A stretch of 64,000 nucleotides of DNA, taken from contig JACDTU010000018.1 of assembly GCA_022376465.1 (NCBI GenBank), forward strand, positions 62,001 through 126,000, written 5' to 3'. Below, piece after piece: positions 1-64,000 of the stretch (position 1 is the stretch's first letter; each line of letters begins with the position of its first letter). The stretch comes from Cubamyces lactineus. Its lineage: Eukaryota; Basidiomycota; Agaricomycetes; Polyporales; Polyporaceae. A program made the translations under genes and the position numbers. A model generated the notes under the pieces. That model was not told the DNA's origin. It was given only the letters and a program-made list of their open reading frames with translations, and did no database searches.

Positions 1-3000
1 TGATGATGATGGGAGTCGGAGTCGGAGCCTTTCTCCTGAACCGCGCGCGGCCGTGTCAATAGCGCAATCCGCGGAGGCTAGTTGGTGTACATACCGCGGC
101 ACTAGCAGGCTAGCAGACTAGCAGCATTCGTTGTGGCTCAAACTCGGCGTCAGTCGTGCACGTTGCAGGCCACAGCGAGCGCGATGTCACCGATCCGCGA
201 TGCACCAGATAAGCTGGTGAGCCTCCGTCGCAGCACGTCCGATGGTCTTGGCCCCGGGGTGGACTGCCATCGTGTCGGAGGGTGGTAACTGATCCCGGGC
301 GGAACGGGAGAATACAGGAACCTGTTCCGTCAGACACAGGAGTGGAGAAACTCGCTACAGCGGCCGCATCGGCGGCGAAGCACCGTGCACCCCAAGCGGC
401 AGGCGGGTGCGTCTTGACCCAGTGCGGTATCACTCGCAGGTAGCCCTGGGCGATTGGGTGCGCGATGGTGCGGTTTTGACGAAAAGTCGCACGGGACGAC
501 CGACGATCACCTACAAAAGCCACAAGCAGTGAGCAGAAGCGTGGCCGCACCCAGTGCGCAGCTACGCCGGCCAGACGGGCTGAACGTTCAGCGTTCGAGA
601 GCGAGCCTGTCTCCTTGTTAGCTGCAGCCGGCGCGATGGCAGAGGTCGAGATGCTCGCCACGAGGCGCAGGCTGCACGCGTCGTCGTGGCCACGCATCAT
701 ACGAAGGAAGCTGCTGCGCCAATCGCCGTTGACCACCCCGTCGCGTAACTTCTACTCAGGACGGGGGTGCACGCTCCTAGCGCGAGCGCGAGCACGTTCG
801 ACCACCGGGGAATCGCCGACACGTCTGCTGGCGACAGACATGCACCGGAAGATTGAAGCTCGAAGGGTCATGGAAGGGCGAGCTGTTGCAAAATCGTACT
901 GTACCCATCTGGATCCAAGTGGACCCGGAAGACCGAAAAACCAAGCAACAAGGCGATGCAATATCAAGTTGATACGCACCTGAGAAGGTCGACATGGCGA
1001 GGACGCTGTCTCCGGCATCATCGTCTTGCACGAAGATGTCCCATACGCGATTGGCCGGAGTGCACCACATAGACGCGCGCTACACCGCGAGTACAAAACA
1101 AGGCAGCGACGATCTTATCTCGTCCACCTCATCCCAGGCAACATTTGGCCAACATATGACACTCGACTGGCAGCCATCACGACTGCGCAATCGGAGAAGA
1201 GTCGCGACGAACGCGAACGCGAGCAGAGCAGCGCGATAAGGACGAACATACGCATATTGATATCGCCATCTCGCGCTCAGGCGGATGCAACGTGCGCGTC
1301 GCGAGCACAGCAGCCCTGCACACGGGAAACGGACGGTGGGAACGGACGCCCTCCGAAGGCAAAGGCTCCCTTGCAGAGGCGTCGCGATGGAACATCTACG
1401 AAAGGGCAGAGGGGATTCCTCCAGGAAACGAGGTGGCTCGGACTTCCAAGATTGCGAAAAAGCCTCCACAAAAAACGCGCGCGCAGCCCACTGACTCAGT
1501 GAGTCCGATTCCGAGGGGCCTATGTATGTACGCGAGCTGGCCCCGTGGCAGGCGATGCGAATGCAGGAACGCCAGAAAGAAGGTATAGCCTTAGCGGAGT
1601 GTGAAGACGTAAACCGCATACCACCGCGTCCTGTTGTGTACCTTCTCAGACGACGTCATGCATCATCCTTGATTTATGCACATATCGCGATGCAGAGGAA
1701 GATGCAGATTGCGACGATTGCCAACGCGAACGCGGATGTGTTCGATGCCTCTAGCCCAGGCCCGCAGGCTGGACCAGGCCTTGGCTGTAGCGAGGTCAAT
1801 GTTGCCTGTTGCTGCCAAGTCGGTGCGCCGGCTAGGAGCGGTGATGACGAGAGTCGACGAGAGCGCACGGTCCCGACTGCCAACGCGACGATGCGGCCGG
1901 GCATGAGGCCGTCGACGCGTTCGCAAGCTGGGCGTCCAGTTCGTAACGACCCGGAAGGCCACTTCGATGGTCGCGAAGAGGCGAAACACGATGAGCCTCG
2001 GAAGTCGAGCTGACGCGCTCTGGCTGACGCGAGCGGCGGGCGAGTCGAACGTCGGGCTGAGATGAGCGGAACGTCAGATTCGATTCAGACACACGGCATG
2101 GCGGCAGTCGGCGAGCAGTCGAAGGAACTCAAAGCGAATGCAGCCAGCTCGGTCTATGACGAATCGCGACAATGTCATCTCGGGCTCGGACGTGCGGCGG
2201 AAGGCGAAACACGGTTTCCAGCGAGCAGTGGGTGGCCGACGCAAGAATAGCACGGTATGGCAAGGAGATTGGCATGCGAGAGGACGTACACAGGCAACGT
2301 CCACACCGTCCGACGTCAAGTTCTCCGAGTCCGCATGGCGCATTGATGTCAGCTGCGAGCGTCAGCCTTCACAGTCGTACCAATGGGGCGAGGAGAATAA
2401 GCCACAAAATCGCCCGGTATGGTATCCAATCCACCAGGGGCAAGGCAATTAGCCACAGGAAAGAGAGCGCCCGTAAATCTTTCTTTGTCCGATGGCCATT
2501 GTGGGCCTTCTTGCGTTCTCGAGCTCTCGCCGCCTGGGAAGTTGGGAAGCTGCACATCGCGCCAACGTCGCGTGCCTGTATCCACGAGTTTGGGTGCGAT
2601 AAGTGAGTGCCGAAAGCAAGAGATAGTGTGCGACTTGCCGCGGGCGTCGTACAGATCGAAACGAGCCTGCACCGAGCCGCGTGCTTGGGCATCCACATGA
2701 TGGTCTTCATCTTGTTCGGGACATTTATGGGTAATATTGGTCCAGCTCACCCAGTGCTGCGTAGACGGTATGGTGGCCGAGGGAATACAGCAGTGTTCCC
2801 AGCATAACACTAGCGCTGATCCTCGCGCGCGTCCTGTCGAGGAAGCCAACAACGAGGTCGCACAGGCGCCCCATCCTTACGCCCACGCAACTCGTGCTCG
2901 CGTTCTGGAACCTGTCCATTAGAGCGAAAGGACTGATAGGCAACGGAGTCAGCTCGCGCGCGCGGTCCCAGAGCCAGGGATACGATGCATGTACCTTGAA

Positions 3001-6000
3001 TCGTACGCCACGCTACACCGGGTTCTCGCGCTCTTGATACCGATACCAATACCGATGCCGGAAGCGAGCCAGCAGCCAGCGCAGGCTGCGATAGATGCCC
3101 ACTGGGCCAGACCAGGACGGCGCAGAGGACGTAATACGCCTTCATGCTGAATGGCCGTGTCGGCGTCGCACCCTTGTTCTGAAGCGACGTGCCTGCACAG
3201 GTGTACAGGCTCGCGCTTACGCCGTGCACGGAGTCGAGGAGGATAGAAGTCTTTTTTTTTCAGGCCAAGACGCCAAGGTCCACAAAAAGGCGCGAAGAGG
3301 GAACCATCTCGGACCTTTCGAGCTTCGTCGACGGCGGGGCGCACGTGTCGGGCAATGCTGGGCGGGCGAGAAGCGCGCCAAGCTCTACGGTATTGGTGGC
3401 AGTTAGTAGCAGAAAAGTGCTCGTACGACAGCGGCCTGAGAGCAAAGAGGCGCAGCTCCAGGATGCAAGGAACTCGAAGGCGATCAAAAGAGAGAAGCGC
3501 GCCCATCCAATCTATACAGTACGCGATAGCAGCGCAGCTAGGCTCTAGCTCCGGGCGTCCCCATTCCCAGACTCGCGCCAAGACTGGAGAGAGGATCCGG
3601 GCGGAAGCGCCAGCAGCTCGGTAGGCCACAAACACCATACTCAACGCCCTTCGCGAGCGCACAGCGTACCTTTGCCGACCTAGGAAAGAGGCTCGAGGGA
3701 GGTCGGACCGGGTCCGTGAGAGCTGTGGGTCCACCGTCAGCGATGGCTGCACAAATGCGGACATCGACGACACACCGGCAAACCACCTGACGCAAACGCG
3801 GCGCCGATTAAACGGCGCCTGCGAGTCTCTTATGCTCTTCAGAGCCTCTTCGACCGTGTTCTTGGCGTCCGCGTTCAAGCCGCTGCGAGCACGCTGGGAA
3901 CGCGTCCACACCGCGCGCGTCCGGATCTCGAGGGCCCTAGCGTGTACTGTATTCAAACTCGGCCTTGTGCGCACGGTGTATCCCATAGAAACGTCGTGGC
4001 AACGATATGGATCCATCGTGGTCACTTGTCGTCTTCCCCGCTCGAGCGTCGCACGCGGCGCCACCCGCCGGGATTTCCGCTTTGGATACGAAGCCGTGGA
4101 GATTGCGGCGCGCGGGCTCGAGATTCGACACGCGTCCGTCCGTGGAACCAGGATAGATCCATCATGACCCTCTTCCCCGGGACTCCTACTCCTACGCGCA
4201 TGACTCGAAGGTTGCCCATCATCTTGCTCAAACTCCCGGACTGGCACACCGGTGAGTCGCGCCGTCCGGTGCGAGATAGAACTACTACTACAGTGCCAAG
4301 CACCGGGAGAAGCGCCGCCCAGCTTGCTTGATCGCCAGCACTGGACGGTAGTGTACTGGACGTGTACGAAGCTAGCGTCGCGCCCGAGCTAGAGCTGAAA
4401 CGAAACCAACTGTGTCATTAATGAGAGGGAGGGCTTGGGTGCCAAACGCGAACGCCATCTCGGACTCGCCGCTGCGATGCACCGAAGAAGCGAAGAACCG
4501 AACCATCAATCTCCTCCACAACGTCGCAATCTGCTCATCATCGACCGCTCTCGGAGCATGGCGGCTTGCCACAGCTCAGTTTCGCATTGCGAAGACCGTT
4601 CTGAGCACCGTGACCTGCCACCTTCCGAGCCGCTGTCCCAAGCATTGACCTACATGCATCAACGGTCGGGCCGTACTGACTGACAACGCAAGATGAACCT
4701 CTGAACCTACCCCGACGTGTAAAAATTCAGCGTGCTCTGTGTTCCCCATACGCAGCCGCTGTGCACTGCGAATGACACGCGCGACGTTTCGAGTGTACCT
4801 CGTATCACGCCCGGGCAGGACGAAACGAGCATGACAGCACCTGCCATGAGCCATTATGGGCGCCACGAAGCCCATCAATGCAGGAGCTCGGGCCGCATCC
4901 GGACGGGCGCGCAGAGCTGGAATGTCGGGTCCGCCACATCCAGCACAGAGGCCTCAAAGATGGTCGTCCGCGATAGACGGCGGGCCAGCGAGCGGCGCTG
5001 TGCTAAGCTCCCGGAGATGCCTCATCGAGCACGGAGCCGGAGCTTGAGCGATGTCGACGTGCCCGGCGGTTGGTGCACAGTCGACGGCGACTCGCTGGGC
5101 GGTGTCTGAGTGGGGTATTCGCCGTGCCCGAGCCCAGTCCCGATCAGGCGTAGGTTCCATACGTCCAATGGCCGGACGACGAGGTCGGAGACACGGTCGA
5201 ACGGCGACTCCGGCGCGTGTGGGGTCCACGCTTGCCACGGAGGAAGCGTCGTGTTCGGGGAGTCCGCACGTACGAGCGCGAAGGCCGTCCTCGCGACGGA
5301 CACAAGAGTCGTGGAGCATACAAACGCGGATATTGGCAAGCCAGACGTCGCGACAAATGAACGCCAAGACCGACCGCCCACGCAGAGGACGAAGTGCGAA
5401 GTGCATGGCGTACAGGTGGAAGGCGCCGGGTTCCCCACACTCGCACCGCAACCCCGCACCAGGACAGGGCGTGGAAGGGTCCATGACGAACATTGAGATC
5501 CTGGATATTGAATCGCAGCCAGGAACGTCAACATGGCGATCGGCCGTAACAGTGCGGCGGTATCCAGCTGCGAACACGAGAAGTCGACAGCAGCGCTGTC
5601 GTGTTCAGCAAGAATGAATGGCACGATGGCATGACCCTAGTCGTACGTAGTAGCCGCAGGAAGCCGGGGCGCAGGTAGGGTCCGATATCTGCTTACCCCG
5701 CATTCGAAGCCTCGGATGATAGGCAACTTGCTCAGGACGCGATCATGTGTCGACAGCGGGGGAGCCTGGGAGGGTTGATCATGAGAAGAGGCGTGAAGGA
5801 CCTGCCAGTTGGAGGTGCGCGAACGAAGTCGCCGGGTCGAGCGTGGGCGGTTCGCCCTGATCGAGTCGGACGACCGGGCGACCGTTCCGAACCTCCTTAG
5901 ACTATGCCGGCATCGCAGGTCAGCTGGGTGCGTCCGACGCTCGAAATGGGCCTCGATGACGCACTGGCACGAGTTCCTCCTTGATGCTGATGCTAACACG

Positions 6001-9000
6001 TTCAAGTTGACCAGCTTGACGAGCTCCGGTGCGGTGTGCATGGCAGCAGGCAGTGCGCGAGTTTATTGTCCGCCTCTGGCGGGAAGAGGGTCCCTCGCGA
6101 TCAACCTCACCCGACGGCACGCGAGCTTGTATGAACAACAAGCAGCAGTGCTCACCTCCGGCTCGTCAACAAGGGATCATTAATCACATTGCAGTCCCAA
6201 TGTGACCGTCATCGCGTGCTAATCGAGTCGAAGGGTAGCTGCAGTCCCGGGGGCGCGTGGCCACCCCGCCTCGCGTCCGGCTGTATTGGCAGGCTGTGGA
6301 CACGCAGAGACAAAGCCGTGCATACGGCATCTGCGGCCCATTGCTCACCAGACCTCCACGCTCTTCGCATGAACCGGTAAGAGCGCTGTATACGGACAGT
6401 AGGCACTTGATATCCGCCCTGTCTCCTTGTTGTTCAGGGCATCAGAGCTTGAATGATTCCGTTCACGGCACAACCTGGCGTATTCCCGTCGCACTGAGCG
6501 TTCCATGCTGTCCACAGTCGGGCGAGTCGCGGCGGACTACGGTGACAGGTGATCAAGCAGCGGTGGCCTCGACGGCCTCTTACTGAACTGCATCACCCTC
6601 GCTGACGGCAAATGAACCCTTGCAAAGTTCATACGATGACACACATGACCATACGACCGCTCTCATCCGAGCTGCGGTCGTACGGTCGTGTGCAGAGTCC
6701 ACTGTCAAGACGACAGTACGTGCCACACCTCGCTTCTCGGACACCGGCCCTTCGCACCGGACTGCCGAACTCGGCGATGTATAGAACTCTACTTACTTAC
6801 CTCCGTACGTGTGCAGGATGATGGCAGTCGTCGTGTAATCAGTGTGATGACTGCACAGTGAAGCTTGAAATCGCGCGCACGAGAGAGAAGGTGGAGCTTG
6901 CGGCACGTAACGCTACTAAGCAGACGGCGCAGGCCATGGTCATGCCTCCCTTGGACTCGGCGGGAGCAGAGTGACACAGTACATGCCCAGCGAGAGTTTG
7001 CACACGTCAAGCATTCAACGATCGCTGAGAGCGAAGAACGGCTGCTCGGAGCATCTTGCCTAGCCCGCTGCACCACGGGTCACTATGGACATGAACGTGA
7101 ACATTGACCACTACAGTCAATAGAGATCGAGATGAACAACAGCTCGATGTCCTGACAGAGACACCCCTTCCCCAAGGGCTCGACCAAGTCGGGAGTTCGG
7201 AGATTCGGGAAGTCGGGAAGTCGGAGGAAAGACATACACCCCGCGCGGCGACAATACTCGCCACTGCGCACCGCCCAGGCCTCCAGACCTCACACCCTGA
7301 GATCTCAGCCAAGTCTGAGGTCTGAGTTCTGAGGTCTGAGGCCCAAGGCGTGAGGTCCGCTGCCTGCGAGAGTCCCCGCTCTCCGCTCCGTTCGCCGTAG
7401 CGTGCGCACGCGCACCCCACGAGAGCTCCGCGCCGTCGAACTTGCGATCGCTGCAGGCTTCATCGACATCATGAACGTTAACTCGGACCTGCTTCAGGAG
7501 AAGCACTTCGGTCGCCGGTCGACGCTTCCCCGCTCCCAGCCGCGACCCGCCCCGACCCGGCTCAATCTCCGCTCTCACTTGGCACTGTCCGCTGCCTGCG
7601 CTATCGGTCTTCGTTCTGAGCTGGGGTTCGAGGGCCGGTCGGGGCTTGATCGCGTCGGAGTCCTTCATCCCCCGAACACATTCGCCTCCGCGACTCCGCG
7701 CAATGCCTCCGCATCGCGAACCTGCGTGACGCGTACGACGTAGCGACAAGGAGGGGCTCTGCTCACGTCACCTCGACAGTGACGAACAGCTTCGCGCGCC
7801 CCGCCTCCATACCGTACTACTTCGGGCCTGGATGGCTCGAGGTGACGCGAGAGACGAAGTAGCAGTAGCTTGAGCAAGCAAGCCCTTGCCCTGCATTAGC
7901 TGAGCTCGGAACCGGTCCGTAGTACAGCACGACGACGATCGTGGTAAGCCACTAGGTGTTCCCCGAGGGGTAGCCACGTTCGCGTCTGTCTGATTGCGAC
8001 GTGAGAGATGGAGCGATCGCGCTTCTTGTCACTTGTGCTGCTCTGAATCCGCACGAGCACGGGTGAGGGAGAGGGAGAAGGCAGGTCACTTGACCGGCCC
8101 AGTCTAGCGGGCACGCGCTACTAGCACCGTCCGCGTCTGCGCGTGTTTTAATCACCTATGGCCATCTGCGCATCTACATACAGTGCGCATGGGGTCAATC
8201 CGAGAGTGCGGGTCTGTCGATCTGAGGATGACTTACTGCTTGTAGAGCTTGAGCTTGAGCCTAGCGTATACGATCAGAAGCCTGCGATCGAGCAGCGGTA
8301 GCAGCAGCATTTACAGCAGCCTTCGGAACTTTGCGCTCGCGGCTTACTCGTGCTGGCGTCTGGATGATCAGATTTGGGTAACCGTTCGTTATGTTATGCA
8401 CATACCGTCGCAGCATGTCGGAAACACGCGGAATACCGGGCTCAGCTCACTCACTAATTCCACCCTTCAAGCATATCCCGTAAGGACACACCGAGCGTTA
8501 GCCCAAAATCCACCACAAACTTAAACCCAATCATCGCGCGCCCCACGGGCCACGGACGAGCGGCACATCACTTACATACGCACGCTGATAACCATGCGCA
8601 GGAGGACCCCGAGGCTCGAGCATCCTCGAGCCCGGCTGGACCCGTCCCGCGCTTACCGCTGACACTGACCACTAACCATGTCCACCACGTTCTTGCCTCA
8701 CCAGCCACTGCCCAGGTGGGGGCTAGCGACCGGGACGCGGCGGGGCCGGAGGGCTCTGCGACGTCGGCGCGGACGATGCGACAGGAACGGCTGCACAGCT
8801 GCACCGCACTGTGCACCGTCCCTGCCCAGTGCCCTGCCCTCTTCTGTACTGTACTGCCCTGCCTTGTTATGCCGGGCGCGCGCTGGGATGCTCCAAGCAA
8901 GCAAGCCATTCCGAGATGAGCGTCTAGTGCCCGACGTCGACCATGATTCACGGCGGTAGGTGGTGCTCTCGCTTTCCCGGACCTAGCTTTGGAGTGCACC

Positions 9001-9527
9001 CAGGGGCGCCCCGCGAACGAGCGAACAAAAAGGGAAGAAAAACAACTCAAAAAGCACGGGGGAAGAGAAAAGAGAAGAAAAGGGAACGAGATTGGAAAAG
9101 AGGAGGCGCCGTGAGATCCTACGCATTTCCTGAGATCCGCGGACGCGCATCGTACAGAAAGGACGTATGACCGGCCGGGAGAAGAGAGCAGGTATCGCGG
9201 GGAATCACGCTGACGCTGTAGCAACCCAGCCGGGCACAGCCGAGCGCGCTTTTCCTGCGCTACTGCTATTGTATACAGAGGGGAGAGAACGAGCAAGCGA
9301 TGACGTCGGCGTTAGCGTCCCCACTGTGTCACTAGCGCGAGAGAGAGTGAGAGAGGTGTAAAGACTCCGAGTTGCATCGTGCGAGGAACATGGGTATCAC
9401 GCAGTGCGAAACACGAGCCACGAGACTTGAGACGCAGAACACCAAACGCAAGTCTATCGCCGCGCCATGCCACCACGAGGATTCGAGGTAGCAGGCACGG
9501 CGAGCACTAACGGCGCGAGTCTACCAG

Positions 9528-9554
9528 ACTCTCACTCTCACTCTCACTCTCACT
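9528..9554. repeat. CTCACT-type microsatellite
   Basis: A short run of the six-base unit CTCACT, followed by degenerate CTATCT/CTATCA units. It is the left-most of several simple repeats in the 9.5-11.5 kb interval. Confidence 0.8.
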
Positions 9555-9979
9555 ATCTCTATCACTATTACGGGCACAAAACACAGAAGAACGCGGACCA
9601 CAAACTATGAGCCACCGGCCACATCAATAGAATTCCCACACACTCGTACACGCTCGATCTCGAGCTCCGGACGGACATACCGCATTCGGAGAGCCCGTTA
9701 TCACGAAGCGCGAGACCCGCGACTCGTCCACATCCGCACCCACATCCACGACGCGATTCGCATGTTGCAAAACGGCGAAAACAAAGACGGCAACTCAAAC
9801 TCACTCACCAACCTTCACCAACCACGCTACCATGCATGCATACACGCACACGCGCCCGCACACGCACACGCACGCCCAGGGAGCCGGACGGTCCGAAGTA
9901 CTCGACGCAGCCCGGGGTAGATGCGCACCAGTGGTCACGGGTTCCCTTCATCGCCATCCGCCTATTCAAAATTTTCTCG

Positions 9980-10022
9980 GATTGGGTTGCGTTGGATTGG
10001 ATTGGGTTGGGTTGGATTGGGC
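9980..10022. repeat. TTGGAT/TTGGG minisatellite
   Basis: A G/T-rich run of alternating ATTGGGTTG and TTGGATTGG words. It looks superficially telomere-like, but the unit is not a TTAGGG repeat and the run is only about 43 bases long. Confidence 0.75.
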
Positions 10023-10056
10023 GCAGCAGCCACGAAGCCGCACGGATCCTGCCTCT

Positions 10057-10109
10057 GATCCAGTGATCCAGTGATCCAGTGATACAGCGATACAGCGATA
10101 CAGCGATAC
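10057..10109. repeat. 8-bp tandem repeat, two unit variants
   Basis: Three head-to-tail copies of GATCCAGT are followed directly by three copies of GATACAGC and a degenerate seventh unit. The period stays at eight bases across the change of unit, so the array probably grew by slippage on two point-mutated unit types. Confidence 0.85.
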
Positions 10110-10170
10110 GGGAAGATCGAAGACGATCGAGGTCGGACATCCCAGTAGTTTCCAGTGGGCGTGGACGGGG

Positions 10171-10203
10171 AGGATCGAGGATCGAGGACCGAGGATCGAG
10201 GAG
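10171..10203. repeat. GATCGAGG tandem repeat
   Basis: About four copies of an eight-base unit related to GATCGAGG, one of them with a GACC variant. It lies within 100 bases of the preceding eight-base array. Confidence 0.75.
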
Positions 10204-11450
10204 GAATCAGGTGCCCCGTCGAGCGGCGGACGCGTGTCCTAGGTTCTGCTCTGTCCATACAGACCGTGCTGTGTTGCTGAGGAGCTGGTGCGGCGACAGA
10301 GCGAGCGAGCGAAGGAGCGAAGCGTACCAGCAGGAAAACAAGCACGCCGGCTGCGCTGCGCGCGTTCCCACCAGCAGACTTCGAGCGTCGACGTCGACGT
10401 CGACAGCGGGATCGTCGACCAGTCGTCAGTCCACCTGCACGGGAGGAGCTTACACTCGCGCATAACGAGCACCTGCATAGCGGTGAGCCTCTCGGTCCCA
10501 CGCGACCCATGCACATCCAGGAATCATGGTCAAAAGGCATTACCATTAGGCTCCAACCCACCTATCGGCACGCCCCAAGCCGCGACGCGCCGCATCCCAG
10601 ACCGGAAAACAGCGAGACGAAATGAAATGAAAAGGGACTGCGGACTGGATGTGCGGTTAGAGAGAAGGAAAGAGGGAGGCAGAGGGGAACAGAAGGGTCA
10701 CGAGCCCCGCGCGACGCCTACCGTCGTACACCCACTGCTGCTGCACGCGGCTCGCGGCTCATGAGCTTGAGGGCGTACACTGCGCAGGCAGACGCATACA
10801 TGCGCATGCACATGCACACTGCGCGCGCATGACGTAGTCGTCGTCGATCGAGGGCGTCCTCGTTGTCCATCGCCAAGTACCGTACCAGCACCAGAATCCG
10901 CGCAAGCGTCGTCACCGGCAGCAGAAAAGCATACCCACCGCCAGTAGTAGTCCCAGCGAGCGCTAGACTTATACAGAGAGAATGGGCATCAGAACATCCA
11001 GGACCAGGACCAGCGTCGGAAGAACAGTACCCGAAGCACGAAGCACGTATATGCTTATCTCATCAGCGCACGTCGGAGGTTCAGACAGCAAGAGAAAAGC
11101 CCACTGTAAGCCTCAAGCCTCAAGCCCTAGCAAAAAATAAACAAAGGTGCCGAAGCGAGCCCCTTCGCCACTCGCGCGATATCTCCCGTCTCTCGATGCC
11201 GACGGCGCGACCCACACACCTCCCACGCGCACGCGCACGCACCACGCACGCACACACGCGCCCGGGTCCGACGTGCCCTATCCGGCCGGCAAGGCCCTGG
11301 GGAAAGGGCAAGGGAAGGGCAAATGGGATGGGAATCCCCGCACTGTGCACATAGGGCCTGCAGGGCGGGATGCTGGAGATGCTGGAGAATGCTGGAGATG
11401 CGCGCGGGGCATATAACGTATGTAACGTACGTCCGTGTGCGAGACGAGAC

Positions 11451-11490
11451 GATACGATACGATACGATACGATACGATACGATACGATAT
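11451..11490. repeat. (GATAC) microsatellite, eight units
   Basis: Seven exact GATAC units and one GATAT unit stand in tandem, preceded by two GAGAC units. A five-base period would shift frame in coding DNA, which agrees with the lack of a gene here. Confidence 0.9.
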
Positions 11491-12858
11491 GTTGCCGTTG
11501 CTGGGGATTCGGGCGTGAGCGTGCGCAGGTAAGGTTGAGAGCCCGCCGGGACCTGAGACGAGCAGCAGCACCTCTGCCGTATCTCGAGCTTTGTACTCTG
11601 CAGCTGCTGCGCAAGGACCGAGGCCAGAGAGCGGGCCCGCGGAGAGATTCGGGTAGGACCGCGTGCCCGCATGCATATGCACGCCACGCAGAGGCGGCGG
11701 GAAGACGAATCTAAGGTTGGAACGAATGACGACGCCAGCGCACGGCAGATACAGGAACAAAAACAGACAGTCATAGAGCGAGCGAGCGAACGAGCAGATA
11801 GAGGCCGAGCGTGGTAACACTATCGTGCAGCAGGCCACGGGCCAGGGGCAGCAGCATTTGCCACTGAGAGAGTGCTCGAGCGCGAGAGGCAGAAGCGCTA
11901 TCAGAGTTGAAAGTCCGGCAAGGAAGGCTCGAGGCGAGGCAGAGGCAGCGGCAGCTGAGAGTGTCGCCGCGTCGACGCAGGTACGAGAATGCGGCCGGTG
12001 GAAACGTCGTGAACGTTCGCGATCGACGGGCAGTGGGCAGCAGACGTGCCACGGCGAGCGGCGAGGTCGAAGACGAGCGAGAGCGAGAGCGAGCGTAGGT
12101 GCTGGAAATGATCTCGTCGGTGAGCTGGATGATGATGCATATGGCGGAGGGGGCTCGGAGCGTTGGAAGGACCACGCGCTGCGATGATGGGCGGAAAGTC
12201 CGTAAGGAAAGCGCGAAGGGGGAAATTCCGGGAGAGAAACGCGAGAATCCTGGCGGACTCGCGGTGTTGCTGGTGCCAGTGCTGGTGCCACTAGTACTGC
12301 GCCCGACTGCCAGTACGGTGTGGGCGGTGCTGGCCGGCGGCTTGAGTGAACGGAGGACAAGGCGTGAGTGCAGACGAGTGGCACGCGTCCGCGCGCGATG
12401 AGAGTCATGAGGGCGAAGGCTTGCCTCGAGGAGATGGGAGGCGGAAGAGAGCGTCGACGACGGTATAGCTGGAATAGCGGACTGTGGCGGAGACAAGGCT
12501 TGTGGGGGCGCTAAAAGGGCACGAGGGCAAGTGGCATTGTTGAAGAGCATCTGTGATGTGGCACAAAAGACAAAAGCGGGCAAGGGGACTCGGCGCGCGC
12601 GCGATGCAAAGGGCGAAAGCGAGGCAAGGCGGGGCAAGGCGGTGCGCGATGGGCCGCCAAAGAGAGGGAGGGCGGGAGGAGAGGGCGTTGTGGGAGGAGG
12701 GCGCCGGAAGAGGGACCGGACGAGGAGGAGGAGGAGGAGGGGATCTGGGATCTGATCGTGATGGGCCCGAGAGAGCGGAGGGGAGTATGCGCGAGAGAAC
12801 ACCCTGGGATTCCGTTCTGCGCGGGTCGAATGGAGGATGCCGTTGGAGGAAAGAAAGG

Positions 12859-12890
12859 GCAAAAGCAAAAGCAAAAGCAAAAGCAAAAGG
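12859..12890. repeat. (AAAAGC) microsatellite upstream of the 13.2 kb gene
   Basis: A tandem AAAAGC repeat about 300 bases before the start codon of the next gene. It may lie in the promoter region; no function is visible. Confidence 0.8.
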
Positions 12891-12999
12891 GAATTCAGAG
12901 ATTGAATGGCCAGATGAGATGACAGTTCTGCCCCAGACATGGGCGTCTCTCGAGGCTACCGGATATGGGCAAAGCGAGGATGAGACAAAGGAGGCGCCC

Positions 13000-13065
13000 G
13001 TGCCCTTCTGTTTTCTCTCCCTCGCGCTTTCTTCTCTTCTCTCCCTCTCCCTCTCTCTCTCTGTC
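13000..13065 (+). promoter_or_regulatory. CT-rich tract, likely core promoter or leader
   Basis: A nearly pure pyrimidine run (CTCTCC and CTCTCT words) lies 130-190 bases before the start codon at 13193. Pyrimidine tracts just upstream of transcription starts are typical of well-expressed filamentous fungal genes. No TATA box is seen. That transcription starts just after this tract is inferred. Confidence 0.55.
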
Positions 13066-13095
13066 TGTATCGTGAACATATCCTCTCCCGCCGCC

Positions 13096-13113
13096 ATGTC
13101 TCTCCGCTGCTAA
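13096..13113 (+). CDS. five-codon upstream ORF in the leader of the next gene
   Basis: An ATG in a strong context (GCCGCC before it) opens a frame of five codons that ends in TAA, 79 bases before the main start codon at 13193. If the mRNA starts at or before the CT-rich tract, ribosomes would meet this ATG first, so it could dampen or regulate translation of the downstream gene. Whether it is in the mRNA is not known. Confidence 0.4.
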   Translation: MSLRC

Positions 13114-13192
13114 CACCTCCCTATATCTCCCCTCCCCTCCGTCCCTCTCCTCCCATCGCTCTCCCCCCACTCACCCTCCAACAATCAACATC

Positions 13193-14503
13193 ATGCCGCC
13201 CTCGTACAGCCCGTGTCCCCGCCCCATCCTCAAACGTACCTCCGCCTCTGCCCCCGTCCCTCCCCCTCCCCAGGACGAGCCCTCGGCCTTCCTCGCCATC
13301 GACCCCTCCATCCTCTCCCCCCTCGTCCGCTTCCCTCCCCAACAAGCCCTCGCCCACACCCTCGGCTCTGCCCTCCCCTACGACCGTACCCCCATCGTCG
13401 TCACCCCAAATCGCTGCGCTCTCCCAGAGCGTGGCTGCCCTGGCCGCACTTACTCTGTCGACGACCCTGCCTCTTCTGCCATCCTCCGCAGAACCAAAAG
13501 GGCAAGCCTCAGCCCATCCAGAGGCAAGCACCTCCACCCAAGCAGGGTCAACGACTCCCTCCTCCCCCCCAGCGATGACAACGACCTCACCCCAAGGCAG
13601 AGCCCCAGGGTCGACCACTTTCCCCTTCCCCCCCTCGTCCCTGACCTCTCCTCAGAGTCTTCAGAAGAGAGTGACGGCATTGCCAGCCCCCCGCCAGAGC
13701 TGTACACAAGTGCGTAGATCCCATTCACTCTCGGTCTTATCTCGCTTATTCATTTACCTCACTTCCCCTCCTCTTCCTCTCCTTGTGGATGTGCGTTGCC
13801 TCAATCTGCAGCTTCCGCGTCCCATGGCAAAATGTCTCTCGAGCAGAGCTTCATGAACCTCTCCATCGCCGGCACCAATGCCCCCTCCTCATCTGCCCTC
13901 TCCTTCCTCCCTCACCCGCCCTCTCCTCGCGTCCGCCCCTCGACGTCTCCTACTCAGCCACCCGCGCTCGCCTGCAATTCTCCCTCCTACCTCTACTCGT
14001 ATTCCTCAAATTCAAGCAGCTCGAGTAGCAGTAGCAGTAGCAGTGCGCATCACGGCTCTAGCCACGGCTCGACGTCCCCCGTGCGTTCGCGTTCCCCTGC
14101 GTCCCCCACCCGCTCGAAACGCAAGTCCCGTCCCGCGCCTATACCCATCCCGGCTGCATCGCCCACCGCGGCGAGCCCGAGCTCGGCGTACCCGGCGTCG
14201 TCGAGCCCCACCCCGACCGCGGCTTACCCCGGCGCTCCGGCTAGCCCGGAGCGCGAGCGCAGAAGTCGCGGGAGCGACAGGGAACGCGACCGCCATGGGG
14301 ACGCCCGCAGAGAGCGCGACCACAGGGGTGAGCACCGCGAACGGAGCAGGGAACGCAGAGAGAGGGAGCGTGCGGAGCGTATGGCGAGGTATAAGAGCTT
14401 CGCCGACGCGTCGTGTCGCATGTCGTCCTCGTCTGCGGCAGCGTATAGCTCCGGCTTTGGCTTCTCGTCCGTTGAGGACTCGGGCTGCCTTGGCGGGTTC
14501 TGA
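13193..14503 (+). CDS. conserved basidiomycete protein of unknown function, two exons
   Basis: Two exons, 13193-13709 and 13812-14503, are joined by a 102-base intron with a GTGCGT donor and a CTGCAG acceptor; the frame is kept and the product has 402 residues. The N-terminus has a PRPILKR motif near residue 11 and an ALPERGCPGRTY motif near residue 80, followed by an acidic PPLVPDLSSESSEESD stretch. I recognise this layout from unnamed proteins in many basidiomycete genomes; no function is known to me. The second exon starts its conserved part at MSLEQSFMNLSI, then becomes Ser/Pro-rich with a Ser repeat near 14013-14045, and ends in an Arg/Glu/Asp-rich stretch resembling RS/RE proteins before a short Ser/Phe-rich tail. 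Such tails suggest a nuclear or RNA-bound protein, which is a guess. Existence is well supported. Confidence 0.85.
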
Positions 14504-17500
14504 GGTGCTCGATCCTGACGACGGCGAGGTGGCGGGTTGGGGCGGCGCTTGGACAGGTGTGCAATCGACCTACCGCGTGCGTCTTTTGACCCTCGACGCT
14601 CGCAAGGAGTCGAGTGGGGCTGTTCTGCGCCCTACATTCCTCTGCACCCCATCCGCCGATGTCCCGACCCCGCACCCTGCCCATCAATTGGAGAGCCCCA
14701 TGCGCGCGAGAGGAGAGAGGGCAGAGCGCGAGCAAGAAGAACGTTGAGTGCCTGCTGCAGCGCCTGAATGTTAAGTAATATCCACCTTGTACCACAACCG
14801 TATTCACGCCCTATTTCGCGCGTCCCCGTTTCCTATCTCCCGTTTCCCGTTCCCTCTCATCATTCATCATATTCGTATTCTCGTCGAGCACACACATCTC
14901 ATACCTTGTCTACGGCCACGTATCCTCATCCACACATCCATATCCTCACGTCCCGTACCTCATATCCCGTATCCTGCCTCCCGTATCCCCACAGCACGAC
15001 CCCGTCCCGTTCGTCATCCGCGCATCATCTCCGTCTCTCTCCATCCGTGATCCCACACATCACACATCCCATACCTGTCTCCGTCCTCCGTTACCGGCCT
15101 GAATGCGAGTGTCTCGAGTCTTCCCCATCCGACCCGTTCGTCCCCCTTTCGGTGATGTGACGATGATGACGACGACCCCCTCCGCTACGTGTGTCTTTCC
15201 CCGCTTTTCCTTGTGTTCTCCTCACTTTGATTTCTCACCTGGCTCCTCGTCCTCGGCCTCGTCCTTGATCAACGCATCCGTCGTCTCGTCCTCTCGGGCT
15301 AACGCACGATGTCGACGACGGCTGGACGGGATAGGGATGGTACGAAGTAGGAGGAGCCGAGGAGCCGTATTCCCCACCGTGTCCGCGTCCATACCCGTCC
15401 CCCGACCCGTGCCCGCTGTATCCTCTCCCTTCTCCCCTTCTCCCCTTCTCCCTTCTCCCCTCTCGAACGAACGAACGAACGAAACGAAACGGACTTGTCA
15501 ACCCCTCCCCCCCTCTCTGACTCTTTGACTCTCACTCTGTTCGCGCCGTCTGCGCCTGTGTCTACTTAGCTATGAGCGGTCGTAGCACCCGCTCGCAATG
15601 ACATGCTTTTCATCTTTCAAATTCTCGTGGGGATTTCTGTGGTTACTGGAATTGACATCTTGGCGGATGCACGCTCTCTAGCAATACGCAATATGCAATA
15701 TGCAATACGCAACACTGTAGCTCACTCAAGCTCAACGCTCATTGCTCACAGCTCAGGCAGGTTGTTGGGTCTTCGTGCGAGCGCGTCGGCGCGACGTCGA
15801 GATGTGTGCTCAACGTCCAGCAACATACGGTGCGTGCCTCCATCCTCTGTGCCCGTCCCGGCTCATCCGCCCATCTCCCAACAGCATCCTCTCAGCGCTC
15901 GCCATACAGTCTACACTCTACCGTCCACGGTGCCACTGCTCGAGCTCAAGCACCACTGGCACTAGGTCCTAGGTCCTACTACTAGGTACTACTACTAGGT
16001 ACTATATCACCCATCGCTCATCAGACTTCGGGAGAACCGGGCGACCTAACCGGGTCTAACGGGCTAATGGGACAAGACGGCGGGAAGGGCGGCAGGTCGT
16101 GCAGTAGCTTGCCTCGAGGCGGCCCTGTCGCCTGCGAGGCTCGCGGCAAGTCCGAGTGGCGAGGGGATCGTACATCAGAAGCTCAACCTCAGGAGCGGGA
16201 GTCGAATGGCTCGCGCCATTGCAGCGATCATGGGACGTCCGCGCGCGCGTGCAGGGACAAGCTGGACGAGCTCGAGGCCAAGCAGCGCTAGCAATGCCTC
16301 GCGATTCAAGCCATGCTCGTCGAGAGTCGACTGTTTGTGCGCGCGCATCGCGGGTGGACCGCCATTAGTCCTGCCTGAGGATGCCACTGCCAAGTGAGTC
16401 CAAGTACTGGTACCAATATACGCCGATTTACAGGATGTTCGCGATGCCCATGCGCCATGCGTGCCACACCGGGCAAATCACTTGGAAGGAGTGCCTTGAT
16501 GCTCCTTGATGTCGCTGAGGTACGCCCGCAGGGCCTCTACATCACTTGCAAGATTTCTTCTGACCTTCACAAAGCTTCAGCCCCCTGCAGCCTCCTTCAT
16601 GATAATACGATTGAGCTTGTACTCGACTCCCGCGATCCTCTCAAAGCTTCCAATTCAGTCACCCTACGAGGCTGCCGCATGGCCGCCCTCACATCCACCC
16701 CATAGCGCGTCCAAGAGGCTCACGAATTAAACGTCCACCTGCAGTGCGCCACCGAGTTCCGGAAAGTACGGCGCGGTACGCGTACGTTGGCTGAAGTGCT
16801 TTTGCAGCGACAAGTTATAGCGGAATCAACGTTGATGCGCATGCGTACTTCACACTCATGCAGGGGCCCGGGGGCGTCATAGAGGTCGGGCGGAACCTGG
16901 CCATGGAAGCCAATGAGGACACGGCCGTTTCTGCTCGCCAGGTGCTTCCCGCCGCCCCCGCCCTGATGCCAGTGATGGTGCTTCGTGCAAATTGCTTGGG
17001 AACGTGCGCGGAGGTTATGATCAAAGAGGAGAATTCTGGAGGCTGGAGTAGCTTGCTGCCGGCAGGTCGAATGCTCGTCTCATCCAGCTTCCGGAGAAAC
17101 TGGACGAGATGAGCATTGTACGTCTCCATTAACGCGTCGGGCTTTGATATCTTTGCACCAGCTTGAGCTTCACACAGGTATTTGCACTGTTGGACTGAGA
17201 GCACGAGCCCAAGGCTTCAACCCAAACCCGTCCCCACACTGACGGCCGGAGAAAGCATTCCGCCCTATTCACCTCCACAAAGAAATCTATGACAGATCGA
17301 TGAATCGACGATGATGCACGATGTACGATGACGGACTTTTCTCCTTTTTTCTCCCCTATTCTGCCCCTTTCTCCGGATTCTCCAAATTTTCCCCACATAT
17401 ACGGCATACCTCCTCATACCTCCCACCTTACGACACGTCTTCTGCAAAAAAGACTGCATTATGACGCGCGCACGCAAATTTACTGCGTACATAGTCGATC

Positions 17501-20500
17501 GGGCACCCCAGGAACGCGTCGATGTGCGATGGTATGGGTGAGCCGTTCATGCGCCCGACGCCCCCTCGCGTTCCCGACGTTCCCCGCGTTCCGGAGGACG
17601 AGTTGGGTCTGGCGCTCCGCGTTGCGCGATGAGCCAACGTTCATCCGGGGAGATGACGTCGGAGTCCGGGAGGATCTCATCTTTCACCTCTGGCTGCAAG
17701 CTCGCGTTTTCTCTACTCGATTGACTTTGACTTGTCGAGAACCACTCGAATCCTGCTCCGGTGAGTCAAGGTTCAAGACGCGGCCACCACCAGCTTGCAT
17801 GGCCTGTGGCAGTCGCGCTCGGCCCTACTCCTTGCACACTCACGACAATGCATCGATGTCTGCCCGGGTATGTGATGGACCACCACCATGTTGACGTGCG
17901 CTCTGCTGCACATGCAGCGTGACGACACGCAAGGCCGTGCGTATTCCTTCACTATTGTGATCCGGAGCTCTAACGGAGGCGAGGGCTATTCGAGGGCGAC
18001 CGCGACCTCCTCGCGCGGGGGCCTCGTGGCTCGCTCGTGTCTCATCCGTGTTTCGTTTGAACTCTCGTACCCGTTGTGGACTGAAGGTTCTCGGACATTG
18101 GTGAAAGGTACGTTGCCCACATCCCTGTGCACGCCGGCACATCGCTGAACAATGAGTTCTTGCAACAAGTCCGTGTAGAGCACTCGAGCCTCCCGAGATA
18201 CCATCAGTCCGACGGACTCCGACTTGGTCATATACAGTGTGCTCTCGACAGTGTCGGCACGGATATGCTCGGAGTGATTCAAGACGCGATAACGTGACCT
18301 CCATGTACGGTCAGCCTTCTTTCCTCCTTGTGGCCCTACTCCAAGGTACTGTATAGTCCGACGACACGTCGTCGAACGACTCGTGGCAATTACCGCACCG
18401 CCGGTCCTACACCATTGACCTTCTACGGTTGGCTTGGCGGAGCGCGTCATTGCAGTGCTCTATCTGCATACGCACTTAGGACGATCCACGAGTACGAAAG
18501 CCGGTGCCGCACGGACGGCAATTCGTTCGTGTCAACTCATCTCACATCCTTCTAATTCATAGGTTGTAATGTCCCTCGCGCAGCGACACCTTCGACGTCA
18601 CCTACATTTGTGTATCATACGCCCCAACACCCTGCTGCGAACACTCACGCTGAAACGCGTCACCACTGCTCTCGCCACCCGCCCATGTTCGCAGCTCGGA
18701 CCGAACCTCCTGCGCCACGACGACGCCTCCGTCGCGCGTATGGCAAGAGGGGCCCTCTCCGGTTACCTACAGCGACATCACGGTTCTTCGTTCCCGCTCC
18801 ACTGTGAATCACGTTCGAAGGACCAGTGTTTATCAATCTCGCCTTGGATCTTCGGCGACTTCCCCGTATAGTGCACTCTCCTCTCCTTTCCCTCGCCAGA
18901 ATTCATGCATGTTCTTCTCCCGACCACCCGAGGTGCCAAGGGCAGCTGGGAAAGACACGCGAGCCACTGTGCACTAATTCGCAAGTCCACCAGCCCCAAG
19001 GCCACGAAGCTCGAGAGAACGCGCAGCACCGAACTCGAAGCGTCTCCTTTGCATGGACGACAGCCCGGGGGCCAAGCTCCACTCAAGTTCGCCGTTCCCC
19101 TTCCCTCTCGAGCTGCTGCTCTTCGCATTCTCGTCGCCTAGATACCCACATGCGTTCGCGCGCGAATGTGCGGCAAGCCCCTGGTGCCACTGCGTCACCG
19201 CTGTCCGTCGATGCTTCTCCCGCGCATTCATTCCCGGACGACCTGCCCGTCCTCCGGATGCGATCCCCTCCCCCAGGGCTTACTGCTGCGACAGCATCAG
19301 CATCGACTGAGGAGGACGCTATTGGTGAGTGCAGACGTGCGAGCGAGCGAGGAGGTGCGATCACGCACCCCGGAGAACGGCCGTCCGTCCCGGTATGGGT
19401 CTTCTTGAGGCTACCAACCTCCCACTGCCGACAGACACATCTCTCGCAGCTGACTACATGACCGTTCCCTTTCTCACATCAAGAGCGCACAGTGGAGCCG
19501 GGGCATTGAATCCCAGGGTATCGCGGGGTACAGGGCCGAGTCTCCGTGTACGCCGCTTTGCGTTTGCGTGTCCACGCAGTATCGCCGTAGGGACTGTCAT
19601 GCCGCAGCTGCTACGTGTACGTGTACTCTCAGCTCTCCCAGGTGCCAAATGTACGCTGCGTCCTGCAATTATGGACTACGACATCAGCTGATTGCACTCC
19701 TTGTCAGTGATGACGCCACAACGACCCACACGACGCGGACAGGTCGAACAAAGTTGTCCACAGTTCGGCACGTACGACCCGTCCCTCCGAAGGCGGACGC
19801 TGAGCGCTCTGTCTACGGATAGCTGCTCCCGTGCGTCCTATCACAGAGTGTACACCGCTGGTCTTTTCAGATCTCGTCTCATGACATCTCTACGCCAGTA
19901 GCCACGGATGCTCGCCTAGCCGCGCGTCTGCTTCGGAGCCTCTGCCGAGTCCCTCTCAGTGCCAGTGGAGATGTGTCACGAGGGGTGTCTTGTTTATCAT
20001 CGCTCTGATTTATCCTCCCGCAATCCCTGGAAGAGAAGCGTATCGAGTGGTCATTTGGCGCAGGTGATGGTCTCACCTACGCGCGACGTTGTGAGCGTGT
20101 GTAAAGCGTAACCCTGGCTGTCAAAACTGGGAAACGCAAACTGACGATATCAGGTGTACGGCTCTACCGTACCTCGAACGCCTGCTTGAAGAATCCCATG
20201 GCTTCGCCCATTGAGGCTGTGGCTGCCGTGCGCGGAGCGGAGGAGAGGACTGGGAAACGCGGTCACATGATGCTCTCGATACAGGCGCTCAAACCAAGTC
20301 TCGCAGTCGCCTCATCGGTTTCAATGCTTCTACCAACCCAGACCAAACCCTCCATAAACAACATCGTCGTTTGCAGCTGCAGTACTCAAGTGCTAGTCGC
20401 AGTATGCAATGACTAACAGTAGCCCAATCGCTGCTTGACGGCCAGGTGGCCGGCCTGAGGAGCTATCGCCATCGACGGAGGACACGACCCCAAATGACAC

Positions 20501-23500
20501 GATACACTGTGCCACTGTGGCAGTGGCCGATACTCGCACACGGTATGCAGGTACCCGGAATGGAAAGCACCACTCTAACCAAGAAGCGACAGCATTGCGT
20601 CGTGCGAAGGTGTTCTCTGAATCGTGCAACCTGTGGGCGCTCAGGCTGACATACTGCCAGGTGATCCGCGACAAACTCTCAGAACGAGTGTCCCCAGAAG
20701 CGTAGAGGTAAGTACTCGCATTTCGATGTCAGCGGAACACGAAGCCCGAGGTGCATGGATCTTGGGCAGAGTCCCTGTAAATGTTTGAACGCTGTCTAGC
20801 CGGAAACTAAGGAGATTTTCCCCGAGAAGCTCTCGCCGCCGGCATGGACGACCGAGTCTCATATCTCTGCCAATATATCCACTTATCTTCTCCCAACTCT
20901 GGACCACTCACTTCCTCTGACGACTTTTCGCGTCCGCCCACGGACCCGTCTTCCGACTCTCGCCGATCCGAGGTCATGGCCTTATCACTGGCGTCCGCGG
21001 CGACGGCGCGACGCTCGCCATCCCGAGTTCATCCATCGTACAACCTCTCGGACCCGCTACGGGACGCGGTCCGACTTCGTCGACCCTGCCTACCTGCTAT
21101 GGTCCTCTTCGCTAATCTTCAGGCTGCTTCGTCGATCGCGAGGTGTCGTTCAAGCGTATAGTTTCATATGCAAGCCTTTCGAACCTCGACCTCGGCACCA
21201 GTCGGTCTTTATCCCTTTGCGAGCCAAAGGACTACCGTACGCGTACGTGATGGTGCTTCGCGTCCTTCTGCAGGGCTGTACGTGCGTCATCTCTAACATG
21301 TTCGCGCCGTCTAGCCGATAGATTGCCAGCTCCTGGGCTTGGCGGCTCTTCGGGTCCGTCATGTCAGCTCGTTCATGATGCATGATTTCCAAAGCATCTA
21401 CGACGTGTCGGTTCTTCGGCAAGCACGGTACGCCGAGTTCATATAGGAATCTGTGGACTATCCGCATGAATGCTTGGCACAGTCCGCGGTCATGGAAGGG
21501 CGCGGGAGCAGAGTCGACACCGGACTCGCGTCCGGCGCGTCCTTCGAGGCAGTGGGAATGCTCCGACACGCATCTCATGTCGCCCAGGCTACTTGGCACA
21601 ACGTCCAACTCAGCAATCCAGGGCCAATATCCAGGTCTTCTCAGCATTAGCACCCGCTCCCGGTCTCGCAAGCCGACACCTTCCAGTGAAGCTACCCGTT
21701 GGGGCTATATGCTATCCGTACGCACCTCATCTAACCCGCTCCGTACAACATCCGAGTGCCAATATGACTAGATCCTCGGTGCATGGCCGGCTGCCCGCCA
21801 ACCGTCCCAGACGATACTTCCCCGAGTGCCTGGCGGGAGCGGGAGTGAAGAAAGTGAACGAACGTTGGACTCTCGTAGCCTCGTGGTTGGACCCACACCC
21901 GTTCAATCCGGTCCGAGTTCTCCCTGGGCTTTCGTGGAAGCATCCTAAGAGAAAGTGCCCAAAACGTCGGTCTCTCTCATGACGCCAATCTCGTTGATGG
22001 CGTCACTGCAGGGCGACAACTGTGTCATCCTGGGCAAGCGAGCTCAGGCCAGTACGGGTACTCTATGCTGTCTACCCGAGAGCATCCATCTCGGAAGTTG
22101 AAGCCGCATATAGCCATGACCAGTACCTGCGGCCCCACGGCGCCCGGCAGCCTGTGCTGCAAGGTTTACGTTCGCACTGGTAGGTTCATGTCCGCCCGCC
22201 AGCGCAAGTGGGCCACGCCGGAGCGTCTTATTGTCCGCGATCGTCGCGAGCTCTCCGGTGACCCAAAGTCCGAGTCCCAGTCCGAGTCCGAGGTCGGTGG
22301 CACATTCCACACGCACTGCCTGTCGGTCGACGATCGTCCGTCCATTCAATACACACCGTTCGTCTCGCTCGAGAAGGCCTCTTTCTATTCTGGATACGTG
22401 TCCACCAATCAGGGAACAAAATAGACATGACGAGCTCGATCGTCCGCGCTTCTCTCGGCGTCCCCTGTCCCTCGTGCGCTTCTTTACGTACCTGCCTTCT
22501 GCTCCCGCTTAGCTCCCTCTGGCATTCCCTCTTCCTTCCTCACACTCCTCCTCTCGCGCTACGACGCCGTTCCTTGCGTCGGTATTCATCTACTTATGTT
22601 CTCATGATATACTGCTCACCGTCCCATGGGGTATTTTTAAGGATCTCCTGTGTAATATCCGACAATCGCGAGTATGGTGCTCTCCTGTGGGATGATGCAA
22701 ATTCGCCATTCAAGCCACGCGCTACCACGCATACGTCTCCCTCTTCGTCTGGTTTCCTCGAGTCCAGGCGAAGCTGGAATCACGTTTGTACGCAATCCTA
22801 GGACTGATGTTCTATTCAACGCTATGCGCCTAACGCAATTCTGAAGAATGATCTACGCTCACATAGAGCTATAGAATGTTGCAACATCGAGTCGGCGCGT
22901 AACGTCAACGTTCCAGCCACCGGACTCGTTCGAGATTCCGGAGATGTACGTACTCCATCTAGACCAATGCTTATCTCCTGCGTTCCAGAAACCCAAGCTC
23001 GCACTGTCGACAGGCACACCGCATGCGCACGCGCCTTCTATTTTCCTCGACTGACGAAAGTGCACGTACTCCCGCCCCAGAGAAGACGGGCGTGGAAGCC
23101 AACTCATGCATCTGGTATATGCGCTTGTCTCAACGCGCCTACATGATAGCGTTCCAACGCCTCCAGGCGTCCCATCGAAGCAGAACCCACCGTCCATCCG
23201 TCCACCGACGACTTCCCTACCACACGCGCGTGCCGTCACCCGCAGAGAGCAGCTCCACCCAGACTCAATGCGCGTGGACAAAACGTTCGTGCACGAACGA
23301 CGACGACTCGGAAGCACACAGAGGCACACACACGCCCGTCCCAGCCTGAGCCAGCCTCGACCACATCTTCGCCTCCGGCCCTCAGCCTCGTGCCGTATAT
23401 TCACTTAGGCGTCCGAGGACGCCACATGCCTCTTCGCGCGCTGTGTACGCCCTCGTCTCGCAGGCACGTACTGCCCTCTGTCGAGACTCGAGGACTTTCT

Positions 23501-23861
23501 CACTGCCGCTTTAGAACGCTGCGTGCAATTCCATGGCCGGCTTATCAGCCTCGGCTACCAATGGGCAAGGCGGTTCCTAAAAATTGAGCATTTTGTGCCT
23601 TTCTACGCCTCGATGCGCTCTGTCGTGTGCGCATAACGTTATACGTTGATGCGTTCTCTCGCGTTTCATTATAGGTGTGGACTTGGACTGACCACCATGT
23701 GATGGCAGCGTGTTTTGTGCGTGTGGACGGAGATAAGCTATGTGCCACCACAAATGTGCAATTGACACTGCGTGGACTTTAGGTTGCTCAATGGATGGCT
23801 GCGATGAGGCAGTCTTCATAGTAATACCCAAAAATCGCTGCAGCTCCAGAGCAAAAGGAAG
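14504..23861. other. long interval without a convincing gene
   Basis: From the stop codon at 14503 to the tRNA at 23862 I find no gene I can name. 14.8-15.6 kb is strongly pyrimidine-biased and may hold the 3' untranslated region of the preceding gene. Scattered protein-like stretches exist on the minus strand near 16.8-17.2 kb and 18.1-18.4 kb and on the plus strand near 20.8-22.4 kb, but each breaks after 60-150 codons and both strands are equally open. They could be relics of old genes or transposons. Simple repeats include GAAC units near 15.47 kb and CTAGGTACTA words near 15.97 kb. Confidence 0.5.
15469..15490. repeat. GAAC microsatellite
   Basis: About four tandem GAAC units followed by GAAAC variants, just after a run of CTTCTCCC words at 15418-15460. 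Confidence 0.7.
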
Positions 23862-23945
23862 CTCTCTGTCGGGGAGTCGAACCCCGCTTTCGCGCGGCCA
23901 TTGAAGCATGACAGGCGCGTGTACTAACCGATATACTAACAGAGA
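23862..23945 (-). tRNA. tRNA-Asp (anticodon GTC) with a 12-base intron
   Basis: On the minus strand the seven-base acceptor arms TCTCTGT and ACAGAGA pair, with G as discriminator base at 23862. The D arm begins TAGTATA, the T arm is CGGGG-TTCGACT-CCCCG, and the anticodon stem is CGCGC/GCGCG around a CTGTCA loop with anticodon GTC. Thirteen bases lie between position 37 and the 3' anticodon stem, so an intron of about 12 bases sits at the canonical site after position 37. A TTTT run directly downstream on the minus strand (around 23854-23857) can stop RNA polymerase III. The G discriminator agrees with tRNA-Asp. Confidence 0.93.
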
Positions 23946-24225
23946 GTTGTTAACTGCTCCTTACTATAAGACATGTTGTTATGTCGTGATCAGCCGGAGT
24001 GCCTCCAAATATCAAGAAATCCGTCAGGCAACGTCCGACAAATAGTACACATTATACGACAGCGTAGCATTCCAAGAAACCGTTCCAGAGGACGCACCCT
24101 CCATCAAACAAAGATATGAGTGGGAGGCCCAGGTGCCTCCCTAGCCATCCGCTAGAAATCGCCCGTCCTTCCTCCCATCCTTCCTGTGTGCCATGCACAC
24201 CCTACTGCCATCGAGCCTCAACCTA
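23946..24225. other. short intergenic stretch after BTN1
   Basis: It lies between the tRNA-Asp gene and the stop codon of BTN1 and must include the 3' untranslated region of BTN1. No other feature is seen. Confidence 0.6.
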
Positions 24226-26367
24226 CTAGAGGCTCTGGCAGAACAGCTTCCCGCGCGCGACCTGCACCCGGCAAAGCTCGATCTCGGTCGGGACCGCGAC
24301 GAGGGAGGCCATGAGGATGCCAGCCGAGTCCGCGAGCCCAATCGAGCCGATCTTGAACTCGCGCTCCTGCTTCGCGCGCTCGGCGTCGGTCCCTGGGTCG
24401 TCGTGCTTCTCTTGGTTGATGCGGTAGAACACATTCACACTAGCGCGGCAAAGGGTAGGATACCGATCAGCGCCTCCGATGAGGGCGGGTGAGAGAGGGG
24501 GAGAGGACGCACTATGCGAGCCCGCCGCAGATGCCCTCGATGGCGATGAGCAGGAAGACGAACGCGAAGCTCCATCCCTCGCGCGCGTCGCTGTCCCCGA
24601 AGATGCCGACCGCGGACTCGAACGCGAGCGTGCTCAGGATGACGCCCTGCACGATCGCGGGCAACGACAGCAAGCGACCAGGCAGAGGGGGGAGCCCGAG
24701 GGAGATGGAGGAGCGCGAGAGGAAGACAGTGCTCTGATAGACGAGCTGTTGGGATAGCGCTTAGCATCGTGCGAGACGAGGATGACGCATGCTCTCAAGA
24801 CATACCTGCCAAAGAGGGTAGTAGTCTCGGATAGAGTGAATGAGCAGGCTCATGAACCAGTGTGACTCGCGCGTCGGGACGGGGTATACTAGCGTAGGTG
24901 AAATTCCCTGAGGAAGGTCAGAACAACGGTAGCGTGTCGCGAAAGCGTAACTAGCCCACCTGGTTGATGGTGTACTCAAACTGGGTCGTGCATCAGTTCC
25001 ATTAGCGTTGGCAACGGTCGCGTCGGGCAGGAGTAACTCACTAGATAGACACAAACTATTGTCTTGACAGTCAGTCACCGTGAGCATACGAGACTGGACG
25101 ATGACGACTCACATAGGGGAAGCATGTACTTCGTGAGCATGGGCTTTGCAAGCCTCCACTTATCCTCCATCGAGAGGGCAATGGGGGCTTTCACAACCGC
25201 CTCAGGCTCTGTGATTGACACAACGTCTTCCTCCTCACCGCGTGGCAAAGGAGTATATGACGCCGTCATAGGGGCGTTGTCGAAATCGTCTTCCTCTGCC
25301 ACGGAGAAGTCTCTTCCTACGAATCTGTCTGGTCGGGGCAAAATAAAGAAATAGGTGATGGGTATTATGAACGGGAGTATCTGTCAGTAGCAGTGAGCGC
25401 AGTTCACCATGTCGTCAGTTACGCAAGGGACCTACAGAGGAAAGGCCGACGCCGAGCCGAACACCCAATCCTCTGAGTTCCCACCATAGGAATGCGCCTA
25501 CGAGGCCTGCACCTCCGGTTCCTGAGGCAAAATACCTGGCATGAACGCATGAGAGGTCGCGAATCTCTCAAACGTGTGAGTGACCGCTTACCCTACACTG
25601 TGACCTGCAACGGACGGTGGATGGTACCGCGTAGACAGTTGCAGGAAAGTCAACTCGCCCAATCCTGCGCGTCGCTTCAGCAATCCACTGCGCGCGTTCG
25701 TGTGGATTCTTGCTCACCAGACGAAAAGGACGCAAGACATATACCCAGCAAACGCATCGAAAGGGTATCGAAGAGCGCCACAACGAGCATCCCACATACG
25801 CTGCACGCGGTACAGCCGATGAGACGGCGCGCGTAGCGTATCCGTCCCTTGAGGAGGTATGGCCATCCGAGCTTCGCGACAAGTGCGGGGAAGATGTTGC
25901 AGAATGCAATGATGCCTTTCGGCGTGGACGGCGGGACGAGGTCGAGCGCAGCGGAGAGGATGATCACGTAGAGCACTAGAGCATAGAGCTTCGCATCTTG
26001 CCACTACTTTTGAGCTGAGGACGAGAGAAACTCACCATTGTTGATCAACCCGAAGAGAAAGAACGACAACCCAAGTCTGACTAGCAGCACCCGAGACTCT
26101 GTTCCAAGCCAGTCAGCACAGCAGACGCGAAGCAGCGGTTCGCACGTTACAGCAATTGACCGGCTCAGGCATCGTCATCCGATGGCTGGCCTGAGAAGCC
26201 CTCCAGGAAGTCTCGGCTAGGTATACTATTCATTCTGCTTCGCGGTTCGGCGGCTTACCTGGATTGCGAGCATAGACATGTGGGGCATCCTCGCCTGACA
26301 GCAAGGTGGCTGCTTCAAGCTCCTCGTCTTCATCCCTATGGGGCTCGCCGCCACCAGAGCGAGACAT
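24226..26367 (-). CDS. BTN1: Btn1/CLN3 (battenin) vacuolar/lysosomal membrane protein, 11 exons
   Basis: The exons on the minus strand are 26367-26259, 26098-26036, 25975-25718, 25664-25592, 25535-25436, 25380-25113, 25055-25042, 24980-24960, 24907-24806, 24745-24513 and 24439-24226. All introns are GT..AG, the phases agree throughout, and the product has 477 residues, close to the usual 400-480. Family hallmarks are visible: an LSAALDLV helix early, the FASGTGGAGLVG loop, FEYTINQG in the second half and a C-terminal FYRINQE segment after a long hydrophobic helix. A cytoplasmic acidic loop lies between residues of about 215 and 285. The first 37 residues are acidic and contain an EELEAATLL stretch that resembles a vacuolar sorting motif. 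CLN3/Btn1 is a multi-spanning protein of the vacuole or lysosome that influences vacuolar pH and glycerophosphodiester and arginine handling. Two exons are very small (14 and 21 nt). Confidence in the family is very high. Confidence 0.95.
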
Positions 26368-26789
26368 CAGCTAGACTGAGCGTGGCCTCGTACACGATGG
26401 GTGCGATTGGCGGCCTATTCAGCTGGACGCCTTGATGACCCGAGTGAACCAGGGTGAACAGAACAGATAGCAGGTCGCAAGGTGATAGTTCTAATTTCTC
26501 TATAACGCAGAATGGCTGCCCAGGAGTCAGAGTAAGGAAACGCTGGTGAAGGGAACGTGCAAGAGGTGGCGGTATCGCCTACTTATTTCGCGAGCACTGG
26601 TGATGAAGCGCTCATGGGACCTGCGGACCGGTGAGCTTGTATAGCACGCAGAAAAGAGGCTGAGCGGCGACCGAATACCCCTCCAACGTGGAGATGATCA
26701 CCTTCGAAAGCCTTCAAAGGGTACCTTTAGATGAAACGAGACATACCTCAGGTCGTCTCGTTTACATTCCGTTCTTAGCGATCAAAAAG
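26368..26789. promoter_or_regulatory. BTN1 upstream region
   Basis: This 422-base stretch separates the BTN1 start codon from the tRNA-Pro gene and should contain the BTN1 promoter. I see no clear TATA box or other site. Confidence 0.4.
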
Positions 26790-26872
26790 GGCCTGGCCGG
26801 GAATTGAACCCGGGACCTCCTCCAAATGCTTATGAGCCCTAAGAAGGAATCATACTACTAGACCACCAGGCC
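26790..26872 (-). tRNA. tRNA-Pro (anticodon AGG) with a 12-base intron
   Basis: On the minus strand the acceptor arms GGCCTGG and CCAGGCC pair perfectly. The D arm region reads TGGTCTAGTAGTATGATT, which is the usual eukaryotic tRNA-Pro internal A box. The T arm is CCGGG-TTCAATT-CCCGG. The anticodon stem CCTTC/GGAGG (one G-U pair) closes the loop TTAGGG with anticodon AGG, and a 12-base intron (CTCATAAGCATT) follows position 37. A TTTTT terminator lies directly downstream on the minus strand at about 26784-26788. Confidence 0.95.
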
Positions 26873-27215
26873 ACAGTGTTTGCCAACCTTTGACTATAAC
26901 TGAAGGGGTTAATACAGAGGACGAAAGAGCGCGAACCTCGAGTTTCAGAGTTTAACTCGCTCTCGGCATGCCCGCGCACGCATGTAGCAGACTGATCATG
27001 AGTAGCTCGCTATTCACCACATAATATGTGCTCAAGACTAGAGACATCGGCAACCCAAACCACGTCGACGTCCAACTTGACCTAGCGAAGATGATCAAGT
27101 ACTATCCAAGCCAGTACGTATTGAAGGAATCGCGGAAGTCCCTCGCAAAGCTCAATGATACGAATGTTCTCCAAGAGTGCATATAGAACGGACACCAGTG
27201 ACCACGGCGTCTCGG
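26873..27215. other. intergenic stretch between tRNA-Pro and the gene array
   Basis: I see nothing specific in these 343 bases. They should include the upstream part of the tRNA gene and the 3' untranslated region of minus-type gene M1. Confidence 0.5.
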
Positions 27216-28761
27216 TCACTTCTGAATCCTAGAATAACCGTCGGTCAACGCGCTTATGCATACTCTCCAATGGGCAGAGGATAGTGCAACACGCCCTTGC
27301 ATGTTTGCGAGAGCTGTTTTCTTCTCCTGATGAGGTTGTGTAGTGTATTAGGAACCGTACAAAGAGAGGAGCTAAGAAGTGCTGGAGTGCACTCACAGAA
27401 GTCGGAAACGCACTAGCGCTTTGTAACACTTGTAGGTATGCCCTAATCTCGTTCTTCACCTACACAGTCGCAGCGTGAAGCCGAGTGTCAGACGGACGAC
27501 TTCGTAGACATCAGGGAAGACCACTGACGTGAAGAGTCAACTCGCGGAATACATCGAGCTGCGGACCTTGCCTTCCCAAGGAAAGCATGATGTCCTTGAT
27601 AGACGCGATCACGATGTCGACGACGGGCTTCTGTGAGGCAGGGAGATCTTGAGCCGAGCTACGGACAGGCGATGTGACCCCGTCAAGATCTATGAGTTCT
27701 CAGTAAGAGTAAGGAGAGCGCTGTATTTGCTATAGAGTGGCGCACGTTGTCTGTGCTGGACGTGTGTGTGACCCTGCCCCGCTTGTGCGAAGACGTTTAC
27801 AGCCGTGGCCTGCGCAAGTGTCATGGTATTCTCGGCAGCAGGAGGGCTTCGTGGGCTCGGGGTCGCATAGAATGTAGGCAACCGCTCCGTCAGGAGTCCC
27901 CACATTTTCCTAGGAGTCGGATTAGCAGGTACGCCGCCTGGCACGATGGGCTGACGCGCCATAAGCTTTGGCCTACGTATGCTGCGGAAGAGACGGTTAC
28001 CTCGGGCTCGTTCCTGTTTCGTGGCCTATCAGTCAATCATGATCCTTGATGGGAGCTTCATACATACCCCTGCGACTGCGGCATACTCTCGCCCTGGGTC
28101 TCAATAGACGGTGTTGAGAGCGAAGCCCTTTCGTGGTCTCTTCTACTACCCGTTGGGTCGACCAACTTGAGGTAGAAGGTCTCTACGTTATTCTTCAAGT
28201 TCGCGCAGGGCCCGCTGAAGACAAAATGATAACTGTCAAGTTCCTAACGTCCTTCGTCAGCATGAATGTGATTGAAATGGTATGGCCAGCACGATACCGA
28301 CGGATTGCAATGTCGAGAGTTCCGCGATCATACTATCTTCCTGACCCTCGCGCGTGTTCCCTTGTAAAGCGAGGTATACTGATCGAGTATATCCGAACTA
28401 TGAGGCCGAGAATCAGATTCTGAGGTTGTCTACCTACCGTTGAGGACAGCAGCTAGCTTTCCAGCGGCCACATCGGAGTCATCGATGAGGCTCTTGTATC
28501 GCTACCAGACACGTTAGTCGGCTGCGGTGGCCAAAAGCTACCAAGACCACTGATGTGTACCTTTGTGAGTGTCGACCACTCCGATTTCAACGCGTCTCGG
28601 CGAGGATCATCTATGCGCGCGAGATGACGGCCGGCATCGCGAAAGGCTCTGTGGAGAGTCTTCGCGCTGGGTGCTAATTCGCGGAGGGTGTCAATGCATG
28701 TCGCAATTGGCCCTTGAGTCGGAGAAGGAGGGGGGCACCGGGCCCGAGTGTACGTTTGCAT
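27216..28761 (-). CDS. M1: minus-type member of a paired alpha-helical pore-former-like family
   Basis: This is the first of five minus-strand paralogues. Exon 1 is 28761-28561 (67 codons, phase 0), exon 2 is 28501-28438 (64 nt), a following exon encodes the VYLALQ...LSTLQS segment near 28370-28290, and a 13-nt microexon lies at 28013-28001. The last exon (about 27325-27216) encodes a helix ending in YSRIQK. The product is mostly helical with few Cys. The exon 2 peptide RYKSLIDDSDVAAGKLAAVL is a clear relative of the plus-type exon 2 peptide. A moderately hydrophobic MWGLLTERLPTFYAT stretch stands in the middle. I do not know the exact middle exons. The proposed role, the second subunit of a two-part membrane-active protein, is inferred from architecture and pairing with P1. 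A purely structural coiled-coil role is an alternative. Closest copy: M5. Confidence 0.65.
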
Positions 28762-29826
28762 GCCTGAAGGGGGAGGATTAGGATGCGAGCCAGGTTTGTG
28801 TCAAAAAGAAGGCCCGCATTCTAATATATATCGCTCTGGCACGCACACTCCACCCGTGTAGGTGTAGGCAATCGCCTAGACTCCCGTCCCTCGTCCCGTT
28901 CATGGTTGACGCGCCCAACGAGGGTGGTGGTTACTTAGGAGTCATGCATGCCCATCCGAACTTCCGAGCAATCGAGCAGCGAGTTTCTGCGCTGTCGTTG
29001 AAAGTTTCTAGAGGGCGAAGGGTTCGTCGGAGATGCACTATCGGGGTTTCTACGGGCCTTTGCTGCGGTTCCCGTAGAGAGGTCATGGGTACTAGCGCGA
29101 TCTCTAGGAAAGGGCGATGTTATCTACTGTGGCAGAACTGTGATGGGAGTAAGAGGGCCTTGAGGCATATGTTCCGTTAATATCGAGCATCGTGGTGGAC
29201 CATGGGAAACTTGAGCAATGTACGCGCACCTAACGTTCGGCGAGACACCTCGCGGTTGTGGTTCGAGTGTCCAAACTGTACTGACTTTAGCGCGCGAGGC
29301 GCTCATAATGGGCGCTTGCTACTTTGGACTCGGAACTTTGAACCACATTCATGCCGCCCATTCACTGGATTGCACCTCAATATATGTACGTGGATATAAC
29401 GACTCTGCTTCATCGCAGGAAATTGGTACGAGACAGTTACGAGACGTGATCCTACTTGTAGTCGGAATCGCGGATTGTGTGGTGGATAGTCTTCACGCTC
29501 ATGGGCTACCATCCTGCGGATCGGACTGATCCGCCCAGATCTACACAAACACGCTGGTCTCATGTGTGCAGACACCGCGCGACCACCTGCATGCCAACAT
29601 GGTGGTCGGCATGGAGCTACGTCAGTCCACCCTCCGCTCTATGCCCTATCCTCGGCATCTAGCGAGGCGTTGCAGTGACAGCTCCAGCGTCCGACATTGC
29701 AGGGGCCCTATCGAAGACCAGGTACGCTTCCCATCCACCGCTACTGCTCACTTATCTACTGATACATCGCCGTGGACTATTTAACGCAGATAAGCTTAGC
29801 AGATATGCAACATCCCCAACGCCGAC
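28762..29826. promoter_or_regulatory. divergent promoter region between M1 and P1
   Basis: This is a 1.07 kb intergenic region with start codons pointing away from it on both sides. A TATATATT box on the minus strand at 28823-28831 lies about 65 bases before the M1 start. A TATTTAA box on the plus strand at 29779-29785 lies about 42 bases before the P1 start. Both genes therefore probably draw on one shared regulatory region. Confidence 0.55.
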
Positions 29827-31582
29827 ATGACCCTTACCACTACCGCACCCTCGAGCCCGGTCACTAGGAGGGGTGATCCCTCTGATGCAGACTATGTGCT
29901 CCGCCTCAAGGGAGCGTGGTCGCCAGAGCTCGATACTCCCAGAATCCACGCAGATTTCGAGGCCGCCCTCCAGAAGGCTGATCCCACCCTCGAGATTCGG
30001 CGTCTCAACTCCGTTGTCTTGGAGCTCAAGACACTCTTCCGCAAGCTTTCTTTGGACTTCGCGAAACATGACCGAGAGGTGAAGCGTCTTGGAGTTCGTG
30101 CTGACGGGGTACAATCTCTGAGGCCGCAGTGGGACAAATTCCACAAAGTACGTTGTGCAGTCGGATCGTTCGCAATCCTCATCACACCTGGCGCTGATGC
30201 TCAACATGTAGCGTTTTCTCGCTCTGCTGGACGAGAGCCAGATGAATGCTATGGATGCGTCTTCTGTTCTCAAGCGTATGTATTCATAGTCTCTGCAAAG
30301 CCCCTGCGACACTCACAAGGCCTACAGAATACGTCAACGTCTTTAATGACGAAACGATGCAGTCTCGCGATTGCAACAACCTGAAGACGGAACTGGAGAA
30401 TCTGATATTGGTACGAATCTACTTTCGGATTGTTTGTAGAGATGCTCAAGTCATTCGTAGATGGTGGACGACAGGGCCAACAAGGCCAAGACCATCGAAG
30501 GAAGCTTCACAAATCTCGCTGACGATATCCGGGCGTTCGAGGACGATATAGAGGATACAGTGAAGGCGGTACAGGACTACGCCAAGGACGTTTACCAGGA
30601 TCTGGAGGCTTCACGCACAGAAGTCGAAGCTCTTCGTGTTCGTCTCACGCAGTGAGTCCTTTCGTCAGTATTATGGTTGTCGTATTTTTCTCATACTAGC
30701 ATGCCAACAGAGTCACGAAGGAGGTTCGTACGCGCAGCACCGCCAGCCATCGCGGATGTTCTAAAAGGCTCATACATGCCACCAGATGCACGAGATGGGT
30801 GTCGCGTGCATTGCTTGCCTGTCGGCAGGAGCACTTTCAGCGGGCGTTTTTCTCCTTAAGCTATCTCCGGAAGCCGCGACCGCTGCTGTAGTAAGTCCCC
30901 CGGCCGTTGTATCAGCCTGATGTCAGATAATAATGCATGTCTCCGCCAGGCATCTGTCCTCACCGCCGTTCCCCTCGGCGCGAAAGCGGCAAAGAAGTGG
31001 AAGGAGACTAGGAGTAGGTCGCGTCAATTCCCGCCCTCGGCCTTCACGAGACTGATGGATTCATTGTATCAGAGCTCAGGAAGCAGATCAGGGAAGGAGA
31101 ACGATCGGTATCCGTACTGGAACGGAAGTACGGCGCACTGAGAGTTCTGCAGGACTCTCTGGGGCACTCGCAAGGTGACCTCGAAGGTCTCGCGAGCAAG
31201 ATCGATGCCATCTCCGAGATCTGGCACCTCGTGCGTTGCTCCCTATGAGAATAATGCGCGGTGACCGAGTAGTGACCCCCATAATGTGCAGATCAAGACG
31301 GACATGAATGAGTTGCGTTCCCAGCTCTCCACCGTCACGACTGGGCAGGTCACCGACGTAAGCCATGCCTCGCACCTCACTTGTTCCTGGACAGGCCCCT
31401 CATGTTCCCGGTCGTCACAGCTCTTCATGCTCAAGCTGAGCATTACTCGAAGCGTATATCATAAACTGGTACAAACGCTCGATGAATACGCGCGAGAGAC
31501 GGTTGTGCATGCTGAAGACGATCATGATTTCGGCGCAGTGTTTGGGTTGTGTAGCGAGAGTTCGGTTTCCGACGAAGAGTGA
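29827..31582 (+). CDS. P1: plus-type alpha-helical pore-former-like protein, 408 aa (function inferred)
   Basis: Ten exons fit with consistent phase: 29827-30147, 30212-30275, 30328-30410, 30461-30651, 30711-30723, 30786-30890, 30950-31013, 31073-31230, 31292-31357 and 31421-31582. The product has 408 residues and no break is seen. Its order is a polar N-terminus, about 140 residues of long amphipathic helices, a hydrophobic, Ala/Gly/Leu-rich stretch of about 28 residues encoded by exon 6, a basic turn, then about 120 residues of charged coiled coil and a C-terminal helix. This helix-hairpin-helix plan is the hallmark of alpha pore-forming proteins such as ClyA, Cry6A and XaxA. No signal peptide is seen. 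It pairs divergently with M1. The gene model is well supported; the pore-forming role is inferred and could be wrong. Confidence 0.75.
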
Positions 31583-32258
31583 CGAGCCAGGTCCCAACTA
31601 ATGGGTATTTCCCCGGTGTAGTGCCTATCTTCCGAATGAGTGTATTCGTACGATGACATCCGCTTGTACGCTAGTGTACCAGTACCCTATATATGCCTTA
31701 CATCCTTCTCCACGCGGACGCGTTGCTTACAGGTACGGCTACGGATGATCGAGCTGTGCATGGTTCCTCTATCCAGGTTTTTTCATGAGAACGAGCCCCG
31801 CCAGTGCTGTATGCTATGTGAAGGCACTGAGTTCAGGCTACTGTCCCCCGTCAAGCTCTGGAGAAGATAATTCATGAAGTAGGACCATAGGCCGTCAGCC
31901 TCCTACTTCCGGAGCGGCGCGGAGATTAGACGCAAGGGGACTCAAATGGTTCCAGCCTGAGACATAACGTAGTCTGGTCGGAGACAAACAATCCTCTATT
32001 CAGCGCCGTAAGTGGACGACCGAGTTGTGCATGATTACTACCCTCTCGAAGTTCGTTGGCGAGAATGAGTCCTATCGTGAGCTATGTAAATGCACCTAAC
32101 TCAGGCTAGTAGCTCAGGTTCAGAACAGGAGAAACAAATTATTAACTTAGGAGTGTAGGCTGCTAGAGTCCTACGCCCGAGGTGCGGTGACTTGATGCAA
32201 GTACATATAAGGATCATAAATAGGTTCCCAATGACGATAGCCTGAGACCCGAGGCAGT
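31583..32258. other. convergent intergenic region with a duplicated gene end
   Basis: P1 and M2 converge here. The stretch holds an imperfect second copy of the 3' end of M2, described as a separate repeat. No further gene is seen. Confidence 0.6.
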
Positions 32259-32300
32259 CTAGTCTGTGGCGGATAGTTCTCCATTCAGCGCCGCAAGGCA
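31736..32300. repeat. imperfect tandem duplication (period about 271-285 bases) of the M2 3' end
   Basis: Two diverged copies lie head to tail. Copy 1 runs about 31736-32013 and copy 2 about 32014-32300. Shared words include GAGCTGTGCATG/GAGTTGTGCATG near 31751 and 32022, and TTCAGCGCCG at 31999 and 32284. The distance between matching words grows from 271 to 285 bases, so there are small insertions. Copy 2 contains the real last codons of M2. Copy 1 is a decayed relic of the same terminal exon and its 3' flank. Confidence 0.75.
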
Positions 32301-33857
32301 CTCCTTCCAATACTTGGAGGATGCCACGACGCGAGCTTGTGCTTCTTCGAGCGCTTTCTTTCTCTGCCGTGGGTATACATTGAATGAGAATGGCTCTGGA
32401 AACGTGTGTGAAGAGTAGACGTACGCTTGCCGGATACGCCTTGGCAGCTTCGAATGCGCGCAAGTAAGCATCGACCTCGTTCCGTAGCTACGCGGCAGGA
32501 TATCAGCGTTAGGGACGTGCTCAGTATCATCGAGAACAAAGAAAAGGGTCGTACATGCTGAGCAAGCTCGGGGAAAGCATCAAACAACGGCGCTTGCGTC
32601 TCGAGCCCTGTGATGACCTCCTTGATAGCGGCAAGTATGGCGGAGGTAGAGCTAGCCAGAGTGAGCTGCGAGGACTGCGTGTCTTGTCTTGCATTTGTAT
32701 CCGTCGATCGCTTAGCTGGCTTGGTAGAATCTACTACGGGATACTCTAAACACGAAGCGGTGTAGTTCTGGAGGGCAATGGAACGTACCCTGACGCCGCC
32801 CTTGACCTTCTCGGGTGTCGTCCTTCCCTTCGTGTGTTCCCTCACATGGCCCCTTCCCGCGATTGCTCTCCGGAGACATCAAGGCCCAAATGGCAGAAAC
32901 TAGCTTCCTGGAGATATTTTGGTGATGCGGATGGCGTTGAGGTCGAATAGGTGAACCTGACTTACCAGAAGTAGAATGATAGAGATGCCGCGGGGCGAGA
33001 AGACGGTTTGTTCGTAGAATCGCTAGAATTATTTCAATGTAAGTGCTATTCTCCGCGCCGATGACTCACAAGGAGCAACGTGCCTTGCACCTGCTCCAAT
33101 TTCACTATCCGTAGAAGATCCGTCTCTGCCATTTGCGGGATGCGCGAGAGTCATTCCACACATCTCGACGGTTTCGGAAAGACGATGGTAAGACGCCTGG
33201 ACATCTTCTCTGATCTTCTCGCACCGACGACGTAGGTCGTACGTCTGGCTAGTGAGAGTCTGCCATGAAACGGTAGCATAGGCTGCGTAAGTGGTAGGGG
33301 AGACAGCGCTCTCGGTCTAATTCACCTGCTGCAGATTCCCTAGTTCCGTGATCATATCAGCTTCCTGTGCTTCGTTCTTGCTGGACTGCAGAACGAGGTA
33401 CACTACGGACATGGTGAGTGCTATGAGAAAGCGTGTAGGACCTCGAAGCTCACCCTTGATGACGGCCATCAGCTGGCTTGCAGCGAGATCAGCATCGTCC
33501 AAAAGGTTCTTGTATCGCTATTTCCGACAACTTTAGCTTAGCGATTAGCGTAGCAGGACGGTACACTCAACGTACATCCGCGGAAGTGGCCCATCCATCT
33601 TCGAAAGTACTTCGACGTGGTATCACTAGGCGCGAAAAGCTCGCCCTACAGTCGCGCAACCCTCTGTAGATTCGGCGAGAGCTGGTCTTAAAGTGTCGTA
33701 GATTCGCCGCACAGGCCATGATAGGCCCGTCTTGAGCATGTTTGGAAAGACTGGGTTGCTTGACCCTTGCCGCAGCTTGTTGAGGTGACAGGGCATTCCT
33801 AGAGGCAGGCTCGGCCGGAGAGAGCGTGATAGATTTCTGGGCAAGAGAAGTGGACAT
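32259..33857 (-). CDS. M2: minus-type member of the paired helical family
   Basis: Exon 1 is 33857-33576 (94 codons, phase 0), followed by the 64-nt exon 2 with the peptide RYKNLLDDADLAASQLMAVI. The next exon carries VYLVLQ...LGNLQQ and is followed by a charged helical exon near 33300-33100. A short exon near 33013-32967 has a motif RFYEQTVFSP and then a hydrophobic GISIILLL, which continues as LVSAIWALMSPE in the next exon. A Lys/Arg-rich segment and long C-terminal helices follow, and the last exon ends in ALNGELSATD at 32259. The hydrophobic piece is split by an intron. The whole reads as open, but I have not fixed every junction. Its divergent partner is P2 and its closest relative is M4. 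Function is inferred only. Confidence 0.68.
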
Positions 33858-34799
33858 GCTGAGAGAGGAGAATCTGGTCAACTTGTCGTCACTCACAGAT
33901 ATATAGGTTCTCAAATATCTAATGGGTTATAAGCGCCTGAGCACCGTGTGCAATTAAAGATATCGTGCAAGTTCTGATGGAGACCCATCGCCGGTCTACA
34001 AGAGACTAATTTTCGGTGACAGAGAATGGGAGTGGCACGACTAGCTCCCAACAACCACTATCGTCTTGTCGTATATTGTATGTATTACTGCAGTATTAGA
34101 CGTAGTCAGTCATTACAATCCAGACTGAATGATGCAAAACAAGATAGCGTACTGCGAAACCGTAGGGGCCGTGAGTTGGCACATGGTAATGTTGATGACT
34201 TGTGCGATGACAGAGTTCCGAGACTTGAAGCCGTCGCCCGAGTCAGGGCGCACACGCATGTCTTCATGAAAGTGCGGCGAGTACAACGAGGTAGATATTG
34301 ATTAATTGTTACCTGGATACAACCTCGTGTATCTCATCAATCAAGTGCGGAGAGGAATGGAGTGCCGCGGTACGGCCACCAGCCCAAGTGCTCGCCGCCT
34401 GGACGGGCGGCTATTGGACATGTGGCTGTGTTCTTACGAGCCGTCGATGAGTCCCAGGCCTTTGCTGTATCGTACTCGATCATTGACCAAGTTAGTCCTA
34501 GCATTTGCTGCCCCTCTGTCGTATGCGCTCCGTATGGCAGCACATTTGAAGCACACCTCGAATGGATCCTCATGTTCTTCGCAGTCGATCGTCCGGCTCG
34601 GCGACCACCATCGAAACGTGACTACCACGATCCGCCTCTCCCAGTGCGTATGTCACCGGTATAGGTTGTCGTTGGCCTTCCATTCATAGGTATGATTGAA
34701 CGATTTCGATACAGTTTACATGACTTGATATAAATTCCAGTCTCGACTCATCCCGATGGCATTTGTTCAGCCCATCACCGCTTCTCCAGTCACCATACC
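33858..34799. promoter_or_regulatory. divergent promoter region between M2 and P2
   Basis: This is a 942-base region between two outward-pointing start codons. TATATA at 33900-33905 serves M2 (43 bases before its ATG) and TATAAAT at 34729-34735 serves P2 (about 65 bases before its ATG). No coding stretch inside is convincing. Confidence 0.55.
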
Positions 34800-36498
34800 A
34801 TGTATACGGACACAGCCCATACTCATACCGCGGCATCGCGTACCTTGACTTTTGATCCCTCTCTTTTTACACAGCAATCACAGCTACAGAGCTTCATCGA
34901 GACAGCCGAAGGGCACCAACACCTCGCGACCTCCTTTCAGTCCGCAGACCCCACCCAGGACATCCAAATTCTGGCAGAGAGTATCAGGGGGATCAAACGC
35001 ACGTTCCGTGAACTAGGGGACTACTTCGGCCTACTTGACAAACGGATTGAGCGGCGAAAATTTTCATTCTTGCGCCAGGACGGAGACACGAGCTTGCGCG
35101 CACAATGGAAAGTGCTTCATAAAGTGAATGCTGCTGCTCGCACGGTGCTCGTATAATGCTGACCACGTGTTCCCCTTTTCTCAGCGATTTCTCAACTTAC
35201 TCGATCATAGTCAGGCGAATGCTTTCCAGGCATCAGCGTTCCTCAAGAGTAAGCTGTACTCGAGTTGATCAGTACTACACCAGGCTCACGAACTTGGTGG
35301 TATAGACTATATCCAAGTGTTCACGGGGGCGCATGATCAAGACATCCAGTATTGTACTGCGTTGAGGAACGAGATAGAAAACTTTATCGAGGCAAGGGGT
35401 TTCTACTGTACTCTCAGAGTTCAGCATCGTGCTCAACGGATAGATAGATCACTAAGAAGAACATCGAGAAAGCGACATCCTTTCGCGACCAATTCTCCGA
35501 CCTCTCGGATGACATGCGTCTTTTTGGCATTGAGTTGCGCCAGAAAGCGGAGTCCGCTCAGGAGCGAGACGATAGTCTCCTCCGCGAGTTGTCAGAGGCG
35601 TATGGAGAGTTCCGCAGGCTAGAAGCTCTCCTAGTGATGTACGTTCATCTTGGCTGAGCCATATGCCCAAAACTAAGCAATCTTCTATACACACAGGGTT
35701 TCGAAAGAGGTAACGGAGCTGTCTTTACAAAGTCGTATTGTGTTGATCAAGAATGTGGCAGCTGTCGGACTTCAGCTCCGCTTGCATCGCCAACCTCACG
35801 ACAGGAGCCCGGGAGGCTATCCGTTTCTTCGTCAAGTTCGCGCCGAACGCAGCGCATAGCGCTTTGGTAAGTGCAGTGTGCAACCATGCGAGAATTGGAT
35901 TGATCAGGAACGTTGACGGAAACAGGCCTCCGTCCTCGACGCCGTTCCTCAAGGCATCGATGCGGCCAGGAAACGGGCGGAAGTCGCGAGTAAGTGCTGT
36001 GTATCAACACAGCTTTCGTTTCTTTCGTGCGACCTCACTTCCTCAACGCGGCTGTTTCCCCAGGCCTGCATGCACAGATCCGTGAATCCCAAGGGAGAAT
36101 TTCCAAGTTGCGACGGCATCGTGTTGCAGTCCATGAACTCACGGAGTCCGTGCAGTGTGCAAACGTTGTCGTGGACAACGTTTCGTCCCGGATCGGCGCG
36201 CTCACGGATATCTGGAAACATGTGCGTCGCACAGTTTCACGTGGGAAAGGCATGCGAACTCAATTGCACCTGGGCGTTTGTAGCTCCATTGGGACATGGC
36301 CGAGCTCAACTCGATGCTAAACACCGTCGTCTCTGGAAACATTGTTCCACAGGTGAGTGATGATAATTTGCCTTCCTGCTCCAGCTCACGCGGCTTGCCG
36401 TCATTGTACAGTTTTTCCTCAGCAAGCTCTCGCTCACGCCGGTCATCTATCAGAAGCTAGCGATTGCGCTAGACAAGTACGCTAGAGAGGCAATGTGA
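34800..36498 (+). CDS. P2: plus-type alpha-helical pore-former-like protein (function inferred)
   Basis: Exon 1 is 34800-35123 (108 codons, phase 0). Exon 2 is 64 nt and encodes RFLNLLDHSQANAFQASAFL. The 13-nt microexon is at 35697-35709, followed by an exon with the hydrophobic segment (FSSACIANL...FFVKFAP). The final exon encodes FFLSKLSLTPVIYQKLAIAL and ends at 36498. The N-terminal part has a basic KRIERRKFSFLR stretch that P4 shares. The same block order as in P1 is visible throughout and no premature stop was found in the exons read. It is divergently paired with M2 and convergent with M3, with 443 bases between the stops. As for P1, the pore-forming idea rests on architecture alone. 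Confidence 0.7.
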
Positions 36499-36941
36499 CG
36501 ACATCGTCGAACGTTCTTGAACGATTCATGATCCCTATGACCCTCTCCGTATGTCATTTTGGACGAGTCAGAGGCATTCTGTCAATGTCTGTGTACAAGA
36601 TGTGATCGCCAGATACTCCGGTCGTACGTGTCACTGGCCCACATGCCGGTCGGTCGGATGAAGCGCTATGTTTGCCGTAGGGATGTCGAGTCCAATTCTA
36701 CTTACCCAGCATCCATAACTGAGGTCAGTGAACTCGAGCAGACTTGTAGGTATACTTGCACAACCTCGACCAGCATCGCTACCGTGCGACACGAGTCGTG
36801 GCATGACAGACGCTCAGCTGGCTGCGCCGCGGCGAAGGTTCAGTAAACCGGCCAGCTATGAGGGCCATTATACAAACATCTTACATGGTACAATTACAGC
36901 TGGCAACCGAGCACCCCATCTCATCCACCCGCGGTGATAAT
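36499..36941. other. convergent intergenic region between P2 and M3
   Basis: I see nothing specific in these 443 bases. They should hold both 3' untranslated regions. Confidence 0.5.
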
Positions 36942-38598
36942 TCAGGAACTATCTATCGCGAATGCGTATTCGAGATCAAGGACTTCGCTCTCTGAGACTG
37001 TCACCAATTCGTTGGAGTCGGACAATGCCCTGGCGTGTGGGTGTGCCTCCGTCAGCGCCCTCTACGCATCGAGATGCATTGTCAGCAATTCACAGCTTCA
37101 TGAAGGAGCGCACAGGGCGCTCACATAGTTTCCGTCCTTCCCGAGGTAGGTCAGTGCAGTCACGTAGGTCTCGATGTCGTTCTGGAGCTATTGACGCGTG
37201 GTCGTGAGCTATGCAAAGCAGAGTTCTATGGCGTAAACGCAATACCTGTTCTGCGAGTTGCGGGAAGGCATCCAGCTTTTGAATCTGCTTGTCGAGTCCC
37301 GCTAGGATCTCCTTCAAGGACTCTAGAAGGATGAGTGAATCTGCCTCTTGAAGCTGTGGATCAAGCGTAGGGTCCTCTTGAGGGGATTCACACCGGATAC
37401 GGGATGCATCATCTGCCGTTTGCATGGAAGATTCGTCGTCGGACGCTACATCGGCCTATCAGCATTGCGTCGCGAAGAGGCGGGCGGCATGAGGCGCTCA
37501 CATTCCAGCCAGGGCGGATCGGTGTCTTCGGGTGGGAGGTCTTGGTGAGCGCTCGTCGTCGATGTTCTAGACTTCGCCGTCTCTTGTGGCACGGAGTACT
37601 CCTCTTTCCTTCTAACAGTGCACAGGAGTGGTAACGGGAACCCAAGGATTTTCGACAGAATTGTGCATAGTCGACTAGTAGGGGACCAACTCTTAATGGT
37701 CATCGTATTCCATCGCAGTTCACGTACCTGACATGACGCCGTGCAGTCGTACGGTGTGAAGATGTTTTGGTCGAAGCGGATGATGTGCTATTCTGTCGGT
37801 GAGCAACTTTCCCCTCCGGCTTCAGGGTCGGGCGGGCTTACGCAGTAGGTTTTGGACCTTCCTCAGGAATGTGAGGATTGACGTAGGTCTTGTCCGTATC
37901 GCCCCGAGCAGAGGTACTGCTCCCTTGGGTTACCCTCTTCATCGCGAGGTAGAATTTATCGACGTCGCTCCTAAGAGCGGTACATTCAAACTTCAGGTTG
38001 TACGCACGAGGTTCGAGTTTCTGGATTGATATCCGATATTAACGTCCTATATCAGTGCTAGAAGAAAGACCATATGGTCAGACGTACTGAACGCAGGGCG
38101 ACAAGCTCCTGGATAATATCTCCTGGCGTAGCCGATCTCTTGTCTCGAATGAGATACAATACTGTATCGAGGGTTAGAGATACGTAACAACAACTCGGCA
38201 TGTAATCAGGTCACCCTCTAGCACCGCGGCAAACTGGCTTGCCGCACGATCAGCTTGATCCAGCATTTGCTCGTAACGCTATGACGAACTCGTACGATTA
38301 ATGCGCGATCACCTCCATCCGCAATAAAGCGGCTACGCACCTTGATAATCCCCAGCCAGTCGGTTTCGAATTTTTCTTGTTCTCTGACAACCATCCGCGA
38401 GATGCACAACTCGGTATCTCGAAGGGCGCTACGAAGCCCTTGCGAAGTAGCAGCCACGCTCCGGAGGTCTCGGATATGTCTTGAAATCGAGCGGTTTCGA
38501 GGCGAAGGATGCACGAGTGGGCCCTGTGCCGCTGCGGCGATGACGATCACAGGATCTGGTAACAGTACCCTGCTTGTACTGGGCATGCTGAACGCCAT
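36942..38598 (-). CDS. M3: minus-type member of the paired helical family, most diverged copy
   Basis: Exon 1 is 38598-38341 (86 codons, phase 0) and exon 2 is 64 nt with RYEQMLDQADRAASQFAAVL. A middle exon has FRFDQNIFTPYD, matching the RFYEQTVFSP motif of M2, followed by a hydrophobic LCTILSKILGFPLPLLC stretch. Long helical blocks (LLESLKEILAGLDKQIQKLD) follow. The last exon, near 37048-36942, has a KALxEA-like start and a longer acidic tail than its relatives. An alternative start at 38586 is possible. The divergent partner is P3. The middle exon borders are not all fixed. Confidence 0.62.
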
Positions 38599-39573
38599 GA
38601 CCGAACGAAGCTTTCTTTCTTTCTTAAGGTCCTCGTTTCTTGTCCTGCAGGGCAGGGCCCTATGGTAGGCGATGTAGCGTGTGTGGGTACGGATATGCTA
38701 GCGGGGCGATGCACAGACAGAACGAAGCTGGGTCGGGATGAATCTAGGCGCCGATGCGTATGATAGCAGCTGAACGGAGCTGTTCAACGTAGGGTTGCAA
38801 ACTGGACCTTTATACGTTCAAAAAGCCCCTTTCATCTGGTTAACGGCACAAGGCACGATGAAGAAGGCTACGGCGATGGGATTAGTGCCGCCGTGGATGG
38901 GCCATCGTGTCCGAGTCCACTGGGATTCACAGGCGACTTCAGTCGGCGCAGCCTTATCAGTATTCGTGAGTTCGCGTTACCATGTCCTCAACATGCTGCT
39001 TGAGCCTCGAGGGAGCTGAATGGGTTCTAGGGCGCTGCGCAGGGCGACTTGTGCATGTGGTGGACTGAAAGAGTCCGCTGTCCGTCGTGGCACACTCATG
39101 GCTGTAATAGCGCCCGTGCCCCAATCAGATCTCAGATCCGTCCATGGCGGATCCCCGCTCTCATTCTCCTTTGTACTACCTACATGCATCTCCCAGCAAC
39201 GAATGCCCCGGACGCATTTGTACAGCCTCGAATTTAGTCTGGAACCAAACACGAGGCCTCAGGCATGTTCAAGGTTAGCGCTTTCCCTGCGACGCAAGGC
39301 TTCTGTGACGCAATCTCGCATGGGGAAATTCGAGTATCGGACCTCGGATCCTCAGGCTGACCTCAGTTCCTATGAAAGATTTCTCATGCGGACACTCGTC
39401 CGTATCACTCATAGTCCTTATATCTCCTTTTTGACGTTCTGCAAAATCACGTATATGAGATTGCGGATGACAGAGGTTATAACGACGGTCGACCGTGGAG
39501 ATTGGTCTACCCTCACAGCCTCGATCCTCAGCAGTCTGACTAGCAGATTACAATTGAACGCGCCTCAACTACT
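38599..39573. promoter_or_regulatory. divergent promoter region between M3 and P3
   Basis: This is a 975-base region between outward-pointing starts. A TATAAAGG box on the minus strand near 38804-38812 could serve M3, although it lies about 210 bases from the ATG. A 185-codon open frame (39020-39577) overlaps the P3 start by four bases. It has no relative in the other cassettes and I treat it as chance. Confidence 0.45.
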
Positions 39574-41192
39574 ATGATGACCACATCTCCGACGTCCTCC
39601 ATCTACTACAGTGCAGGAGAAGAGCCAATGGAAATACAACGAGAGCTGCAGCGAGCAGAGCTCACGCCCATGGACATCGCTCGGCTCAACAAGAACATCC
39701 GCTCCCTCGAAGACAACTTCACCCGCGTCACGAAAAGCCTAGAACACCTGGATCGGAGGACCAAACGCTCTATTCTCAAGTTGACGCCATCTCGCAAGAA
39801 GACTCATCTAGAATCCGTACACGCGCGATGGCAGAAACTGCGTCATGTAAGCCATCTGGTAAACGATGTTCCTTTTGTGCGACACTTACATGTGTGAGTG
39901 TAGCATTTCAAGGAATTGGTGAAGAGAAGCAGAGCTCAAGCGATGGTTGCGTACGCTCTTCTCAAGCGTCAGTTCATTGCGCTTCAGACGAGGCTTCGTC
40001 TCATCAACCACTCCAGAATTCGACAATGTCGTCACTAACCAAGGAATGTCCGATCAAGACGGCCTCGTGAGCATGAAGAAAGAGATAGATAACTTTATAG
40101 AGGTGCCCATTGTCCCATGATTCCTTCGACTCGGCTCAGAGGTCTCAGATGCGACTGACCGGCTATGATCACTGCTCAGCTGTTAACGGCAAAGGAGCAT
40201 CAAGCTTCAGAGCTACGAGAGGGTTTTCAGAACCTCGTCCGCGAGATCAATTCAATCGGATTGGAAGTAAATCAGGAATTGCAAGCTGCCGAACGTCAGA
40301 AGAACAGCTTGTTTGAGGAGTTGTCGAATACGCTGCACAACCTCGAGCAGCTCAAGGCGTCCTTCTCGAGGTCTGCTGTCTCTTTACGTTCGCCAAGCGC
40401 ATTTGCACTAACTACAGAACATCAGTATCTCCGACGAGGTGAGCTCCAGAGTTATCGTGGATTTCCCTACTTGTAAACCCATCTCTCTCAGTTCTCTGCG
40501 TTCAAATGGGCATGTATCATGTGCATCTCGACAGTGGCACTTGCAGTACCTTCCGGAACACTGTGGGATCGGCAAGCGGCAGGTGTACGCCTACCGGTGT
40601 TAATCTCTATGTGTCGCACTCATCCATGCTTGACACAATATCCAGGATCGCGTGCATGATGCGCTCGAGCACAAAGTGAAGGTTGAGATGCAGCGGAAGG
40701 AAGCGATCAGTTGAGTGCTCGTCAGACTCCACTTTCACCTAGTCCTCGTCGCTCATCTACTACTCAGGACTTCGCGTCGAAATCAAGAAGGGGGAGACCG
40801 CGCTCATCCAGCTGGAGCGGGAGCAAACCATTGTCCAGGAGCGCTTGCCCCTCTTGGGCGACGCAGAGAACGAAGTAAGACATATCGCTGAAAACATCGA
40901 CGTACTATCGGATGTATGGAACTTCGTACGGCCATCTACCTCATCCTCCGGCTCGTGTTGATTACCTATATATACCAGATCAAAGTTAACATGATGGAGC
41001 TGAACGCGCTGCTCTCTACCGTGGTTGCCGGCGACCATCTCACGTCTGTATGTTCCGTCAACCTCACGTATGCATGTCGTGGTCTTTGCTCATGATGACA
41101 TCCGCTAGTTCTTCCAGTCGAAGCTCAATATCACTAGGAAAGCACATCAGAGGCTGTCGGGCATTCTGCACGCATACGCCTCGGACTCTTGA
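39574..41192 (+). CDS. P3: plus-type member with a shortened N-terminus
   Basis: Exon 1 is 39574-39846 (91 codons, phase 0), about 17-21 codons shorter than in P1, P2 and P4. Exon 2 keeps 64 nt and encodes HFKELVKRSRAQAMVAYALL. The later exons carry the coiled coil and a last exon ending at 41192. In place of the 13-nt microexon there may be a somewhat longer one (near 40421-40440), and the hydrophobic exon is less clear than in its relatives. A second ATG three bases in (39577) is equally possible. It pairs divergently with M3. It may be specialised or decaying. Confidence in the gene is fair; its function is unknown. Confidence 0.58.
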
Positions 41193-43235
41193 TCATGTCG
41201 CTTTCGCCCAGTAGCCAATCTACTTCTCCGCATTCCCGTGTGTATGTTCCCCGGCGGAGTATACCCGTTTCGTGCATACGCCCTGTTCTATGTGTTATAA
41301 TCTACATACGAGCCCTCAAGCAGTGCTTGAGACGAATACAATCATACGCGCCCTCTAAGCACCTCTTAGCACCTCGTTCAACGCTAACGATGAAGGCCAC
41401 GGTAGCAGGCTGGCGCAGTCAAGTTCCAAACTGGCCCCACAAGTTGTTTCTCATTACACACCCGTACAACCCGTCACTGCTTCGCCAGACTGTAGGCGTA
41501 GCATGTACCCTGACTCATGACCTGCGCAATGAACTGGACACGACTACGCCATACGCCGGCGCCATATTTGCCGGGATCCGTGCTCACTACGACGACATGG
41601 CGGTCATCAACATGAGGGACGTGGGACGGCTTGGGCGCTGTTCTGTGCCATATCAATGATTCCCTGCACCTCCCTGAACCTTGAAAGACAGGGAACCCAC
41701 CCGGACGCGCTCGAAGCTCGCGGCAAGTTTCTGGCGCTCCATCCGAGGGCCTTCGCAGGCCTCCGCAGATGCGCTAGGTCGACTGTGCCGTAACTCTGTC
41801 ACCGTCCTACAGCCGCGGTGCTTCAGTTCCAGAGGCCATTCGCGAAGTTGATCGACGACCCTCTCGGCGCCAAATACGATGAGGAACGATAGTATGCTCT
41901 TCTAGCCCATAGCGCACGGTACACCCACGCCTAGCTGGTGCGGTCGAACTCGCATGCAGCCATGCTTGTTAGTGGCAGAGGGCCCGGTGCGACTATCGCG
42001 ACTCAAGCAGGTAGAAAGTTGCCATACGTTCACGACGCGGATCGATCCCTCTGTCCAACAGGCTGGAAAACTCTGCCGGACCCAGTTGCACTCGCCAAAA
42101 CCTTGGTGGTGGGGCTGGGAAAGTTGACGCTGCGGCCTTGGACATCGGAGGAGACGGCTTGCGGCGCTGCCTGAAGGTTGGGCCCTCCAAGTTCAGTTCA
42201 TAATGGACTATGTCACTGATCTGCTCTCGATAGCGTGAGCCTTCGACGCCTAATGGGGTTGCGAGGCATACTCAGCCGCGACGAGGATCCGTGCCGATTC
42301 CAGCTCGGTCGCCATCAGGGTGCGCCTCCACCACGGTGCTTGAACATACCGCGGTGCGCTACAACCACAGGGATTCCGCATGGTCGGAGCACAACCACGT
42401 AAAGCGCAAGAGTCGAGGCGCGTAAAATGTGGGGTGACCCGAATGAACTTCAAAAACGCGGCGACGAAATCGACGAGCCAGGTCAGGGCGTGGTGGACTG
42501 CAGGAGTCAGCTGATAACCCAGCGGTTCCAGGCAGTACGTCGTGTGATGTCGCCTGTGCAGCCGTATAGAAACATTCGGAGTGCAGTGGCAGGCCGGCTG
42601 CAAGCGGCATGCCTTGGCGAATATCCTCCTTATCGCAGCCGAGGTCAGCAATGACGCCAAGTTGAAGTCTCTCTGTCACTGGTCAGTTTCTCAGCGAGCT
42701 CCCTGATGCAGTGACGTTCAGTCTTACCGGCATCCTATTCGTAATTTCCTACGTATGAGCCCATTGCCAGAAACCTCCACTTTGGAGAGGATCAATGAAC
42801 CAAGGTATGACCGAACAAGAGGATATACTCACAAGAGCCGCGATGACGCTGGATTGCGGGCATCCGCAATCCCTACTGAGGCCGAGCGTATCATTGTTCC
42901 ACCATGTCCCACGATATATCGGCTGTTGCAGTGAAGCTCATAAAACGGCCAAAGTGGCCAGCGTATTCGTAGTAGGTTTAGGTGAGGACTCACTGACAGG
43001 AGCATGTGGTGGTTCGCAGCGAGATTCTGAGATCGCGTTGTACAGTACACGTGGCATGTTGATCCGCGTCTCTTACGGAGCGCTCGTGCGATCCGGACGT
43101 CCCAGACTGAGGCCCTGAGCGTCCCTGTTGCATGCGTATCTCCCCACAGTTCTCACAAATATCTTGGTTGAATATAAATAGATTTGACGCGATAGATATT
43201 CTAATGGAGCGAGTACCCAGGCTGTAGCTAAGACA
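41193..43235. other. 2-kb convergent spacer between P3 and M4
   Basis: This spacer is three to five times longer than the other convergent spacers of the array. It has short open frames on both strands (41.2-41.65 kb plus, 42.25-42.68 kb minus) without recognisable motifs or family resemblance. It may hold an old insertion or a lost gene. Confidence 0.45.
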
Positions 43236-44870
43236 TTAAACCAGACGTACGACCGGCCCAGGACCGTCTAGCTCTACGGCTGACAACTCCGCGTTCAGCG
43301 CGATGAGGCACTCCCTCCAGAACTTTGAGGACGCTACGACCCGGGTCTGTGCCTCGTCAAGTGCCTTCCTCCTCTATGTATGTCTAATATGAGTACGTCT
43401 TCGTCTATACATATTCATGGGACGTACGCGGGCGGGATACGCTTTGACGGCCTCGAAGGCACGCAAGTAAGCATCGATCTCGTTTCGCAGCTACGCGGAC
43501 GCACGAAGTCAGCAACTCAGCTCAGCTATCGAACATGTGAGAATGGCGGACACACGTGCTTGGCCAGTTCTGGGAAGGCGTCAAACAGGGGTTCTTGCTG
43601 CTCGAGCTTCTCGAGTATGTCTTTGATGGCTTCCAGAGTCGTCGACGCCGCTGACGCTTGCGAGGATTGTGTTCCTTGCCTCGCGGTAGACGGGCGATCG
43701 GCTCCCTTCGCTGCAGTATAGAATCATGCTACTATGAGACTACACGACGCGCAACCGGAACCGGAACTCACGTTTGCGCTGTTGCCGCTTTTTGCGAGCG
43801 ATCTTCTCCATGCGAGATGGTTTCGACTTGACAGGCCTGCAGTCTGTGCGATTTTGTGTCTCCGGATTTCTTACTCGCCGTAGGCGTATTGCGTTGAAGA
43901 TTCTCCTGCAGCCGAGTTGAGCAGAGAACTGATAGCCAGAGAGTATGCTGCGTACCATAAGATGAAGACTTTGGGTACTACCACGCTACTATTTGTGTCC
44001 GTTCGGTTCGGCTTGCTCGATCTGGGATATCTAGCACGTCGGTATCGTTGTAAAGAACACACAATATAGGGGACGAATTACGTACGGATCGGGTGTTTTG
44101 CTGTCATTGGAGTTCACGCGGTTGCTTGGACAGAGGGCGCCTTCCGAGTCGATAGCTTGGGACAGGACAACGTAGTCTCTCCCGACGTCTTCTCTCAGCT
44201 TATTGCATTGGCTACTAAGATCGTATTGGCGCTCGGTGAGGGTCTTCACGCGAACCATGGAGCAGTCAATGACAAGCCCAGAAAAGGGCGTGTAAGAAGA
44301 GTCAAAGGGAGACTGACCTGCCGGAGCGAATCGAGCTCAGAAATCATGTCGTCTTCTGGTGCGTCGCCCTTCTTGGACTGAAGCACAAGGAAAACTTCGT
44401 CGACACTCAGAAGCTAGCTCTTTCATAACGCTATTGCTAGCCTACCTTTGATGATTGCGATGAGCTGACTCGCAGCGAGGTCGGAGTCATCCAGCAAGTT
44501 TTTATAACGCTGTCGAAACACTTTCAGTTACTCCACATTCACTCGGAGGAGGATAGTCACTACGCACTTCCGCAAACGCCGTCCATTCGGCCTCAAAGGC
44601 GTCTCGTCCCAAGATATTCAGGCGCGATACACTTCCTCTAGTATCACGGATCGCTCTATACAACCCGCGCGAGCTGACAGCTAGATCGCGAAGGTTAGCT
44701 ACGCAGCCCGTGATAGGCCTTCCCACGGAGACTTTGCGAGAGTATACGGGATTTGGCTTGTTTACAGGGGTCCCGAAGGGGTCGGCGTTCTTCAACGAAT
44801 CAATCGTGCCGATTGTGCTGAATGGGGATGAGCGGGTAGCAGGTGCATGTGATAAGGTCGCCGACGCCAT
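43236..44870 (-). CDS. M4: minus-type member of the paired helical family
   Basis: Exon 1 is 44870-44568 (101 codons, phase 0), followed by the 64-nt exon 2 with RYKNLLDDSDLAASQLIAII. A middle exon near 44008-43900 encodes a clear hydrophobic run (VFILWYAAYSLAISSLLNSA) of transmembrane length. After it comes a strongly basic stretch (MEKIARKKRQQRK) and then long helices with EPLFDAFPELA. The last exon ends at 43236 after VASSKFWRECLIALNAEL, with a longer tail than M2. It pairs divergently with P4. The basic patch just after a hydrophobic helix is what a membrane anchor with a cytosolic side would show. Exon borders in the middle are approximate. Confidence 0.66.
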
Positions 44871-46005
44871 ATTGCAGGGAGAGTGCGGTGCTTAAAGGTC
44901 GCGCCCATACCCATCGTACTTGGCTATATACCTAGACCACCTAACTGCGAAGTAACGCCTTGGCCGTGATGCTTCGTGGAAGACGACCGCCGAGCCACCT
45001 GCACCTTGGATAGCATCGTTGCGAGGTGTCAGAACTACTCAGGGGCCTCTAGGGGCCTGTATATCGGGCCAGCCTTGCTCATCATAGTTAGCGTTCGCAT
45101 GCGTGCGACTGTAGTGTGCATGGGGAGAAGTTACGGACCTCCTCTTGCATGGAGTTCGGATATGGGAGCATAAAGTTCAATCTGGGAAATTCACGAGGCA
45201 GACAGACACTTGACGCGTTTCTTCTTGCGAGTGTGCAGCACGCATGGTGGACCAAGGCATCAAAGACTCGCAATCGTTGCCTGGCGGAGTGGTCGTGGTA
45301 CTGACCTGAGTCAATTGACGCGGCAGGGGCCGAGTGCAGATTGACGCCAGGAAGACCCCAGTGGCTGTGCAACGGACGCCTGTTGACTACAGTGAGGCCA
45401 CCCGCCGCCACCAGCCTCCTGCCACGACCTGGTCCGAAACACTTGGTGGGTATAAACCACATGAACCTTAAGAACTCGGTATATCGCAAGTCTTGTAGAA
45501 TCATGCCAGTAACGGTATCACGGCTCTCTCGACGCGGAGAGATCATCGCACTGAGACCGACCAATGGGCCTTCCTAACACCCGTCACAGGGTTGACTGCT
45601 GGCTAGTCTTACTCGTTGAATAGCTCATATCATTGCGAGGCCCTGACACGCTTGCTCTAGAAATTTGGATGCTCTGAATTGTCGACCCCGCTGTCGGAGT
45701 ACCGTTCATAGCGCCCATCCGGCCACCAGCTGGTTTGCTGCTGGCAGTCTTCACAAGCTCGCTCATCGCGTTCCAGCTTATCGCGGTGCGCCATCACATC
45801 CGCGCAATAGAGGATCGCTGGGTATGACCTCACCTAAGGCATACCAAGTGTGGGGAAGTGAGTATATGGTGCGGGGATGCTGTGACTTCCTATACTCATT
45901 ATGTCGGGGCATATTTAAGCGCAGAGCTCTCTGCACGCTCGGTTAAGCCTGCTTCCCCGTTCTTACTGCCCGACACCTCCCTTCAGCCTCAGGTCTGAAC
46001 AACAC
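44871..46005. promoter_or_regulatory. divergent promoter region between M4 and P4
   Basis: This is 1.14 kb between outward-pointing starts. A TATATA box on the minus strand at 44925-44930 lies about 55 bases before the M4 start. TATTTAAG at 45912-45919 lies about 87 bases before the P4 start. The open frames inside (for example 45088-45564) show no family resemblance. Confidence 0.55.
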
Positions 46006-47725
46006 ATGTCTTCGATGCACCGCTTTCGTCTCTCCTCCTCGATGAACACCGCATCCAGCACTATCACCCTCTCCCCTTCGGTCGTAGAGCATCAAGCACA
46101 ACTCCAGGGCCAGCTCGAGAATCCAGAACTGCACGAGCACTTTGCAAACGCCTTGAGGGATGTGGACCCAACTCGCGAGGTTCATAGCCTCAAGGAGGGG
46201 ATTCATGACATCCTCACCGACTTCCGAGACCTTAGCATGAGCTTTGGCCTCCTCGACAACAAGCTCAAGCGGCGAAAGTTCAAGTTCTTGCGCCATATCG
46301 GATCAAAGGGACTACGGGCACGGTGGAATTTGTTTCACGAGGTCGGTGGTGCAGAGTTATACGTGTTACATTTGGTACTGACATACCATCACGCACCGTA
46401 GCGATTCAAGACTCTACTCGATCAGAGCCAGCTGAATGCCATGGACGCTTCGGCGGTCCTTAAACGTAAGCGAGTTCCGCCTAGCCTACGAATGATTGAA
46501 CTCACAATTGTCGTGCTGCATCCCGAATCAGAGAACCTCCACATCTTCACTGATGACCACGTGCAGGATGTTGAGAAAGTCACCGCACTGAAGCAGGAGA
46601 TCGAGAATTTCATGATGGTGAGGGCATACTCTCATGTAAACCGTTTCACGTAACGTTCAGCCCCGTTCAGATCATATGCAGCAAGATCGATCATGCAGGC
46701 AAACTGCGCGACAGCCTCTCTAAGTTGTCCGATGATATTCGGCTGTTTGGTCGCGAGATAGGCGAGAAAGTGGAGTGTGCACAGCAGCACAACGAAACCT
46801 TATTCAACGAACTCGCGGAAGCCTACTACAAGCTGCAGAATCTCGAAGTCAGCCTTGAATCGTATGTTCACTCTACCGCATTCTCTTGGTATCGCATGTT
46901 TACCAGTCACTCCCCGGCGCGCCAGCGTTACTGAAGAGGTAAGTTATGACGGAACGCTCAAGCGGGAACCACGTCTAACGTCCTGCCAGCTTTCTGATAT
47001 CAGCCTCGCTTGTATCAATTGCCTTTCCGCTGGAGCATCTTCCGCGGCGTTCTTCTTCGTCAAACTCGCACCTGATGCCGCTCGTACTGCAGTGGTGCGT
47101 ATTCCCCCCTTAGCACTCGTACCGGACATCTAACAATATGTTTATACTGGGTATCGTCGTATTTAGAGCTCCATTATCGATGCATTTCCCCAAGGTATAA
47201 GCGTGGCCAAGAAACGAGCAGAAGTAGCCAGTGAGTATCATACTCAGCCGACAGGCGTCATCTAACACAACGTTCGTATCTTCAGGGATACGTGTGCAAA
47301 TTCAAGACACTCGGGAAAGCATCTCGGAGTTACGCAAGAACCATGCTGCAGTCAATGAGCTCACGGTGTCGATGGAACGTACCAACGTCCAAGTTGCAAA
47401 CCTCGCGGTCAACATCGACGCCCTCTCGAACATCTGGAGATATGTGCGTGCTACTGAATGCTCTGCCCTTCGGTATCGCTCATGCTAAAATTCCGCGTTC
47501 GTTCCTCTAGATCCGGACGGACATGGTCGAGCTCCGTTCATTACTCGGTACCGTTGTCGGCGGGGGACACATTACGGAGGTAGGCTGCAGTGTCAATAGC
47601 GCGAGACCGTCCGAGTCCACTCACTAGTTATACCACAGCTGTTTCTGCACAAGCTCACAATCACGCGAACCGTCTATAGGAAGCTTGTAGCGGCACTGGA
47701 AGAGTACTCTAGGGAGTCGCTATGA
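46006..47725 (+). CDS. P4: plus-type alpha-helical pore-former-like protein (function inferred)
   Basis: Exon 1 is 46006-46341 (112 codons, phase 0; a second ATG nine bases on is possible). Exon 2 is 64 nt with RFKTLLDQSQLNAMDASAVL. A coiled-coil exon near 46680-46862 is followed by the 13-nt microexon at 46926-46938. The next exon encodes the hydrophobic segment ISLACINCLSAGASSAAFFF and VKLAPDAARTAV. Then come the ASIIDAFPQG-type turn, the second coiled coil and a final exon (LFLHKLTITRTVYRKLVAAL) ending at 47725. Each block has its counterpart in P1 and P2 in the same order. The Ala/Gly/Ser-rich hydrophobic core is the best candidate for a membrane-inserting tip. It is paired with M4. Confidence 0.72.
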
Positions 47726-48441
47726 TGGAACGGTTCATTGGGCTTGCCTACGTGTTTTCGCGTTTCGGTGTCATGTATTCCCTTGTCTCGGTCTCGCCTC
47801 GATCTTCCTTAACTTATTGTAATGATGTCCCACAGTCTACGTCCATGTCTCGATCCAAATGTTGCTCTATGGCTCAATCTATGGATTGTGAAAGCGAACC
47901 GCCGCAGCTGATATGCTTCCGATGCTCACGAGTTGAAAAGTATACATAATCAACCATACAAAGAACCGCTCTTGGGCTCTGTAGGTGATCTTATGTCATG
48001 ATTTTACCAGAACTAGGATCACAACCGTGTCGCCCCTCCCAAATACGCCTCTGCGGCGCTACGGTACATTCTTTCTACCATGATATGTGTCGCGAAGAGC
48101 CCCAAATCCGCTCAGCCAGTTAACCATCCACGGGACACTGACTCGACACCGCGACGGTTTCTGTTAGCACGAAAATCAGCGGGTCGCCTGCATGAATACA
48201 ACTCTGAGTCGACCGACAAGCCAGCCCGCAAAGTTGAAGCGACGCCGAACGGAGCACACATCGATATTCGAGAAGAGGGATCTCTACATAAGTAAACGTC
48301 CGACCTAGATGAGAACCTGACGAATGAATTTCAGCACAAGCATAGCGGCCTCCGAGTCAACACTCAGATTGGAGCCCCGGGAGGACAAAGCTCGTTCATC
48401 CGCTCCCGGTGTTAGCATGGGACGAGGTAGAGACCGCCTCA
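47726..48441. other. convergent intergenic region between P4 and M5
   Basis: These 716 bases hold no recognisable feature other than the expected 3' ends of both genes. Confidence 0.5.
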
Positions 48442-50002
48442 TCACTTCTGTATTCTGGAGTATCCGTCCGTCAGCGCGAGAACGCACGCTCTCCAATGCG
48501 CAGACGATAGCACGGCACGCGACAGCATATTCGCGAGTACCGCTCGCTTCTCCTATGAAGGTATCGAGTTTCAGTACTGGACGGTACAAGGTGTGGGTAA
48601 AAGGAGGCGGAAGGAACTCTCAGCTCACGGGGGTAGGGAAGGCATTGGCGCTTTGCAACGCTTGCAAGTACGCTTCTATCTCGTTCTTGAGCTATGATCG
48701 CACGCGAGCGAGACGTCAGATATTTGTCAGGGTGCGCGGACAGCAGTTTTGTATACGAACATGAAGCGTCAGTTCGCGGAAGACATCGAGCTGTGATGTC
48801 TGCCTTCCAAGAGACCGCATGATGTCCTTGATAGATGTGCCCACGACAGCGTGTACCGGCTTGTCGGAAGTGAGAGGAGTTGGTGTATAGCCATGAACAG
48901 ATCCCAAGGTATCTTGGGCGTCTTTGGAGTCTCCATGAGTCGAATGCTATAGTTGTGCCGAACAGACGACGTACGCTGACTCGGTTGGACGTGTGTATCA
49001 ATCGTGCCCGCTCCCGCGGATACTTTCAAGGCTGTAGTGGACGCGAGGGTCAAATTGCCCGTGGTACCGAAACTGGGAGCGACCTGTGGACTTGTCGTCG
49101 CGTAGAGTGTCGGCAGCTGTCCTATAAGAAGGCCCCACATTCGCCTGTGGGTGATGTTAGCAGGCACTTCACCTTGCGGATGCACTGACGCACCATAAGA
49201 GCTGGCTAACGTATGTTACCGATGATATAATCGCCTCGGGCTGTCTGGTCCTATTACACAGCTCATCAAGTCATCATCGTCATACGGGTCGATCAAGGAA
49301 AGAGGCATACGTCTGCGATGTACTTTCGGGCTGAGCATTGGGGAACATATCAGCTAGTAGTGCTCCCTCGCTCTCCCTTCTATCACCCATTGGATCGACG
49401 AGCTGAACGTAGAAGGACCCGATGTTGCCCTTCAAGTTCGCACACGATGCGTCAAAGTCGAAGTTGCAACCGTCCAGCTCCTAAACGTATAACATGAGCA
49501 AAAAAAGCCATGACATGAGAACGAACTACTTGCAGATTTCAGCGTTGTAAGTTCCGTGATCATGTCAACTTTCCGAGTCTCTTGTGCGTTACTTTCCAAC
49601 GCAAGATAAACTGGTAGTTGAACCTCGGATCAATGGTCCGCGATGGTGTCAGCCTGGTCCGATCCGTAGACTCACCGTTGATGACGGCGGCCAGCTTCCC
49701 AGCGGCCACATCGGAGTCGTCGACGACACTCTTGTACCGCTACCGTGCATATAAATCGCCTATGAGCTACAATACCAACCAAGTACTGTCTAATGCACAC
49801 GTACTTTCGTATATGTCGCCCATTCAGACTTCAATATGTCTCGACGAGGGTCGTCTATACGTGCGACCTGGCGGCTAACATCGCGGAAAGCTCGGTGGAG
49901 AGACTTCGCGCTTGGCGCTAGATCGCGAAGAGTGGCAATACATGTTGCAATTGGCCCTTGAGTTGGAGAAGAGGCGGAGTCTCTGTTCGCGTGCGCCTGC
50001 AT
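48442..50002 (-). CDS. M5: orphan minus-type gene, possibly damaged
   Basis: Exon 1 is 50002-49805 (66 codons, phase 0) and the 64-nt exon 2 carries RYKSVVDDSDVAAGKLAAVI. It tracks M1 block by block, from an N-terminus rich in TQGPIATCI to a final exon ending in YSRIQK at 48442. The exon that corresponds to the M1 microexon is followed by GCGATT instead of a GT donor, so splicing there is doubtful. Unlike the other four minus genes it has no plus-type partner: transposon DNA begins within 1.2 kb of its start. M5 may be a functional solo gene, an LTR-disrupted half cassette, or a pseudogene. Confidence 0.58.
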
Positions 50003-51139
50003 GGTTCGAGGAGAAATATTCTGTGTTGAGGGTGGGAGGGTTCAGTTCGCAACAAGGCTCGTACGTTATATGTATGATGTACCCACACAGTTCCGGAGCA
50101 TGACAGGCGGGCCACCAGGCGTACTGCAGCATGTCGCTGCGATTCATTAAGTAGGACCGAGTGATCTTGTTCATTCGCGCATAGCCCGACCGCAGTCGTA
50201 GTTATGAGATCTTGTAGCTTCTACGAGCTGAGTTATGCATGAACGATGCACTTAGAAAACTCGCGAACAGGCAGAGTAGTAGTGAGGAGCTGGATATGCG
50301 ACGCTCTAGCGGCGGGACACCGGCTGCATCTTGTGTATCGACGAGCCTGACTCAGTCATGGGCGTCAGTAGTATGTTCTGAAGGAAAGAAGCGAGTCAGA
50401 TACCAATAGCAGCAGAGCGGCGGTGGGGCGCTGTGGTGGACGTGTTTCAGGCGATGTGGGAGCGATGGACACCGTCCACCTCCACCACGACTTGGTGGTT
50501 CAACGTAGGGCTCGGGCTTGCGATCCAGGCGCCCAAAGCTTACACTGGCGCTAAATTTCTGACAATAGGCGCTGCGTTGCACCGGATATCTTGACTTCGA
50601 CAATTCCTTGGTAAACGGTTGCAGCTGAAGGTCGCGCGCGGAGTAGTAAGTAGTACGTAATGTATTGTAACGAGACACGTGACCATTGAGGGCAGTAGGC
50701 TCCCGTCTGCTCGAATATACCTCCTCCTCCTCCTCGAACCACATCTGTCACTGGTGTGACTGTAAGGAATCCTTGCGGCTCCGCTCGGAGTTACGCATGA
50801 CTGCAGATTCAGAGCTACAAGAGCGGCCAAACAGCGCATACTCAGCGCTCTTGCGAAGGTTTGGCGCGGACAGGCTGTGGTTCAGCCGTCGAAGTCAGGG
50901 GTGGCAGCACGCTGTACAGAGTGGCATGATTTCGGCATAGATAACGGGGTGTAATGGTAGCAGAGCGGCCATTGAGTACCGCAGGACGTTAGGTTCAAGC
51001 AATGTGGTGGACCCTGAGAGATGTAAGGCATTGTAGTGGACCTGGGAGGCCAGTACAGGGTTCAAATCGTAAAGCTGCGCGTCAGCGCGAACCTAGTCTC
51101 CCCTAGGCAGACGTACCGAGGCGCTCTATTGAGGGGAGG
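50003..51139. other. spacer between M5 and the retroelement, with no plus-type partner
   Basis: The position where a P5 gene would be expected holds none of the plus-type exon motifs. A 50-codon open stretch near 50435-50590 (WWFNVGLGLAIQAP) is hydrophobic but unrecognised. At 50941-51070 there are G-rich words and a GTTCAAATC word (51060-51068) that fits a polymerase III B box. The stretch just before 51140 ends in the polypurine run GAGGGGAGG. Confidence 0.45.
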
Positions 51140-51520
51140 TGTAACGACTCGTTCACTCTTTCCGTTTTCGTTCACTCCCCTTTCCCCATCACCCCTTCCC
51201 TTTTCGTCCACTGTCGCTCCTTTTGGCATTCCTTACCCACGTCGCTACTTAGATAATCCTTTTCTGGTCTCGTGACCTCTCGACGAGTATTTAAGACTCG
51301 CTCGCACGTAGAGTAGAGACTCAGCGTTCTTGCAATCGACAGACCTTGGAACTGTCCATCCGGCTTGAACCTCTTCTTGTCGCGCCACCGGCTTGCTTGC
51401 GAACCGCGAGCGCGACATCTTTTTGACAGCACAGTCTCTCTGGAACGCTACTCTCTCTACACTCTACTAGCTTTTCTCTTGACTACCCTCTGCTCTGGTC
51501 TTCCGTCTGGGCAACCACGA
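51140..51520 (+). mobile_element. putative LTR of the left Gypsy element (right end uncertain)
   Basis: It begins TGTAACGACTC directly after a purine run, contains a TATTTAAG box at 51288-51295 identical to that of the LTR at 59991-60407, and lies just before the gag start at 51584. I cannot define its right end, because no matching inverted terminus is obvious and no second copy is in the window. The end given is an estimate. Confidence 0.45.
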
Positions 51521-51583
51521 GTCTGATCAACTCGTCCCTCCTCACGGCGACCGGCGCTACCCTCAAGAAAAATTTTCGTACCC

Positions 51584-54500
51584 ATGTCATCAAGGTACAA
51601 CCTTCGACGGCCTCGCGCGGCCTCGCCTCCTGCCCCGATGGCCAATGGCCACGGTGAGTCCTTTTCCACTGCTAACGAGAACGCTGACGGTGTTTCGGGA
51701 TCTAGCCAACTGTCCAGCGTGGGGACTCCCGAGAGCCCTCGCCTCGGCGCCGAGCGTCGCGCTGACCTGACGTACAGCCAGGTCGCCGCCTCGAGACCCC
51801 CGACCCCATCTCACGATGTGGGCCCGGAGAACGACAACCAAGTAGCTAGAAATATATTTGTGCCACATGACCCCCTGCGTGTGAACCAGACCCCCGCCGG
51901 AGATGTGGCAGAAGGCCGTCGGGTGACCGTGGAGGAGGTCACCGACGAAGAGGACAGTGGGCCGTGGATAACAGTCCAGCGGCGCCGCCGTACGCGGAGC
52001 ACTGGCTCCATGCCCAACGGGCGTGAGGCATCAGCCAGGCAGCACCCCCGCCTCTCGCAGGTACAGCAGGACGCTGTGCGGAGGGCCGAGGAAAAGCTCT
52101 CGCCAGCAGAGCGAGAGCGCATCGCTCGCAGGATGGAAGTGAGCGTGAGCGCGAGACGTCGCGCGGACTCCGAGAGCTCAGACTCTCGAGGAGAAGGACC
52201 TTCTGACCCTATGCGCAAGGGAAAGACGGTCGACGCCCGCAACTGGGGCGCGGTTGGTATTCCTGAGGAGGAATTGGACCCGGAAGCTCAGCGCCGCGAG
52301 CTCGAGCAGTACTCTGGTGTAGAAACCACTAGTAAACAGGATATATTAAAAGGCTTCACTACGCATGAACTACAGGAAATGCTTGAGCATTGGCGGGCTC
52401 ATAAGTCCGCTAGATTTCGAGAACAGAGCTCACCCGGGATCAAGGGCGAGCTTCAGACCCCAGCATTAGATAACGGGCTGACACCGGGCGCGATCGGGAG
52501 GGCCCCAAGTGTGTTGCCTGACCCGGACTCCGAGGCGCTGTGTGAGAATCAATCCACGGACAACGATCACGCAACGGACGCCTCGGGCGCACCTGTCCAT
52601 GACCGTACAACTGGCCCAAATCGACCAGCCCCGGTAAACGGTTCGATGATACTAGAGTACCCGAACACCGTACGGTCCCCGGGCAAAATGAATGTCAGGC
52701 CCCCAGTTCGTGGCAAGAAAGCGAAGGGCCGTCAGGCGTCGCTCAGGCCCGCTGCCCAGATAGAGCCAGGGAGTTACCTTGGCCGGGCCTTTGAACACCT
52801 GATCGGGGGCGGGGATCCAGGAGATTTCTCCAGCTCTTCCGATGGCGACTCCTCGGACGGCCTGCCTAGACGATGACGTGGCGCCACGGGAGACAGTAGC
52901 CCCCGATCTTCTGACAGTGAGAGCTCAGTGGCATGGCCACAACATCGGAAAATGCGCCTCAAACCTGAAAAACCCGAGCCGTACGATGGCCGTGCTGACG
53001 CGCAGGTGTTCCATAAGTTTATGCGACAGACCATCGAGTATCTGTCGGCATTCGACATCAACAAGCGTATGTTAGCGTCGCACGTCTCAAACTTCCTCAC
53101 GGGCGATGCTTACAAGTTTTGGGTAACCTCAGTCGAGTCGAGGTCACCTCAGAAGTGGACACTTCGGAGGCTCTTCGTAGAGCTTTTTAGCTACTGCTTC
53201 CCTGTCGACTATCGCCTGCAAATGCGTGAGAAGCTGAAGCGGAGTGTACAAGGGAACCGCACAGTACGCGAGTTCGTACATGAGCTCGAAAACCTGTTTC
53301 TGATGGTCGGCTTCGTGTCTGAGCAAGAAAAGGTCGACAAGTTGTGGAATGGACTTACCACGACAATTCAAAAGCAGCTTTGGCTGCGGGACCTGACACC
53401 AACACTGGCGACCTGGGAACAGGTGCGCGAGGCGGCAGAGCTAATTGAAATCGCCGAGCGGGTTGGTCAGCGCATAGGGCGGGATCGCCGTCATGACCCA
53501 CCAACCGAACGGCGCCCGGAACCACAGCGCGAGTCTCAATCGCGAGACCCACGCGACCGCCCTCCGCGCCATGATAGATTCTCTCGCCGCTCTGGGCGAC
53601 GTGCGGATGGCCCCCATAACCAAAGGGACGACAACTGAGACGGGCGCGGGCACGATTTGCGAGGAGACCGTCCACGTCCTGGCTCGGGGTCAGACCGTAA
53701 GAGGGCCCACGGGCGCATTGAGCACTCCCTGTCTAAGGATGAGCAAGAGGAGCTTACCGCAGCTGGGAAGTGCTTTACCTGTAAGAAAACGGGTCATTAC
53801 CAGCGCGACTGCCCACAGCGCAATCGTGTGAAGTCTGACAGGACGGGCAAACCGCCAGGGATCAGTACTTACCATATGGACCTTAGCTTGCCTGGGGAAG
53901 AGAGCGCTGAGGAGTTGCGCACCCTAGCGGAGACAACTGAGACAACTGCTGGCATTGACTTATGCGCAGTCAGTTGTGCAATGGCTGGGTCCGAGGGTGA
54001 CCGACTGTCCGACCAGTGGCAGATCGGTCAGCCGCCCGATTTCTTGTCTGTCACTTCAGATGATGAAGATGGCTACGCCTACGTACCTCGGCGCGTTGAA
54101 CTACCTCCCACGAGGAAGGAGGGACTGCCTCCCTCCAGGTTAGGGGACCTGTATGCCATACGCGCGGAAGAGGTCCTGAATCACTGCGCGCCGTATTGCT
54201 GCGCCAAAGCGGACTTTGATGGCGGCGATGAGTACGATGCGAACGTTTACCGGACCGCACCGCTACTACATGTTATCATGCACTACCGATTCGACACATT
54301 AGTGGAATCGGAACGGCTGAAAGATCCGGATTTTGACTTACCCCGCTGGTACCGACAGATGGTGGTGCATACCTTTGCACAGGACCACCAGCCATGCTTC
54401 CTGTCGAAGCGAGGCAAGAAGATGGGCCACGCTCTGGCCATCGGGGCCAGACGTGTCCTGGAGGCGGCCATACCATGGCCCGAGTCACAGGAAGCGGACG

Positions 54501-55414
54501 TTCGCCGCTTCAGTTGCATTCAGCGGGGCCCGGTGGTTCGTGTCTATGACATGTACCTCAGTATGGCTATCAATATTCCTAATCACGTCTTGGAAAACAT
54601 CTACCTTGACCTGCCTAATTATTATGCAGTGCACGTTCGTCGCTTTCTGCGTCGTAGACCACCATTCTCCTTGAGCGATCTGGAGGGCGAGTTAGACCAC
54701 CTCTTTCACTCGGGAGAACGCACCGGCGAGATCGAGTTGAATGCTTTATCCCCACGGGCCGCCCCGGGCGTAGAAAGGATCCCCGCGATACAGCGCAATG
54801 CCGCTGCCCCGCGCGACTTCAAACGACTAATTCCTGAGCCGATTGTGGTGGTGGTCCAGGTCAATGGACACCCTGCGCGGGCTCTGCTTGACTCAGGTTC
54901 GCTGTCGGACTTCATGTCCTCAAAGCTAGCGCATCAGCTCGGCGTGAAGGCATTTGAACTTGAAAAGGCGTTACCTGTACACCTAGCGGTACAGGGATCG
55001 CGCGCGAAGGTCAACTACGGCTGTCGCGTCGTGCTGGAATATCAGCGCATCAAATCCGACCGGTACTTTGATGTTGTAAACTTACTGAATTACGACCTGA
55101 TATTGGGCACGCCCTTCCTGTTTCAGCACAAAGTCATATTCAGTTTCAATCCTACGAGTGTTGTCATCGGGAGCCCTCAGGCCTTACCTATTGAGGGCAA
55201 ATCTGTCCGTGTGCTTCAGTCCCACTCAGCGGAGGTCTTTGAGGATCGACTGGAGTGCGCCCGGCAGGAGCTTCGTAAGTACGCCGAACCAATCTGCAAA
55301 GAGGCAAGCGACTCACCTTTGCCTCCCCTGCGGGCCATCAACCACCGCATCCCGCTGATAGATGAGGACAAGGTCTACTCTTGGCGACCGTTGAAGCGTC
55401 TAACCCACCTGTAA
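51584..55414 (+). pseudogene. Ty3/Gypsy gag-protease frame, two in-frame TGA codons, truncated before RT
   Basis: One reading frame runs from the ATG at 51584 to 55414, interrupted only by TGA at 52874-52876 and TGA at 53636-53638. No ATG restarts either downstream segment near its beginning. Segment 1 (430 codons) is a charged, low-complexity N-terminal region. Segment 2 holds the gag core (about 53010-53320: FHKFMRQTIEYL, LKRSVQGNRTVREFVHELEN) and an Arg-rich tail. Segment 3 has a CCHC zinc knuckle CFTCKKTGHYQRDC at 53771-53812, then an unusual 170-residue domain, and a retropepsin with catalytic DSG at 54890-54898. It stops after VYSWRP, where the reverse transcriptase should begin. Gag builds the particle, the knuckle binds RNA, and the protease cuts the polyprotein. 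The missing pol makes this copy non-autonomous. Confidence 0.85.
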
Positions 55415-55823
55415 GGGAAGGATACTACTCAGGCCGAGAGCCTTTGTAGGTCGAGGCCTGCTGGCAGGGGAGAGGGGAAAGGACGCGAAGGAGAGGGGAG
55501 GTTGGAGTCGGGTGCCCTGTGTCTGGCGCGGACCGTAGCAAAGCCTAGGACCAGAGGGAATGAGTAGAGAGGGTTGGCTGGCCTTTGCGAAGGATGCGAC
55601 GCTGGCAAAAGCGCAGAGAAAGGGTTCGCGGATACACCGGGAAGGAGAGAGGAGGAAGGGGACGAGGGGAGAGGCGTGCGGGCTGTTGATTTCGCAAATG
55701 TCGCGGAGTTTCGCAGATTTTCGCAACACACAGTTTCGCCAACTTTTCGTGGAGTCTGTCCTCGTGGCTTCGCGCCGTTTCGCAGCTAAGTGGTTTCGCA
55801 GATTTTCGCAAGGTCGTCACGAC

Positions 55824-55900
55824 AGTTCGCAGTTCGCAGTTCGCAGTTCGCCGTTCGCAAGTTCGCAGTTCACAGTTCGCAAGTTCGCAGATTTCGCAGG
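55824..55900. repeat. (TTCGCAG) heptamer minisatellite
   Basis: At least eight copies and near copies of GTTCGCA stand head to tail, with a seven-base period and single-base variants (GTTCACA, GTTCGCC). Two-base insertions (CAAG) break the phase twice. Confidence 0.85.
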
Positions 55901-56239
55901 TCGTAAATATCACAAGTGAGAGACCCTAAGGGTATGGGGGGAAGGGAATCTGTATTGTCCAACCTCGCAAAGGGTACAAAGATGGGAGAGGATGGGAGAG
56001 GATGTCGCAGGTTCGCTGGATGGAAAGGGAAGGAGGGAAGCACTGCTAGCCTTGCAATCCACAGGCTTCACGTCTTTGCGTCTTCGCAGACTTCACAGTT
56101 GCAAGCTTCGCAGGTTCGTGGTTGGCAGGTTTGCAGCAGTCGCAGAGTATATGAAGGAAAGGAGGGGAACGCAGCTAGCTTTTACACAAACTCCCACAAT
56201 CCTGCAGACGTAGCACTCGCAACTTTGCACTCTGAACTC

Positions 56240-56388
56240 GCAGGGTTTCGCAGGTTTTGCAGGCTTTGGGGGTTTGCTGTCTTCGCAGTTCGCAGTCGCA
56301 GGGTTTGCTCTCTTTGCAGTTCGCAGTCGCAGGGTTTGCTGTTGCAGGGTTCGCAGTCGCAGGGTTCGCAGTCGCAGGCAAAAGATTC
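56240..56388. repeat. second GCAGGGTTCGCAGTCGCAG minisatellite
   Basis: Repeated GCAGGGTT and TTCGCAGTCGCAGGG words with a mixed period of about 15-16 bases, related to the heptamer array 350 bases to the left. Confidence 0.8.
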
Positions 56389-57411
56389 GTAAAGTATCAA
56401 GTTATAGATTAGCAGAGGACGTGTTTACAGAAGAAGGATTGCAGCTGAAAGACTCTAGCAGTAGTGAAGGGGAGTAGGCATGTGTGGTCTGGTGGGGGAA
56501 GGGGCCGAAGTTCTCTGTCCGCCAGCCCCCCGGAGGGAGGAGCGTATGGTACTCGACTCTGGAGGGGGGGGGGGATGCTGTGCTACAGTCCATCAAGTCT
56601 TGGCGAGGCCGCCTGGCCTCATCGCGGGGCCAGCTCGCCACGCGACCTCTCTGCAGCCTCCTATAGGCTCTGCTCTACCTCTTGCGCCATATGGCGCCAT
56701 TCCGCATTGTTTCCGTCGGCCGATATGGTCCGTAGCTGGGCACAACACGTCCGCGAGGGCAAGGGGAGTGGGGCAGAGATCCACAGGAGTCCAAGGGCGC
56801 AGGCGCGAGTGCTCCAGGTGTGTGCAAAGGGTCCCGCGGATGTGCGAAGAGTCGCGCGAGGTCGCAACTGGCAAAGGTGTAGACAAGACTGCCGCAGAAA
56901 GGAGGGGAGACTCTGCAGCGATAGCGCCCCCGCTCTGAGTCTGGACTAGCACCATGCACATCACTGCATGAGTGCACCGAGTGCACCGCGAGGCTAGCAA
57001 GTGTGCCACTCTCTAGCACATCCCTGTCGGCTTGAGGGTGGCTTCGCAAATGATGTAGCGCCATCTTCGCTGACTTTCGCTGGCTTGCTATAGCCTGTCA
57101 AGGAGGGTAGGCAGCTCGCAAGTGATGCAGAGTGTTCGCGGGAGAGGTGGTGGCTTCGCAGGAGGAGCAGTGTCTTTGCGGGAGGAGTAGTGTGCTCGCA
57201 AGGGAATAGGATGTGTTCGCGTGATGCGCCAGACCAGGATGGAAGAGAGATGCAAAGGGGAAGTCACTGAGGGGAGTTGCAGAGTCGCATGAGAGGGAGC
57301 AGAGGCTTCGCCAGACAGTACATTAGAGGGAGAGCCTTCGCACGAGGGCTGCTAGCACAAGAGGCAGCTGGAGGGCGCAGTTAGCGAAGGTGCGAGTTTG
57401 TTCTTCTGAGC

Positions 57412-59990
57412 CTAGGCAGGCAACATGCGCATCATCTCCCCCCCACTGAAATCTCGACTGTCCTCAGTCGGTGCTGCACTTGCCACTTGCGCATTGAAGC
57501 TCGAGTGTGAATGCGAACACTGTTGCGAATCGCCCCTATACATTGCGCGCGAACCAGCATACGCCCAAGAGGAGACAGGTTGCTGCACTGAGAGTTGCCT
57601 GGGGAAGGTGAAATGGGCGAGCAGAGGGAGTTGGATACACATGAAGGAGGGTGTGGTTCGTTGCACGAGCTGGGCACTGGTGTACTGAGCCTGCCGCGAA
57701 GTTTCAAGTCTTGCAAGGATGAATTGCTTGTATGCGATTCCAGTATCGTGGCCGCGATCCATTCGCTCTTTGGCGAAGTGGATTGCGGGCTTGTGACAGA
57801 TGACCCAGAGGCTCGGCGAGGGTGGTCGCCAACACATGACAGCAGGTGGGTTGTGGGATAGGGCCAGAAGGATAGGAGTCGGAAGGGTAGGGCTGCGGAG
57901 ACTTTGTAGGAGTGGTAGCGTGCTGCACATTCTTCGCAAGGGTCCAAAAGGGTGGTCTTGTTGCCAAGCTTGCCTTTGCAGGTACGGCCAAAGTCTGCGA
58001 AGGGGAGGATAGCCAGCAGTCCAGTTCGCACCCTCACATTGTCGCAACTTCACAACCTCGCCAGTAGCTTGACTCGTCTCTGGGCTCGCCTTCTCCCCCT
58101 CACTGAGATCGCTGCTGTCCTCTGTTGCCTCTCGCCATGCGAACCGGTTGACTAGGTCTAGATGGTCGCGCCTCACTCTTGTGGGGCTAAACAGAGGCAT
58201 CGCGCCTTCGCAAATGACTGGTACGTTGCCTTGACTTGTGCAAGCATCGCTGAGGACCTGTCTGTTCGTCGCAGCCCAAGGAATGCGTGACAGGGGGCAG
58301 AAGCAGATATGGGGGAAAGACAAATGGCAGAGAAGCAGGGAACGCAAGCGACGGGAGAGTATTTGTTGCATAGGCAGCTCAGGGGAGGATGAGGTAGTCA
58401 AAGCTTTCGCATAGGGGGGTACACTAGCAGGCACCACTTGGGGTTGCGGAGCGACCACGCGAACACAGTCGCGAACATGATAGCAGGGGGTAGAAGGTCT
58501 TTCGCCTTTCCGCTTGCTAGGGGGCACTAACACAGATGTCAAGGAGGAGGACGGCTTCGCACTTCGCAGACACATAGTCGCGAGCAGGGTGTAACGCCGT
58601 GTGATTGCTAGGATGTTCTGTCGCAGTCTGAGGTAGGGCATATGGGTGATCGTAAGCGCGTTCTGGAGCCAAGCTAGGGGATGTAGGCGGAGGGGGCGCA
58701 AGAAACACACAGGACGCAAAAGCAGCAGTGGATGCAGACTGAATGGAGGAGTCGCATTGCAGGGTTTTGGAGCGCATGAGGGTCTCGCAATCTCGGAGAG
58801 GTTGTCGCAGGTAGGTGGATGTAAGGCAAGGATGAGAGCCAGATCGTCGCAATCACTCTCCTCCACCGCGGCAGGTGCCATCTCTTCTTCGCCTCCACAG
58901 TGCAAGGCTAGCAGGGCCTTAGGTGCCTCCTCCAGCTCAAGACCATACTCGCGGGTGGCCGTAGGGATCGTCGCGGGCTCCACGGTGTTGGAGTCCGGAA
59001 GGGCGATCACAAGTTCCACAGAAGGGCAAGTCTCTCTAGCAGCTAGCAAGCCCTCAGATTTGTCAGGGGAGGCAAAATCGCGAAGGTAGACTTCGCAGGA
59101 GTCCGGAGCCGTCGTGTTGTCAGCCTCAGGGGAAGGTACTACATGCAACTCTGTTGCGATATGTCCGGGGGCAGGCTCTTTGCGGCGCCAGGTGGAAGAG
59201 TCTGGCGGAATCAATGGGATTGCCCCCGCTGGAACGGAGAGGTATGGTGAGGTCCTAGATCGCTGAAAGAATCCCTCAACAAGATCCTCTGGCTGGGTCA
59301 GAGGGCGGGTCCGATAAGCAGGCTTGCGATCATCACCCTCACGTCGCAGAGTTGAAGTGCTGGAGTCGCAAACTCGGAGAGATGTGTAGAATGGGCTACG
59401 AGCCTTCGCGAAGGGATGCTCAGGTGGCAAGGACTGTTCCTGGAGTGCTGGCTCGGGCATAGGTGGCCTGATAGTTATGCGAGGGATGCTGGCCTCCCTG
59501 CCTGTAGCCGCAGCCTCATCTGGTCCTATCCTGTGGGGGTCGGCCTGTGAGGATTCTTCGCGCATACAGGGGTGGCTCCACGTAGCCACTGGTGACTCGC
59601 GGCTTCTGTCTTCACAATCGAGGGTGGCAGGACAGTTTGAAGATACTTCGCAGCTTGCGAAGGTCTGAGATCCCGGTGAACGATCCCTGGGTTGCGCAGG
59701 TGAGGAATACTGCTGCGAGCGCAGTGTGCGAACTTGGGGAGCCTCTATAGCGTCAGGGTGTCTTCGCCTGCTCCGCTGCAGTATGAGAAGCTCATGCTTG
59801 AGGTGCGCAATCCTGTCTTCAACACTGCGGTTGGGAATGTTTGCGCTAGGCCCCTCGGATGCGATGAAGAGGCCTGTCCGTGTCATTGGAGGTGGTGTGT
59901 CCACGCTGTGCCGCCTATGCCACTCGTACAGCCTGTCGCGCATAGCAAGGCCGTTGAAACCTGGAAGCTGACGGGGAATGAAGCTCTTGT
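57412..59990 (-). CDS. long ORF of unknown function, 5' end cut by an LTR
   Basis: From an ATG at 59943 the minus strand is open for 843 codons to 57412, and the frame is also open upstream up to the LTR border at 59990 (reading KSFIPRQLPGFNGLA before the ATG). The true N-terminus is therefore probably lost or displaced by the inserted element. Recognisable in the sequence are a Trp/Arg-rich start (RDRLYEWHRRH), Ser/Pro-rich linkers, an acidic region, and two similar pieces (EATEDSSDLSEGE and APTEDSRDFSGGE) that betray an internal duplication. I know no domain. Frequent TTCGCA words are read as Phe-Ala. A chance frame of this length is unlikely, so it was probably coding, perhaps as part of another transposon. 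Confidence 0.5.
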
Positions 59991-60407
59991 TGTTACGACG
60001 AGCCTAGATCGGTCACAGCGAGCGACGTCCTAGGGATCGGACCAGAGGTCTTCAGTAGTTCGAGTCGAGTAGAGGTTCAGAGGAATAGGCAATGGATAAC
60101 CAGGTCGAGCTGAGGATCCCGAGTGGATCCTCTGGTCTTAAATACAGGAGGAGAGACAGGGACACGTCGGCGCCACGTAGGCGCCACGTACCGTGAGAGT
60201 CCAGTATAACTACGTAGAGTCAGGGCTGGGAGTACAGATGATGTGGCGATGACGTGGCGGAAGGTGATAGGGTAGTAATACAACAGCCGTGTGAACCGGT
60301 GGGAAAGGGTGACGTGGCATGGGAAAGGATGACGTGGCATAACGGGGGCACGAGGGAGAGAGAGGAAAAGGAAACTGGGTGACCGTGACACAGTGAGCGT
60401 CGTAACA
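59991..60407 (-). mobile_element. 3' LTR (417 bp) of the minus-strand Ty3/Gypsy element
   Basis: The plus strand begins TGTTACGACG at 59991 and ends CGTCGTAACA at 60407: perfect 10-base inverted ends with the canonical TG..CA. In the element's own direction (minus strand) the polypurine tract GAAGGGGGTAA lies directly before it, so this is the 3' LTR. A TATTTAAG box (rc at 60137-60144) separates U3 from R/U5. U3 carries an 11-bp perfect tandem repeat at 60169-60190 and a 20-bp tandem repeat at 60301-60340. The sister 5' LTR lies outside the window. Confidence 0.92.
60169..60340 (-). promoter_or_regulatory. U3 enhancer-like cluster of ACGTGGC motifs
   Basis: TGACGTGGC occurs at 60250, 60310 and 60330, and GCGCCACGTA (the inverted ACGTGGC core) at 60170-60179 and 60181-60190. 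All lie upstream of the TATA box in the element's direction. TGACGTGG is the binding word of bZIP factors of the CREB/ATF and unfolded-protein-response type. Control of the LTR by such a factor is an inference. Confidence 0.5.
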
Positions 60408-60420
60408 TTACCCCCTTCGT
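60408..60420 (-). other. polypurine tract
   Basis: Read on the minus strand, GAAGGGGGTAA stands directly before the LTR. In Ty3/Gypsy elements such a purine run primes second-strand DNA synthesis. Confidence 0.8.
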
Positions 60421-60456
60421 ATGCTTCTACGCTGTTCCACCAGCGGAATATCCAGC

Positions 60457-61491
60457 TCAACTCGTAAACCGCTCGTCCATGTCTTCTGGGCGCAGAGGGC
60501 ACTCCCACGGGTGATGGCCAGGGGCGGTGGCGCGACACCAGACACATCGCCAGTCTCGGCACCACCGGTACTCGTGATCGGGCGACCCACAGACTAGGCA
60601 GCTGCGGCCAATAGGGTGGAGGGACGGCGGGGACTCAGGTCGGGCTGGCGAAGCGTCCATTGGGGCGGGCGAGGTGTCTCTTCGAGCTCTTACGTTACGC
60701 TCGTCGGGGGATGGATCACGGGGCCGACGGCTTCCTGCGGAGACTCTGGTGTGGAACAAGGGCAGATAGGTCCCTTGGCGTCGGGCTTCGCCAGGCACTC
60801 TTCTTGCCGCAGCTGGGAGTTCTCCGGGAGGCGGGGCCGCGTCGTTGATGACCGAGGCCAGTGGCGCCATCCTTGCACGGAATGCGGGGAGTTCAAATGT
60901 CTGTATGAGGAAGTTCCTCCACGTGCGTGTGGTCCGGGCGAGCCGTCGAGTGGTGTTCAAAGAGTGTCTTGCCAACCTCCGTAACTCGTGGGCATGGTGC
61001 CCGACGTTTTCGAGGGCGCGCGCCTGCCGTTCTGCGATGTCGTAGTCCGAGACTTGCCGTTGCTCCTCTTCTTCACCAAACGCCTCATGAAGAGCGTCTA
61101 GAGCGTCCTCTGCGATGTCAGCTGCGTCAACAAGGTTCCCTTCCAGTGCGTCCAGTTCCCGTTGCTCGTTGTAGAGGCATCGGTACTCTCTAAGGAAGTA
61201 CTGCAAGCCTCGCTCGGTGGCATTGACGACCGGGGTAGGGTTGGTGAGGAGCGCACGGAGCAACTGGTTGACGTCGGGGTGCCGGGAGTGGTCTACCAGA
61301 TGAGAGTCTTCGACACCGACCGTGCTGAGGTCCGACGTCGAGGAGGCGGGCGATGGTGACCTAGAGGTGTATTCCGGTGGGGGCGACGAGAGGCGTCTGG
61401 CGAGTGGGGGAGGAATGGGTAGCGGCTGTTGGTTTTCCTGGTCGCTTGCATTGTCGTCAGCGACTTGGGTGCTATAGAGAGGGCGGCCCAT
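60457..61491 (-). CDS. fourth cistron of the Gypsy element: coiled-coil protein with CCHC zinc knuckle
   Basis: The frame has 344 codons from an ATG one base after the stop of the previous small frame (TAGAATG). The same frame is open for 49 more codons upstream, but those overlap the preceding membrane peptide in another phase, so I prefer the inner start. It opens with a Pro/Ser-rich acidic N-terminus, followed by about 110 residues of strongly charged helix (EDALDALHEAFGEEEEQ, HAHELRRLARHSLNTTRRL), a Pro-rich linker, and two Cys/His clusters near the C-terminus. The first, CLVCGSPDHEYRWC, is a perfect CX2CX4HX4C knuckle; the second is CVWCRATAPGHHPWEC. The knuckle suggests RNA binding. Its place after integrase is where env or accessory genes sit. 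It could be a relocated gag-like protein. Confidence 0.75.
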   Translation of the reverse strand: MGRPLYSTQVADDNASDQENQQPLPIPPPLARRLSSPPPEYTSRSPSPASSTSDLSTVGVEDSHLVDHSRHPDVNQLLRALLTNPTPVVNATERGLQYFLREYRCLYNEQRELDALEGNLVDAADIAEDALDALHEAFGEEEEQRQVSDYDIAERQARALENVGHHAHELRRLARHSLNTTRRLARTTRTWRNFLIQTFELPAFRARMAPLASVINDAAPPPGELPAAARRVPGEARRQGTYLPLFHTRVSAGSRRPRDPSPDERNVRARRDTSPAPMDASPARPESPPSLHPIGRSCLVCGSPDHEYRWCRDWRCVWCRATAPGHHPWECPLRPEDMDERFTS

Positions 61492-61492
61492 T

Positions 61493-61681
61493 CTACTCGT
61501 CCCAGCTGGAGTTATTGAGGGTGCGGTCGGCCTGGTCAAGCTTGTCGTTTGCGGGGTCGAGAGGGTCACGGTGTTCGAGAGCAATTTCGAGGATGTTGAT
61601 GGAGAGGCGCAGGTGAGTGGCAATGAAAGCAAGGGCAAGGAGGTAGCCGAGGGTCATGCAGGTGAAGAGCGCGATGATCAT
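61493..61681 (-). CDS. third cistron: 62-residue single-pass membrane peptide
   Basis: The ATG lies five bases after the stop of the preceding cistron (TGA AGCCC ATG), and the frame ends in TAG one base before the ATG of the next. Residues 2-23 are hydrophobic (ALFTCMTLGYLLALAFIA), enough for one membrane helix. The rest is polar and acidic with a possible N-glycosylation site NNSS near the end. No known family is recognised. Confidence 0.6.
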   Translation of the reverse strand: MIIALFTCMTLGYLLALAFIATHLRLSINILEIALEHRDPLDPANDKLDQADRTLNNSSWDE

Positions 61682-61686
61682 GGGCT

Positions 61687-61845
61687 TCACGATCCCCACG
61701 CTGATCGGGATGGGTAGTCACGGCTGTGGAGAGTGTGCTCGATGATGCGGTTGAAGAGGTCGCGGAGGATATACCAGAGAAAGAGGAGGGTGATAGCGAG
61801 GAGGGTGAGGCAGTAGATGGCGAAGAGGATGGCGAGAGAGAGCAT
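61687..61845 (-). CDS. second cistron: 52-residue single-pass membrane peptide
   Basis: The ATG lies six bases after the TAA of the integrase frame. Residues 2-27 form one strongly hydrophobic helix (LAILFAIYCLTLLAITLLFL), followed by a basic/polar tail. The peptide is too short for a classic envelope protein. It is open, begins with ATG and abuts both neighbours, which argues against chance. No relative is known to me. Confidence 0.6.
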   Translation of the reverse strand: MLSLAILFAIYCLTLLAITLLFLWYILRDLFNRIIEHTLHSRDYPSRSAWGS

Positions 61846-61851
61846 TGCAGA

Positions 61852-64000
61852 TTACAGCAGCTTCTTCGCCCTTTTATACCGTTGGAGGATTTCTTTGGCG
61901 TTCGGAATTAGAGCGGACTCGGGTTCCCATGTGTTCTCGGCGCTGGAGTAGCCTTTCCACTTGATTTGGTAGCGGATTCCGCCTCGTGTGGTCTTGTGTC
62001 CGACGATCGCTTCGACCTCATATTCTTCTTCTCCGTCGATAAGGTCAGGTGGTGGCCTCGTGTAGTTCGGTCCGTGGGTGTCGTTTTCCTTGTATGGGGT
62101 GAGGAAGCATGCGTGGAACACGGGGTGTACCTTCCAGTGTTTCGGCAGCTCCAGCCGATAGGTCACGGGTCCAAGTACTTCGGTGATGACAAAGGGGCCT
62201 TCCCGTTTGGGTGCGAGTTTCCGGGATGCGTAAGCGAGCTTGAGGTTCTTCCCTTCAAGCCAGACCTTCTGTCCTTTCTTGAATTGGACGAACTTTCCCT
62301 TGAACCTGTCGCGTATGACGTGTCGAGCTAGCTCGTGGGCTGCTAGGGCTTCGTCTCGGGCCTTCTGGAGGTTCACTAGCCGTTCTTGTACTGTCGGGGT
62401 GTTGGTCTTGGGGTATGCGATAGGAATCAGTGTCGGTTCGTACCCCATCATGAGGTAGAATGGTGATGCATTCCGTGCTGAGTGGGTCCGTTGATTGTGT
62501 GCGACTTCTGCGTCGACAAGGTGTTCCGCCCATTCGTCCGGTCGACCTTCGCAGAATATCCTGAGGTAGACTTCCAGTTCTTGATTCACTCGTTCCGTTT
62601 GTCCGTCGGTCTGCGGGTGATACGCGGTAGACGGGGAAAGGGTGATGCCTAAGAGTCTTCCTAGTTCGCGAGTGACGTTGGATACGAATTGTGGCCCTCG
62701 GTCGGATATGATCTTGCTGGGTAGTCCAAAGCGTCGGTAGACATGCCGGTGGTAAAGCGCCGCTGTGCCGATTGCGTCGATCGTCTTCTTGCATGGTGCG
62801 AAAATCACCCCCTTCGTAAGGCCATGGTCGACCACGACCAGAATACTATCGTAGCCGTGGGATTCGGGGAGATCGGTGATGAGATCCATCGCGACGTTCT
62901 GGAATGGCCGAGTAACATCGTCAGCGGGGATTGGTTGTGGGGGCGGGGTGGTCGGGTGTGTGTTTGGCTTGTTCTGCTGGCATGTGGCACAGCCTTCGAC
63001 GTATCGGGATACCATGGCATACATGCCGGGCCACCAGTATGACCGCCGTATCAGTTCTAGAGTCTTGAATTTCCCAGGGTGTCCGGCTGCCGGGGAGTCG
63101 TGGTGTTGACTGATCAGGTCTCGTCGCAGGGCTTCGTCGGCCGGTACGTAGCATCGGTTCTTGTAGAAGATTAAGCCATCTCGTTCTTGCCAATCGGTGA
63201 GTGCACTTCTGATCGGGGGTGGTCCGTCGTGTTGGATGGCAGCAAGTGCGTCGCAAAAGAGTCTGTCTTGCGTGGCCAAATGTCGGAACCTCGGTGCCAG
63301 TCGGGTGTCCACTAGCCGTACGAAGAGGTTGTCAGGTAGCATGGTTCGTTCCGTATTGTCGTCTTCTGATCCTTGTCGGTGATCGGGTCTTCGGGATAGC
63401 GCATCCGATTGTACCATTGCCGTGCCGGGGGTATGTACGAGTTGGATGTCGAACTGGGAGAGAAAGAGGGCCCATCGTGCTTGTCGTCTGTTCAGTTGTT
63501 GCGGGTTGCGCCAGTAGGTGAGGTTCTTGTGGTCGGATAGGATCGTAACCGGGTGCCCTGATCCTTCGAGGTAGTGTCGCCAGGCCTTCAGGGCTCGAAT
63601 GATGCCAAGTAGTTCTCGGTCATAGATTTCGTAGTTCCGTTCCGCTTCGGTGAATCCTTCGGATAGATACGCGCACGGGTGCAGGTCGCCGTTGGCGTCT
63701 CGTTGTCGGAGTACTGCCCCTGTGGCCCATTGCGAGGCGTCGGATTCGACGACAAAGGGTTTGCTAATGTCGGGCATTTGCAGCACGGGGGCCGTCGCGA
63801 ATCGTTGCTTCAGCATGTCGAAGGCCTTCTGGCATTCCGTTGTCCATTCCCATTTGGCGTCTTTCTTGGTGAGGGCGTTCAGCGGTCGCGCGATCTCCGA
63901 GAAGTGGTCGATGAATCGTCGGTAAAAGTTGCCGAATCCAAGGAACGATCGAACGTCCTTGACGGTTGTCGGTTCTGGCCAGTCGAGTATTCCCTTTATC
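61852..64000 (-). CDS. Ty3/Gypsy pol polyprotein: end of RT, RNase H, integrase, chromodomain (partial)
   Basis: The frame is open from the right edge of the window to TAA at 61852, about 715 residues without a break. At the edge the thumb of the reverse transcriptase is seen ([14 protein letters not shown]). RNase H follows ([40 protein letters not shown]). The integrase has the HHCC zinc-binding domain ([22 protein letters not shown]) near 63.0-63.1 kb and the DDE core ([18 protein letters not shown], and E in [10 protein letters not shown]) over about 62.95-62.5 kb. The GPF/Y region (KREGPFVI) follows, and a chromodomain at 61855-62022 ([21 protein letters not shown]) closes the protein. 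A chromodomain places the element among the chromoviruses and would guide integration to marked chromatin. The catalytic residues are intact, so the copy may be young. The start lies outside the window. Confidence 0.96.

Follow-up and report, generated by a model that had tools for sequence, protein, structure and literature searches.

What is encoded by a run of back-to-back gene pairs in the wood-rotting basidiomycete Cubamyces lactineus, and to what use may the fungus put it? The pairs lie in a window of 64,000 nucleotides (the whole stretch of DNA analysed here, on contig C10), where an earlier note had described nine genes of two related protein types, one per strand, and proposed that they form membrane-active, two-component complexes. 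In each pair one gene resembles bacterial alpha-helical pore-forming toxins and the other is a shorter relation of it; together with fusions of the pore-former to HET, a death domain of fungal self/non-self reactions, in sister species, this points to a possibly new fungal system of cell death or recognition. Our reading, plausible if somewhat short of probable, is that the array consists of co-inherited two-component modules of the ClyA/alpha-xenorhabdolysin kind that would serve as intracellular, regulated membrane-perforating devices for cell death, perhaps in recognition.

Layout and gene models

Self-comparison of reading-frame pieces separated two paralogous sets, one per strand (M, minus; P, plus), and with spliced models it confirmed the alternating array from M1/P1 to M5 (Table 1). 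The complete array holds 13 genes (M1-P1 to M5, then P5, M6, M7, P7); the nine window genes alternate minus and plus, and M6-M7 is the only exception in the whole. M5 had been taken for an orphan at the array's end, which does not hold: P5, M6, M7 and P7 lie past it and beyond the window, at C10:148.0-156.2 kb, and M5 is parted from its likely partner P5 because a nested LTR-retrotransposon block lies between them, the outer element of which (C10:113140-145704) is flanked by a 5-bp target duplication, GGAGG. An RNA-family search of 24-54 kb returned one tRNA only, and the contig's first 500 bases contain no telomere repeat.

Five genes (M2, P3, M4, P4 and, beyond the window, M6) are represented by deposited C. 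lactineus proteins, all of which align exactly with the genome, and these share a 64-nt exon 2 and intron phases 0,1,0,2. A search for deposited C. lactineus proteins returned none for the remaining 8 of the 13 genes, which are known from spliced models of this analysis; those of P7, M7 and part of P5 come from a gene-finding run that over-extended several genes. The small exon 5 (13 nt) of P2 was looked for and not found. The P1 model has the length expected of the plus type (about 408 residues), the start-to-start gaps of the four pairs agree with shared promoter regions of 0.9-1.1 kb, and the kinship of the two types is borne out by an M-versus-P profile comparison (P-value 1.4e-5 over 51 columns).

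Table 1. Features of the array and its surroundings, in window positions unless C10 is named.
Feature	Position	Strand	Description
M1	27216..28761	-	M-type gene; nearest paralogue M5; spliced model
M1/P1 divergent region	28762..29826	.	1065 bp
P1	29827..31582	+	P-type, 408 aa, 10 exons; spliced model
M2	32259..33857	-	Deposited C8Q73DRAFT_193220; 9 exons
M2/P2 divergent region	33858..34789	.	932 bp
P2	34790..36498	+	P-type; model incomplete
M3	about 36942..38598	-	M-type; 3' end provisional
M3/P3 divergent region	38599..39573	.	975 bp
P3	39574..41192	+	Deposited C8Q73DRAFT_794362; 10 exons
M4	43236..44870	-	Deposited C8Q73DRAFT_711231; 9 exons; AlphaFold2 model
M4/P4 divergent region	44871..46005	.	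1135 bp
P4	46006..47725	+	Deposited C8Q73DRAFT_794364; 10 exons; AlphaFold2 model
M5	48442..50002	-	M-type; exon 3/4 junctions provisional
Nested LTR-retrotransposon block, left part	51140..64000	.	Between M5 and P5
P5	C10:148024 (window-equivalent 86024)		Likely partner of M5; beyond window

Pairing and co-duplication

M and P genes were duplicated together, as seen in three paralogous comparisons in all of which P has diverged faster than M: P1/P5 show 49% against 69% for M1/M5, P2/P4 46 against 63 for the corresponding M pair, and P3/P7 42 against 52. In Trametes cubensis, relatives of P and M likewise carry adjacent locus tags. Co-duplication and these adjacent tags favour the proposed two-component unit, the complex itself being putative; co-duplication is no proof of M-P binding, because it follows from linkage. 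A shared promoter motif was rejected, since word counts in the divergent regions stand at chance level: no 8-mer was common to at least four of the five regions, and 20 7-mers occurred in four regions, against 16.2 (sd 7.2) in shuffles.

P-type family and predicted fold

By family profiles, the P-type proteins probably belong to the ClyA/alpha-xenorhabdolysin superfamily. The XaxA profile NF033928 is matched most strongly by P1 (6.1e-19), then by P5 (7e-15), and by all six sequences of alignment A1 (best 1.4e-11; P4 2.2e-8), every P match falling below the curated cut-off of 125 bits; none of the six reversed A1 sequences matches it. Reversed P1 reaches 6.6e-8 with coiled-coil families, a background that the P1 and P5 matches clear and that makes the P4 match insufficient by itself. 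None of three P3-type sequences matched the profile at E<=0.01, and P5 also matches NheC (3.9e-8) and NheB (2.1e-4). The XaxA profile gave no match to the raw genome because each gene matches there only exon by exon. Searches of PDB sequences returned no toxin among the matches listed, which were weak and mostly coiled coils (best 8qox_B, 0.0017; in one search, the best 60 of 118). A cytoskeletal or SMC-like coiled coil was rejected, as such profile matches, to 6.6e-8, arise with reversed sequences too.

For P4, the AlphaFold2 model (pLDDT 76.5; 6 input sequences, with 2 of the 5 models poor) predicts a helical head, a long coiled-coil stalk of helices 147-254 and 258-355, and a hairpin tip, and its top Foldseek and VIA matches are members of the ClyA/alpha-xenorhabdolysin superfamily. 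The proposed relation of P to Xax and ClyA is thus upheld by the strong profile matches of P1 and P5, the negative reversed controls and the predicted fold of P4.

The tip is most hydrophobic in P1 among the proteins measured, and significantly so only in P1 and P5. The best 19-residue window was reached by 0 of 300 shuffles for P1, 18-19 for P5, 29 for P3, 73 for P0021, 111 for P4, 117 for P0002, 135 for P7, 208 for the P2 model, 226 for P0004 and 297 for P0005; in P7, P0004 and P0005 this window falls outside the tip. The values for P5, P2 and P7 were measured on models from the over-extended run, and trimmed P5 gave the same result. No secretion leader is evident by eye.

M-type proteins

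The M4 AlphaFold2 model (4 of 5 models poor) predicts a head-like bundle with neither stalk nor tip; Foldseek returned nothing for it at E<=0.001, and none of 11 M-type members matched the Xax profiles at E<=1. By eye, a hydrophobic linker segment recurs in M. The minus type as a related second component is supported in part, as a paralogue with a predicted head-like bundle, while the XaxAB/ClyA-like pore-former proposed overall is supported in profile and fold for P.

HET fusions in sister species

Two sister species have deposited proteins, P0020 and P0022, in which a P head with its tip removed stands behind a HET domain (PF06985, 48.4 and 40.6 bits against a gathering threshold of 22.5); both rest on deposited gene models, and P0022 did not match the XaxA profile at E<=0.01. 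The fusions are represented by g12337 of T. cubensis and by a homologue in BRFM 1775. Low tip hydrophobicity is not peculiar to the fusions, because the intact P2-type P0005 is equally low (0.97, against 1.07 and 0.96 in the fusions). No such fusion was found in the C. lactineus genome, where none of 43 matches to the HET part of P0022 lies on C10. The role in defence, competition or self/non-self reactions first suggested for the array is narrowed by these fusions.

Pfam scans covered P4, P1, M4 and alignments A1 and A2 (for P1 and A1, the best 25 matches). For these proteins they listed no HET domain, no aegerolysin or MACPF family (PF06355, PF01823) and, at E<=1, no homeobox family; a homeodomain HD1/HD2 mating-type pair, prompted by the divergent multi-pair layout, was accordingly rejected.

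Comparison with known systems

For XaxAB, XaxB is described as swinging out an amphipathic helix, with XaxA as the activator (in the part of PMC6086661 considered here). The array resembles XaxAB, YaxAB and PaxAB, bacterial bicomponent alpha-pore-forming toxins, in the XaxA profile matches of P1 and P5, the predicted fold of P4, with two long helices and a tip, and the side-by-side placing of two related components. It differs from XaxAB in being fungal, intron-rich, divergent and multi-pair, in an M type with neither an XaxB profile match nor a stalk, and in the HET fusions of sister species. AhlABC, SmhABC, MakABE, ClyA, Cry6A and Hbl/Nhe provide the best fold matches of the P and M heads, at 6-15% identity in the listed alignments; unlike the tripartite toxins, the array has no recognised third gene type.

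Among eukaryotes, the oomycete Saprolegnia parasitica has a multi-copy haemolysin E (HlyE/ClyA)-like family of nine copies, likened by description only to ClyA-type toxin and thought to be bacterial in origin; the part of that description considered here mentions neither a partner gene nor a HET link (PMC3681718). The mushroom helical bundles AB21 (Agaricus bisporus) and pink protein (Pleurotus salmoneostramineus) appear among the fold matches, but have chains of 191 and 225 residues and Z values at the helical-bundle background; we know of no divergent partner gene for either. The Podospora incompatibility gene het-B also joins HET to a C-terminal recognition-type domain and adjoins a partner gene, whereas in the sister-species fusions that domain is a tip-less pore-former head. 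Aegerolysin/MACPF pairs (PlyA/PlyB) are 5'-5' bidirectional fungal pore-forming components, yet their partners are not paralogues and their folds are unrelated to this superfamily. Among the matches listed from the open-licence PMC literature, none described XaxA/ClyA-type proteins from a basidiomycete; the nearest were a citation of AB21 and the oomycete HlyE family.

Proposed mechanism and alternatives

Made with no evident secretion leader, P and M would act inside the fungus. P would be the pore-former, with a helical head, a two-helix coiled-coil stalk of ~100 residues each and a hairpin tip (hydrophobic in P1 and P5) that would enter the membrane upon oligomerisation; M, a paralogue in which the head persists and the stalk is gone, would bind P through the head and so license or restrain assembly, while its short linker helix may touch the membrane. 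In the sister species, the tip-less P head behind the HET (TIR-like) domain would act as a recognition or assembly module leading to HET-dependent death.

A possible reading, though on the unlikely side, is a released bicomponent defence toxin, in which cytosolic P and M are freed when hyphae are grazed or injured and together puncture the membranes of nematodes, insects or competing microbes, in the way suggested for aegerolysin/MACPF pairs. The fold and family of XaxAB/AhlB/Cry6A-type toxins, the divergent pairing seen among fungal bicomponent toxins and the repeated duplication and divergence of the array speak for it, as do two members of the nine-copy oomycete family said to be expressed during infection (in the part of PMC3681718 considered here); against it, the fusions of two species make the head part of a death protein of intracellular type, which a purely anti-predator toxin does not predict, and no leader sequence is seen by eye. 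It is unlikely, to our mind, that the pairs are executioners within a fuller immune or recognition circuit, in which the tip-less head of the HET fusion would be an integrated sensor or decoy and, by co-assembly with P/M heads that are foreign or activated, would trigger TIR-like HET death, by the logic of NWD2/HET-S with another class of pore-former.

Quite unlikely is a toxin-antidote pair, in which P would form pores by itself and M, as a decoy head that lacks the tip, would cap P oligomers, so that loss of M kills (selfish drive or incompatibility). Such an arrangement would suit the predicted M form (head present, stalk and tip absent), the strict pairing, the presence in the array of an M orphan (M6) and of no P orphan, and the faster divergence of P in all three comparisons; against it, the recurring hydrophobic linker of M, seen by eye, suggests that M itself has some role at the membrane. 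Long helical-hairpin structural, storage or pigment-binding proteins that form no pores, in the manner of AB21 and pink protein, are very unlikely.

Named fungal death executioners include HeLo/HELL bundles and gasdermins (in the part of PMC12881547 considered here). If the intracellular cell-death reading is true, one more class of executioner would be added, namely an alpha-xenorhabdolysin-like pore-former that has a paralogous partner and also occurs in HET fusions, and a bacterial toxin superfamily would be tied to fungal self/non-self recognition. To our knowledge, the genes of vegetative incompatibility in basidiomycetes are hardly known; the array supplies concrete candidates for them.

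Results

The M/P array and its transposon block

Cubamyces lactineus is a polypore with a genome of 36.3 Mb, of which the window covers C10:62001-126000. Two paralogous sets of reading-frame pieces make up the array in the window (Table), the pore-former-like P set and its shortened relative, the M set; these pieces bear out the strict strand alternation of nine M and P genes described in the earlier note. Start-to-start spacing of the window's four complete pairs is 1065, 932, 975, and 1135 bp. Splice models were compared with deposited proteins: the P4 model is identical to C8Q73DRAFT_794364, a deposited C. lactineus protein, and deposited P4, P3, M4, M2, and M6 (the last outside the window) map exactly to the genome, with GT/GC-AG introns of 49-77 bp. 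Protein searches, one of which included P1 and P5 letters in its query, found no deposited C. lactineus protein for P1, P2, P5, P7, M1, M3, M5, or M7. GC content is 0.508-0.546 over the array's twelve 2-kb steps (window 26001-50000) and 0.556-0.620 in the window's remaining steps; genes to the left of the window include NMD3, F-box, and CCCH zinc-finger genes.

Positions of the array and neighboring features (C10, contig JACDTU010000018.1)
Feature	Position	Strand	Remarks
tRNA gene	window 26789-26872	-	immediately left of array
M and P reading-frame pieces	window 27.2-50.0 kb	M -, P +	
LTR element	C10:113140-145704		fills most of the M5-P5 gap
LTR block reading frames	window 51140-64000, on to C10:145704		match retroviral aspartyl protease, zinc knuckle, RNase H, integrase, chromo domains
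Inverted repeats	C10:145730-146294		between LTR block and P5
P5, M6, M7, P7	C10:148.0-156.2 kb	+, -, -, +	array continued past the window
Polo-box kinase gene	C10:158157-160223 (L018:2157-4223)	-	right of P7

M5 had been taken for an orphan, but P5 faces it across 36 kb; since most of this gap is a nested LTR element, M5 and P5 are probably one pair split by transposons. The element has 278-bp ends that are 99.6% alike and the 5-bp repeat GGAGG on both sides, and it contains two more copies of ~7.65 kb each, in opposite orientation and 99.5% identical, with their own 5-bp repeats CTTGT and CCCAG (read by eye, ends shifted two bases). The neighboring 91-bp inverted repeats, 97.8% alike and spanning ~565 bp, look like a small terminal-inverted-repeat element. 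The P gene is absent from its place at M6. Queries with P4 and M4 gave no homologous exons off the contig among at least 16 and 17 matches, respectively.

Relationship of M and P

Comparison of sequences and gene structures indicates that M and P are paralogues. Their profiles align over 51 columns (P-value 1.4e-5), and the five genes whose deposited proteins map exactly (P3, P4, M2, M4, M6) share a 64-nt exon 2 and intron 1-4 phases of 0,1,0,2, the last two introns being in phase 0. Where P has exons for the stalk and its hairpin tip (191, 13, 93-105, 64, and 158 nt), M has a variable linker with a short piece near basic residues that looks hydrophobic or amphipathic by eye (FILWRIFNAIRLRR in M4, FYFWKLVSAIWALM in M2, ILERLMSAFFCRVF in M6, and LYKQLLRVLKLLL in the M7 model); candidate exons of M1, M3, and M5 hold similar pieces.

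The M4 structure model, built from 11 sequences, reached pLDDT 62.4 (the remaining four models, 38.7-44.9) and has head-type helices at residues 53-82, 89-129, 136-152, 157-184, 279-336, 338-351, and 356-371, with low confidence at 186-280. Foldseek returned no match for it at E<=0.001 (best NheA, 0.12). VIA placed AhlB (15.6 and 15.4) and Hbl-B (15.0) highest, but de novo helical bundles reached 13.3, so the evidence for a relation of M to the AhlB/Hbl-B-type fold is moderate; mushroom AB21 (12.8) and Pleurotus pink protein (12.2) were at background level. None of 11 M members matched the XaxA/XaxB family profiles at E<=1.

Co-inheritance and spread

Core identities run in parallel in the two sets: 49% for P1/P5 and 69% for M1/M5, 46% for P2/P4 and 63% for M2/M4, and 42% for P3/P7 and 52% for M3/M7. 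M and P distance matrices for six C. lactineus pairs (M6 was excluded, having no P) correlate with r 0.91, a value that only the true pairing reached out of 720, and with r 0.93 after three sister-species pairs are added, two Trametes cubensis pairs with adjacent locus tags and a BRFM 1775 pair assumed from type and equally sized contigs. Linkage accounts for the correlation, which is thus evidence of co-inheritance rather than of binding. Two T. cubensis couples with neighboring tags, g11936/g11937 and g10321/g10322, each consist of a P and an M; Cubamyces sp. BRFM 1775 has four members on equally sized contigs (32,117). Protein searches found 7, 11, and 11 proteins (E<=0.001, 0.001, and 0.01), all from Cubamyces or T. 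cubensis except P0007, a short unnamed fragment. The family may spread wider, since these searches rely on common 5-residue words and one scored its 7,997 best candidates.

HET fusions in sister species

An alignment search returned two ~700-residue proteins with an N-terminal Pfam HET domain, P0020 (T. cubensis, 714 aa) and P0022 (Cubamyces sp. BRFM 1775, 694 aa), which are 54% identical over their full span (residues 6-713 with 17-694). Their C-termini are P4-type (core identity to P4 70% each), and, to judge from the deposited gene models, the tip is gone in both: a ~50-residue segment around it is missing from P0022, and the version in P0020 is polar. Best 19-residue hydrophobicity of the P parts is 1.07 and 0.96, respectively, vs. 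1.71 in P4; the unfused P2-type P0005 is as low (0.97). In P0020, no methionine occurs close to where P normally starts, an argument for a true fusion; still, both proteins are deposited gene models, and an exon may have been skipped in that of P0022. The contigs of P0022 and the M-type protein P0011 are equal in size (217,594), which hints at a HET-P/M pair. Among 52 matches to P0022 in the C. lactineus genome no HET-P fusion was found, 43 being HET parts on other contigs and nine P parts, all in the array. At least 30 C. lactineus HET-domain loci match the HET part, none on the array's contig.

Discussion

XaxAB is described as two similar components, of which one activates and the other inserts via an amphipathic helix (PMC6086661), HET domains as TIR-like and common in fungal incompatibility (PMC12881547), and Podospora het-B as a HET protein that has a C-terminal recognition domain and works together with a neighboring gene (PMC10890737). 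Fungal bicomponent toxins, as presented in PMC9505663, share the 5′-5′ layout of the P/M pairs but differ in fold. ClyA-type families have a precedent in eukaryotes, because nine haemolysin-E-like genes are reported for the oomycete Saprolegnia parasitica (PMC3681718); apart from an AB21 citation, we found no description of XaxA/ClyA-type proteins in basidiomycetes among the papers listed by searches of the open-licence PMC literature. We rate the superfamily as already known, and the setting, gene layout, and fusion as new.

A released anti-predator toxin and a toxin-antidote pair are both live rivals. The best account, which moves from fold to function by inference, is that the array genes would encode a two-component alpha-pore-former used for regulated death or recognition, from which the HET proteins may have borrowed the head, the helical bundle, with the tip removed.
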